DNA of 64,000 nucleotides from Bryopsis sp. KO-2023 (lineage: Eukaryota; Chlorophyta; Ulvophyceae; Bryopsidales; Bryopsidaceae). Both the position numbers and the translations under genes were made by a program. Below are positions 1 through 64,000 of this stretch, piece by piece; position 1 is the stretch's first letter, and each line of letters starts with the position of its first letter. The DNA lies in contig BSYQ01000009.1 of assembly GCA_030272585.1 (NCBI GenBank), forward strand, positions 3,286,001-3,350,000, given 5' to 3'. The notes below the pieces were generated by a model. That model searched no databases. It had not been told where the DNA came from and was given only the letters and a program-made list of their open reading frames with translations.

Positions 1-222
1 GCTTGCAAAGGAAGACTAAATATGTTTGCACTGCAATTTCACAGGAGATTTTTCACGACCATGTAGATTGTCCACAACCTGTACATGCGTGTGCATAACT
101 TATCATTATGGTTTGCCAGAGAGCTGAAAACCACACCCCTACAATGAAAGAAAATAAAATACAAAAGTTTGGCAGACAATAGAAGTTGTGAACCATGGTG
201 TCAGGGGGGGTTCATTCTGTCC
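1..222. other. Intergenic flank left of the inverted duplication
   Basis: No gene is visible. The only recognisable structure is a 29-base stretch at 171-199 that recurs in direct orientation at 4055-4083, just beyond the inner end of the left duplication arm. Confidence 0.5.
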
Positions 223-561
223 GGTTCTGTCTTGCTTTTCAATTGAGGATTAGGGAAAAGATGGATGCATTGTGCATCAATTTCAGATAGGAATCCTCTG
301 ACCCTAAGCAAGGTTGCTTAGGGTCAGACAAAGCCATCTCAAATAATTCTCAACACACCCAAGCGACCCTGCCTATCTCCTGTGAGGGCACGCACCGCAC
401 AGCAGTGCCCGTCGATCGGCGGCGGCGCTGATCGGCCGATTGCTTGATCACGCTTCATGCACGGACCATGGAAAGTGCAAGAGAAAAGCCATAACGACCA
501 AGAGTTGAGGTTTGCTTCCACTGCGACCTCCCCAGCCGTGGAAGTAAGCTGCGAAAGAAAA

Positions 562-607
562 AAGGGCGGCGCGGCTGCTGGCTGCGGGTTCGACTCCCGC
601 ACGCCTT
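562..607 (+). other. B-box-like hairpin near outer end of left arm
   Basis: The sequence GCGGGTTCGACTCCCGC forms a 5-bp stem with a TTCGACT loop, like a tRNA T-arm, and contains a GGTTCGANTCC-type Pol III B box. It is followed by CGCCTT, which can pair with an upstream AAGG(G)CG with one bulge. No D or anticodon arm is present, so this is not a complete tRNA. The copy in the right arm (25915-25962, minus) has GGGCTCGAC in place of GGGTTCGAC but keeps the stem. Function unknown. Confidence 0.45.
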
Positions 608-726
608 GACTGCCAGGAATAAGAAGTTCAGGTGAACTTACAGCAACTCTATAACCGTAACAAAATTTTTCGCTACTTAACCAGGTGAACGCCTTTCTCG
701 GTCTTTACCCGCTTACTTCTGCAATC

Positions 727-2845
727 ATGTTCGAGTGTGTGAGTTCTTACGCTCTTGCATTTGTGCTCATTGCAGCATTGGAATCGTTTTGCGGCTTTTT
801 GTGGCGAAAGGTAGACTTGGGCGTGGCTGGGAGCATCTCAAACAAAATCACAATGAAGACGTCAAGTAAACTCGTCAATCAACATCAGATTCTCAAGAGC
901 CTAAAGATGAATGTGTTGATTTGTACAGATGACCGAGAAAAAGTCCAGCAGACTACAGAGATTGGCGGTGAGAAAGAGAAACGATATCCTTTTGTTTTTT
1001 TCTGGAGAAGTCAACGTCTTTTGATCAGATACATGCATGTCATTGATTTTTCTGATCCAATATCAACCAAAGAACTATTGACGATGTGGGCTGTGAAAAA
1101 AGGCATGGCTGATTTTTGTTTTTCTTGTTGCTGGAAGAACATTCCCCTAGAGGTTTCAGATTTGTTGGAGTTGATTTTCATCGCCAATGTTTGTGTGTAT
1201 ATTTTTCTATTTTTTAAATCTTTTTGGGGGGCTGCAGATCAGAGAGAGGCTTGTGGAATCTCGCGAGCGCCAGCTCCAGGGTGACCTTCAAGACCTCCAG
1301 CGACGCCAAGAACTCTTTCGCCGGGAGCAAATGCAAGCCAAGGTGGGGGCAATTCTTTGCATCAGTTGCCCCAAAGGAAAACCCTCTTGTTGAAAACTCT
1401 TTGTGGAGCTACTCTTGTGTTGAAATGAAAAATATGTGCAGGTACCTATCGAAGAAAATGACATCAAGAATGGATATGATGGGGATGATGATGGCAGCAG
1501 TGCTACTGGATCAACCGATCGAGACTCTGAAAAAGGCTTTCAGACTAATGATTACTATTCCGAGGTACAAAACTGTGTCAGCCCCCTTTCGAAAAACTCA
1601 CATGATGTTTGATTGTTTTAGCATTCTTTATGTTAAACTACTTGTGGTTTGGAATTCAGATCGACGCTGGCACTTCTGCACCGGAATCGACATCTGCCTC
1701 CGCACCTCCATCCTCTCCACCTGAATTGACATCGACATCTGCATCTGCATCTGGAGGAGAGCAAGTTGGCGATGAGCAGGAAAAGGTATTGAAAAATGTG
1801 AACTTTGCACCACCCACTCACCCCTCAAAGGAAAAAACCCTCATTTATTTTATAGTTTACTCCGTGTCTGAACCAATGTATTTCGAAAAATAGTTTAATT
1901 CAAAAACTAAGCTTTACTCAAAAAAAGAACGGAAAGATCCCTCCCATATATGAAGAGCAACCCAAAACGAAATCCTGTTGTGAATCCTATGTGAAGAATT
2001 TGAAGTTTTTATTTTCCAGGAGGGTGCTTCTGCAATAACGATTAAGTTTTTGATCAAACAATGAATGCCCTCTCGTCTTCCTTAGCCTGCATGCCCAAAA
2101 AGTAAAATATCACAGAAGTTTATATTCAGTTATGATGCTAAATGCTTAGGGGGGGGGAAAACTAGTGAAATTTTTTGATGTCGGCAGCTCCAAGAAATGT
2201 TGGCTGACCCCAAGAAAGATGTTGGTGATTCTCTGCCACCAATATAATATAAGATAATATAATATAATTTTGTTTTGCTTCTTGGTGTGCAGGATATCGC
2301 GAGGGAGCAAGCTTTCAAGGTCCTTAAAAGCCTCTACCGCTCGTATGATGCTTTATGGAGGGACATCAGTGGAGCAATCACCGGGAAAACCGTACAGACC
2401 AGCAGCCCTGATACCATGGTGTGTATGCTTCGCTCGTGTTGTGTTGTGTTGTGGGGGTCAGCCATTAAAAAAACATAAAAACCAAAAACAAAGCGAAATA
2501 AAATCTTGGATGAATTACTAAATGTGTGTGTGGTGTGTGTGTGTGTTTTTTTGTGTGTGCAGAGGAGGTTCAATGACTTGACCTACTGGCACGCCAACGA
2601 AGTGAAGTTTGCTAGGGACATTGCCTTCTTACTTGGCGTAATTGTGGAAGAGCTGGATATCCTACGATCTGAGAAGCTGCCAGGTAATCTCTTGGAACCT
2701 CGAGGAGTTGTTTTTTTTTGTTTTTTTTTTTTCGATGCAAGTTTTTTTATTTCTGTGGTTTCCGATGGATTTCTTTTTGATAATTGAATGTGTGGTTTTT
2801 GTAGTGCTCTGCCACCAAGGCAGAAGGGGGCCGTGCAGAAACTAA
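727..2845 (+). CDS. Unknown membrane-anchored coiled-coil protein, left paralogue (9 exons, 265 aa)
   Basis: Exons: 727-810, 929-967, 1238-1342, 1442-1564, 1660-1785, 2188-2220, 2293-2418, 2563-2683, 2805-2845; all introns are GT-AG and the phases fit. The model is supported by comparison with the right-arm paralogue, which keeps every exon boundary. The protein begins with a short hydrophobic segment (about residues 8-20, ALAFVLIAALESF) that could be a signal anchor. Then come an R/E/Q-rich coiled coil (exon 3, IRERLVESRERQLQGD), an acidic Gly/Asp linker (exon 4), a Ser/Thr/Ala/Pro-rich low-complexity stretch (exon 5) and a helical C-terminal half (exons 6-8). ATG 727 is preferred to an in-frame upstream GTG at 685. 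I do not recognise the family and assign no function. Confidence 0.72.
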
Positions 2846-2863
2846 CTTGTTCACCGTATCAGA

Positions 2864-3600
2864 AGGGAATCAAAATGGGGATAAAAATCGGGATCCAAAA
2901 AAAAAGACAATGTTTGCGAATACATGTTATAGATATAGACAGGGGATAAAACGGGGATGAAAAAAAAAGAAAAAAGAAAACAAATAGACAATGTTTGCGA
3001 ATACGTGTCATAGATATACAGGGGATAAAATGGGGATGAAAAAAAAAAAAAAAGACAATGTTTGCACATACGTGCCATACATTGACAGGGGATGAAAAAA
3101 ATGGGGATGAAAAAAAAAAAAAAAAGACAATGTTTGCACATACGTGTTATACATTGACAGGGGATAAAAAAAATGGGGATGAAAAAAAAAAAAAAAAGAC
3201 AATGTTTGCACATACGTGCTATAGATATACACGGGATAAAAAAGAAAAAAAAAAGACAATGTTTGCACATACGTCCTATAGATATACAGGGGATAAAAAA
3301 TCGGGATAAAAAAGAAAAAAAAAGACAATGTTTGCACTTACGTGTTATACATTGACAGGGGATGAAAATGGGGATGAAAAGAAAAAAAAAAAAGACAATG
3401 TTTGCACATACGTGTTATACATTGACAGGGGATAAAAAAAATGGGGATGAAAAAAAAAAAAGAAAGACAATGTTTGCACATACGTGCTACAGATATACAG
3501 GGGATAAAAAATCGGGATAAAAAAGAAAAAAAAAAGACAGTGTTTGCACTTACGTTGTATACATTGACAGGGGATAAAAATGGGGATGAAAATAAAAAAA
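2864..3600 (+). repeat. Minisatellite downstream of the left paralogue (about 10 units)
   Basis: Tandem units of roughly 58-72 bases each combine GGGGATAAAA or GGGGATGAAAA, a poly-A run of variable length, GACAATGTTTGCACATACG and a short TATAGATATACAG or TATACATTGACAG tail. The CAATGTTTGC core occurs about ten times, starting about 18 bases after the stop codon, so the array probably lies in the 3' UTR or just past it. Reading frames through it are repeat artefacts. Confidence 0.9.
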
Positions 3601-3752
3601 AACATTGAAGGTTTCTTCAGTGGCAATTATTATTAGAAAAAACAGGGGAAAAAATGGGTTATTAAAAAAAAGCTAGACCGAGTTTTATGGTCTAAAAAAA
3701 AGAAGATAGAGTTTTATGGTTTTTCCCGAAAGGGGTTTTTTCCAAAAAAAAC

Positions 3753-3805
3753 AGGCATGGCCTGGATGGAGCCAAAAGAAAGGGGGTTCGATTCCCCCTA
3801 TGCCT
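3753..3805 (+). ncRNA. 53-nt tRNA-like element, left copy
   Basis: AGGCATG at the 5' end pairs with TATGCCT at the 3' end as a 7-bp acceptor-like stem. A GGGGG-TTCGATT-CCCCC T-arm sits directly inside it and contains a perfect Pol III B box (GGTTCGATTCC). An A-box-like TGGCCTGGATGG starts 5 bases in. Only one short hairpin replaces the D and anticodon arms, so it cannot be a normal tRNA. A T6 run at about 3840 could end Pol III transcription. The right arm has a matching copy at 22838-22890. Alternatives are a tRNA-derived SINE remnant or a MALAT1-mascRNA-like processing signal. Transcription is inferred. Confidence 0.5.
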
Positions 3806-4054
3806 TAATATCCCAAACCAGAAATGAATCAAAACAAGTTTTTTACTCCATCGAAAATCCTCCCCTCATGTTTTCTCAGGTGGTTTTTTGTCTCATGCCA
3901 GGTAAGTTTATGACTTCTTGATAAGGTCTCGAATCAACTGAATCGAGACTTTTGCCAAAAGTAGTGAAAACTTTGAATCCTATGTTTAAAAACAGGTTGA
4001 TGTTCAAATTTGATTTCTAGGCCAAATCAAATCGAGGATGGTTTAGAACTCCAC

Positions 4055-4331
4055 GGCAGACAATAAAAGTTGATTACCATGGTTACCAACTTGCAAATTG
4101 TGGTGGTGTTGGGGAGGTGTTCAGGGTTTTTTTTTCTATTCTGTTTTTTTTCTCCGAGTGTGGCACAGTTGACAATATATTGATATATATATCCAAGATG
4201 AGGATTGATTGAGGATTGCGTCTTTTTTTCTGCTGCTAAACAGCAAGGAATTCACACAGTGGACGGACCGAAGGTGGATGGTGTTGGCACAGTCCCTTGA
4301 AACCCTCAAAATCACAGTATCTATGCACGTG

Positions 4332-4366
<35 letters not shown>

Positions 4367-4865
4367 AAAGAATTTTACATGCATGTAAAGTTCAATTTTA
4401 CAAACGAAGCAGGCCGCCTCAAAAGTCAGCAAAGAAAGCTCCTAATAACTGTCGTCTCATCCAACGCCCCTAATCGGAAAATAGAGTTGTTGGGTCTTTT
4501 AAACCCACGTGTTCAAGTGAGAGTTCCTGGTGATCTCCCCTCATTCAATAAAATCCCCCCCCCAAAAAAAACGACAAGGCAGTACACACATATCCTAACA
4601 ACTGACCACTTGAGAAAGAAAAAGAATCGTTGAAAACAAAATAACAAAATATCAAATAAAAAACGAGGAAGCCACAAACAAGTGGCCTTGGCAACCGCAC
4701 TGAGACGAGTAACCAAAAAAAAAAAAAAATCCAAAGAACTTCAGGAGTGTCCATGTCCTTGTGTTCAAAACATGGACGCGTTGGGGTGGGGGTGCATCCC
4801 CCCCCCCCCCTCAAAGAAAGGCTTTCATGGAAACGATTCATCGGTCTGTGCTTTGCTCCGTCTTG
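4055..4865. repeat. Spacer with direct-repeat copy and (CA)n microsatellite
   Basis: Bases 4055-4083 repeat 171-199 (GGCAGACAATA followed by AAGTTG and ACCATGGT), with weaker similarity continuing downstream, so it may be a remnant of a third copy of the arm's outer end. A (CA)n tract runs at about 4336-4362. No gene is visible; the 3' end of the minus-strand monooxygenase gene follows. Confidence 0.5.
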
Positions 4866-7800
4866 CTATCGTACAGCTCCAAGAAGGCCTGAAGGGAGAT
4901 CAAATGAACAAACCATCAAACAAGCCAGACATTTTTTAAGCAGTGTGGTTTCATATTTCCATGATTCCACAGCAGGTACAGTTTCGACGCATATATATAT
5001 ATATGGGAAATCAACACCCACATGGTTCGCACAGCAGATCGCCAGTCCCCAGCAAGGGGATAAAGAAAAAGCTATTTCTAATCCCTGGCATGCATTGTTT
5101 AGAGAAATCCTTGATTTGTATTTTTTTTCCGCTGCCTCACCTTTTTGCAATGCTTTTCCACATCGATTTCGATGATAATTGGGTACAATGGATAGATCAG
5201 CTTACCCTCCTTCATGCCATTTTTGAGAAGGGAACAGCCCATCAAATTGTAGGCAGCCTCAGCACACTCTGTTTGAATTCGACAAAAAAAATATATCATC
5301 ATGATGATGCCCCATCAAGAAGGAAAACGGCCTTGAGATAGATTTATATCTGGCTTTGTTCAGAATCTTGGTAAAATAAGTTATCATATATTTTCAAAAA
5401 GAAAAAGAACAGAATATCAAAGAATCATCGTTGGCAAGAATGCCAAGCAGGACAGGGAAACCACCTCAAAAATGTTTATGATGTTTTTACACAATAAAAA
5501 CATTCACCCAATCGACCAAGCACAAACGTGGATGAATGTCAGTATTACCAATCTGCAGGTCGAAGAAATAGAAGAAAAAAAAGAAAGAAAAAGAAAAACC
5601 TACCCAGAGAACATTCTTCTGTATCCTCCTTGTCACCAAGACGTGTGAATATAACCTCGGCCAGATTTTTCCCACAGCTTTTTGAGAAGCCTTTCGCTAT
5701 GCCTGGCCCAGAGCTCGTATCGATCCCTTTCAACGCCGATGCATCGCAGGTCAAATCTCCCTCCAGGTAGGCCCTCCTCCATTCTGGAAAGCTGGAATCG
5801 ATTTTAGGCGTTTTGATGAAATCGAGGAGCGATGTTAAGTTTTGGAACTGCTCGCTTGTCAAAGCTCCAAAAAAACCAGGGCCTTTGATGTACTTGACTT
5901 TCAACGCCTCTGCAGGGTAGTCTGATCATCCACCACGATCATAAAAAACGAAACAAAAATTCGATCAAATCAGGAAGAACATGCCCGCCTTTTTTCAAGA
6001 ATACATCACTTGCACTTGCAAGACAATTTTGAGAGGATGCACACAGTTTCTTAGAACAAAAAAAAATTCAACAGAAAAAGGAGACCCTTCCCCCCTCCCT
6101 TCCACCGTTTTCCCCTTCCTTGTCCATAAACTCAAACCACTCTGGCAAAAAATGGCCTGATAATAAACATCCTTGCCAACTCTTCTTTTATTCTTTTATT
6201 TCGATAGCTGCATTCACCAGCTGCATTCACCACTTACATCCAATACCAATGATGCACATTTCATCCGTGGAACCAGGGCCCCCAACAGTCACATCATCCC
6301 TGTTTCTGGTATCGTAAATGCATGTGGTCGCCAGGATCTCTCCATTTTTCACTTTGACCGGCTTCACTCGCTCGTACTTTCGGAGATGGAAACTCCACTT
6401 GTCATCCCGGGTCAAATCATCCACCTATGAGCATAGCAAAATTCAACAAAAAACACCCAAGTAAAACCCCGCAGACCCACCCCCCCCCCAAAAAAAATAA
6501 TAATAATAATAACAATAATAACATAATTAGACATATTTATTTTTAATATCTGAGTAATACCTCACTCTTATATATTACCCAAAATCGATTTTTACATTTA
6601 ATCCTCCAAGAACCAGCAGCTGATAGCGTCGTTTGGAATCTGGTGGAGGTGATTCCCTCAACTCACCTTTTCGAGATCAGCCAGATCCAGTGGGTAGGTC
6701 GAATTGAGATCGGAACTCATCTTCAATCTCTCTGTGAACATGCGTCGCCCGGTGAAGTGCATGTGTGGAATGTAGGCAAAGACCGTCACTCCATCCGGTG
6801 CGATTTCTTCATCGACAATGAACTGAGCCAGGGTAGCTGAGAGAAATTTCGTCTTTGGCGGAATCGTCCCCACAGACCAAATAGTTCCAGCACCAAATGT
6901 TGCAGCCTGTGGATGCATCAAATCAATCGAATGCAAGGACTAAGTGGAGATCATGCAAACTAACGGTTTGATGGTATTTTTTATTTTTGTTTTTCAGGTG
7001 GCAATTGTGAAAGCCATTCGATATATTATGAAATCCTTGAAAGTGATTTCTTTGGTGCTCTATTTGGGGAGTGTTTCGTACGAAACCTGACACGAAAAAT
7101 GATAGTGAAGAACAATCGATAATATTTCGGCTTTTTTTCCCCAATTGAGAAAACTATAGAGTGTGTATGTGTGTGTGTGTGTGTTTTCAGCACCTCGTAT
7201 TCTCTTGGTTTGGTTGTCACGTGGAGTCGCATCCCGCTTGCATCAGTCAACCCTTCTTTCAGGAAAGGATTGTTGTAGTGCATCCGCAAGATCAAACCCA
7301 CTCGGCCCGTTCCCTCTCCAAGCGAAATACTGGCCTTCGATGGCAGTACAGACGACTCTATACCCAAAACAATAAGAAAAACCATTTTGTTTTCTTTACT
7401 CGTTCATTTCAATCAATTCATTCTTGATTGGGTTTTCCATCCGGCTCGACACCTACCGGAGCCATGCGACCAGAAATACACGCCTTCGGTACATTCTTCA
7501 TTGATGATTTCGTATGGAACAACACCCGGCTTTTCCACCTTTGTGGTGCAGCTTCGCATGGTGAAGTGATTCAGGAGTTCTTTGTTATCCAGGAGAGGTT
7601 CCGCACCGACCACGTAGTAAGTTTCACCCTCCTGGCCATGAATGAACAGGAATATATTCAGAGACAATTCCAAAACATCAAATCTCTCTATTTTTGTTGT
7701 TTGAAATTGACAAAAATAAAGCATTCTGGGAAGGATATATCGAAAAGTAGAAGACCTCGGTATCAACAGTACTGACCTTTTCTAATTCCTTATTTTTTTT

Positions 7801-9078
7801 CCCTGCAGATTTAACTTGCAAGGAAAAAAATAATAATAACATGCATATTTAAATTTTTTGGTTGTGAAAGGATCAAAAGAATTGAAATACTTGAAACTGT
7901 GTTTGAATCTTTTTTTATTTAATTTTTTTTATGGGTTTGGGAGCTGGGGGAATCACCGGCAAGTTCAGTCTGTAATCCACGTAGGTGGTTTCTTGTGCAG
8001 GAATCGTTTGCTTTTCGATATGGAAGTCCAAGGTTTTCTGCTCCTCTCCTGCATTGTAAAACTTCGCAGCCTCGAGTGGCAATGCATTCCTGCACAAGCA
8101 ATCAACAAGATAATTCCATCTCAACCCCCTCCCCCAAACTATAAATCCCGAAAACAATAATTGAACAATTATAGAGCATGTGCCTTTGGGAAACCCTCTG
8201 AAGCCTTGGGAAACTCACTCGCACTGTTTTTTGATGTCTGGATTCGGCAGCTGCTTTGACTCTGGAACACCTGGATGACTGACTGGCCAATCAAGCATCC
8301 ATTGCGGAGACCGGGCACCCTGAAACCCAAAAGGAAACAAGTCCAGTCAATGTGGTCTTCAATTGTGATAAAACTCCAGCCAGATAAATAAGTAGCTAAG
8401 TAGCTAGATAAGTAGCGTTTCTGATCAAGGCCAGATACTTGGCATTGCTCCATCCAGTGACTGTTACACTAGTGCGTTTCCGATTGCTTAATCTTGGGTT
8501 TGCGGAGTATAGATGTCTGAAGAAAGGTCACATCCCAAAGCTTTTCATAAAATTGACAAACAAATTGCAGCTCAACTTCAGAACACAAGTTCACACCTCC
8601 GTCCAAATGCAGCAAGGATCTCCCAGTTCTTCCCCGTTGCTGAAACCGTCCCCATCCGAATCCATTTCGCACAGCTCCTTGGTCCAGGTCACTCCCTCTG
8701 CCAACAAATCCTGCAAACACACCTCAGTATTAAAAGACAGTTTTCGAACCCAAGAGACCCCACACTCCAGCACAACCTGTTCGTCAAATCCGCACAACCT
8801 CCCATTCGAGACGGAATTCTCCTGCAGATTGACGAAAACCGTTCGCTAGATTGCTTGAGAATTCGCTGTGGTACCTGTCCGAATTTGTTAAGGGCTGGCG
8901 TGATCACCCCCCCTCCGCATGATTCGTGGCCGACGCCCTCGCACAGACTCCCTTCGTCGCAATGGGGGTCGCCGCCAGGGCATGGAACGATATCACCGTT
9001 GGGAATTGTCGATCGATAATGCTCCCTGGCATTGCCAAAACCGATCAGAACCAGGCAAAAGACAAAATAGAAAGGCAT
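4866..9078 (-). CDS. Secreted temptin-domain/DBH-like copper monooxygenase (11 exons, about 573 aa)
   Basis: Exons (descending): 9078-8875, 8710-8597, 8319-8219, 8089-7957, 7631-7457, 7357-7194, 6906-6667, 6424-6238, 5921-5604, 5268-5206, 4888-4866. Residues 1-17 look like a signal peptide. Residues about 18-150 match the temptin Cys-rich module, including a calcium-loop-like DSDGDGFSNGEELGDPCC. Residues about 165-490 match the DBH/PHM copper type II monooxygenase: IPAQETTY, a distal His in LRMHYNN, the CuM pair PHMHFTGR and the methionine ligand in DEMCI. The family hydroxylates substrates with O2 and ascorbate. The usual CuH His-His pair reads Asn-His (ELLNHFTMRSC). Exons 10-11 are the least certain. 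It is head-to-head with the next gene. Confidence 0.82.
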
Positions 9079-9761
9079 CTTCACGGAACGCCACTGCTGC
9101 AGCCGAAGAATTTTGCCGACTGTTCTGCTGCGTGCTGTTTTCCCCGGGGTTTTCCCTCGGGGGGGCCCCCCGAGCTTCCATACAACGAGGATGTCTTGGC
9201 GGACAACGTTGTGCCCCCAATACAATGTCTACTCAGTTAACCGTGTATGTATTTGATACATGTACGCTGGTGTAGGGGGTCTGCCGAAGTGTTGCTCGGT
9301 TGGCTGTGATTGGTTGATGTCTTATTTTGTAACGCTTTTTGCTAGCTTCTTCGTGTATGGTTGTGTTATGGCTTGTTCGAGAGCACCCAAAGATCTACTA
9401 GCCACGTGAGGAGGAGGAGAGAGAGTGATCTAACAGAACCGATCATTCCAATGTGGCAAAAAGAGGTCATCCCCCACCCCAACGCCAAAGAACCACATAT
9501 GAAACACCACAAAAACCCACCCAAAAAGCTTCATATTTTCCAAGAGGGAAAAACCAAAAAAGATGTTGACCACGAATCAAAAGCCTGAAGGACCAATCAG
9601 ACCGCTTAATCTGGAAAGAGGTCTGGAAATCAAATCACAGAGACAGAGGTGTAACATCGGTCCAAAAACATCGTAGAGCGACGTCAAATCCATGTACAAT
9701 AAATAAATATCGAATTGATGCAAGCCCCTTCCGTCACGCAGCACCCCAACAGCAATCAACA
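9079..9761. promoter_or_regulatory. Divergent intergenic region, monooxygenase / Cys-rich protein
   Basis: The start codons of two genes for predicted secreted proteins face away from each other across 683 bases. The monooxygenase-proximal part (about 9080-9200) is locally GC-rich, as near other gene starts in this window. No convincing TATA box or other motif was identified. Confidence 0.4.
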
Positions 9762-12700
9762 ATGTGGCGCACGCAGATTTTGTTCGCCTGCCTTTGCGTC
9801 GTGTTTGCAATCTCAGCCGATGCTGGTGGTAGAATCGATGGCGGCGGCGCCTCCACCATATTCCGCAAATCGTTTGAATCGCTGGCTTCCACGAGCACGC
9901 GAGCCCTGAAAGCCTTCGATCTCCCATTCCGCGAGGTGAAACACCGCTCGGAAGGTTTTTCCTCCGCCCTGAAGCACTACAATTGAGCAACGCCTTGCCA
10001 AGGTTTTCTGGAAGTGAACCCCCAGTGTAATTTTCCACTTTGATCTTGGCACAAAAGAGTCCGCTTGAGAACCCAATGTCGGGCCAAGTTTTGTTTGGTG
10101 GGGGCGCCTGGTAGCGATCGGATGCTGTAGCCGATGCCGTTTTCAAGCCCTTTGAACATTTCCTCCCCAAAGCCCCATACCCAGCGACGACGCGGATTTC
10201 TCATTCGACAACCCACTAAACGAATTCATTTATAACGCCCAGATCGCGAGTGCGTCGGCAGGAAGAGCAGTTGGAAGGGCTTTGCTCCAAGATGACCACC
10301 ACTCCGATTCCAATTCCACATGTGAATGGAGCAACGCTGGAACATGCGTCCTAAGCCACGAGGCCACTCACAGATTGTTGGAACCAGCTGCAGCAGATTC
10401 TGAAATCGGAAAGTTCCTTCTTGGAGCAGCTGTAAGCACTTGGAAATTGTCCTTCCCTGAAAAAAAAACTGCAAAAAAAAACAGACACACACACACTTAC
10501 AATCAGCACAGGATTGATGAGGATCACCGCACTTATTCCTTTTGTGGTGAAATTGTTGCTGTCTTTCTCTTTGGGCGATAGCTTGAAAGGGTTTTCTACT
10601 CAGCTAGGACACAAACAAATGGCGTGGCTTTCATCCCACATAGCTTGTTTTGGAACTAGCAAAAAGAAGGCTCATCCCAACATTGGGTGGGGTGAGGGGG
10701 GACTTTTATTTTTATTTTTTTTCATTTTTCTATTTCAAGTTTCTTCAAGTTTTTTTTTCAAGTTGTCTGATATCTTGTGGGTGTGTCGGTGATTCAACAG
10801 GAGTGTTATGCAAGATCGAATGAGGATGACTGTTTCCAGGCTGGCTGCAGCTGGTGATTCACAAAAAAAAAAATCAGAAAGAAACCATCGACTTGATATT
10901 AACTAGTATGGTCGATGTTGATCTATGCTCGCTGTAAATTTCGAGGATGCACAAAAATTTTGATAATACAAACTGTAACATATCAGATGGCATTTTGTAT
11001 GATGTTGGGTTTTTTTTGGGGGGGGGTTATATATCCAAGCAAGCCTGTCAAATTTTTCCAACCCTACTTCAGGGGCAGTTATGTTTGCTTTTCAGTTGTT
11101 TTTTCAAGCAAGTTTCTTCCAGGGGCTATCTACCTTCAGTATCTCATGATCAACAACACCACTTTGCTTGAATCAGACCGCAGCGGAATGCGATGATTTT
11201 CTCAATTTTGAATTTAATTTTTTTCTTTTTCGAATCAAGGAGGGGCACCACTTGTGGGCCTTTGGAAGGCTTATTTGCTGATGAAGCTGTTCAAACTTGC
11301 ACGGGTGATGCGGCTTTGTTTTACGAAATCGGTAACATGGGCAGGGATTGCAAGCAGGCTCACAACGATACAGAAAGTTGCAATGCTGACACCGACTGCT
11401 CCTGGTGAGTTTCTGGAAAAAGAAAATGGGCCTCCCAGGGGGTTCCTCAGTTGGATAGTTTTAGGGTGCGAAACACAGCACATACTTTGTGTTTGACATG
11501 TTGACTTGTGGAAGCTTGGGTGATGCAAAACGATTGTAAAACACTTGGGAGGTATTTCGATCTGATTCTGAATTTGTGTAGAATATATATATATATATAT
11601 ACGTTTCGAAGGATGGGGGTGCACCATTAGCTCATTAAGGATTGTGAATCTTTCAGCACTAGCAATGATGCATGAGACGGACCTGTTTTTCTGTGAGGTG
11701 TTCTCCTTCAGTATGACACGGTTTCATTTGATTTGACTTGTACTGCAGCTTTTGTGGACTGTTTCTAATGGATGATGTGTTTGTTTTTGAGTTTAGGGAT
11801 GTCGGGGATGAGGAGTGTGGGTTTGACATTTGGTTTGGACTTGTTGGCATTCAGTCCGCCAACTCCACCCCTTCAGGCTATAAAGAAGTAGGCAGGGGAA
11901 AAAAAAATAGAAAAAAATGCTCCATTCCATCTGTTCTTTTTCGTCTTGACGACTTAATCAAAACTATGTTTCGTTTTGTTTCTGTTTTTCATGATGTTAC
12001 ATTTTTGTGAATCTGTATTATTGAAAGACGCCAATATTGGTGCTTTTGCTTGATTCTGTGGATTTCTTTTTGTTTCAATTTTTTAAGAAAGTATATATAT
12101 CAAGTGTGCCCTCAATATACATTGCACTATAACTGAGGAATTGTGGATGTGTGCGATGGGGACCTAAAACTGATTTTCTTAAAATTCCAGGCAGAAGCTG
12201 CCATGGTGGCAAGCTTCAAGGAGAGCAAAAAAGACGTGATCAGCATTCTTCTGGATCCCAACCCCACCGACATTTTGGATTGGGAAATTCCTGAATTCCA
12301 GTGCCCTGAGGGTGTGGAACAGATCGTTTGCGATTTTCTTGCTCCGATGGGGGAAGCTTTCAAAGCCGGGCTCTACTGTGGAAGGAGATTTTCAGACGTC
12401 GACACCCAATGCGATCAGGATCCCTTGTGCCGGCCGATCAACGCCATTTGTGGAGCTTCTTATCAAGTGGAGGCGGCCGTCAATCGTAAACAGCTGGAGG
12501 TGTGCTGGCTCAGATTTCCCCACCTTCGTTTTTCCAGGATTAGTCATGACTAATATTATAATATTGAGGGTAATACATAGATAATAAGAAAAAACAGAAG
12601 CAAAAGGAGTGTCCTCTCCCCACCTTCCCTTGCGAAGAATATGTCATATCGAAGGAATTTTCTCGATATTATTTTCAAAAAAAAGAAACAAAAGGATTGC

Positions 12701-13453
12701 CGATTTTTTCTGCTGGGGAAGATGTGTTTTTCATTCAATACACTGCATGGGCCATCTATGAACAGCTCATTTCTCAGCTTTTTTGTTGATAAGGTTTTGG
12801 TCAAGACTGTGGGCAACCCCAGAATCGAAGAACTCGTCGGTCCACTCATCTTGTGCAGAGGGGAGAGCTTCGAAAAATGTGTGGATTCCTGCATGTGGGT
12901 CGATGAGACGGACACCTGTGAGCTGAACGAAGGCTGGATCATGAGGAAAATTTCTGGGATCGCTGGAGAAATGGACCTGCCCATGTGCAAAATCATGGCC
13001 GGTATGTGGGGCTCCGGTTGCATCGGCATCACTGAAAGTGAATGTGCCGAAAACGAAAAGTGCGACTGGGAAGGTGAGATCATTTATTAAAAGAAATTGT
13101 GGACGAATCCAGGGAGAAAAAAAACGTAGCTGTTTTTTTTTTCAAAAGAAATTAAATGGATTAATGAACTAGGGAAAAAAGAGGGGCAAGAGGATTGCTG
13201 AGAAGTGAATGATCCTGGAGCACCATACAACAGACTTTCAAATTATGAAATTGTGACAAGTATCTTTTTTTTACTTCGTAATGTTTTCTTTTTGCTTCCC
13301 CTCTTTCTTGCAACAGGTGGTTGCAGCTTGAGGACCGACTTAGTCATTGAAATCATGTTGAGTGCCGATCCAGCAACTCGACCTGCTCTTTTAACCCATA
13401 AACAGTGTCTTGCTGAAACGGACGAAAGCAGCTGTGTGGCACTGGCTGCTTAA
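9762..13453 (+). CDS. Secreted Cys-rich protein with repeated C..C.W motifs (8 exons, 465 aa)
   Basis: Exons: 9762-9935, 10243-10431, 10801-10853, 11240-11404, 11797-11887, 12191-12499, 12794-13073, 13317-13453; phases are consistent throughout. The N-terminus (MWRTQILFACLCVVFAISADA) is a clear signal peptide. Short acidic cysteine motifs ending in Trp recur: SNSTCEWSN, DDCFQAGCSW, ESCNADTDCSW, KCVDSCMW and ESECAENEKCDW, with a last related motif (CLAETDESSC) before the stop. The spacing suggests several small disulfide-bonded repeats separated by helical stretches. I do not recognise a named family; an extracellular, wall or matrix role is inference. The second exon and the exon 4-5 junction are supported only by phase and open frame. 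Confidence 0.65.
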
Positions 13454-14458
13454 CTTGAAAGGAAGATGACCCAGGGAAAAGCAAAAAAGTCTACTTCACG
13501 AGAGGAGGCCAACCAAGCTGATTATTTCAATGTGCATTGCTGTGCAGGTTTTTTTTCTTCTTTTTTTTTCTTTGTTTGATTGCAGTAGATAGGTAGCGGT
13601 GTCCTCTGTGGGCATCCTTTTTTTAATGTAAACCCTCTCGATATTCTTGTTTTTCTTTTCTTTTCTTTTCTTTTGGGGAACTTCCTTGTTTTTGGTGATT
13701 CTACAATTTTGGGGTGTGTTTCGAGGGGGAGGGCTGGTCTGCCAGCATCTCTATTGATAAACAAGGTTGGGTTTGGAGGATCTCAAGGTCGTGAGGTTTT
13801 GGAACACGATTTCTTTTGAATGCGACACCACACAGCCCGAGTGTTCATTTCAATGATGCATTATTACTTGTACAATTTCCTTGGTGTCTTACCAAACATG
13901 CTCGACTGACACTAAAAGAGCCTTCCACCGTTTTGGGAAAATGCTTCTGGAACACACAAAAGTCGTGGCAAAGTGCTCATCTCAATCCCTCCCCATTTTC
14001 ATGAAAATCAAATGCAGGCCTGAGCAAACGAAGATCCAGTCGTCTTGTGATGTTCAACATGCTTTTGATGGGGCTGAACTGTGGATGTTCAGGGAAGAAT
14101 TTGGAACGGGCAGGTGGAGGCGACACCACCAATGTGGGATTGTGCGCCCACTCGATCGACAAGGGGCGTCACAGAATCAGCCCGTCGCTGAGCCCAATTT
14201 TCTCCACCACGGGGGACTTGGCTCGGTTTCTTTTGTTGATGGGCTCACATCACACATTTTCAAAGCGGACGAGCTGCTTGACGGTCCCCCCCATCTTGTT
14301 TTACACAACTTAGAAAAGAAGAACACGACGGCAAAGTAGTGAAACGCAGCAACACTGTGCACCGTTTTCGTTACACTACTGGGCTCCCAAGCGAAACACA
14401 TCACGCAGGGCGGCCGCCCGCGGGTGTGGCCGAAACAGGCTGTTGAAACTTTACTCAC
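13454..14458. other. Intergenic; possible downstream exons of a small minus-strand gene
   Basis: Polypyrimidine-rich sequence follows the Cys-rich gene. On the minus strand an acceptor-like CCACAG at about 14081 precedes an open stretch down to 13977 that could be a terminal exon joined to the candidate first exon at 14459-14561, but I could not build a phase-consistent model with confidence. Confidence 0.25.
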
Positions 14459-14561
14459 TGCTTGCACGCAGTCTTCTGCGTCCTCGACGCCTCCCGACTG
14501 CTGTGCCCAGCGCCAGACCAGCAACGACGAGGACGCTTGAGCACAACTGGAACAGGCCCAT
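14459..14561 (-). CDS. Candidate first exon of a small secreted protein (partial, uncertain)
   Basis: An ATG at 14561 opens 34 codons beginning MGLFQLCSSVLVVAGLALG, a good signal-peptide pattern followed by an Arg-rich segment, and ends at a strong donor (GTGAGT). The surrounding DNA is GC-rich, as at other gene starts here. The remaining exons are not established, so this could also be a chance reading frame. Confidence 0.28.
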
Positions 14562-15421
14562 GATGAAAGACTCTAGGTTGGGAAAGTCTCGCGGAACTCA
14601 CGGAGTAACCCAAGGAGCAGCAAAACCTGCCGGTACTGGCCTTGCTTGACTTCAGGTACAGGGACGCAAACGGGGTGAAAATAGGTACCTCATACCTCGG
14701 CACATGGCTGTAAAATATCGCATATTCTTCCCATTCCTCTCGTAACCACCAGTAGAACTAGTACCTTTTTGTCCCTCCACGATTTTTTTTATTTTCCTTT
14801 GGTTCAGAAGCTTTATTCTTCCCCCTTTGTGTTGCTATTGACGTACAACCGAAAAGAGATCTTTCTTGGTAGGCTCCCAAGGCAACATGTAATCATTGAT
14901 TGATTGATTGATTTCCGAAAAGGAGGTTTGGTAAACAGAATGTGCTTTTTCTTAATCCATGGAGAGGGCGATGAACTGGCCGCAGTATTTTTACTGCCTG
15001 ATCCTTCGTCAATTGGAGCAGTCTGGAATCCGAAATAAGGCCATATATTCTGAGCCACCAACACCAACCCAGACTGCACAACCCAAGATCTGCTGTATTA
15101 AATACTGCACTCATTTTCGAGTTTATGGGAATTCAAATGTATGTTGCAGCTATGATGGTGGCCCACACTCCATTGGCAATCGTTTTTCCGAGCCGAGTTT
15201 CAGTCGATAACTAGGTTCCACTGTAACAAGAATCTGTGGCTCTACAACATGATAACACACACACACACACAATGGTACGCTGGCGGCAGAAGGTGAGGTT
15301 TCAAAACCCCCACTTTGCTTCATCTGGTGCTTAAACTTACCTAACCAAAAATCTCATAATAATTGATAATTCAAAATTTCACAATGCCACAGTCAAAAGA
15401 TCCTGGGACAAGAAGTATACT
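14562..15421. other. Intergenic region
   Basis: No supported gene. It contains a (TTGA)n-like run near 14895-14912 and a short (CA)n tract near 15251-15269. It is probably the 3' flank of the downstream minus-strand gene. Confidence 0.4.
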
Positions 15422-18400
15422 CTATTCTAGCACCATTCGGTCAGATTTATTCAAACCTTCAACAAGGGGCTGCAGTTGATCTGCCTTATCATACATTCCC
15501 TGCCACACAGAAAAACGAAAACAAAAAATCTCACCATACAACGTCAATAGAGCTAGTCACTGTGTGTGTGTTTCAAAACATTTGATATCTTTTTCGGCAT
15601 CAAATAACTGCTGTCATTTCCACATATATCTTCCTTATCATTTAGTTCCATAGGATTCTAATTTATTCGGGGTCTGTCGACCTTCAACTCACCAATAAAC
15701 CTCCAGTGTGGATGAATAACACTTTTTTGCCTTTCCATTGGTCGGGATTTTCTCGAACTTCCTTGAGAAAACAATGCACCGCTTTTCCGGAATATACTGG
15801 ATCAAGCACGATCCCACTGGCAAGTGCGACGTCCTAATTCATTCAAGTTTTTTTTTAGTTCATCAGTTGGACAAACCAGTTGAAAATTGAATATGCGATG
15901 AATGGAACGAAGCTTTAAAAAAAGACGGTCTATCTGTGACTGCTGAAAAACTAGAGAAAAAAAGCAACACACACACTTTGAACCAAAAGTGTTTTTCCAA
16001 CAAATGAATCAAGAATACCTAAATGGTTACTATTTTTATTCAATTTATCGAACTTATTCTCCTTTCCATTCGCAAGAATAGCTCCCAAAAAACACAAATT
16101 CAACAGAATGATGAAAATTAAAATACAAGCCAATTCCAAAGAAAAAGATTCCGGCAGACATACTTGTAGGGTCTTCAACTCGTCCTCTCGGCTGATGGCA
16201 TATCCGGCACCCTTTGCTTGAATAGCTCTAAAAATATCTTCTGCAGTTTTCCCGATGTTTTCTGGCGTGGCCCCCAGGCCATCGTACAGACCATTTATGT
16301 AATCAAAAAAGTATTTTTCATCGTCGCAAACCCCATAAGAATGAACCTTGACATCCCATCCGCTCAAAAACACACCCAATGCGATGCCCCCCGATGTCGC
16401 ACCACTGCCACAAGCCTGGAGGGAATCCAGCCACAAAAAAACTTCAAAAAAATGCATCTAGAGAAGAAAACACATGTATTGGCGTGTTTGTGCATATTCT
16501 AGTGAAAAATATGTATAGGGGAAAAAAATGATTTTGCTTTTTCTTTGGAAAACAGCGAACTCTCGGTTGATCTTGATTGGGGATGGTGTTCGTTGAGGAA
16601 GCGAGCTTTTTTAAAATTTAATTTTGAACTTATTTCAGCTAATTTAATTAATTTGAAGACTGCATTAATTCTGCAAGCAATTCGTGATACATTGTTAGAA
16701 AAAAAAGCAAGGAGAAAAAAACCCAATCCATACCACAAAGATATCGGTGAAACCTTGATCTCCGATTTGTTTCTTGAGCTCATCGACGCATGCGATGTAG
16801 CCCCAAGTGCCCAGTGAATTGGATCCACCCACTGGTATGACATAGGGATTCTTACCGTCGGCCCGCAATTCATCAGCCAATTTTTCTCCGAGGAATTCCG
16901 ACCCCAGTCGGGTATATTCTTCCTTCGTAACCTAGGTTTTCCCCAAATCTCCAGTGATTTTTTCTACATGGCACTGTCTGACAAAGATCGAGGTGGGATG
17001 TTCCTCTGGTTTACATATATTTCTGGATATATTTTTATATTATATTTGAGAAATCCTTTATATTCCCACTTGCTCTATGATTCCCATTTTCACTTGCACT
17101 GAACAATCTCCACTGTATCAAGGATCCATTTTGCACCCGCAGTGTGAAATCAATTTTTGCACACATATTTCTTTCTCAACCGATTTTTTTTTTTTTTTGC
17201 ATTTTCCTTTTTTTGATTTTGAAGTTGGGCTCAAACCTGATGAATGTGGGCACCGATGAATCGCTCCACCAATAGATTTCCCACCAATCCAGGGTCAGCC
17301 TCAGCCCCTCGAGAGGAATTTCTCAATATCAAATGTGAATCCAACCCTAAATAACGTGCAGCCACAGCTGTGGCTCTGAAAGAGAGGAAAAAAAAATAAA
17401 AATCCCTTATTAACAAAACCAACCAACCAACCAAACTGTACGTTCATAAAGGCATGCATATTCACAAATAAATGAACCCAAGAAAACTCCTCACCAAAGG
17501 TAAAACACAAAAACAAAATTCCCATGAAGCCATTTCCGCTACAGCTGAAAAACTATCCATGGATTTACAACAAAGAAAATGCAGTTGCATGTGTACACAC
17601 CCAAAAAATTACCTGCAATGGTTGGATTGGATTCCACCAATCGTAATGATACAATCGTGGCCTTTTGCTTTTGCATCGGCAAGGAGGAACTCCAACTTTC
17701 TAACCTTCATCGCCCCCCAAAAAAAACAAAAAAAAACTTCAGAGCAAAAACGCAAAAAGAAAACAACAAAAATATGCTTTCCCTCCCATTTTGCTTGATT
17801 TGATATTTTCGCTTTGTCTGGGCCAACACATATCATTTGCATTTGCATCCATTTTCCATTTTTTTAATTCTGATCTCACATTTGGTCTACAAATAGTCCC
17901 CTTTCTCCCCACACAGTGTGAATCGCGCTTCTGATTTCTTCTTTTTTTTTTCCCTCACCGACAGAAAATTCTTTTCGAAATACGAATTAGCCCACTCCTT
18001 GTCTTGCCTTGTTTCCGCTCAATTGCATTCCAGACAGGTCATCCCTCTTGATGAAAAGATCCACACCATCGACCAGCCCATCCAGTTTCCATTCGTGAAC
18101 CGGGGTCGGTAGCATACCAAGGCAATACCTCTCCTTTGGAATCTAAACACACGCATGCATACCCCCCCCCAAAAAAAAGTGCAAAAAATACCATGTAAGA
18201 ACGATTACCACCACCACCACCATGCACACACACTCATACATGCTATAGTTTTCCCCCGCCAAGAACTGGCTTAGTAACCCTTAAACAGATCGCTTGTGTT
18301 CAAGATATGTGTTCCCATCTCCATTGGATGGCATTTCGAAAAATTGGTTTCTAAGCCAAATACTAGCCTGTCACAGGATTATTTTTTATTTATCTATTTT

Positions 18401-18507
18401 TGCTCGTTTTCTTAGAAGCATTATTTGTTTCACAGTTATGCTACCATGGTGAGTTTGCTCGCCCACGAAGGGGCAGTGTATGATTCCAGCTCCATCATTT
18501 GCCGCAT
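15422..18507 (-). CDS. ACC deaminase / D-cysteine desulfhydrase, PLP enzyme (8 exons, about 362 aa)
   Basis: Exons (descending): 18507-18445, 18142-18008, 17704-17613, 17375-17237, 16922-16734, 16415-16164, 15833-15693, 15499-15422. The protein carries the family signatures [28 protein letters not shown] (the Lys of SGNK binds PLP), [38 protein letters not shown] and [10 protein letters not shown]. Plant relatives mainly break D-cysteine into pyruvate, ammonia and H2S; bacterial relatives open ACC. Sequence alone does not separate the two activities here. The intron after the PLP-lysine exon has a GC donor (AAG|GCAAGA). The start at 18507 is the first ATG of the exon ending [11 protein letters not shown]; further 5' exons with a targeting peptide are possible. 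Confidence 0.88.
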
Positions 18508-19278
18508 CGTCGCATGTGTCCGGAGTTTACCTTTCGGAAAGAGAAAAAGTACATCATTGAGAACTGAGCAATCTAAACCGACCAACGTTCAGCGAGGTTG
18601 ATAGCAAAAAAAAAGGAAATTATAACGTTCATAACGTTTGTGGCCTGTGCATAACGGTAAGCCCATATCACTCATTTGCATAGTGAACGGGCTACATGGG
18701 GCTCTCAGCCTCGATGTATTACATTTGAAAAAAGAATAAAAATGATTACATTACATTTATTTATTTAGTACATTAATAAAAAAGGAAAAACAAAATTATT
18801 ATTATTGGAAACAGTCATGTTTTCGATTTCGTATATCGATCGTTTTTGGATGGAGAGCAGCCCTGTAAATAAAAATAAATAAGTAGAAAGTTGAAATCTA
18901 GAGGTGAAATCCATAAAAAAATACCCAAGAAAAAAGCATGTAAAGCATCGTATTTCGATTTCCTGCCACAAGGATCGAACATGCTTACCACCGATACGCA
19001 GTTTCCGAGAACAAGACAGCCTTGAGCTGCGCTCTATCGGAAGCTGCTGGATCTGTCCAAGCGAACAAGCACCGCCTCCCATCATCCTTCGATCAGCTGG
19101 TCGAGGAATTCGATGTAAAATCAAACCATTCGCATCTTCTGGTGGAGATCGGACCACATCGGAGCATCTGCCCCGCTTAAAAACCTGCAAACTCAGCTCA
19201 TTTCGTTTAAATTTAGAGGGAGCATTCACACAGCGCAGGATTCTCGTCGCAGGATCCCCCCTCCGTGACTTGACGAGC
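18508..19278. promoter_or_regulatory. Divergent intergenic region, ACC deaminase / bicupin
   Basis: The two start codons are about 770 bases apart on opposite strands. Overlapping open frames on both strands (18.8-19.45 kb) are probably fortuitous in this balanced-composition stretch, though part could be 5' UTR or an upstream exon. No promoter motif could be assigned. Confidence 0.35.
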
Positions 19279-21621
19279 ATGCCGACTTTCTCCAGAGGTC
19301 TGGTTGGTCGCGTACGTTGCTTCCAAGAGGGGTGCGTGGCTGGAGCAAATACCTGGAATCCTGTTGTTTCAGGATTTTTCTGCTGACGAGGCGTGCTCAT
19401 GTCTTTTTTCCGCTCCAGCACAACGAAATTTGTGAATTTTTGCATTCCAGGGTGGCTGCCAAGCCTAATGTTGCCATAAGGACTTCACTATCAGGATCAC
19501 CAGCTTACGGATTCGATGGTGACAACTGGGGAATCGAATGTCATATTCCGAGGCTGATTTGCCTTCGGACACCGTGTTTTACATAATTAATTACGGAAAA
19601 AACTAATTTCACCTTGTCAAAAACCTTAACTAGTGTAATGATTTTTTCCTTACTTAATTTTGTAAAAGACGGTAGGTAGTGGGGCAATTGAATAGAAATG
19701 GAATTGTACGGTGTCACTATTATCTGAGGAGTGTTGCTGTGCATGCATGTCCTTTTTCGAATTCCGGTTGTGTGGGGGAAAAAACACCTCTGTGTCATGA
19801 CCATTCAAGCATTGGCATTACAAATGTCTGCATGCATGTGAATTGTGCAGGAAAGAAAAAGCTGGTTCCTCTGTTGCATCCATCAGTGGAGCAATTGCCT
19901 TTCGGAATGGCATTGGAGCTTTGGCAAGCACCACAGCGTCGCATGGACCCTGTGGAAAGAATCAAGTCGAAGGGCTTTCCCATGAGAAGAGATTTGTACG
20001 AAGTGAACTATGTTGTTCAGGGGCAAGGAACGGTGAGTGACCTTTTGCCAAAAAAAGGTTCATCTCCAGGTGTTCTGTTTCTGTTTTTTAGTTGAAGGGG
20101 GGGGGGGGAGACATCAAAAAGAAAAAAACATCACACTTAGTTAGAAAAAAACCAAAAAGTGTGATCCTCTCCACAATGATAACAAGCCCAACCTCCAGTA
20201 GTGTGTACAGAACTTATCGACAAACCTTGTTAAACCAACTAGTGAACAACAAAACCTCGGAAAACTAACCATTCAATTATTGGAATTAGTTTAAAAAAAA
20301 AACAGAAAGCTGAGAAATTGAAACAGTGACGCTCGGGCAAGATGGGAAGATTCCCAGGGAGGATTGATTAATTCTTTGAACATTGCTTGCGTAGCTGATG
20401 AGTCACGATGGAAGTCTGGACATTCTGAAAGCAGGGGATAGTGTAATAATGCCGTACAAGGGAGCCTGGTGTGAACCTCTAAATGTGGCCGAAACTATGG
20501 AGGATGGATCTGAATGGGGACTTGTGGTGCTAAGACTGTTGTTGCCCTCGGATCTGCTCATCTCCCCAAGTAGCTGCCTCTCTTGATCTTTTTAATTGTT
20601 TCTTTTTTATTTTTAAATGTGTACAGAAAATCACTGGAAATTTCTAGATTCGTGATGATGGTTGGGGGAAGAGGGGTCTGTCGTTTTTGGTTTGAGTTTT
20701 TTTTTCCATTGTTTTCCATCTCCTGCCATCTATTGTGAAATGATGTACACCCATTTGTTTGTTTTTCACCAAAGAAACGATCATGAAATATCACATCATG
20801 GAGGAGAGCTCTTTTTTTTTTCAGTTGTTTGGATGTATTTCTCTGCACAATGCTTTTTCTGTGGAAAACTTGCTCCGATAGGTTTCAGATTATTGCATTT
20901 GTTTCTCAGCCGATCTGAAACGCATGCTGTGTGTTCAGACGGGATGTTCTCTGATTGCAGTGTGGCGATCGCCGCCTGCGAAGAATGGTTTGCCAGCGCC
21001 GGAGAGTGTCGAAGCCTAACCCCCCATCAGGTCACCCATCTCCTTTCTGGAATGCAACGCTCCATACAACACACACCACCAGTTCGATCCAAAGACGTCA
21101 GACTGAGGCGCATCGTGCCAGACGGCAGCACGGGTGAAATGCACGAGTTGGGCGACCACCACCAACAAGACCCAGTCAAAGGAGGACACCCTTCTTCGGT
21201 GATGAAAAAAAGCTTGCAGGATTTGCCCACTTTCAGATTGCCCAACCAAACCAACCGGCTGGCATTGGTGTTCGACCCTACGGAGGAAGACATCCCTTTC
21301 GCATTCGGTGTCGAGATTTTCGAGCCTTCGCATCACACCACCCCCCATGTTCACAATTCCGCCCACGAACTGTTTTTCATATTGAGCGGGGAGGGGGTTG
21401 CCTTCTGCAACGGGCATTCGTTTGCTGTGAGTGCTGGGGACACCGTGGTTTTCCCACCAGGATCTGTTCATGGAGTAGATAACGGTCCCAACTCCAGAAT
21501 GTACTGCCTGGAGATGATGCTCCCCAACGAAATGTTTGCTGAGTTTGTTAAGAGGGGAAAACCGGTCGGCGGCCTCAACAAAGACGATCTCTGTACATTG
21601 ATCGCGGTTGGGTGTAGCTGA
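19279..21621 (+). CDS. Bicupin protein with one intact metal-binding cupin (5 exons, about 390 aa)
   Basis: Exons: 19279-19311, 19419-19518, 19851-20032, 20395-20569, 20939-21621. The first two exons rest on splice signals and phase only; from 19851 onward the call is firm. Cupin 1 (RDLYEVNYVVQGQGT ... GDSVIMPYKGAW) lacks the His pair. Cupin 2 has both complete germin-box motifs: PHVHNSAHE(x6)G, giving two or three His and a Glu, and GDTVVFPPGSVHGVDN, giving the last His. It should therefore bind a divalent metal and could be a dioxygenase, isomerase or sensor; the substrate cannot be read from the sequence. A segment between the cupins contains several Cys. It is divergent from the ACC deaminase gene. 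Confidence 0.72.
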
Positions 21622-22631
21622 GGTTGGTTTAATTTTGGGTTTTCTCAAACCCACCACAGGAAAGCTTAGTGTGGCTTGTATCACTATCAAGTTCAAAAAA
21701 GACATGAGTGCTGATATCAGATTTCGGAACATATATGTATATAAATTTTCCACTGCAGCAAATGTTTGCTGTCCAAACGAGATGATCCCGTTAGATTTTC
21801 TTTTTTTTTTATTGTTTCTTTTTTGGCTTATGAGTTTTGGATGTTTGAGAAGACGTAAAGGGGTTTTTGGGCAGGTTTTTGGTACGAATTGGTTTTGGCC
21901 GTTAGAGAAAAGTCTTGACAGCAGGGTTCCTTTTCAAAATTGAAGGGAGGAAAGAGATGGAGCTGTGTGCAATGTAAGCAGATATCTAGTGTTTGAGTTT
22001 TGACTGACACCAGTCTATGGCTGGAGGAAAATAGCTTGAAAAGAAACTTTCCTTTCAAATGCTGGGACCTCATACAGCAGTGTTGTGGCATGCAACCTGC
22101 AACCTGGCGCCAGTTCAAGAAAAAGAAAATAAGAATGGGGAAGATGGCAGCTCGATTGGTCACGGTCGTACAATCAAAATTCTTGATTTCTATCACCTAC
22201 ACTGGGAGTCCGACCAAAAAAATCCACCGACTTTCCTGAAATGTAAAATTGGATTTCCATGAGTAATGTGAGGAAATAGAAAAACAACAGAGAACACTCT
22301 GGGACTTTAGTTCCTTGAATTGTGCTAAGCTTCCTCCACTCGTATCAAATCCCGATCGCATCAATGTCCTTGTGCTTGATGGCCCAACCAAAAATGATCC
22401 AAGGCAATTATGCAATGTACAATCTACATCACCTCGCGGAACCACCCACTGAACAATTACCCGATTGCACAATTTTGTAGTAACTAGAATATGGCAACAA
22501 AAGAAATGGCCCAATCAAAATCTCAGACAAAGTGAATTCCTCATCCCCATATTATGGCGAGTAAAATGAATCGATCGTTGTTGCCTTTATTCACACACAT
22601 TCAGGATTTCATATCTGCATTCATCGATGTA
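21622..22631. other. Intergenic region between bicupin and right duplication arm
   Basis: 3' flank of the bicupin gene. No additional gene, RNA or repeat recognised. Confidence 0.4.
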
Positions 22632-22837
22632 ATTCGAATCATCCTCAATTGGGCCACGACATCAATTTTTGAAGATTAACCTGTTTTAAATACTCTACTT
22701 TTGGCAAAAGCCTCGATTCAGTTGATTCGAAACCTTATCAAAGTCACAAACTTACCTGACATGAGAAAAAAACATGAAGGGAAAATTTTCGATGGAGTAA
22801 AAAAAATGTTTTAATTCATTTCTGGTTTTGGATATTA

Positions 22838-22890
22838 AGGCATAGGGGGAATCGAACCCCCTTTCTTTTGGCCCAATCCAGGCCATGCCT
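22838..22890 (-). ncRNA. 53-nt tRNA-like element, right copy
   Basis: Same length and fold as 3753-3805: acceptor-like AGGCATG/TATGCCT, T-arm GGGGG-TTCGATT-CCCCC with a B box, and an A-box-like TGGCCTGGATTGG. In this copy the internal hairpin is better paired (GGCC-TGGATTG-GGCC) than in the left copy. Preservation of stems and length in both arms despite flanking divergence suggests a constrained RNA or a shared tRNA-derived repeat end. Confidence 0.5.
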
Positions 22891-23039
22891 GTTTTTTTTG
22901 GAAAAACCCCTTTCGGGAAAAACCATAAAACTCTATCTTTTTTTTTTTGAGTAGACCATAAAACTCGGTCTAGCTTTTTTTTTTTTTGATAACCCATTTT
23001 CCCCTTGTTTTTCTGATAATACATGCCACTGAAGAAACC

Positions 23040-23400
23040 TTCAATGTTTTTTTGTTTTTTTTTTCATATTAATATTCGCCATCTTTTTTTTTCTTTTCAT
23101 CCCCATTTTCATCCCCAGTCTATCTATAGTATGTATTTGCAAACATGTTCTTTTTTTTTTTCATATTAATATTTACCATCTTTTTTTTTCTTTTCATCCC
23201 CATTTTCATCCCCAGTCTAGATTTATAATACGTGTTTGCAAAACATCGTCTTTTTTTTTTTTTTTTTTTTTTTCACCCCCATTTTTGTCCCCTATCAATG
23301 TAGAACACAGATGTGCAAACATTGAATTTTTTTTTTGATCCCCATTTTGATCCCTATTTTGATCCCCATTTTGATTTCCTTCTGATTCCCTTTCTGATTC
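23040..23400 (-). repeat. Minisatellite downstream of the right paralogue (about 3-4 units)
   Basis: Same unit family as the left array (GGGGATGAAAA, poly-A, TTTGCAAAC-type core) but with only three or four recognisable units and longer spacing, followed by degenerate GGGATCAAAATGG repeats next to the stop codon. Confidence 0.8.
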
Positions 23401-23423
23401 CCTCCTTATATCAAGTGAACAAG

Positions 23424-25788
23424 TTACTTTCTGCACGGCCCCCTTCTGACTTGGCAGAGCACTGCAAAAACCACAGATTCAATTATCAAAAAGAAATCCA
23501 TCGGAAACCACAGGAATAAAAAAAATGGCATCGAAATCTAACCAAACAACTCGAGGTTCCAAGATATTACCTGGCAGCTTCTCAGATCGCAGGACATCCA
23601 GCTCTTTCACAATTACGCCAACTAAGAAGGCAATGTCCCTAGCAAAGTTCACTTCGTTGGTCTGCCAGTAGGTCAAGTCATTAAACCTCCTCTGCACACA
23701 CAAAAACACACACACACATTTAGTAATTCATCCAAGATTTTATTTCGCTTTGTTTTTGGTTTTTATGTTTTTTTAATGGCGGACCCCCACAACAGAACAC
23801 AACACATTACAACACAACACCAGCAAAGCATACACACCATGGTATCAGGGTTGCAGGCCTGTACAGTTTCCCCGGTGATCGCTCCACTGACGTCGCTCCA
23901 CAACGCATCGTAGGAACAGTAGAGGCTTTTGAGGACCTGGAAAGCATGCTCCCTCGCGATATCCTACACACCAAGAAAAAAAGCAAAATTATGTTATATT
24001 GGTGACAGAGAATCACCAACTTCTTTTCTGGGTTCTGCCAAGATTTCTTGGAGCTGCCGAGATCAAAACATTTAACTTTTTTTTTCCCCTAGCATTAGCT
24101 TCAGACATCACAACTGAATATAAACTTCTGTGATATTTTACTTTTACAGGCTAAGGAAGACGAGAGGGCATTCATTGTTTGATCAAAAACTTAACCATTA
24201 TTGCAGAAGCACCCTTCTGGAAAATAAAAACTTCAAATTCTTCACATAGGATTCACGGCAGGATTTCGTTTTGGGTTGCTCTTCATATATGGGAGGGATC
24301 TTTCAGTTCTTTTTTTGAGTAAAGTTTAGTTTTTGAATTACTCTAATCTTCGAAATACATTGCTGCTTAAGACAAGGAGTAAATTATAAAATGAATGAGG
24401 GTTTTTTCCTTTGAGGGGTGGGTGGGTGGTGCAAAGTTTACATGATTCAATACCTTTTTCTGCTCATCACCAACTTGTTCTCCTCCACATGCAGATGCAG
24501 ATGTCGATGTCGATGCAGATGTCGATGGACGTGCGGATGGAGGTGCAGATGTGGATGTGGATGTGGATTCAGAAGCAGCTGTTCCAGCGTCGATCTGAAT
24601 TCCAAACCACAGTTGAGCATAAAGCATGCTAAAACAATCAAACATGAATCTTTCGAAAGGAGACTCACACAGTGTTGTACCTCGGAATAATAATCATCAG
24701 TGTCGAAGCCTTTTCCAGAGTCTTGATCGTTGGTTCCAGTAGTACTGCCACCATCATTATCCCCATCATATCCATTTTCGGTGTCATTTTCTGCCACAGG
24801 TACCTGCACATATTTTTCATTTCAACACGACAGTAGTACTCCACAAGAGTTTTCAACAAGCAACTGATGCAAAGAATTGCCCCCCATCAAAAGTCGATCG
24901 CCGACATTCTCTCTACAACCCTTCTTACGTTTTTACTTAAAGGATACCAGAACAAACATTGAATCAAGGTCAAAAAATGCAATCTTTGCAGCAAATCGAT
25001 CTCAACATTTTCCTTTTTTTTTCACTGTTCTCCACACTAACAAAGTCCCACCTTTGCAAGCATCTGCTCCCGGTGAAAGAGTTGTTGTCTTTGCTCCAGG
25101 TCTTGGAGGTCACTTTTGAGCTGTCGCTCGCGAGATTCCACAAGAGCCTCTCTGATCTGCACCACCACCCCCCAAAAAAAATGTATAAACACAAACATTA
25201 GCGATGAAAATGAACTCCAACAAATCTGAAACCCAGGGAAATGTTTTCAACCAGCAACAAGAAAAAAACAAAAGGCAGCCACGCCTTTTTTCACAGCCCA
25301 CATCGACAATAGTTCTTTGGTTGATGTTGGATCAGAAAGATCAGATCTCTGTTTCGGAAAATTCGTTACATTGAAATTCCCATAAACATCAAGTTTTCAC
25401 AATGAAGAAACTGGTGGGATGAATTTGAACCATCCACAGTGGCAACGCACTTACATCTTGCACTTGAAAATCAATGACATGCATGTATCTGATTGAAAGA
25501 ACTGGACTTCTCGAGAAAAAAACAAACGAAAGGATATATTTTTTCTCTTGCTCACCATCAATTGCTGTAGTCTGTTCGAGTTTGCCTTGGTGAACTGCAA
25601 AAAATCAGCACATTAATCTTTAGGCTCTTAAGAATCTGATGTTCAGTTGACGATTTCACTTGACGTCTTTATTATGATCCGAGTGATTGACGCTCCCAGC
25701 CACGCTCAATTAAGTATACCTTTCTCCACAAAACGCCGAGAAACGATTCCAATGCAATGAGCACAAACGCAAGAACGTAAAAATCCAT
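23424..25788 (-). CDS. Unknown membrane-anchored coiled-coil protein, right paralogue (9 exons, 264 aa)
   Basis: Exons (descending): 25788-25720, 25594-25556, 25156-25052, 24803-24681, 24594-24454, 24053-24021, 23963-23838, 23691-23571, 23461-23424. Every splice site and phase matches the left paralogue. The N-terminus is MDFYVLAFVLIALESF, then a coiled coil (IREALVESRERQLKSD), an acidic linker, and a 47-codon Ser/Thr/Ala repeat (42 in the left copy). The C-terminus keeps the motif WQTNEVNFARDIAFLVG. Exon 2 is the most divergent: 13 residues with only a few shared with the left copy. No stop or frameshift breaks it, so both copies look functional. Family unknown. Confidence 0.72.
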
Positions 25789-25914
25789 GTTTGCACAAGT
25801 AAGCGGGTAAAGAATGAGAAAGGCGTTCACCTGGTTAAGTAGCGAAAATTTTGTTACGGTTAGAGAGTTTCTGTAAGTTCACCTGAACTTCGTTTTCCTG
25901 GCAGTCAAGGCGTG

Positions 25915-25962
25915 CGGGAGTCGAGCCCGCAGCCAGCAGCCGCGCCGCCCTTTTTTCTTTCG
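25915..25962 (-). other. B-box-like hairpin near outer end of right arm
   Basis: Counterpart of the 562-607 hairpin. Stem GCGGG/CCCGC and the downstream ACGCCTT are retained, with one change in the loop-proximal base (CTCGACT for TTCGACT). It lies in a GC-rich block upstream of the right paralogue's start codon. Confidence 0.4.
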
Positions 25963-26372
25963 CAGCTTACTTCCACGGCTGGGGAGGTCGCAGTGGAAGC
26001 AAACCTCAACTCTCTTGGTTTTCTTTTGCACTGTCCATGGTCCGTGCATGAAGCGTGATCAAGCAATCGGCCGATCAGCGCCGCCGCCGATCGACGGGAA
26101 CTGCGCTGCGGTGCGTGCCCTCACAACAGATAGACCGGGTCGCTTGGTTGGTGTCTGTTTTTTTTCTTCTAGCCCAGGTCACTTCATTCACGAAACGTTG
26201 GCTCAAGCCTCGGACGTTCCAACTCAATTCCCACGCCCATTTCCATATAAACACAACATCGATCCCACTGGTTTGGGTGTGTAGAGAATTGTGTATGGTT
26301 AGGAAATTGATGCACAGTTTTGGCATCCATCTTTTCCCTAATCCCCAATTGAAAAGCAAGACAGAACAGGGC

Positions 26373-26849
26373 AGAATGCATGCTCTGTTCTGTTCCATGC
26401 TCTGTTCATCCTGACTGTTGGTCAAATAAAGGCAAGTCTTGTCTCCAGTCCAGCAGTTGCTCAACCAAGAAAAATGAGCCCAAAAATTAATGTCGTTTAC
26501 ATTGCAGACAGTTACATGTTTGATCTCTTGATTTCCACGCAAAGAAAACACAATAAATTGTCCTTGCCCTAATGTGCAACATATTGATCATTGCACGAGG
26601 ACTTCTCCTCCAGTTTGTTTTTTTAACAAATTCGCAAGTCATTACGTATGCTTTCATCATTTAATATACAACAATACCTTTCCGACGATATATTATTTAA
26701 ACCTCAAGTTACGTCAGATTGCTTGACGCTTTTGTCATCTTAATCACCAAAACTGAAATTGGACGTTTCGATGCCACCAAAACTGAAATTGGATGCTTTG
26801 ATTTTACTAACTCGCTATGCAAGGAAAAAAAAAGGAATGAAACTCTATT
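26373..26849. other. Intergenic region
   Basis: AT-rich flank between the outer end of the right arm and the 3' end of the GMC oxidoreductase gene. Contains a short direct repeat near 26745-26795 (CCAAAACTGAAATTGGA). No gene seen. Confidence 0.45.
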
Positions 26850-29167
26850 TTAGGTCGCCGGTTCCTTGGTAATGTGCTGCGCCGCCTTGGCCGCCACAGC
26901 GAACACTGTGCCTACGTTGTGAGCATGGATGGGGGCAGGAAACAAGCTGGAGTCCGCCACATATATATTCTCAGTTCCCTCCACCCTCAGATCTGCATCC
27001 GTACACGTCCCGATCGCACATGTCCCGGCATAATGACTGGCCGACAGCTTCGCCACAGGATCGTTCTGCAGGAAGTTTTTGATGGTATCATCACCGCTTC
27101 CTGAAGGTGTCAACACCTCATAGCCCTCCGCTTCCGCCGCCTTGGCTATTTTCTGGACGGCCCACCTCATGGTCTCAAAATCTTCCGAATTGGCCAGGTA
27201 CAAGTTTGGCTTGCACACCTCCCCCCATCCACACTTCCTCGTTTCGCAGTCGCAGAACCCATTCCATTTGCTCAACTTGTAAAAGTCTCTGGCGGTCTCG
27301 TGCATGAGCATCAAGAGGATCCTGTAGCAATTGTCGCAGTCTTGATCGGAGGATCCTTCTTGTCCACTCGTCATCACCAGCAACTCGACTTCCGGGTCAG
27401 ACACGCCATCTCTGGCGATGAAACCCACACGCACTGGGCCATACTGGGCGTAAGGGCCCGATCTGCTGTTGAAATAACGGCTCAGCTCGCTGTCAACGTA
27501 CTTGTCGACGTAGTATCTGCAACGATGATGGCACAGGATGGGAATCAACAAAAGACTGATCATCCCATGAATTGGAATTCTAAAGTAGTGTATTAAAAAC
27601 ATGGGTTTCACCCTAATTCAGAATTGAATCGTTTTCGAACACTCAATTCCTGGAAGACAAACTTGTGAGTTGAGAAATCTATGCATCCAGTTTTTTCTCT
27701 TTGCTTTTCAGGTCTTGTTAAATTTTTTTCTGTCCCTCTCCCATCTCCCCACCTGAATGCAATTTTCTTCGTATCAGGAACCCTGAAATTCATCACAGTA
27801 AAAGTATGGTCATGCATGGACCTGGCCAATGCCCAGTTATCGACCCAATACTGATTCCCATTCAGCACGAGACCATGATCGCTGTTTTGAGACACCATCC
27901 AATTTGGCCCAATCCCGGACATCAACAAAATTCTGGGTGTATTGAGAGGCCCAGCCGTCATAACAAGTTTTCCACCAGGGTTGAGCGAGAAACTGCTTCC
28001 ATCGGTCAACTCAACACCACCTGCAAGGCCACCCATGCCCATCGCAATTTTTTTCACTTCGGAATTGGTTCGCAGCTCCAAATTGGAGCGGGAGTTCATG
28101 GCTGGCAGAAGATATGCCTGTGCAGGAGGAGAAAGATATCAAAATCAGCACCCCAAAAATGCCCCCTGGACAACGAGTCACCCACAATGGCCATGCCTGA
28201 TGTGGGTTGTGTTTGAATGGATGTTCGTTTTCTTGCAGCATACTTTACCATGCATGCATCTGATCTCTGGCCGCCATCCACCGTAACCTGCGTGACTGAC
28301 ATGGTATTCACTCTTGACCCAGGATTTGCATTCAATTCCACCTTACTAAAACCAAACTGGTTATTGGACAGCTCCTCAAAAGCTTCCCCTGTTCCTTGGG
28401 CATACAGCTTGCCATCTTTCGAGGGCGTCGAAGTGAGTTTGGTTTTCTCAAAGGCCTCGTCAAAGAACGGCTCCAAGTCACTGAATTTCCAGCCGCTGGG
28501 CCACAAATCGAAATCCCGAGGAGAAGGCTTGAATGTTAAAGCAGCATTTACCATTCCACTTCCTCCGACACCTCGTCCTGTTCCAAGTTACAGCCCTCAG
28601 TACAAAAACCCAAGTTACAACAAAAAAAATGCAGAAAAACAGGTTGTTGATCTGTAACATGTTTGACAGCAACTGTCGATGGTAAGCTTCTTAATGCTGC
28701 CACTGCAGAATCGATCACCTCATCCAAACAAAATTTTCTTCCACAATGGAAAGAGCCGCCACTGGAACAAGAAGATAAAATAGTAAAACAAAATGATGCA
28801 ACATATATGTTGCACCATGGATATATATCCACCCCAGACCTTGCAATGCCCATGGAATGTGCTGCCACCAGTATGCATCGTTTTTCCTGAGCCTTTCGTT
28901 TTCGCCCGGAATGTCGAAAACAGTCACGTCCGAATTGCCTCCATGTTGCTGAAAGAAAGGTTTCTGGTCCCTGCCTCCAAATGCCCAAGAAGTGGCTGGA
29001 CCAGCTTCAAGAAGCAGTGTCCTTTTGCCAGTTTCTGCTAATTTTGATGCAACAATACATCCGGCAGGGCCTGCACCCACTACGATAAAATCATAGTCGG
29101 CTGAGGAGCCTTGGAAAGAGCAAAGCAAGATAATTACCACAGCTGCAAATCCTGACCGATTCATCAT
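26850..29167 (-). CDS. Secreted GMC-family FAD oxidoreductase (4 exons, 562 aa)
   Basis: Exons (descending): 29167-28840, 28577-28249, 28117-27753, 27516-26850. A signal peptide (about residues 1-22) leads into the FAD dinucleotide fold VVGAGPAGCIVASKLAE and a second signature GRGVGGSGMVNAA. The C-terminal GMC signature has both expected histidines, in LSASHYAGTCAIG and PAPIHAHNVGTVF. GMC enzymes oxidise alcohols, sugars or related substrates, or act as hydroxynitrile lyases; the substrate is not predictable here. A Cys-rich insertion at about residues 390-435 (CDNCY ... FCDCETRKCGWGEVC) is unusual and may add disulfides. Two ATGs, 29167 and 29164, are adjacent. It is head-to-head with the FAAH gene. 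Confidence 0.87.
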
Positions 29168-30675
29168 GTCGAAATTATCCTGCGAAACACAACATTTCTG
29201 TAAATAATCAAGAATCAAGCTGAAAACGAAGTCCAGCCGCCCGTCAGTCGATTCAATTGATTTGGCGGCAGGCGAAGCAGCCTAGCAGTAACTGATACAG
29301 TTCTCCAAGTAATTTTCCAGCTGAAGCACAAATCGACCGGCAGAGCCCCCGATCACTAACTCATTCCAAAACTTGCGTCTGGGGAAAGTGAAACTAGGTT
29401 CTCAACCGGAAGGCCACATTGGTGATCGATTCACCCCGCAGTGTTATTTCACTCATTCAATAACTACCTTATCGAGAAACACGCACCAAATCCCCGTTTT
29501 CAGTGATCAATTCCTATTTCTTTTCCTACACAAGTCGACGACTCGGCGATCGGATACCCTCTTTCAAATGTTCAGTAAATGCCCCAAAATTCTCAAATTA
29601 TCATGAATTCTTTTCCCAGCCGCTGGCTGTGTCTTCGGTTTTACGTCGATCCTCTTGCCGCCAGCAAGAGCTCACCCCAGGTGCCGGACTCAAAAAACAG
29701 AGGGGGTTTTGTGGAAAAGAAGCAATGATGCGAGAGAGGGGACGGTGTGGCGCATCAATCCCCACTCCTCACACTCTATTGACCCTTTCACATCATCACA
29801 ACGTTGTAGTCACCCCGAGAAGCTTTCAGCCCAAGCGCTCGCATGGCAAGCTTGCGACTCTTAAGAGTCCAGCCGTTCGTGGCCATTTGTGTGGAAGTTG
29901 AGGAAGGATATGGTGGAAAACGAGGGAAGGCGGCGGCGCATACCGTCAAACTAGGATCGGTCGATCGATCGATCAAGAAGTTTACTCAACCAATGATCGT
30001 GGAACCTGTTTGTTTCGTTGCCTGGGGAGCCACTCAAATGAGGGATATGAAGTTCCACTCGCTACATATCATCGGCAGAAACAGCGAACAAATTTGTCTT
30101 TAAAGATAGCTCCTTCATCGGGGAAAGAGAGAGAGAGAGAGAGACACGTCGTTGCCGCCACGCCGTCACACGAAAACCAAAGTCTTGTCACTTTCGAACG
30201 TCCGTCGTAATTCGGAGTCGGGGGTAAAGGGGAACCGCCCGTGACAATTGCTAGGACCAGCGATATGCCTACATAAACGGGGGCAAGTTTCGATTCGTAG
30301 ATTTTGGGGGGCGGCTCCGAAAAGGACAAAAATCACCAAACGAGGGAGGCTTTGATTTTCCAAACAGGCTGGAATCGTATCCCGAAGAGACATCGGTGAG
30401 ACGCTCAAGCGACAGGTCGCTCTTGAAAGGAAACGTCTTTCGGACCTGTTCATGATTCAAAAGGAATCGAAAATCCATCTTGCGGATCTGAAAACTGTCG
30501 CAGCTCGGCACTTCCCCGGCGGACGGCTGTTTGGCTACACATCGGCACGATATTGGTCGACAGGGTACTCCCCCCCCCCCCCCCCCCCACCTTACTTTTT
30601 CCAATCAACGGAACCACTCTCTGTTTTGTTGTGTCATTCTTGTGAGCTTTTTTCCTATTTTTCGGTACAGGTCCC
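29168..30675. promoter_or_regulatory. Divergent intergenic region, GMC oxidoreductase / FAAH
   Basis: About 1.5 kb between opposite start codons. It contains a GATCGGTCGATCGATCGATC run near 29950, a (GA)n tract at about 30124-30143 and a poly-C run at about 30570-30588. A 3' splice-like TTTTTCGGTACAG ends five bases before the FAAH start codon, suggesting an intron in the FAAH 5' UTR. No separate gene is supported. Confidence 0.4.
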
Positions 30676-33600
30676 ATGGGGAAGCGCGACGTAACACTGC
30701 TGCCTCCCGCTGATCAGATCGTGAATTCGGAGTATGATTTGAAGCTGTTGAAGGGCCCCGCACTCAAGGGGAAAAAGCTCAAACTCTTTTCGATGCTGGC
30801 AGATTCGCCGTTATACTCCATGATTTGCCGAAAACTGAAAAGAGCAAACGGTTTGCCACAGGTGGGGTGCCCACAACTATATATGCATTTGTGCATTAAT
30901 CAGTCAGGTCATTTTCAATGGTTATGAGGATTGTATTTTCCTCTGTTTGTTCCTTCTTCTTTTTTGACGATTTTCCGAGGTTCATGTGTTGACCGGAAAA
31001 GAAAAACAGCCCCCAACACCTCTTTCGGTCAATTTCAGTGAAGATGTTTGAAAATGCTTTGTACGATTTCTGTTTTCTTGGAGTTGGTATGACTAATCGG
31101 ACTTTTGCTTGTAAAGGTCCTTCGGGAGACGGCGATTCCTGAAATGCCCATGTTCAAACCAGAAATTTATCGTCCGCTGCACCCTGAGAATCAGACCTTT
31201 GCATTGGATCCAAAGGATGATCCAGCCACGGTACTGAGTAAGGTGGTGGATTCAATCCCTGACTTCACTGCCCATAATTCGAGGAATAAAGGAGAAAGAC
31301 TGACAATCAGGGATTATCACAATGCATACGTATCAGGTGGGTGCTTTTCTTTCATACATACGCGTATTCCTGATTTTTTTGTTTTTGTTTGATATCTCTT
31401 TTATTTGTGTGAATTCTTTTGGAGAAAGGGGGGGGGGGGGCTCAAAAAATATCGTAATGCCCTTGCAAGGCATTGTAATGGAGGGGTCAATTTCGAAACA
31501 CTGTAGCTTCTCTCTTTGCCCCTTGACAAACAAAAAAATCATAAAAACCTGATCAAATAAAATGGAAGCAGAAAGAAAAGGAAGACCTGGTGATATTAAT
31601 TGTATCAACGTGTTAAAACCTGGTGAGTTTATTCAACCATTGTTGCTCTTTTCGTTTCAATTGGTAGGTGCGGTGGTACCTTTGAACGTAGCCAGCGATG
31701 CGATCTGCCACCTGCATGCAAACGACGATCAGTACAAATGGTTCATAGCCTGGGATGAAAAAGACATATATAGACAAGCGTGGGCATCCACTCGACGTTA
31801 TGCAGAAGGGAAACCCCTTTCAGTGCTGGATGGCGTCTTGTACTGTGTGAAAGACCACATGGATGCATTGCCCTACAAAACAACAGGCGGAACATCATTC
31901 ATGGCTGATCGGTAGGAATTTTGACGCAAACACAATACACATATAATGTGCATGTTTTTTTTCCCAAATTCCAGAAACACTACTGGCATCCACACCGGGA
32001 ATTTTCCCCCGTGGAAAGATGGTGTATCTATCTGTTCGTATGCTTGCAGGCGACAAATAATTGATGAAGCTCCGATCGTGAAAACTTTGAGGTCGCTGGG
32101 GGCGATTCTGTTGGGAAAAACCAACATGCATGAGCTGGGATTTGGAACGACAGGCGTGAACACCACATGGGGAACACCGGTCAACCCTTGGGGAAAAGAT
32201 CGATATCCAGGAGGATCTTCGTCCGGCTCTGGTGCAGCCGTGGGAGCTGGGCTATGCCCCTTTTCTATAGGTAGCTTCTGTTGTTTGGATTCGGAGGGGT
32301 CTGAACTGTGTGTCAGGGAAAAGAGACCTTACCTTAATATCATTCGAGACGGTCGCTTCTTTTGCCACCTCTTGAATTTGCACTTGAACGTATGTCTGCA
32401 GAACAAATAGGATTACGTTCATTTATTTTTGTGATTTTCAGTTCTGAGAGCTTATTATTATTAATCCCTTATTACTAAGTTTTCTTCTCAGTCACAGAAA
32501 AAAGTGAGGATGATCCTGTTGTGCGGAAAATTCCATGCAGGTTCTGATGCTGGTGGCTCAATACGTAACCCTTCATCCTGGAATGGATGCGTTGGATTGC
32601 TGCCTACAATGGGGAGAGTTCCTGAAGAAGGGGCCATATCAATAAGTCCATCTTTGTCTCGCTTTGGTCCTATTGCAGGTGACACAAGGGTTTTAAATAA
32701 ATGCCATCGAATAGTTGAACAGTACTGTGGAACCACTAGTGGAACCTATTGTTTAGGCACCTCGCCTCCTTGAAAAAAAATAAAAATTGGTCTCTGAAAA
32801 ATGTGTCTAGACCTGGTTTCCCAATACCGTGTGTTCAGCAGCAGTAGTATTTTCTTTTCCATTTGTGAAAAAAGGATCCCCAAAACCATGAAGTCTAGTG
32901 GTGTGTCTACCACCGGCATTGATTTCGTTACCTACCACTAAGCTTATATAAATTGATATTTTTAAGCAACCAAGCGTTTCCTTCTTTTTCCTGTTCCGGG
33001 TGGTTGGATTACTGGAGTTATGTCGCCACACGGAAACAGGAGGAGAGTTGGCATGCATCCTCTGAAACCGTACTCTTTGTGTGTGTGTGTTTTGCTGCTT
33101 GTTTTTTTTAAGGGTGTGTGGAGGATGCAATGATTTTGTACTCTCTGATGGCGGATGGAAACGCTCCAGAGCTCAACCCCATTAATATTCCAAAACTAAT
33201 TCCAGGCCCCAGTCCTTTAAAGGGACTCAGAATTGGGGTCTTTTGGGAGGTACATTGTGAACTTTTTTCCAGCACTCACTGGCATCCACAAGCATACTTT
33301 GAAAAAAAAAAAGAAGCCGAGTTGCTTTTGTGTAAGCTGTTGGTTTTCTGTTTTTTCGAGCGGTTTCTTCTCTTTTTTGTTAATGCTAAGTCGTGCCCCA
33401 AATTACAACCAATTACAACACCACTATTGTGAATAATAGCTATTATTTATTGGAATTCAATTGTTGTACTTGAAATTCACTCAGTTTCAATTATCGTTAT
33501 TTTTTTAAATTTAATCATCAGAGAGCCTGGACTCGAGTCGATTTCACCATGTGTGTGTGAAAAAAGGCACAGGCAAAAAATCGACTAGCTGTATTTTGAA

Positions 33601-34729
33601 TAGCTTTTCTGTGTTGTTTATTGCAGTGGTTCAACGATGCATCAGAAGAAGTGGTGGTTGGCTGCAAAAAAGCAATAGAAAGTATGCAGGACATGGGGGC
33701 CCAAGTGAAACCCATCAGAATCCCTGAGCTCGATCTGTGCAGGGTCGCACATGCAATCACTGTTTCCACTGAAATTTCTAGTGCTGTTGGGCCCTCCCTG
33801 TACAGCAAATCCATTCGTAAAAAAATAGATAAGGATGTCATGTTGAATCTCAAAGCTTCCATGTCGATGAGATCCACCGAGTACGTGCAAGCCCAGGTAT
33901 GTTTCGTTTCTTGTGTCCTGTTGCTTTTCTTTGCAGAATGTTTCTTTCTTAGCTATGCTTTATGCGACCTGTTTAAAGTTTGTTGTCCGTGAGACTGCAG
34001 ATCGAATTCTGGCCCCCCACCTCCAAAAGAAAACAAGCAAAAATAATAATGATAAAAATGATAACAAAATTATTGTTCGACTGAAATTGATTGACTTCGA
34101 AAGTCTGAGCCCTCTGGGACCCCTAATTTTGTGAGTTCCACAAAAAAAAAACCCCACAAGTGCAGAATTTTTGTTCTTGATTAATTTTTCCTATATGGTT
34201 TCAGCGAGTGCGGAGGCGCATGGCTCTCCATTGGAAAAGAATCATGAGGGATATTGATGTGGTTGCGACTCCAACCACCCCCACCACAGCTCAAAAGTAC
34301 AGTCAAACCTCCCTATCAGGCGAGTCCTCCTTGAGACGTACTTCGGAAATGATGCGTTTCGTTCTCCCAGCAAATTTCCTAGGATTGCCAGCGATGGCCG
34401 TGCCTGTTGGAAAAGATTGTGAGGGTTTGCCCATCAGGTATGTGTAGATTCATGCACATTTATAAAAGTGAAAATTGTCTAAAAAGTGTTGATTTAGTTG
34501 TTTTTTTTAACAAACCCGCCAAAACAAAATCTGCTATTCACTAACAGTGAAAACCCCAGGGAAAAAGGTTGATTGCATATGTTTGTGCAGTTTGCAGCTG
34601 ATCGGTAAGCATTGTACCGAGGCCACCCTCCTTCGAGCAGCTTATCATTTGGAAACTGACCTTGATAAAAACAGCTTGGGATGCAAGGACCCTAAAATCT
34701 GCATAAATTTGTTCAAGTCGGCCCAATGA
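30676..34729 (+). CDS. FAAH: Plant-type fatty acid amide hydrolase (9 exons, 595 aa)
   Basis: Exons: 30676-30861, 31117-31336, 31668-31911, 32050-32270, 32541-32678, 33113-33249, 33627-33896, 34205-34437, 34591-34729. Length and layout match plant FAAH (about 600 aa, starting MGK). The amidase-signature triad is present: Lys in VLYCVKDHMD, the cis-Ser in GGSSSGSGAA and the nucleophile Ser in GSDAGGSIRNPSS. Plant FAAH hydrolyses N-acylethanolamines and other acyl amides to free fatty acids and amines at membranes. The conserved GKTNMHELGFGTTG and FGPIAGCVEDAM blocks confirm the splice model across the active-site exons. The enzyme looks active. Its 3' end converges on the FGAM synthase gene. 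Confidence 0.93.
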
Positions 34730-36650
34730 CGAAGGCTCCTTCCTTAGGAAACAATCTGAGCACTAGAAGGCAGTGCGATGATATTTTTTTTTTCATTACA
34801 GAGGGGGAAATGGAAAAAAAAAGGAAAATTTACATTGCCCCATTTCCTTTTTCACCCACCCCTCTTCCAGTAAAAGGAAAGAGTTGTTCAGTCGAAAGCT
34901 GTCAGTTGACTTTTGTTTGCAAAGGGAAAGTATGCGAAATAGAGAGAGAAAATATCGAGAAGGAAAAATATACCTACTACACTCAATATACATATGTACA
35001 TTTATTTATATAAGATAACGAGTTAAAAATGATGTATTTTACTTAGGAAATACTGAGGAAGGGAATATTCTGGACTATCCACTAGTGGTGGTGGTGCATC
35101 CTTCTTTTTTCGAAGGGAAAAAAAGAAAAAGAGGAAAAATACAGAGGGTTGTGTCTGTTGACGATTTATTTTGTTTGGTTCAGTTCTGTGATTAAATCAA
35201 CTGATTGTTGAAAGTTCCAACCGATTTTGATGAATTCGCAATGATTTGTATTTGGGAATACGTAGTGTCGAGATTCAGACCGCCGGGGTCGGAGGTTTTT
35301 CAAAAAAAAATGGGGGGGGGGGAAGGGGAAGAGAGGATTATGGGAGGAAAAAAATCACATAGTTGTGGTGCAGCTGTTATTTGTATGAGAAAGAACGGAG
35401 GTTTTTTTTTTTTTTTTTCTTCAACACGAAGTGCTGTTGCTGGATCGGCTCCCAAGAAAATGCGCTATCCTGGGTATTCGTTTCATGGATCCCTTTTTTG
35501 GTGTTTTTTTGTTTTTTCTCCCTTTTTTGGGGGCGGAGGGGGGTTGCAGATATTGTCCATAATTTTATGGCCGTACTGTGCCCTGTCTTTTTTGAACAGA
35601 AAAAAAGACAGGGTGGGCTCCCTTTCTAAGTTCGAAATAATAATATCAGCAAAGGCAAACTAGGTCGGTCCTAGTTTTTATTTTATTTTGAACGGTGTTT
35701 TGATGGGAGCGGGGATTTCTTGCCAATTCGCATTTGTTAGGGTCTTAGGGTGTAGCATAAGGTATGATGAAAGTACTGAGGTTGGAGTGCAAGTCTGTTT
35801 TCTTTTTTTCGTTTTTTTTTCACCTGATTTATGAATCGTGATGAGCCTGGGGAGGAGATTAGAAGTGCTCGACAGGAAAAAAGAATTTGGATTGAGTTTG
35901 TTTTTTTTGATGGAAAAAGTAAAAAGGAGAGACAGGCACAACCTAAAAAAACAAAAAAACGTTTTGCATCTGAGGATTGGTTCTCATTGATTGGATGCAT
36001 GTACGTATGCTGTGGAAACATTGATGTTCTATTTATGCATGGGTAGTCTGATATTGTGAGGGTCTGAAAAAGAAAAGCTGAGACACCCTCGAAAAAACCA
36101 AGTGTATGGATGGGGCTGGGAAGGGGGGAAAATAAGGCTAGACATTTTAAATGAGAAGTTGCACCAATGATGACAGTTATTCACAAGTAAGATCTTTACC
36201 TAATATCTAGATCTAATATGAGGAAAAGGGGGGGAGGAAGGTATAATTGCTGTATAATTGTTATTTTCTATTTTCCTTTTGTCACTCCCTGTTCGGTATT
36301 ATTGTTTACATCCATAATTGTGCAAGATAAGATTATTATCTTGGATTCACGTTAAAAAAAAACATTTTTGCCTTCTCAGCTCAGCAACATACCAAAGCAA
36401 ACTTTTCTGGTTTCAACTTCCACATTTTCAATGCAGAAATTTGATTCAGAAAGCCTGAATTCAGAACCAAAGAAAAAAGCACACAGAAGGCAAGAAAATT
36501 AATCCATTTCTCACAAGCTTGGAGCAAAGAATATGACGATTACATGCCATGTCAGGAAAACAGCATGAGTCCCCCCCCGAAATGAATCCCGACCTTTCAC
36601 CCCCCAAAAACAATGTCGAAAATTATGACTCTTGCTGCGCTTGGTCCCCT
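34730..36650. other. Convergent intergenic region, FAAH / FGAM synthase
   Basis: 1.9 kb of low-complexity sequence with poly-A, poly-T and poly-G runs between two converging 3' ends. No gene recognised; open frames here are short and driven by homopolymers. Confidence 0.5.
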
Positions 36651-39600
36651 TCAGTTTTCTTTCTCACACCATTTCCTGGCATTCTGGAAAAGTCTCAACC
36701 AAGGCGCAGGCCCCTTGGGATCGATTTTGGCTGATTCCGGACTCCAAGGTACTTGCCATCCCAGGAAGCTTCTTTCAGGGTGAGGCATCATGGCCAAATG
36801 GCGCCCATCCTTTGATGTCAAAGCAGCGATTCCAAGCGGAGAGCCGTTGGGGTTCATTGGATACTGCTCCGTCGCCTTCCCATCATTATCACAATACCGA
36901 ATCGCAGCCAAGCCAGCCCCAACCACCTCCTGTTGGATTTGATCTTCTGGGAAGAGGACTTTCCCTTCTCCATGCGCACACCAAACCCCCAGAACGCTGC
37001 CTGACATTCCCTCCAGCATTATGGCTGGGTTGTCATCCTCTATTCGAACGGTTACCCACCGGGACTCGAATCTACCAGAGGTGTTATGCACGAATCTGGG
37101 CTGGTGAGTGTCGTCCGTCGAAGTTTTTTGACCATTGTCCGAGGTCCCTGGAATCCAGCCCAACAGAGCCATTAGTTGGCATCCGTTGCATATGCCCAGG
37201 CTGAAGGTGGATTCTCTGTTGTAGAATTCCTCAAACTGCTGGAGAAGCCTGTCGTTGAAACGAATGGTGCCTGCCCAGCCCTTGGCCGAGTCCAAGACAT
37301 CGGCATAGCTGAAACCTCCTACAAAAACAATTCCCCTGGGGGAAAAAAAAAGAATCCAGTAAACTTCCATTAATCAGGACATCTTATAAAAATAGAGCCA
37401 GCATGGATGAATGGCTGGTGCGATTTCTGACTGTTGACAATCTTTCTCAATCTTTTCTTTTACATTTATTGCTTCCGGGTGGTTGTGGAATTGGCCAACA
37501 AACCTAAACGTATCCAAGGTGGCTCTTCCATTCAAGAGGTCAGACATCGTTACATCCCATGGTTCCATGCCGGCAGCATAAACCGCAGCCGCCATCTCTC
37601 GATCCCCGTTTGAGCCTTCCTCCCGAATGATGGCCACCCGGACCTGAACAGCATCAACAGCAACACTCTTAACCTCAAAAAAAATCAACCCAAAAAAAAC
37701 TGACACACAGAGACACACACACATACACACACACATTGGCTACAGGTCGTACATAATAGCTTTTTACAGGGGCATCCTCCCGCTAACCAATTCCCACCTT
37801 GTCCACAGCAGACAATTTCTCGGGCGAGGTAAATTCTGGAGTGAATCCGACGTTCCAGACAGGGGGTTTTCTGTCTTTCAAACCAGACTGTTCGGCCTCG
37901 ACACACTCCTCTGCTGATTGGAGCTTTTCTAATTCAAAACTGGTGGCTTCCCAAACATCGCGCAATACAGTGGTCGATCCAGAAATGCATTCTTCGCCCG
38001 CAACCCGCAAAGAACACGACTTCTCTGCAGTAACCTGATCCAGCAGCATGAAAAACGAAACGATGAGCCCCGAAAGACACCCAGAAAAGCTTTCCCCTTT
38101 TGGGAAAACCTTAGAAGGTCGGCACTTGTTGTGGAACATATCTTCCACCTCACCAGCATTGGTCATTATATTTCCCCCCTCTATTCCGAGCCTCCCCCCC
38201 ACCTTTTTGTCCCCAAAAAAAGTAAAAGAAAAGTTGCTTAAGCATGTTTGATCTGATTGGGAAATCAAAAAAAGAAAAAGAAAAAAGCAACAATTATGTG
38301 TATCGCAGCTCCATTGAAAGTAGGAAAAACGTAGCATCAATCGAAAGCGAGTCACCTTGCCAATGACATTGCACTCGATACCAAGGTTTTTGTATTCAGC
38401 AACGATCGCATCCGCCTCTTCAGATTTGACCTCCATCACCAGCCCCAATTCTTCGGCAAACAGTTCTCCAAACACCCCATTGTCGCCTTTCCCAGCCAAG
38501 TCCACCGATACACCACAATCACCTGACAAAAAACCAACAAGACACAACATTTGACTACAGAGGGTTTGTCATACGCTTTAACAAAGCGGTAGGGGGGGTG
38601 GGGGTCAATAAAAATGGCAGGTTATCAAGAAGAAACAGAAACCGTCCTAAAAATAGATTCACCATAAAAAGGAAAATTTTTTTTGAAAGAGTTTTTTTTT
38701 TTACAAAACGAACAAAGACGTTAAAACTTGGGGGAGATATTTTCAACACCCAAATCAACGTATTTTCTTTTCCAGGTGCCCTGGGATTAGGCCTATGGCA
38801 AATGGACATATTACATAGCTCGTGTCTTCGATTGCAATTTCTTTCCCCCCACCTGCAAAAGCCATTTCTAGAAGCGTCGTTGCAATTCCTCCATCACTGA
38901 TGTCATGTCCGGAGGAAACCCTGCCGGCACTAACCAGCTCTTGCGTTTTCACAAACACCTGCTTCAAAGTTGCTATGTCGACGTCCGGGGAATCATTCCC
39001 AACCTGCACAGATAGAATGTGTCAAATGGCATTCAGACAAACCCCACAGCAATGACCCGCAAAAATGACACCGAAAAAATAAGACAGTTGAGCCTTCCCT
39101 GTGCGCATCCCACAGTACAATGTATTTTTTCACTTTATTTTATTTTTATATACAACCACTACCACAAACCTGTCGGTATGCTTGAGCAAGCGCCGACCCC
39201 CCAACTCGTCGCCGTCCATCCCCCAAATCAACATGAACCAAAACTCCATCGTCCCCCAGCTTGAGGTCAGGGGTGACAGTCTTTGTGATATCAGGGCATG
39301 TGACGTAAGCGCTGACCACCAGGTTTCCAGGGGCCATCACGGTTTCGCCATCGGCATTGGCAGCCATCGACAAACTGTCTTTTCCACCATCGCATGCCAA
39401 CCCCAGCGAAATCATGGCATCCCTGCACATTGGCGAGTGATCCATTGAGCGACACACTTGCCAAAGCTAGGGATTCATTAATGCTGTTGAGCTCTTTCAG
39501 TGACAAGGGAGGGGGGAGGGGGGGAGTGTGTCAAGATATGTTCTTGACTGAAATGCAAATAATGAGGCCCCCAATGAACATACAACTGTAACATATAAAG

Positions 39601-42600
39601 CAACGAATTTAGAATTTGCCTGTGCTGTATTGGCCCAGCATTCACCTCAAAGCCAGAAATATCGACCCTGCATTTCATCAACTCCCGGGCAAGAATATAC
39701 AGACATATTTGTTGGTCCAATAATCCCCCAAAAACGGCACCATTCTAACACAAAACTGGTGGCAGGCTACATACTCACTTCAGAGCGCAGGCGGCATCAT
39801 ACATCGCAGCCCCCTCTCCACCCATTTTCGCAGCATACATCCAGTTCACTGATGCCTTGATATCGCTGATGTCCGAGACTTGAGCCCACACCAGGTTGGT
39901 CAAGGCTTCCCCCAATGCCATTCTGGCCATGGCTGGGGCATCGATCAAACCCTTCAGTGGCTGCTCTCCGATGGACGATGCCACGCCGCTCAATCCAGTG
40001 TGACTTTGAGCCATCACTGCGACATCGCTCAAAGGGAGCTGCAGAGGCCCGACGCATTGCTGCTGTGCAACCAATCCTGCCAAAGGAAGTCATTGAATTG
40101 ACATTGAATTCGACCCATTTCACTCAGGGTGTCTTGCAGAACCGGCATTTCTTCAGGAAAGTCCAATTATGTTTATCTCCTTAGTATGCAGAACAAAATT
40201 TTGTGGCAGATTAAAAAAAAAATAAAAATAGATAGGTGCTTGGCTTTGTTTTCTTTATTTTTGGTGTGGATGCTATCCACATTTTTTATTGACCTCCCCC
40301 CCCCCCCCTGCCCCTGGAGCCAACCTTTCACTTTCCGTCTATAAATTTTATTTTAGTTATCTTTTTTTTTTTGGGGGGGGGGGGGAGAGAAGTATACGGC
40401 GAGGGGCGGGGAAGCCATTCCGATGCATAAAAATAAAGCATCAGCACTGCACCTGTAACATGTCGATCCACTTTAGTCGTCAAAAATCGCTTTGAGCACA
40501 CCGAAGGCAATCTCAAAACTCGATCCAAGGCACTCTCGGCTGTCTCCCCCTCAGGAATCGCCACAGGTTCCATTTTGCCTGCAGCCCTGGTCGATGTGAA
40601 AGTTTTGTTGGGCATTTTTCCAAGCACCTTGTCTAGATCGAGGTCCACTGGCGGAAGGCTGCCGTCCGGCTCTTCCTTATCTTTCAAAACGATTCGACCG
40701 CTGCCAGAGATGGCCCCGATCACCTAAGGCACAGATCCACGGGTGTTATGCATTTCAATTAACGAGTAGCACATCATGAACTAGGCTTCATTAGCATTTC
40801 CTGCCGCCAACACTAAACCTTTTGCTATAACCGATAACAAAAGCAGACTCACCTGCATATCACACCGTTCCCTCTGGCAAACACCATCCAGGAGGCCTCT
40901 ATCCTCCGGTTTGATGAGCAAGCAGTCGTTTTCCTGATATTCTGCCCCCCATATTTCCAACACGGACATTGTTTTGTCTCCCAAAGTGACGGCTCGAATG
41001 TCGATCTCGGCTCCGAGAGGATAGACGATTTCTTTGACGACATTACAGTTCCCACCGGCTCCTTGGTCATGAATCTGCACTATCGGATTTTCAGGTCCCA
41101 ATTCCACACAAGCCCGGACGACCCTCCACAGTTTTTGGGACATCTCAGCATCACCTCTCTGAAACAAACACAAGCAATGAATTCAGAGGTCAATATCTGT
41201 TGCAATAAAACCCCAAGGGGGTGGGGGGGTTGTTCGTATTTCAAACGGTGAACAAGGCGGATATGAAGGGGTGTCACATATCTGGAAAAACCCTTTCCAC
41301 TTGGTTGTCCAAGAAAATTTCACTTTTGTACATGCCTAGATCGAGCGTATCACAATTCTTGAGCCAAGAAGTTATGGCCACAAAAATAGCTTGAGAAACA
41401 AATACCTGGACAGCATTGAAATCTAAATCGGCCTTGTTGGAGCCACTGGGGACACTGGACGCTGCCCCCCCTCCCATTCCGATTCGATATGCTGGCCCAC
41501 CGATTTTCACCACCAACATGGAAACCTCCCCATCATCTTTTTCCAGATGACTGTGGTCGATTTGGCCAACGCCGCCGCTGATTCACAACACATGGTTCAC
41601 CCTCAATAAAGCCTTTCCCTCTACATGGTGTGTTTTCACCACATTGCCAACGTGACATAACATACTGCAGCAGTCCAGGCTATTTCACGATTCAACCTTG
41701 CCCCCACTTTTCATGATTCCCTTGAGTGAACGGGCTGGAAGAAAAAAAAAATGCAAAAAATACAAAACTAAAATTGCATCTTTTTCCGCCTATTTCTCTA
41801 GGGATGAGCTGTTAATATTTATGTTAGCAAAAAGTGTCGACCGACAAAAACCTCACCTGAACATAATGGGCTTTATCCACTCCCGTCTGGACCCATCCGG
41901 CATTCTTTCACCATACGTTCTCGTGTACCCCGCAACCACTGGCTCCCCAAACTTGTTGCCATAATCCGAAGCCCCATTGCTGGAATCAATCAAAATTTGA
42001 GTGGGTGCTGCCAAAGAGTCTGGGTAGGCGAAAGTTTTGTCCTCCCAGGGTAAATCATACCCGTCCAGTTGAAGGTTTCCCACACAGTACCCAGCGGTCG
42101 CCACCCCCATGATGGAGCCCTTCCCAGTGGCATGAGTGTCACGAATTCGACCGCCAGCGCCTGTCTCGGCACCTGGTCAAAGAAATTAATTGGATAAAGA
42201 TTCCGCGTAGGCAACCAGGATGGTGACATGAGGGGAAGAGGGGAAAGCTTTGAAACTCTTTTGACAGTTCAAGACATGATTTCGTGTCCATTGCCGAATG
42301 ATGCGGATCATCGCTTTGAGATTCCTAAAACAACTTTCCACATTTTCCCATCAACACTATGAATGGTATTATTCGTCACCACTGTTTCTTTCATTTTCGA
42401 AACCATCAGAGCCACGAATGGTTTTTTCCTTTTCCCTCACCAGGATAGGGTGCGACGGCAGAGGGGAAATTGTGAGTTTCTGCCGTCAAAAGAACGTCCC
42501 AATCACGTTTTTGGGGGGCCATGGGTGAGGGGCTTCCTGGGGTTGTGGGCAGCAAGGGCTCGACCTCCGTCCCCCGGAGCGCAGAGGAATTGTCTTTGAA

Positions 42601-45600
42601 AGCGATAACGCTGTTGTTTGGATTCGCTGTCCAAGTATCCTGTACCAGTTGCATCAAGTTTGCTGGCATTTTCTCCCCGTCGATGACCATATCCCCCTTG
42701 AAAAACCAATGTCTGTGCACACACAGCCAGAAAGACCCACAAAGTAAGCAAAACAGAAGATGTCAGTTTCATTGGCAAAAAAATACGAATGTTCGTAGAC
42801 AGAAATCACCGAGGGCATTAAAATGTTTCTATTGGCGAGACTCTTCCGGGTGATTCACCCCGATGAGGTGCTTGCCTTGAGTGTTCACTGTTGGACTGTG
42901 CGATATCAAAAAGCTCCACATTCGTTGGATCTCTCCCCATATCCTCCTTAAACAATTTTGTGTAATAGTCCAGATCCCAGTCGTCAAATGCAAGCCCCAG
43001 TTCCTGTTGACAAACAAAAAGAAAAAAAACCTCTTCTAGAAATGAATCATATTTGTAATTTCGTACGCCATTAACTTCTGCTCTTTTTTATATCAAGACA
43101 AGAAAAAAGCTGACCATCTTTTGGACGAAAAATAGAACCCCTTCAAAACGACTGGCATCATATTGAAGCATCCGATAAGGAACCTACTGAACCTGGCACT
43201 CAGGCTTCTTATTAATGTATACTCTTTTCTGGCATCTTTAACTTCTCCATCAAGAGGAGCAGCGTCTTCATCCCAACCATGCTGTCATGTGAATCCCAAC
43301 TGGACACGAATTCAAGGAAAAAAAAAAGGAATTTTACCCACCTCGTTGACTTTTTCCAGAGCTTTTCTCCCTTCAGCCACAACAGGAATGCGTTCCACTG
43401 CTGCTGGCACGATGTCTGACTCAAACGATGTCAAAGGGGCCTCATAAACTTGCTCTGTCATTCGGTCATGCACCTAGAAAAAATAAAAAATAAAAAAATT
43501 CTAAAAGAAATTCTTGTGTGTCCCCTGTTTTTCTTTTTTCTATTTTTCAATTGCCTAGTGCATACTCATGCCAAAAACAAGCAGACGAAAAAAATTTCAG
43601 CAAGACTCGAAACACCTGAGAAACCACTGAGAAATTGCAATCGTGAAAGAGTGATTTTGACGACACCCTTCAACTGTCTCAAATGCGCAATCTAGAACAA
43701 AAACTGTTCAGAGGGAAAAAAGTCACCAGCGATCACACCAGCGAAGCGAAACTGAGTTTTTCCTCATGGGAAAGCTCCTTGGTGCAGTTCAATTTGAACC
43801 TTCTGGACACCTCCATTCTCGACACTTTCTGAAGTCCACATGACCGACATATGGACGTCGCATTTGCAGACCATGCAGTCGAGAAGTTCATTCGAGGGCC
43901 AACCTTTCAAAAGCCACAAAACCAAGCGTAAGAATTAGAAGCGAACAGAGCACTTTTCTGACAAACGGTGAGTGGATAAAAAACAGGTGCGTCTTTTCTT
44001 TGAACCCCATTCTGTTCAGAAAATTCAAGATTTTGTGGCTTTTCCATACTTTTCTGACGATGAAATTGACAGTGAATTTCTATCGGAAGATCTGAAACTT
44101 GTGGGAAAGAGGACGAGCTGTGAACTGTCTGGGGGCTGGTAAAAATTGAAGCAAACCCTCAAGAAAAAAAATCAACAAGAGGAAAGCGCTGCATTTAGTC
44201 ACCAAATTTTCATTTATTCTTTTATTATTCTTTATTATTTTTTTTGTGGGATTGGCCTGATATTAAAACCGGGAAAGCTTGAATGGAACCAGAGAAAAAT
44301 TTGAGCTTTTTTTTCCCCTTACCTCAACAACTTGGGATCCACTGTTGAAACTTGTTTCCAGCGTGAGTTGATCTGGTTCATAGGTCTCTCGAAGCAACCT
44401 TAATAGAAAAAAAAATGGACACAATTCCTCAGCCATCTTCTGGGGGAAAAAGGGAATCGCTTGCAGTTCTGCTAATGCAGCCTTTCTTCCATCGATTTCG
44501 ATTGAATGTCAAGGTCAGGCTGAACACAGTGCTTTTACCATCCTAGTGTTTTTTCTTTCTGAAAATGTCCGTTTCATTGTGTTTTCTTGACCGGGGCTAA
44601 TATCTGGGTCAATGCGGTCGGTGAGGTTGAATGGCTGCTTCATTACTTTGGAGAACAACTTGTGCAATATTTTAGACCCATGCGTTGCATCAAATGCTCA
44701 CCAGGACAGAATATCCAACTCTTTTGTCGTGAGGGGTTCAGTCACTTCCACATTGAAGCACTGCAAAGTCGAGACAAGAAATAGACAGAATGAGAAACCG
44801 ATCGTGTTCGGTGCCCCACAGACTCAACCAAGAAATAGTGATACACTCAAAGTCTAGCAGGTTGAGTTGATTCAGTTCATGTGCAAAAAACTTCATTTTT
44901 CTTTTCTGGCTTCCGAATCAAAAACATACATGCAGGGTTTTATCGTGTTTCTATCTCACCAATTCTCCATCAATCGACTCTATTCCGTCGCTCACTTTTC
45001 CTTTTGCCTGCAGCCAGGACACAGAATCTATGATATTATACTCCCTTGGGGGGAAAAAGAAAGTTGAAAAAAGTATGATTGATAAACAGTGATTGAATGA
45101 TTTTTTCGAGTCCACATCTGTCTGGGGAACATGTCTGGATCTTCGACCCTTTCCGTTTCACAAAGGCTTTTGTTTTGTCCAGAAGCGCTTCCCAACCCTT
45201 CCACACGCCCACCTTTCGTAAAAGAGTTTTTGCATTTGATTCTGTCAGTCCAGGATATCTGTACCATCGAAGAACCCGTCCTTCATTCTGCGCTCCTTCC
45301 GTTGGAGCATCCTTTGCAAACCAACATTTTTTTTTCAAAAGTGAGTCAACAGACTCTTGTAAAAATATCAAAAAAAATGAAGCTGGCGTCAGAAACAATG
45401 CACCTTCAATTTTATTTATTTAATTATTTTTCATTTACTTAAGTTTATGGGTTACGCAATAGATGACAGATGATTCTCATTTTTTATTTATCATCATAAC
45501 ATTACGCCAGAAGAGCTCCTTTTAGATGATCGGTTTCTTGTGACCGGAGCTAATTTTTGTCAATTTTTGTCAAAAATCCAGTCGGCAGGAAATTTAACCA

Positions 45601-46190
45601 ATGTTCCACCTGCTCTTCGTATGTCGTAGCTTTCCTTGCCCATTGCAAATTACCCCCTGCAAAAAAAAAACCCTGCCCCATCTCAACTTTTTCTTTCGAT
45701 TATTGGGAGCATTCATTCCTGTGGAACACTGACATTCAAAATCATGTGAATGCATGTTGAGGGAATTTTTGCAAATTCTCCTCCTCGCACATTTCCTCCC
45801 TATCTTGATGGTCCCTCGCTTGAAAAACTAAAAACGTCAAGACGTCCGAACCAGCGGCGGGCGTCGGCGCTGAACTCACTCTTCGACGAACCCTTCCACG
45901 CATCCCGTCCTCCCTTCGGTAAGCCACAGCTCCGCCAACAAGTCACTCTATGTACAAAAAAGACGTCCTTGTCAGTTACGCGAGCTGCCAGACCCCAGGC
46001 ACGTGAAAACGTACGGAAAGCGCTCCTCCTGTTCGGCGAAGGGACTCTCGACGAGCGATCGAACTCGGATCAGAAGCGTGGAGGCTTTAAACGTTCACCT
46101 TTGACAAGATCGAGTCGACGAAGAGCGGCTTCTGAAGGTAGGAAGGCTCACCGCCCCCAACGAGCGCTCGCCGACCCTGCAAGTGATCAT
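36651..46190 (-). CDS. PURL: Phosphoribosylformylglycinamidine (FGAM) synthase (22 exons, about 1392 aa)
   Basis: Exons (descending): 46190-46099, 45947-45880, 45355-45213, 45007-44960, 44760-44702, 44398-44323, 43903-43739, 43473-43342, 43003-42876, 42712-42441, 42172-41857, 41577-41406, 41158-40853, 40723-40453, 40076-39779, 39422-39170, 39003-38853, 38522-38356, 38034-37798, 37643-37504, 37335-36651. One further split may be hidden in these. It catalyses step four of purine synthesis (FGAR + Gln + ATP to FGAM). Motifs: [78 protein letters not shown], and a class I glutaminase end with Cys in LGICNGCQ and His/Glu in MMPHPERS. The Ser/Arg-rich N-terminus ([14 protein letters not shown]) resembles an organelle transit peptide; the first three exons are less certain. 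One intron has a GC donor at 42875. Confidence 0.94.
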
Positions 46191-46667
46191 GTTTTGTGGC
46201 ATGGAGTCCAAAAGTGGAAGGTGCCACTCTAAGTAACAGGATCACCTCTGAACTCCACCAGATTAAGCGACTGCATGTCGGACATGTGCAGAATCTTGAC
46301 TTGTTTGTGTGGGTGTTTGGGGGGCTGATTTCTGTGAGATGCAAGTGTTGTTGAAGCAGGGGGTGGTGGCACTTGCCAACCATTGGTTTGTAATTCATGC
46401 ACATGTAAGGAAATACATGTGGGGACCACCAGCTCGGCAAATGAATGAACAGTTGTGCTTTCATAGCCTTGGCACTGGATGTTGTCGATTGCAGACAAGC
46501 TTGGAATGGGGGTGGGTGGGTGGGTGGGCGGGTGGGTAAAAGAATCCTGGAGGTCCTAGGAATTGCGACCACACGCACAATTCGTAGTCAATCGATTACA
46601 AGCCGCACTGCGTAAACCCGGTTTCCTTCGAGTACTGACAATAGAGAAGCAAGCCCCGCTTGCTCCC
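46191..46667. other. Intergenic region upstream of FGAM synthase
   Basis: Spacer between the FGAM synthase start and the acylphosphatase 3' end, both on the minus strand, so it includes the FGAM synthase promoter. Contains a GGGTGGGTGGGTGGG-type run at about 46508-46535, a possible G-quadruplex on the + strand. Confidence 0.4.
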
Positions 46668-46952
46668 TCATCGGCGCACTTCAAAATCCTGATAAGTCAG
46701 GCTCTCGATGGTTTCTTCCTCCTTGAATTCAGCCTTGTCGATGGTCGACATCGGCGAGCCCGTATTTTGAAGCCAAGTTTTCATTTCGCCGGTCTTGTCT
46801 GGCGTTCCTTGAATCTCGCCCACCACGGTACCTCTCGGCGTGTTCATAACCCACCCAACGACGCCAAGTCGGCGAGCGTTTTCTTGGGTATATTTCCGAA
46901 AATAAACCCCCTGGACCTTGCCGAAAACTTCAAATCCGCAGGCTTTGTACAT
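46668..46952 (-). CDS. Acylphosphatase (single exon, 94 aa)
   Basis: A complete acylphosphatase domain: the first signature GKVQGVYFRKYTQENA carries the phosphate-binding Arg, and the second, GWVMNTPRGTVVGEIQG, carries the catalytic Asn. The length (94 aa) is normal for the family. It hydrolyses acyl phosphates such as carbamoyl phosphate and 1,3-bisphosphoglycerate. No signal peptide, so cytosolic. There is an intronless frame from ATG 46952 to the stop at 46668. It is head-to-head with the mS33 gene, 186 bases away. Confidence 0.95.
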   Translation of the reverse strand: MYKACGFEVFGKVQGVYFRKYTQENARRLGVVGWVMNTPRGTVVGEIQGTPDKTGEMKTWLQNTGSPMSTIDKAEFKEEETIESLTYQDFEVRR

Positions 46953-47138
46953 CTCTGGCTCTCGACGTTGGCACAGAAAAAAAAATTGGTGTTTTGGGGG
47001 GGTAACTCGTTGGGGGTTGTGGCTCCGGACGTCACATCATAGACGCCTTTTAAGGAAGACTGATCGAGATTACGTTTAGAACATGGAAATTGACAGAATC
47101 TCGCCAGCCCCTCGTGTTTTCGCTTGGTTTGCATTGGT
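46953..47138. promoter_or_regulatory. Compact bidirectional promoter, acylphosphatase / mS33
   Basis: Only 186 bases separate the two oppositely directed start codons, so 5' UTRs and promoter elements of both genes must share this stretch. No TATA-like box is evident. Confidence 0.5.
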
Positions 47139-47945
47139 ATGGCATTCGCGCAACTCAAGAATGCGATTTTCGGTGGGGTGAGAGCGACACGCCTCGTCGA
47201 GCCGCACGCTGGCTGTTTCTCAGCGTTCCGCGCGAGTTGGCTATCGACCTCGACGGACGATGAGTCGACCTCCAGCGGTTCCGTGCCGCTGGGTGAACCT
47301 CCCAACGCGAAATCAGAATCGCCTGCAGAAGCGACGAGAAAACTGGAGGACAAATATTTCGACGAGATTCGAGCGAGGGTGTTCGGTTACCACATAGGCA
47401 ATGGTTTGAGGTCTGGGAGGAAAGTCCTGAGGAAAAAGCTCGTCGGCGAAAGGATAGTGAACTACTATCTCGACCCCATAAAGGATCCGCTGATGCTCAA
47501 CCTCAAGAACGAAGCGTGAGTGTGGTTTTTTTTCGTCTGTTCATCTGAATGATAATGTGGCAGCCATGCATTAATCTTTCCACTTTTTGGAACGATTCAT
47601 CCCCCACTGTACCTCCAATCAAGAATCATACTGAAGTGTCAAGTTGAAAAGAAAATCTTTTTTTTCTTATTATTAAGTGAGGGGGTTTTGGACTCCATCA
47701 TCAAATGTACTGGTTGTTGGCAGTTGTGTTTGTGTGTGTGTGTGTGTGTGTGTTGAGAAACTCCCCTGTGGATTCTCGACACCTTTATTGTCCATTTAAT
47801 TTCAAAAATGTCGTGAAGAAAATCAAGTCATTCTTTTTTTTCTGTGCCATTCATGATGATCAGAGCAAAGCTGAGGCTGGCCAATTTGAAGCGACGTGGA
47901 AAGGGTCCTCCAAAGAAGGGCCAAGGAAAGAGAACCAAGAAATGA
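47139..47945 (+). CDS. Mitochondrial small ribosomal subunit protein mS33 (2 exons, 152 aa)
   Basis: Exons 47139-47515 and 47864-47945. The conserved core reads ARVFGYHIGNGLRSGRKVLR, then KKLVGERIVNYY, and the C-terminus LANLKRRGKGPPKKGQGKR is diagnostic for mS33. Residues 1-60 (MAFAQLKNAIFGGVRATRLV and a Ser/Thr-rich tail) look like a mitochondrial targeting sequence, making the protein about 50 residues longer than typical plant mS33. An in-frame upstream TTG is not needed. Confidence 0.95.
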
Positions 47946-50477
47946 TTACCTGGGAAAACGGCCAGGTAACAGTTTCGACGCCCATATCAATGGGATGAAA
48001 CGGATTGCTTTTTCACAGAGGGAAGACGGCCAATGGAAAAGAATATAGGGTTTAGATCTATATTTAGATCTGGCAAAGACGGCCTGGTGGGATCGGGTGT
48101 AACTGTAATTGTGTTATTCGAATTTGCTGCAGGCCATGCAGGGAAGGTGAATGTATCGTGAATTACCAAACAGGTGTCCTCTTTTTGTTCAGTATTTTCG
48201 GTGTTGGGGTTTTGCACCCGCGATTGTTCAGATTTCAGTTTCAGTTTCTGAGAGCTTGCAGGTTTTTTAAATATATTTTTGCAGCCACCACAAGGTGTCA
48301 ATAATGTAAGTGTTGAACTGCACCCTCTCCTTCCTTGAACAAGGTTTGAGGGGGCTGTAGAAAACTCCGTTCGTTTTCGACTGTGGTCACTTTCCCTGGT
48401 CCGATTTTCTGTCAGTCTCCAAAGAATCAATAAAAAGCCATCTGCTGCCCAATATTTCTCCTCGGGTCCATTCTCTTCTCAGATTTATCAAATCCTGCCC
48501 TTGAAAGTAGCTGAAAAGATCATAATGCTTTTAGTGGCAGGAAGGAAGATTGTAGATGGAAAACACATCTTTTTGGTTTTCCCTCCAAGTACTACGGTAG
48601 CACCTGGAGGGAAACTACCCAGTGTCAGTCACTGATCAAGACACTCCAGTTACTTTCAACCTGATTGCCAATATGCATGCTTCTACCACAGTAAAACAAG
48701 AACAGAAATTCTTGGGAAAGGATTTTCCTTGTGATCACATCATCCTGTAAGGTACAAGGTTTACAGGGTGTGATTTTATGAAAGTCAGCGTGATGAAGAA
48801 AACGCAACTTTTACTCTGTCAAGTGCAGGGCACTTCCAGCCAACGACCAGGAAATGGAAAAGTATCCAATTTACGGTTTTTTGATACCCTGCTTCATCGA
48901 TGCGAAGCAAAATGTGTGCATATCGACCCGCAAAGTTGTATGACCTTCCTCTTTCCACAACCGACCACGTTTGTATAGGCCACACTGAACATAGGAAACG
49001 TGATCTGTTCAGACTCCAGAAAAAGGACCAGTTTAGTTTCGGACCATTAGATCAGCTCCAAGTGTATGACCGAAAATGAAAATCTCACCAAAAGAATTAA
49101 ACGAATTCTCACAACCTCCCAAAGTGCATCGCACCAGTTGGTCGTCCACCCCCCCCCCCGGCACAAATCGCACAAGCGATTTGTTTTTTTACACCACACT
49201 CTTGTGTTGACAAGGAAATTTACAATTGACTACATAACCATACTGCATCAACTCTCTAACCCTGCTGGTTGCTGCTGTGTGTCTCCAGCAGCACAACCTG
49301 TTGTTCCAATAGCGTCAACCCTACCCAATGATATATTTGTCTGTTAATTGTCTATGTGATAATATATGTCCTGACCTCTTCATCAACTTTCATTCGTTTT
49401 CTTTGATTTTGTGCTTTTTTTTGTGCTTTTTTTTTGTGCGAACCTCCCTTTGTGTGTGTAAACCCTTGATTCTGATTTCAACCTGCTAAGCCTCCTCCCC
49501 CCCAAAAAACCATAACCTGTCTATGGAGGAACCCTGTACACAGAGCCGCTTTCCATTTTTGCCTCGGTGTTTGTTTTATTCATAAACTGATATGATGACA
49601 GGCTACCCCCCCCCATCAAAACCCCACAACTGAGAATCACTTTCACCAAATCACTGCCAACTTCTCCCTACAACTTTTCCAATTGAAAGAAAAAGAGCCA
49701 AAAAAAAAAAGCAACACGAAAAGAAAAAAAAAAAGCGAAAACGAAAAAAGAAACGAAAGGAAAAACCACCCTCCCGCAACAAGCCGACCGGAAAAAAAAT
49801 CCCGAGTTTTAATTCATGAGCTATATACAGACTCCCCACCGAATTGGTGGAAAGGAAAATCATTGCTCTATGAACCTGCTGTTAAAAAAAGAGCTGCCAA
49901 CCCGTGTTGGGCAGCTCGTCTTTTCACACCCATTTTTCAGGTGTGAAAACCTAAAAACTCCCCGAAATTTCGTGGGTTTTGAAATTTCGCCCATATTTCG
50001 GATACAACCCTGTTCTCTTTCTTTTTTTTGTTAATCCAAAAAAAAAAAAGTCACTAAAACAAAAACTACGTCCAAGGGGGTGGAAACTTTGCCACTCGAT
50101 CCCTAACAACTGTTAATTTGTTTTTCTTTTTGCTATATATAAACCTGATCGATACTCCCCCCACATGATTCATACACGTATTATAGATATAAAAAGAACG
50201 TACAAACTGCTATGATTGGCAATAAACTAAGCCATACTAAATTATACTAGTATAACAGTACTGTTATATGAATATAAAAAAACAAAAAAAACAAAACAAA
50301 AACATAAGGGAAAAAAAAAAAGGATAATTACCCCAGCTGTATGTTTCAAAGCTTTCTCTTCTCTCCCCCTCCCCCCCCCTTCTTTCTCCAGAAAAAAACA
50401 GAAAGCCCTTCTGTACCTCTCTTCCCCCAATACATATTTTTTCTCTCTTTTTTTTGCAGCCCTTCTGTAACTCCTGT
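47946..50477. other. Intergenic region, mS33 / coiled-coil gene
   Basis: 2.5 kb between convergent 3' ends. No gene recognised. The stretch from about 49000 to 50450 is markedly G-poor on the + strand, with many C, T and A runs. Confidence 0.45.
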
Positions 50478-51230
50478 TCATTTACCTCTTCTCTTGGAGC
50501 CCTCCACTCCACCTTTTCCTCTCCTATTACTTTTCTTCTGCGACCCAGCCAACTTCGAATTCAACACTGCCCTTTCCTCTTTCAGCCTACCGCACTCCTC
50601 CCTCAACTCACGTTTCACACGGTTGGAATGAGACAGCCTCTCATGAAACATTTCACACTCAACAGTCAACCTCGTCTTGGCGGTGTCCAAATCTTTCACT
50701 TCCCTGAGCAGCGCCAGGTTTTCCTTCTTGGTGGCATCCAGCTCCATCTTCTGAACCTCCCACAGCCCCTTCAGCTCGTCGAAATCCACTCTGAGTGACA
50801 TCAAGACTTGCACCTCTTCCATTACACAACTGGTATTATTCTTGAGATTGTGCACTTCATCCCTTATTTCCCTTTGGTCATCCAGCAGCGCCCCTTGGGC
50901 TTCGATCAATCGACTGGCCAAGTCAACCGATTGCATTTCGTAAGTCTGCACCCTCAGCAGCAATTCCTGGTTGGTGCTTTCGAGCTCGGTGATTCTATCC
51001 AGCAGGTCGGTTTGACTCTGGTTGGCCTCATACAAACAACTTCTCAGCACTGAAATTTCAGTTTCCAGCTCGGAGGTGTTGCACCTGCCTCCACAGTTTT
51101 CTTCAAAATTGGATTCTTGTAAGAGTGCCTCGTTCTCTTCAGCAATGGACACCTCATCCTCTTGCAGAATGGAGTCCACCAGATGGGTGGATTCGGTGCA
51201 AGGATAGGCAGCTTCGATTGGAGAGTCCAT
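50478..51230 (-). CDS. Long coiled-coil protein of unknown function (single exon, 250 aa)
   Basis: An uninterrupted 250-codon frame starting MDSPIEAAYPCTESTHLVDS. From about residue 50 to 230 it shows heptad-like Leu/Ile/Val spacing with many Glu, Gln, Lys and Arg (for example LLDRITELESTNQELLLRVQ), a long continuous coiled coil. The C-terminus is strongly basic (KKSNRRGKGGVEGSKRRGK) and could bind nucleic acid or act as a nuclear signal. Such sequences recall kinesin, SMC or Golgi tether coils, but no specific family is recognised. The intron-free structure is unusual for this window. A TATA-like CATATAAG lies upstream at about 51577-51584 (minus). Confidence 0.7.
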   Translation of the reverse strand: MDSPIEAAYPCTESTHLVDSILQEDEVSIAEENEALLQESNFEENCGGRCNTSELETEISVLRSCLYEANQSQTDLLDRITELESTNQELLLRVQTYEMQSVDLASRLIEAQGALLDDQREIRDEVHNLKNNTSCVMEEVQVLMSLRVDFDELKGLWEVQKMELDATKKENLALLREVKDLDTAKTRLTVECEMFHERLSHSNRVKRELREECGRLKEERAVLNSKLAGSQKKSNRRGKGGVEGSKRRGK

Positions 51231-52027
51231 GACACACCTGCGGGCAGTTCGACCAAAAACGGTTGGAACGACCTAATGAATCAACGCTCATGTCTGGAAA
51301 CGTTCGCACAGAACCCATCCGCAAATATACCGCCGCCACACGTGCTCCCCGCGGCTGGTGGGAGCCCGCGGGACTGGCCGCTGCATGCGTCGAACGCGAC
51401 CAGCAGATAGTGGGTGACTGCCTCACTTCCTCCCGTTTGGGCCCGTTCGTCCCAAAAAAAGCTCACTGCCACTGCTGGGAAATCTTACCTTGCTGAGCGT
51501 GCGGAGTCTTTGTGTTTCTCCTGGGGTGCCTGTCCTGAAAGCCACGTTTGATTCGCTCTCCACACCGCAACGCCGACTTATATGCAGGAACAGTGTGTGA
51601 GTCATTCCTACCATAACGGCTGCTGTCCGCTCACTCGTTCTGTCAGAGTTGACCCTTTCGCCACCACCCATTAAATGAATCCCGCTCCAGATCCTCTCTG
51701 CTTTCGCGTTGTTGCAGGGCAGAAACGGGGCAGATATTTTTGAGTGGCAGCGAACTGGGCCTGAGATACCAGCCAATTGGCTTGCAAGCTCCCCAGTGAT
51801 GTACAGCGTTCCGTCTACTTTGGGGGATTCGTGTGAAACTCGGCAGATTTTCGACGGTGTGCAGTCGCGGCACGGAAACACAACGAATATCCTTGCAGTT
51901 TTAGATACGCGCTCTTCCAGATGTGCGGGTGTTTGCTGGGGGTGGACCTCTGTACGCGAGTGGGGACTATCGCGGTCTGTCGAAAGCACGCATTCAATTG
52001 AGGGAAGGAGCGTGTTGAGAAGCTGAC

Positions 52028-52079
52028 GGAACGACCAAGCTTTTCCGCAGCTTTTGCTGTGGAAAAAGCTTGTTCGTCC
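52028..52079. repeat. Imperfect long inverted repeat (hairpin)
   Basis: Two arms of about 24 bases, centred on a TTTT loop, pair almost completely: an AAGCTTTTCCGCAGC side against GCTGTGGAAAAAGCTT, extended outward by GGAACGACC against GTTCGTCC. Could be a cruciform or RNA hairpin, a small MITE remnant or a protein-binding dyad. Confidence 0.6.
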
Positions 52080-52578
52080 CCCCAGTACATTGGGTTCACC
52101 GGAACACGAAACGTTAAGCAACAAAACCAATAACGAATGGCCGAAAACCACACGCCCACGTTTCGTTTGTCTTATTCGACTAAGACGAACGAACGGTGTT
52201 TTCAGTAATAGGGAGTTTCTGGCAAAAATATTGCTTGGAAATTCGTGCCCTTTCGACGGTATTCACAGAAATTCCAACCCTCAGTGTTCGGTCCAGGTTG
52301 ACCTTTCAACACAGAGTACGAATTTCGCTCTCGATGAGGTGAAGGCATTAAAAAAATGTGCCATTCCTGTTGTGGTGTTGGAGCTCCACGCAATTTTGGT
52401 TCCATCGGTCGAAAGTATCTCAACTGGACGCAGACTTGCATCGAGTTGTTCGTAAAAATCACGAAAGAAGGCAGGCGAACAATGCAAACTCGCAGCATGT
52501 CTTGTTTGTGAAAAGCAGCGACCGCGTTTTCTAGGGAGTTCTACACTTTGTGGTGGGTCCTTTTTTTCGGGCCATGAG

Positions 52579-52596
52579 AAAAGAGGTACCTCTTTT
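52579..52596. repeat. Perfect 18-bp palindrome with adjacent half-copy
   Basis: AAAAGAGGTACCTCTTTT is a perfect palindrome. It is followed at once by a further AAAAGAGGTAC half-site (about 52598-52608). This looks like a dyad binding site but no known motif is assigned. Confidence 0.6.
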
Positions 52597-54716
52597 CAAA
52601 AGAGGTACACTGGTGTTGATGGCGTTGGCCATTGAGAAGTGTTCTGAAATCGTGCCCCCCAAAGTGCCACCTGCGAACAAAAAGAGCAGCAAAACAGTCG
52701 GAAGGCAACGAAGCGAGGGGGAGGCAGCCAGAAACTGACAGCGTTGGGGGAAGACTCAATCTCCCGTGCTTACGATGGAAAGAGCACACAGAAATGAAAA
52801 AGGTGTGGGGGTCGATGAAGAACGGCAGTGAACCGCGATGCTTGGTGTTTGTTTTAAAAGAGTCAACCCAAAGTTTCTTCGGAACTATGTTTGTGGGGCG
52901 AGATTTGCGTGGGACGCTGTTATTGGTGGACGCAGATGTTCATCATATGTAATGTGACACAGAATGAAAATTTACTCAGGCGCTGCAAAAATGCGATCGG
53001 AGCTTGGCGTGGTCCCAAAACAAAAAAACTTGAATTTTTTTTGTGGAAATAGTTTTTTTCCCCCCAAAAAGAAAAACATCTTCTATGGAAGGACCCCAAA
53101 ATAAATTCTTAGATGGAAATTGAAGAACACCTCGTTACACAATCTGAGTACATCTGTTCATTCTCTGTTTCCTCCCCCTCGAGATCCAATCACCCACCCA
53201 ATCCAACCTCCCATCCCAATCAATCGATATCAATCCCAGTCTCCCCAAGCTCTCGGGATAAAAACACCCAGTAGCGAAGTCTTGAACAACAGGTAAAATC
53301 ATTTTCTTTTCTTTTTCAAACAAACCCCAACCTCTTTTTTTTTTCTGCTTTTTTCCCCTTTTTGTAGTAAACCGGCATCATATGTGCACCCAAAGCTCAC
53401 CCTCCCTTGTTTTTTTTTTATCCCTTGTAATTTAAAAATCCACAAAATGACACACAAACACGACCCTTTGGGTCCTGGACTTGCCGGCATGAAGAAAAAA
53501 AATATCGAAAAAAAAAAAAAGTCGGCCGAAGATAGGGATGAAACCCCCACAACCCATTGAGCAACCCTTTGCAATCCATAAAACCCCCCTCTCGCCCCCT
53601 TCAGTGCCAAGAAACAAAGAATATCTGCAACAAAAAAACGAAAAAAAACAAACAAACAAACGAATAAATCTGCGAATCAGGTCTTCCCACCCAGAACCCC
53701 TACCCAAATTCTGTTTTTAAGTGAAAAACACACACACACACACGCACACACACACACACAAAAGCTTCCGACATCCACCAAAGACCTCCAACAAACCTCC
53801 TAACTGCCTACAAGTACATTCTTCCCACAAAAATCATCCACCCACACCAAAGCGATGTAAATCACTGGGGGCTAAAAGTGTTTGGAAAAAAAAATACAAC
53901 CGAAAACAAACAAAAAAAACCAAACCGCAATCCCCTCGACCGACCTTTCCCACAAAAGCACATGCACATTTCTCTCTCTGGATTCCTTTTTTTTCTTTTC
54001 TTTTTCTTCCTTTTCTGCATACATTTTTTTCTTCTTTTTTCCTTTTTTTTCTGCAATTTTCCAAGAAACAGGTTTTTTTTTTCCTTAAAAAAAAGACACA
54101 CCCACCCTCTTCTCTTTCCGTCTCCCTTCTTTAAAACCTTTTGTTTTTGCCCCTTTCTTTTTGCTAACTTCTATACATATCATGCAAAAAAATTTCCTTT
54201 CCGTCTTTTGTCTTTCTTCCTTTCAAGAATGTCTGCCCCTTCCACAATACAGATCCCCAAGTCACATCACACAATTTGTTTTTCACATCACACAATTTGT
54301 TTTTCTTTCTCTTTTTTTTTCCTTCACAGCCCCATTCAAATTTTTTTGGTTTTTTTTGGTTTCCTTTTTTTTTTTTTTTCCGTCTCTCTTTGTTCTTTTT
54401 TTCTTTTTGGTGTGTCCGGGGAACAATTCTCTCAGTTCCCGTGGAGAAAAAAAATTCTACAAACAGGAAAAGATTAGCTCTTTTTTTCCCTTTCCCCTTC
54501 TTTTCCAACGTACGTCCTGCACGCTTTCAATTTACCATATACACGCCCCACCCCACCCAACCTTCCTACAAAAACCACACATATACACATCTTCCCCCTT
54601 CCTTTCACAACAACAACAACATGGTCCCCCCCCCCCCTCTCTTCTTCTTCCCAACCCCCCAATCCTTTCCATCAACATTCGGCGGCAAAATGAAGCAGTT
54701 CTTCCAATTGTAGCAG

Positions 54717-57700
54717 TCAACGAGGCGACCCCTCTACTCCCCCTCCCCAATCCTCCCCTGCCTTTTGTTCGATTCTTGCACAATCGGAATCAATCATGAC
54801 CACCCGATCACCGTAGAGATTTCGACCGATCTCATATTTGAGCTTCTCGATCATCTTGGCATCCAGCCCATCCTTCGGCTCACGAACTTGCGTCTCTTTA
54901 TTCGGCGGCATCACAATAACCCGCTGACTTCCCTCCAGCAATGGACTCATGTCGCTCACGGCAAACCCCACTCTCCTCCTACCGCCACCCTCGCTTTCCA
55001 CCAGCGAGGTGGCACCGCACACGATCGTCACTCTCGACATGGGAATCCCCACTTGGCACATCAGAAAACGCAAGGCTTGTGATCGACATGCACGCAGAGG
55101 GGTGACATGAACGATTGGGACGGTGGTGGCACCTCTCGGGCTTTCATCGACTTGCAAGACAATGTTCGCCCGGACCCCAGCCCGTCGAATTTTCCGTTTG
55201 ATCAAATCGCTCAACGCAACTTCATCGGCGGCCGGCTGGGCACCTATGATGGATCATTTGAAAAACGTTGACGATAGCTGTGTTATTAATGAACACACAA
55301 ATCTCCGAACAGAATTTTTTGGTATATGTTTTTTTGGTATGTACGTTGAATTTCATTGATTCATTAATTCCAAAAATGATACTGCCTTCCCACAAAAAAA
55401 AAGTGCATGATGCTAGATGTGACCTATCCCCACATTCTTCCAATCCGAAGCTCAAATCCACACCTTCCCCCAAAAAATAGACGTTAGCGAGAAGAAGCCT
55501 CTATCAAAATCTCCTTTCTGTACCTTTCCGATATTGAATGCAAAACAATCGACACCCTCTCCCCATCCCAAACAGCACACCCAAAACAGGGGCAACATCC
55601 TACCTTTTGACAGTTCCATCAAAATGTGGCAGGGCCCAAAATCAGATGACCCATGCACATCTTTGTACGGCTTCAACAATTTTTGCTCCACTCCCCCAGC
55701 ACCATTTGGAATCCTGTCCAACAGGCTCTGAACTGTCGATTTATCCCAATCTTCATCAATGTGAGCATCGAACGGATCATACAAGACCATATCACCCCCT
55801 GCCCACACAAAGACATCCACCCCAGCACTGCACACAATGAAGTCCAACACGTCAAGGTCGATGCCCTCCTGCTCGATCAGCGAACAAGTCACATCGAAAC
55901 TCAACATGCTCACCACCCCCACGCCCGTCGGGCCCCCCTCCACCTCTAGATTCGATACGGCGACTTTCAAGACGTGCAGGACAGTCCTGGCCGAAGCTTG
56001 GTTATCGAAGCTGAATGCGTATGCTCTGTTTCTCGTTGTAATTCTTGGCTGACGATTCGAGATTTCCTCGTCGACCATCCAATCCCCCCAATCAAATTCC
56101 AGAGCCTGACCGCCCCCCAGACCACCACACAAACTTCCGGGGACCCCGATCAGGTCATTGTTCAAGACATCCATGTGTCCGACATCGCTCATGGACAACA
56201 CGTTCTCTTTGAACGCTTTTTCGTCCCAACTCCCCGAACAGATCGATGCCAAGTTGTTCAGGCTTGCCTTTCTCCTACGTTTTTCCTTCTCAATGCTCTC
56301 CATGTAAACCGAACAGTGAGCGGCCCAAGAATAAGCTACAATGTTTTGCACTCCGTTTTTGCTGTATGCATCCCACAGGCACTCGTCCATCAATATATCA
56401 ACAATGGCTGTGCTGATGTCCGTCAGGTTTCCTTCGTCGACAATCTTGCCATTGTGCAGGGTTGCAACGATATCTTTGGCACAGCCCTTTGAAGAGCTAA
56501 TGACTGGAATTCCACAACCGGCAGCCTCAATAATCGTCAAATCCTTTTCGCCCATGCTGACAAATACACCGTGCATCGACGTGGCCAGGGAGTAAATGTC
56601 TGCCATGTCACTCTGTACACACAGAAATGTGTTACACCCCCACTGCTCCCCAGAAATCCACACTAGCACAACCAATGCTGCAAATTTTACACAAAGCTGG
56701 AGCAACCCTCCCTCCAGCAAAGCAAATCAATCCAAATTCAAGCCAAACAACAAAAGAACCTGATTTAAGTGGAGTTCCAACATCCCTTGAAATAAAAGAA
56801 TTTGGCCATCAAGCTTTTACATGCTTGGGGGCAGACCTGTCTGACTGATGATCTATATACAGGTACAGTACATAAAAGTCTTGCATCCTACCTGTGAGTG
56901 TCTCTTGGGATAGGCTACACTTCCATACAAATCAAGGTCATCCACAAGTTTCAGTACATTCTGAAGAACCGCCCGGCTGTCGCTCCCCATGGAGTCCATC
57001 TTTTCCCGACTCCCCAAGATCAACACCAAATTAGCCATCCCTCTCAAAGCCGGGCAAGCACCAAATGCATTGATCAAGGCAGCAACATTTTCACTGTCGT
57101 TCGGTTGGCAGGCCACCAACACCGGGGGTTTCTTCGGATCCACCAGAAACCTCGAAATTTCGTTGTAGATGGGCGTTTGGTCAAATTTTCCTGTGGGTTG
57201 GAGAGATTCGAGGCTTTGATGAGCATTGATTGAGGTGAAGTCCAGCCCGGGAGGGATCATGGTCATTATCGGAACTCGATGGCCTTGGTGGTGTCGAGCT
57301 GATGACAATTCCTGCATTTTTGTGTCATACCTGCAATCCACACCCCGACCACAATCGTCATAAATCAACCCATGCCCAACGATACTCCCCTAGCAGGCAG
57401 AAATAAAACGTGCTGATTATTATAGAGATGTTGGAGAGGTCTTCGTTATGGTGCAAATTGGAATTGGCTGGAATTTCACGGTGGCCTCATTTGTTTTGGG
57501 AAATTGCAGTTACAATGTGTTGATCGCCAGCATATTATCATTATCGTTATTTTCATTTCCTTTTTCGTTTTTTTTTTTTTTTTCACCCAGGCATACACTC
57601 CCTCATCTTACCATGCAAAAACTGAGCTAGGGTGGTATATTGGTCTACATTTTCCCTTAAAAAAAAAAAAAAAATAGCTAGGAACTCTATTCAATTTCTC

Positions 57701-60284
57701 ACCACTATTGCATTGAAATTTTTGTATGACCACATTCGAAAAATATGAGCCACACTGTTTTTCACTCTTGAGCCATCGAAACTGGTCAATGTTGATACTC
57801 CATTGATTTGCTGCCCTTGAAAAAACTCAAATACCACAATGTAAGCCCCCTCAAACAATGAATTTCTCAGTTTCACTGCTTCATAGCCAATATTTCGTTT
57901 TTTTCAAATAGAAAGGACAATTTCCACAGTTACCACTAAAACTGGATCGTCCTTTCTTCTTAACGTTAAAAACGATGCAACCACATCCAAGAATCTAGAT
58001 TAATCAGCAGGGAGGGTGTATGCCTGGAGATACATATAACGACTGCTTTTACTTATACTTCAAACTTGGGCTCACCCATCATAGAGGGTCCATTTGTCAT
58101 CGATCTCCTCTTGGGAAGAGGAAATAACTACGGCAGCCACATCCAAAGCCCGTTCTTCACCTTCGATCCTTCGACTGATGTTGTATGCCTCTTCGGCCTC
58201 TCGGCGAGTTAACGAACCTTTTTTGAAAAAAAAAAAACAAAAAAGGTCCATTCAGTCCACAGAACACCATCAAACCACCGATCCATTACAAGAGAGGTTA
58301 ACCCCCCCCCCCCCCCTTCTGAAAATTCAATCCCCTCTTCCACCAGAAACACAATGCAAGCAACTACTAAAGACCCCAGATTTCCCACTCAGCTATGTAT
58401 TTCTTGCTGGAGGTGGCAGTATTATTCTCGGTCCAGAACAAGTACCTGCTTTGAGCAGGTCATCCAGTTTATTCCTCCCCAAGGAATGGCCAGTCATGAC
58501 CATGTCTACTCCTAAAGTGTGAGCCATCAAAGCGGCCACCTCCCCTCCATCTGCGTAGTGTCCATGGACAGCATACAATTCACACCCTTCGCCAGCATCT
58601 TCGAGAACCGCTTGCTTCTTTTTTACAACCTCAACCGCATTGTCAGCAAATTCATACACATAAGGCCACAAGTGCTCCTTCCTGAACCACCACAGAAACC
58701 AGCCTCACCGATATCCTTAGTCATTGACACCGAATTAGTCATTAGTACCGATTGGTGGGGGGTGTCCAAGGATTACTAATATCATTGAAGCCAGGGTCAC
58801 TTGATGGATTTTCCCAAGGCCTGAGTGAGACAGAGATAGCTGGCTAGTTGGGCGATTAGTCTTTGTTCCAGCCACCACCAAAAATGAGGAGCCAGTATGT
58901 CCTTAGTGTTTCTGGCACCTCCACCTCAAGTGCCGCAGCACGAGTTCTGCACGTGACATATTAATAAGGTTCACAGTATCTTTCGCAGTATCTGGCCCCA
59001 ACCCCACGGAAAGTCCCGACAGCTCACCTGAGGTACTGGCGGGACGGACCGCAGGGGGCGCGCAGAATGTAGGCACCCCCGTGTTTGCCGGCCGTGTGGA
59101 GCAATGTCTCCTCCTTGAGAGAGCAACAGGCGTCCGCAGCAGGGTCTTCCAGCAATCGCGTCAACAGGTCCACGCGATAGACTCCAGGATGCTGTGCGAG
59201 CGCCTTGGCCAACTCCACGACATATTCGACCTACCCCCGCCACACCAACCGACTCTCAAGCTTTTCGGTTAAAAGCCCAGCGACAGTATCGAAACACCTC
59301 CAAACGCGTCACCCATTCATTGTCGTGACGCTTTTGGGATCTTTGGCTGCGTCCCCTCACCTGATCACCGGTATCGTCGTCTCTTCCCAACTCGACGCCC
59401 ATACCCCGCACCAGCCCGTGCATACTAATCAGGACGATGTGCCGCCTCTTCTCTGTATTTTCCCAATCAATTTGCAGGTCCCTCAAGGTTGGAGACTGGG
59501 CGCCGCTCTCACTTTCCTCATCAAGATAAATTGACCCTTCGGTCGACGTTTCGAAAGGCGACGGGCAGCGTGCGATCGTCACCTCCAGCTTGCAATCGTT
59601 TTCTTTTGTTTGCGTATCTACCTCACGTTCCTTCCCCTCCTCCCCGACCCGATTCGATTCTGGATGCACAGCAGTGGGGCCCACTTCGCCCAAGTTTTCT
59701 GAGCGCTTGAACATAAAAGATCTTCTCTGTTTCATAAACCACACGCGCCACGCGAGGTACTCCGCCCGAGTGTCTTTCACCGTGGCAGGCTCGATTAACG
59801 AAACCTGATGGAGCAACAGCCCGAAAAATAAGCAATAAAAAAAGAAATACTCGAAACAGAACCCACCCAAAGAAACCTGACCGAACGAGCTTTCGGAAAA
59901 TGGAAAGGACCGCGGTGGTGTCAAGGGGTGGGGTTTTTTGGGAATATCTGTAAAAACGTTGGAAAAGGGCCAGACGGACTAAAGTGAACGCTACCTTGCT
60001 CCAGACGTGACGTACGCCCTCTTCGTCCAAACTGAGTATTTCTTTCACGCAATATCTGGACGGGGCGACGCTCTCGGACGCTGCGGGCTCCAAAAAACTG
60101 ACCTCCCCTATCTCTTTGTTGCAACTGTTAGCCTGCGCAGAGATGCAACCAACAGCTGCCGTGAAATTGTGGCGCATGAAAAACAGCACCAAAAACCAAC
60201 GCGAAACAAAAGTGTAACCCTCAGGTCGAAAATACCGACGGCCCCTTCTCGAAAACTCACTAGGGCTTCAACGAAGCTCTCCAT
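54717..60284 (-). CDS. Sucrose-phosphate-synthase-like protein with altered active site (9 exons, 1053 aa)
   Basis: Exons (descending): 60284-60261, 60132-59995, 59804-59361, 59230-59028, 58681-58446, 58217-58076, 57330-56892, 56612-55604, 55243-54717. Full-length plant SPS architecture: short N-terminus (MESFVEAL), the SPSRYCVKEIL segment, a GT-B sucrose synthase/SPS domain (ISMHGLVRGMGVELGRDDDTG, VHGHYADGGEVAAL, TGHSLGRNKLDDLLK, LVLILGSREKM, DLDLYGSVAYPKRH), and the phosphatase-like C-terminal domain ending in LRACRSQALRF. SPS makes sucrose-6-phosphate from UDP-glucose and fructose-6-phosphate. Key positions differ: DTGGQ is DTGDQ, the SRPDxKKN motif reads CQPNDSEN, and the first Glu of E-x7-E is displaced (MGEKDLTIIE). 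It may be a regulatory or inactive form. Confidence 0.9.
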
Positions 60285-61178
60285 TGTACAGGTCAATACT
60301 CTCTGATCCCAAGTTTTGCGTTTCTTTGTTAGATCTTCTCTCCCTGCCTCCGGCCGCAGGTATTAATTAATCCTCTAATCTTTCGCGCCTAATAAAAAAA
60401 AACCTTTCACAAGACTCCTGGACGAGTTGCGTGGACGAAAAGATACCACAGCCAGAATCCGAAAAGGGGAAGGATGAGTTTGTGCCTGGCGGTGTATCGA
60501 GATATGGTCTTTGGCGAGGGTGAGGATATTTCGTCGTCCAGGCCTAAATATGTGTGCACGTCGACCATGCGATAATTGATGGTGTCGCGAAGGGAACAGC
60601 GCAGTGGGAAGTGCTCAGCCCCAGAGGCTCGCAGTGTGGCGAAAGGGTTGGTACAAGGGGATGAATACTCTTCCGCTCCGGACAGAACAACACGTGGAGC
60701 CCAGTCATAGATTCTACACTTTTCTGTCCACGCAAATCTGGGGACCTGTCAACCTTAACCATGTATTAAGTACTGGCGTGTGAGTAGGAGGTTTGGGAAG
60801 TTTTACCTCCGCCAGTACAACCGCTCCCCCCGCTTCTGGATTTCGCTCGATCGCCGCCGCCTGCTGAAGGATGCGCAGCGCGTCTCGTTGTTAAAAATCC
60901 TTCACCGAGCAGCAGCGCGGATTCGCATCCCCGCGTGGCCCTTTCGAAGCGTCGCGCAGTCGCCCTCTTTGGGGGGGGCATCAGGTGGCCCCTTCTTTTG
61001 ACAGGAGGCGTTTGAACTGTAGAACGCAGATGGGGCCGCTCTCGCTTCGCATAATGATCGCATTATAGTGAAACGAACTCGAAACATTCCGTATCCTGCT
61101 TGCTGGGCGAAACGCAAAACGCATGCAACGATTCATCCACGCCCAATATTTGCCCAACTTTCTGTTGTTTTTTTGGAC
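60285..61178. promoter_or_regulatory. Divergent intergenic region, SPS-like / SET protein
   Basis: 894 bases between opposite start codons, with a GC-rich part (about 60800-61060). No coding support and no clear core promoter motif. Confidence 0.4.
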
Positions 61179-64000
61179 ATGGCCTCTGAATGTGATGGGC
61201 ATTCGGAAACGAAAGAAGGGGCAGCCGTACTCTTGTCGGCCCTCGGGATGTCGGAATCGAGCGGCGCAGACGAATCACTCGCGCAGCGATTGGTCAGGGC
61301 TAGAGCGGCGTGCTTGAACGATGTGAGCTTTTGAGGCAGCCACCAAACTAGCCAAGGGAACACATACTGGATCGGATCTATGAACGTGTCGAATTTGAAA
61401 TTTCAAGTTGCCAGCTGATTCACCTCCATTGGATCCTCATACCATCAATACCATACATACATACATGAAGGGGATTGATGGGATCATGAGCCAATTTTGG
61501 CTGGAAGATCCTCAACATCATTGCTCTGAAATCTCTCCTTGTGTTGCACATATATCCATGGAATATCTCTGGAGTGTCCCAAACCCCACCATCGAAGCTT
61601 CGAATCAATTTGGTTTCATTCTTGTAGATGGAGGTGTATTTCTTGGACGACCCCTGCACTTTGCGAGCTCCGTTGAATCCTCGAAACGAGGCAGCTTCTC
61701 TATCCATTCTGCTTGAAGATCAAGCAAAGAAATCCACGGAAGGTAAAAGTAATGACTGTCTTGTCTTTCTGCTTAAGAAATTGTTAAAAAAAACAATCTC
61801 CATGGGCAAGACCGGTGATGATGTCGGAGAGGCTGCCAGATTTCTTGTCAGTTCACCTGTCTCTTTTCATGAGGTCCTGTTGGTTTTTGAGACGGTGGGC
61901 TTGTGTTCAGGTGAGGGTATTTCAGAGGAGGTGATGGAGTGCTTGCATAACTATGAGCAGATGATTGATTCAAGTACAGCAATTTGTGGAGTCAAATCTT
62001 TCGGAAAAGATTCTGCAGAGGGAGAGCTTCGAAAGTAAATGATAACTAAGCCCCACACAAGCCGTTGTAGACTTGATCAATGCAACAGGTTTTCTGGATT
62101 TCTTATGATGTAAAAGTTACCCCATGAATATTGCGTTGAGTAGGAATCTGCATCGCATCGCATGGTCTTGAGTTTGGAAGGGCTTTTGGAAATGCCGCCA
62201 GTGTAATCATAATTTTTTTTTCCCTTTAAGGTGGTGCCTTGACAAGGGTGCTTCTATGTCCCTCTGCCCTGCTACTTTTACCTCAAGCAGTGGAGGGCTT
62301 GTCAGGGGTTTGATGGCTGAAAACGACCTGGAGCCTGGTGAATGTGTAATTTCCATCAAAGAAGATATGCTAATCAGCACACAGACTGCAACTACATCCG
62401 ACCTGGTAAAAGAGAATGCTGGATTGTTGCGATAAAAGGACACTTTTTATAAAAAATGTTGTGGAATTAGCTGGATGAATATTGTTGGTATCGTTCTGTG
62501 CTTCACAGGGGATGGCTTTAGATGCCATGGGAGTGAAAGACGATGGTCAAAAGGCGGTGATCTGGACAATGGTGGATAGGGTTGATAAGGATTCAGAGCA
62601 CACACCCTTTTGGGGGGCCTTGCCCAACAATATCGAATCAGGTACCCCCCCCCCCCCGGGAATCAGAGGTTTGATGCAAGGATCCTTGCAACCGCATCAC
62701 CCATGTCTGAAGAGTGGTCCGTGAATAGGTCTGGTATGACATAGTAATTTTCAAAGGTGTTGTAGCGGTCCTATTGCAGGTTTGAGTTATGATGACGAGG
62801 ATTTGGAAATGCTTAAAGGGACCCCAGCTTTTGATGAATTGAAATGTGCTAAAGAGGTGGGGCTCTCTTAACTGGTGCGTACCGGGTTCCACTCATTTCG
62901 CAGCACACATTCGAAATTGGTTGCATTCCTCCCCCCCACACATTTGTCAGTTCAATCACACTCCCGAACCTCCATGGCCCTTGCACCTTTGTGTGTTTTT
63001 TTCTGTTGATTTGGTTATTGCATCATTTGGTGGTGACACAATGATTTTCTGCATATGGCAAACCCGAAACAGGGATTCCAGCAACTCCCTCATTTCTATC
63101 TGTTCTTTTTTTCTGAATTTGTTTTCTGATCGAATAATTGTACCATTGATTTTATGCGTTTCATGTCATCCCTCAGCATATCAGAGAGAGCTATGCTGCA
63201 ATAGTAGACTTGCTCAACGCACTGGTGGCCACTTACCCTGAAGACTTGACATCAGAACAATTCTCCTGGGAATCCTATCTGTGGGCAACACAGTTGTGGT
63301 ACGCATATGCCATGGAGGTACAAACCAACCCAGTCTTGTTTAATAGAATCCTGGATGTTCTGGTTCGATGACTATTTGAAATTGAAGAATCGTGTGGTGT
63401 TTTTTTTGTACATTTGTGGATTTGATGGGGTTTGAGACGTGGTCTGTCTGTGTGTTTAATCACCAGGTCGAGTTCCTGGATGGGGAGATTCGAAGCTGTC
63501 TAGTGCCTTATGCGACGCTGATGAACCACTCAATATATCCACATGTCGTGCAGTATGGAAAAATCGATCTCGCGACGAAGTCCCTCAGGTTGGGCATGTA
63601 TTTTCTGTATGATGGCTGTGTTGGCATGTCTGTCAAAAATCAACATTGAGATCAAGTCCCTTGCAAAATCGTGGGGTGGACTTTACCGCTTACCGATCAG
63701 TTGTTCCATGCAGGTTGAGGAATTTCCGGCGCTGCAAAAGAGCAGAGGAGTGCTTTCTATCGTACGGACCACTTCCCAACATCAAGCTTCTGGTCTATTA
63801 TGGATTCGCAATCCGATCCAATCCATACGATGTGCTGGAAATAGACCTCCCTGTGAGCGAATCCTCCAATCTTGTTTTGCCTGTGGTGTCTGGGTTCCGG
63901 GTTCTGTATCATTTTGGGGTTTCACATGCGTATGTATATGTTTCCTGTCAGGACTTGGAGCAGCTATATCCTCAATACTGGTATCAGTTTTTTTGGGGGC
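61179..64000 (+). CDS. SET-domain protein lysine methyltransferase, SETD3/LSMT-like (partial, runs off window)
   Basis: Exons: 61179-61322, 61628-62034, 62231-62405, 62509-62641, 62780-62856, 63177-63317, 63467-63588, 63714-63852, 63952-64000 (continues). The split SET domain begins WCLDKGASMSL ... GGLVRGLMAENDLEPGECVI and ends with the cofactor/active-site blocks LVPYATLMNHSIYPHV (the NHS motif) and ECFLSYGPLPNIKLLVYYGF (the catalytic Tyr region). Members methylate lysine or histidine in Rubisco, other plastid proteins, histones or actin; a C-terminal substrate-binding domain presumably follows beyond the window. The N-terminal 180 residues, helical and rich in Glu, Lys and Leu, are not recognised. 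In exon 2 two intron-like stretches (from 61743 and 61911) remain in frame and are read as coding. Confidence 0.85.

Follow-up and report, generated by a model that had tools for sequence, protein, structure and literature searches.

The window, i.e. the whole 64-kb stretch of DNA analyzed here (C9:3286001-3350000), contains two arms that face each other, arm A on the + strand (about 213-3964) and arm B on the - strand (about 26378-22695). Such an inverted duplication had been proposed in the initial annotation. BLAST of the window against itself yields collinear inverted matches along both arms, pairing 213-284 with 26378-26303 (89% alike), 356-1050 with 26150-25467 (85%), 1044-1347 with 25343-25047 (81%), 1345-3123 with 24884-23084 (80%) and 3289-3964 with 23367-22695 (77%). 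The two arms are real, each about 3.7 kb long, with a spacer of about 18.7 kb, and are piecewise 77-89% alike; both show the order of parts described before, namely a GC-rich 5' block, nine exons, an A-rich minisatellite and a tRNA-like element. Elsewhere in the window, Pfam recognizes an FAD-binding oxidoreductase (28715-29281, -), GATase_5 (36651-37373, -), a group 1 glycosyltransferase (55452-56726, -) and, below cut-off, an amidase-like stretch (31553-31915, +).

The two genes are models drawn by eye from sequence, using splice signals and the comparison between arms. As had been claimed, both nine-exon genes are open and have GT-AG introns. The arm A gene (727..2845, +) encodes 265 aa in exons 727-810, 929-967, 1238-1342, 1442-1564, 1660-1785, 2188-2220, 2293-2418, 2563-2683 and 2805-2845, and the arm B gene (23424..25788, -) encodes 264 aa in exons 25788-25720, 25594-25556, 25156-25052, 24803-24681, 24594-24454, 24053-24021, 23963-23838, 23691-23571 and 23461-23424. 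At exon 6 a GTTGGT donor is required for an open frame. The arm A protein has no Pfam family above cut-off, and of the three stretches in the viral contigs that matched a pattern none encodes a relative of it.

Concerning the selection that had been suggested for both genes, the coding sequences of the arms differ with dN 0.138 and dS 0.309 (Nei-Gojobori), a ratio of 0.447 (bootstrap 0.298-0.669; at least 1 in 0 of 1000 resamplings), which is consistent with constraint acting on both proteins. Divergence by feature, computed with gaps excluded, advises caution with that suggestion: exons differ at 119 of 780 sites (15.3%) and alignable introns at 131 of 1234 (10.6%), counter to a simple purifying picture, and since the exons are the more diverged, conversion, intron constraint or diversifying change may each have contributed. 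The 3' UTRs differ at 106 of 455 sites (23.3%), the 5' blocks from position 532 (532-726) at 9 of 194 (4.6%), and the 3' elements at only 2 of 88 (2.3%; P 0.003 at the intron rate). Intron 7 differs by 3.1% only. A piece of about 85 bp in arm A intron 5 (1847-1929) and in the matching intron 5 of arm B corresponds to contig C28, with 88% in both arms, and reads as a plastid-related insert that would predate the duplication. Contig C28 (91,672 bases) is presumably green-type plastid DNA, as judged by eye from the reading frames in 5.5 kb of it, which we take to be psbH, cysA and a psbB split in two by another reading frame.

Arm A DNA was searched against the genome (91,088,769 bases in 28 contigs), which gave at least 60 listed matches, many of them short (40 of 46 candidates were scored), on contigs C1, C3, C4, C5, C6, C7, C9, C10 and C28, with the 5' and 3' blocks co-occurring at several loci. 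Relatives of the arm A protein (E < 0.05) are found in 11 of 20 loci (L009, L010, L011, L013, L015, L016, L017, L018, L019, L021 and L023); a further one is present at L020, by reading its DNA, and L024 and L027 give weak protein matches only (E 0.25 and 0.14). Family copies lie in direct tandem (L009) or in either orientation (C4, C6 and C7), so the inversion looks incidental and, on the layout of these copies, the inverted pair is one of several family arrangements. That the arms matter as a pair, through exchange of sequence, flipping of the spacer or hairpin RNA, would fit their similarity and their facing orientation, but with relatives placed otherwise elsewhere and each arm being a complete gene, we consider it extremely improbable; no sign of a function of the inverted arrangement was seen.

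The 5' block (arm A, 356..726, +; arm B, 25789..26150, -), whose part 532-726 recurs at other family loci, comprises a T-arm-like hairpin with a TTCGACT loop (T1; 583-601, +, in arm A and 25931-25913, -, in arm B), a polypyrimidine-CAG and a conserved 5' UTR, with 13 copies of each. Behind T1 the polypyrimidine-CAG is followed by an AAGTTC..GAACTT hairpin, and this stretch is conserved in the 13 aligned copies where the coding part has diverged; the T1 hairpin itself persists in 12-13 of 13. No convincing acceptor stem is seen in the consensus fold of the 13 copies, and T1 is at most a doubtful candidate for a second complete tRNA-like structure; a trans-splicing acceptor behind T1 would be purely conjectural. 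Each arm carries two tRNA-like pieces, this hairpin and, at the 3' end, a more complete one.

The latter belongs to an element formed by the last 88-89 nt of the arms (3718-3806, +, and 22924-22837, -), which reads, in order, GG, U5, CCC-GAAA-GGGG, U6 (arm A) or U5 (arm B), CC, A8, CA and a tRNA-like structure. In arm A the ENE-like hairpin (3718..3743, +) is made up of GG (3718-3719), U-run 1 (3720-3724), the CCC-GAAA-GGGG stem-loop (3725-3735), U-run 2 (3736-3741) and CC (3742-3743); the encoded A-tract, A8, follows at 3744..3751 (+) and the tRNA-like structure at 3753..3805 (+), with an RNase P cut expected at about 3752-3754. The equivalent parts of arm B, all on the - strand, are a hairpin with U5 and U5 (22900..22924), an A8 tract (22892..22899) and a tRNA-like structure (22838..22890). 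This structure has acceptor, D and T arms, and the anticodon arm is missing. The description "tRNA-like" is therefore apt, and a tRNA gene is not what was found: ARAGORN gives 0 tRNA genes in the window, where a full cloverleaf is not seen, and Rfam has no match there at the gathering cut-off. At six loci, Rfam likewise shows no match of the type of mascRNA-menRNA (the Rfam family name for the MALAT1/NEAT1 tRNA-like part) up to E 5, with sub-threshold unrelated matches only. The initial annotation noticed the tRNA-like element and overlooked that a U-rich hairpin and an A-tract immediately precede it.

Further copies were found as BLAST relatives of arm A or by one exact pattern, hence the census is a biased lower bound. 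The exact pattern occurs at 12 places (0 for the reversed control), and the exact ENE-A pattern has 0 matches in each of the collections viral_contigs and genome_contigs. A model built from 15 copies (R1) and run over 28 sources gives 23 matches of 50-118 bits, i.e. the 15 building copies and 8 others, with the next best at 23 bits. Parsing of these 23 places shows the ENE expression at 21 and, by eye, at L033, and L025 is left with only the tRNA-like part, so that the order of U-run, stem-loop, U-run and A-tract is found at 22 of 23. The tRNA-like structure lies immediately 3' of the A-tract; it is decayed in L015 and L022 and damaged at the 3' end in L041. The loop (GAAA, AAAA, TTCAAA or GTTACA) and the linker vary, the U-runs and A-runs are retained, and L022 has CC instead of CCC in the apical stem. 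Where the linker has 3-4 nt, U-run 2 is as long as the A-tract in 7 of 9 copies (L033 by eye), the exceptions being L045 and L046. The flanking of the U-runs by GG/CC and CCC/GGG corresponds to an ENE-type U-rich internal loop between G-C pairs, although the GG/CC criterion is not independent, since GG was part of the search expression. In 9600 simulated 64-kb first-order Markov sequences, the ENE expression, which was tailored to the copies, gave 0 matches and a loose tRNA-like expression 28, against 2 each in the window.

Structural support was obtained from covariation in 20 copies and 15 pairs, in an alignment that leans towards the model because it was fitted to it. Paired cells amount to 96.7%, against 91.4 +/- 0.9 in shuffles and at most 66.3% for structures slid along the alignment. 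Cells with double changes number 13 (3.9 +/- 1.5 in shuffles; 0 of 500 shuffles reach this value), whereas two of the five measures, pairs with a double change (4 vs 2.1; 19 of 500) and further pair types (10 vs 8.1; 23 of 500), are only weakly above shuffles. In this alignment, the acceptor and T stems covary. The invariant CCC/GGG stem speaks neither for nor against the structure, and covariation in kind is impossible for the U- and A-runs. An uninterrupted D-stem occupies the same position in 14 of 21 copies, with four different sequences among them, and the remaining 7 have none under this rule. Minimum-energy folds show the CCC/GGG hairpin together with a U-run 2/A-tract helix in 3 of 4 copies, the fourth folding otherwise, and the energies of the folds are unremarkable (z -0.77, -2.50, -1.20 and -0.84).

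Copies of the element also lie behind genes other than the arm A family. At L043 (C10) the gene is a protein kinase (Pkinase, E 4.4e-51) whose stop codon is 27 nt from the element; at L026 (C9) it is UbiA (E 3e-28), at 940 nt; and at L033 (C4) a coiled-coil frame with a sub-cut-off match to CEP63 (24.5 bits, cut-off 33) has its stop, by eye, about 490 nt upstream. The corresponding distances are 872 nt in arm A and 499 nt in arm B. No gene was recognized in the short upstream stretches at L044, L045, L046 and L047, and wherever one was recognized the element is on its sense strand. These positions bear on two other explanations. The element could be a tRNA-derived, SINE-like repeat, flanked by U and A, that reached 3' UTRs by spreading and has no role in 3' ends: most copies hold a perfect box B (GGTTCGATTCC), and the copies are dispersed over several contigs. 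A box A-like part, with one mismatch by eye, lies closer to box B than it would in a tRNA, owing to the lack of an anticodon arm. This short spacing, the sense orientation wherever a gene was recognized, the stems kept by covariation and the preserved order of U-runs and A-tract speak against such a repeat, which we regard as quite unlikely. The second explanation takes the element as the end of separate lncRNAs starting downstream of the coding genes, whose mRNAs would not include it; known MALAT1-type ends do sit on lncRNAs, according to PMC12941219 and PMC10869381, but only 27 nt separate the kinase stop codon from the element at L043, and in the family copies the element stays linked to the gene and the A-rich stretch, which makes separate transcripts very unlikely. 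RNA polymerase III transcription of the whole unit was also judged unlikely, because of T-runs within it.

Upstream of the element, the 3' UTRs of the two arms contain A-rich minisatellites (2897..3602, +, and 23055..23403, -), and runs of at least 8 A form clusters of 16 in arm A (2897-3751, +) and, in the sense direction, of 9 in arm B (23336-22892, -); clusters of at least 4 A-runs occur in the 64 kb only in these two 3' UTRs, both times in sense orientation. Counted over the 600 nt that precede the element, 22 places have in total 129 A-runs vs 6 T-runs (at least 8 nt each), with at least 6 A-runs at 14 of 22 places, at least 3 at 18 of 22 and few (0-2) at L022, L033, L043 and L044. Background windows outside the arms have a mean of 0.59 A-runs, reach at least 6 in 0.2% of cases and have 8 in none. 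Downstream of the element there is 1 A-run in all, the downstream stretch being shorter than 100 nt at six loci. In the stretches covered at L012, L013, L014, L023 and L024 the element is absent despite 5'-block sequence (best 22.9 bits); a cluster of A-runs, three in number and in sense direction, occurs at L014 and at none of the other four. Given that clusters are present at most element places and scarce at element-less loci, encoded A-tracts and element mostly co-occur.

These A-tracts are also relevant for the alternative of ordinary polyadenylation, according to which the U-rich hairpin would clamp an added tail or serve one isoform, as in NEAT1, with the tRNA-like part as an optional processing signal. 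The genes have exons, introns and stop codons like those of normal mRNAs, and plant ENEs act on added tails according to PMC12501189. However, an A-tract is encoded exactly at the MALAT1 place in 22 of 22 ENE-bearing places, and in both arms the A-rich 3' UTR sequence stops at the element; ordinary polyadenylation is, in our judgment, unlikely.

The order of the parts, their conservation, the stem covariation and the same-strand place behind unrelated reading frames, all of them read from the DNA, suggest instead that each arm represents a single member gene from a dispersed family, and that its transcript probably ends in a MALAT1-type manner, i.e. with a tail-free end made by RNase P and protected by a triple helix. 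We infer that a single transcript spans coding gene and element. RNA polymerase II would transcribe the gene, the 3' UTR rich in A-tracts, the ENE-like hairpin, then the A-tract and finally the tRNA-like structure, just 5' of which RNase P would cut, with RNase Z cutting behind it. Plant protein-only RNase P requires the elbow and is not known to need the anticodon arm. The freed A-tract would then pair with U-run 2, U-run 1 lying in the groove, giving U.A-U triplets capped by the CCC/GGG helix. This triple helix would hide the 3' end from exonucleases, hence no added poly(A) tail would be needed, and poly(A)-binding protein may sit on the A-tracts encoded in the 3' UTR. Wilusz reportedly found in 2012 that a MALAT1 triple helix allows a reporter lacking a tail to be translated. 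More tentatively, and with somewhat less than an even chance of being right, this coenocytic green alga may have a class of nuclear coding mRNAs in which the poly(A) tail is wholly replaced by what the gene itself encodes, namely 3' UTR A-tracts to which poly(A)-binding protein would bind and an end protected by a triple helix, which RNase P would expose by cutting ahead of an anticodon-less tRNA-like structure, so that the MALAT1 solution would have arisen twice, the second time on mRNAs.

By analogy, the algal layout fits that of MALAT1 step by step, at a smaller scale. The lizard and fish MALAT1-like transcripts described by Zhang et al. in 2017 are reportedly noncoding. For the MALAT1/NEAT1 end, processing by RNase P and RNase Z and the triple helix are established, according to PMC12941219, PMC10869381 and PMC11411715, and the order is the same as here: U-rich run, apical stem-loop, U-rich run, A-tract and, directly downstream, a tRNA-like structure. 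According to PMC11411715, nine U.A-U triples and one C+.G-C are present in MALAT1, along with duplexes at the base and the apex and a linker of 15 nt, whereas the algal element has 5-8 U per run, A6-9, a basal stem of 2 bp (GG/CC) and a linker of 0-4 nt. Furthermore, the MALAT1/NEAT1 module (ENE, A-tract and mascRNA) belongs to nuclear lncRNAs, while the algal element lies behind open reading frames, including the kinase and UbiA, and its tRNA-like part has no anticodon arm and, unlike that module, no Rfam match. Multi-copy triple-helix and tRNA-like elements within one genome have a parallel in the dozens of MALAT1-like elements that PMC10869381, citing Zhang et al. 2017, gives for anole lizards and some fish; those are vertebrate transcripts, whereas the algal ones have coding hosts in a plant-like lineage. 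The KSHV PAN and retrotransposon ENEs resemble the algal hairpin in having, within the 3' part of an RNA, a U-rich internal loop enclosed by G-C pairs, and about 200 ENE motifs, mostly of plants and fungi, are tied to LTR retrotransposons according to PMC12501189; PAN and retrotransposon ENEs clamp an added poly(A) tail, in contrast to the algal A-tract, which is encoded and followed by a tRNA-like structure.

Among the matches listed for the open-licence PMC literature, in the text accessible there, no MALAT1-type end outside vertebrates or on mRNAs was found; in PMC12941219 and PMC10869381, such ends characterize two lncRNAs of vertebrates along with relatives of these in lizards and fish. 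If the proposed reading is true, the MALAT1 layout can arise independently in a distant lineage and serve translated mRNAs, and unrelated genes can share a type of mRNA end that is encoded in the gene and independent of poly(A). The more than 20 natural variants, which differ in U-run, loop, linker and A-tract lengths and have an anticodon-less tRNA-like part, form a series on which the rules that govern RNA triple helices and recognition by RNase P could be tested. As a speculation, long-lived tail-free messages could aid mRNA transport and storage in a giant multinucleate cell.

Finally, a few repeats around these loci should be mentioned. Upstream of the 5' block, L023 holds two more short tRNA-like pieces with a T-arm and no ENE, one at 4320-4399 (-), which scores 22.9 bits, and one near 4468 (-). 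A longer sequence with a GGTTCGAATCC box is repeated at L012 (496, +; 3702, -; 6571, -) and L013 (1007, +), and is perhaps a tRNA-derived repeat. The sequence downstream of the element (3816-4018 in the window) is repeated in arm B, in the second copy at L009, at L022 and L025, and at C1:10545499-10545614, the last being a copy without the element; this repeated sequence holds CAG-GTAAGT-like splice signals.
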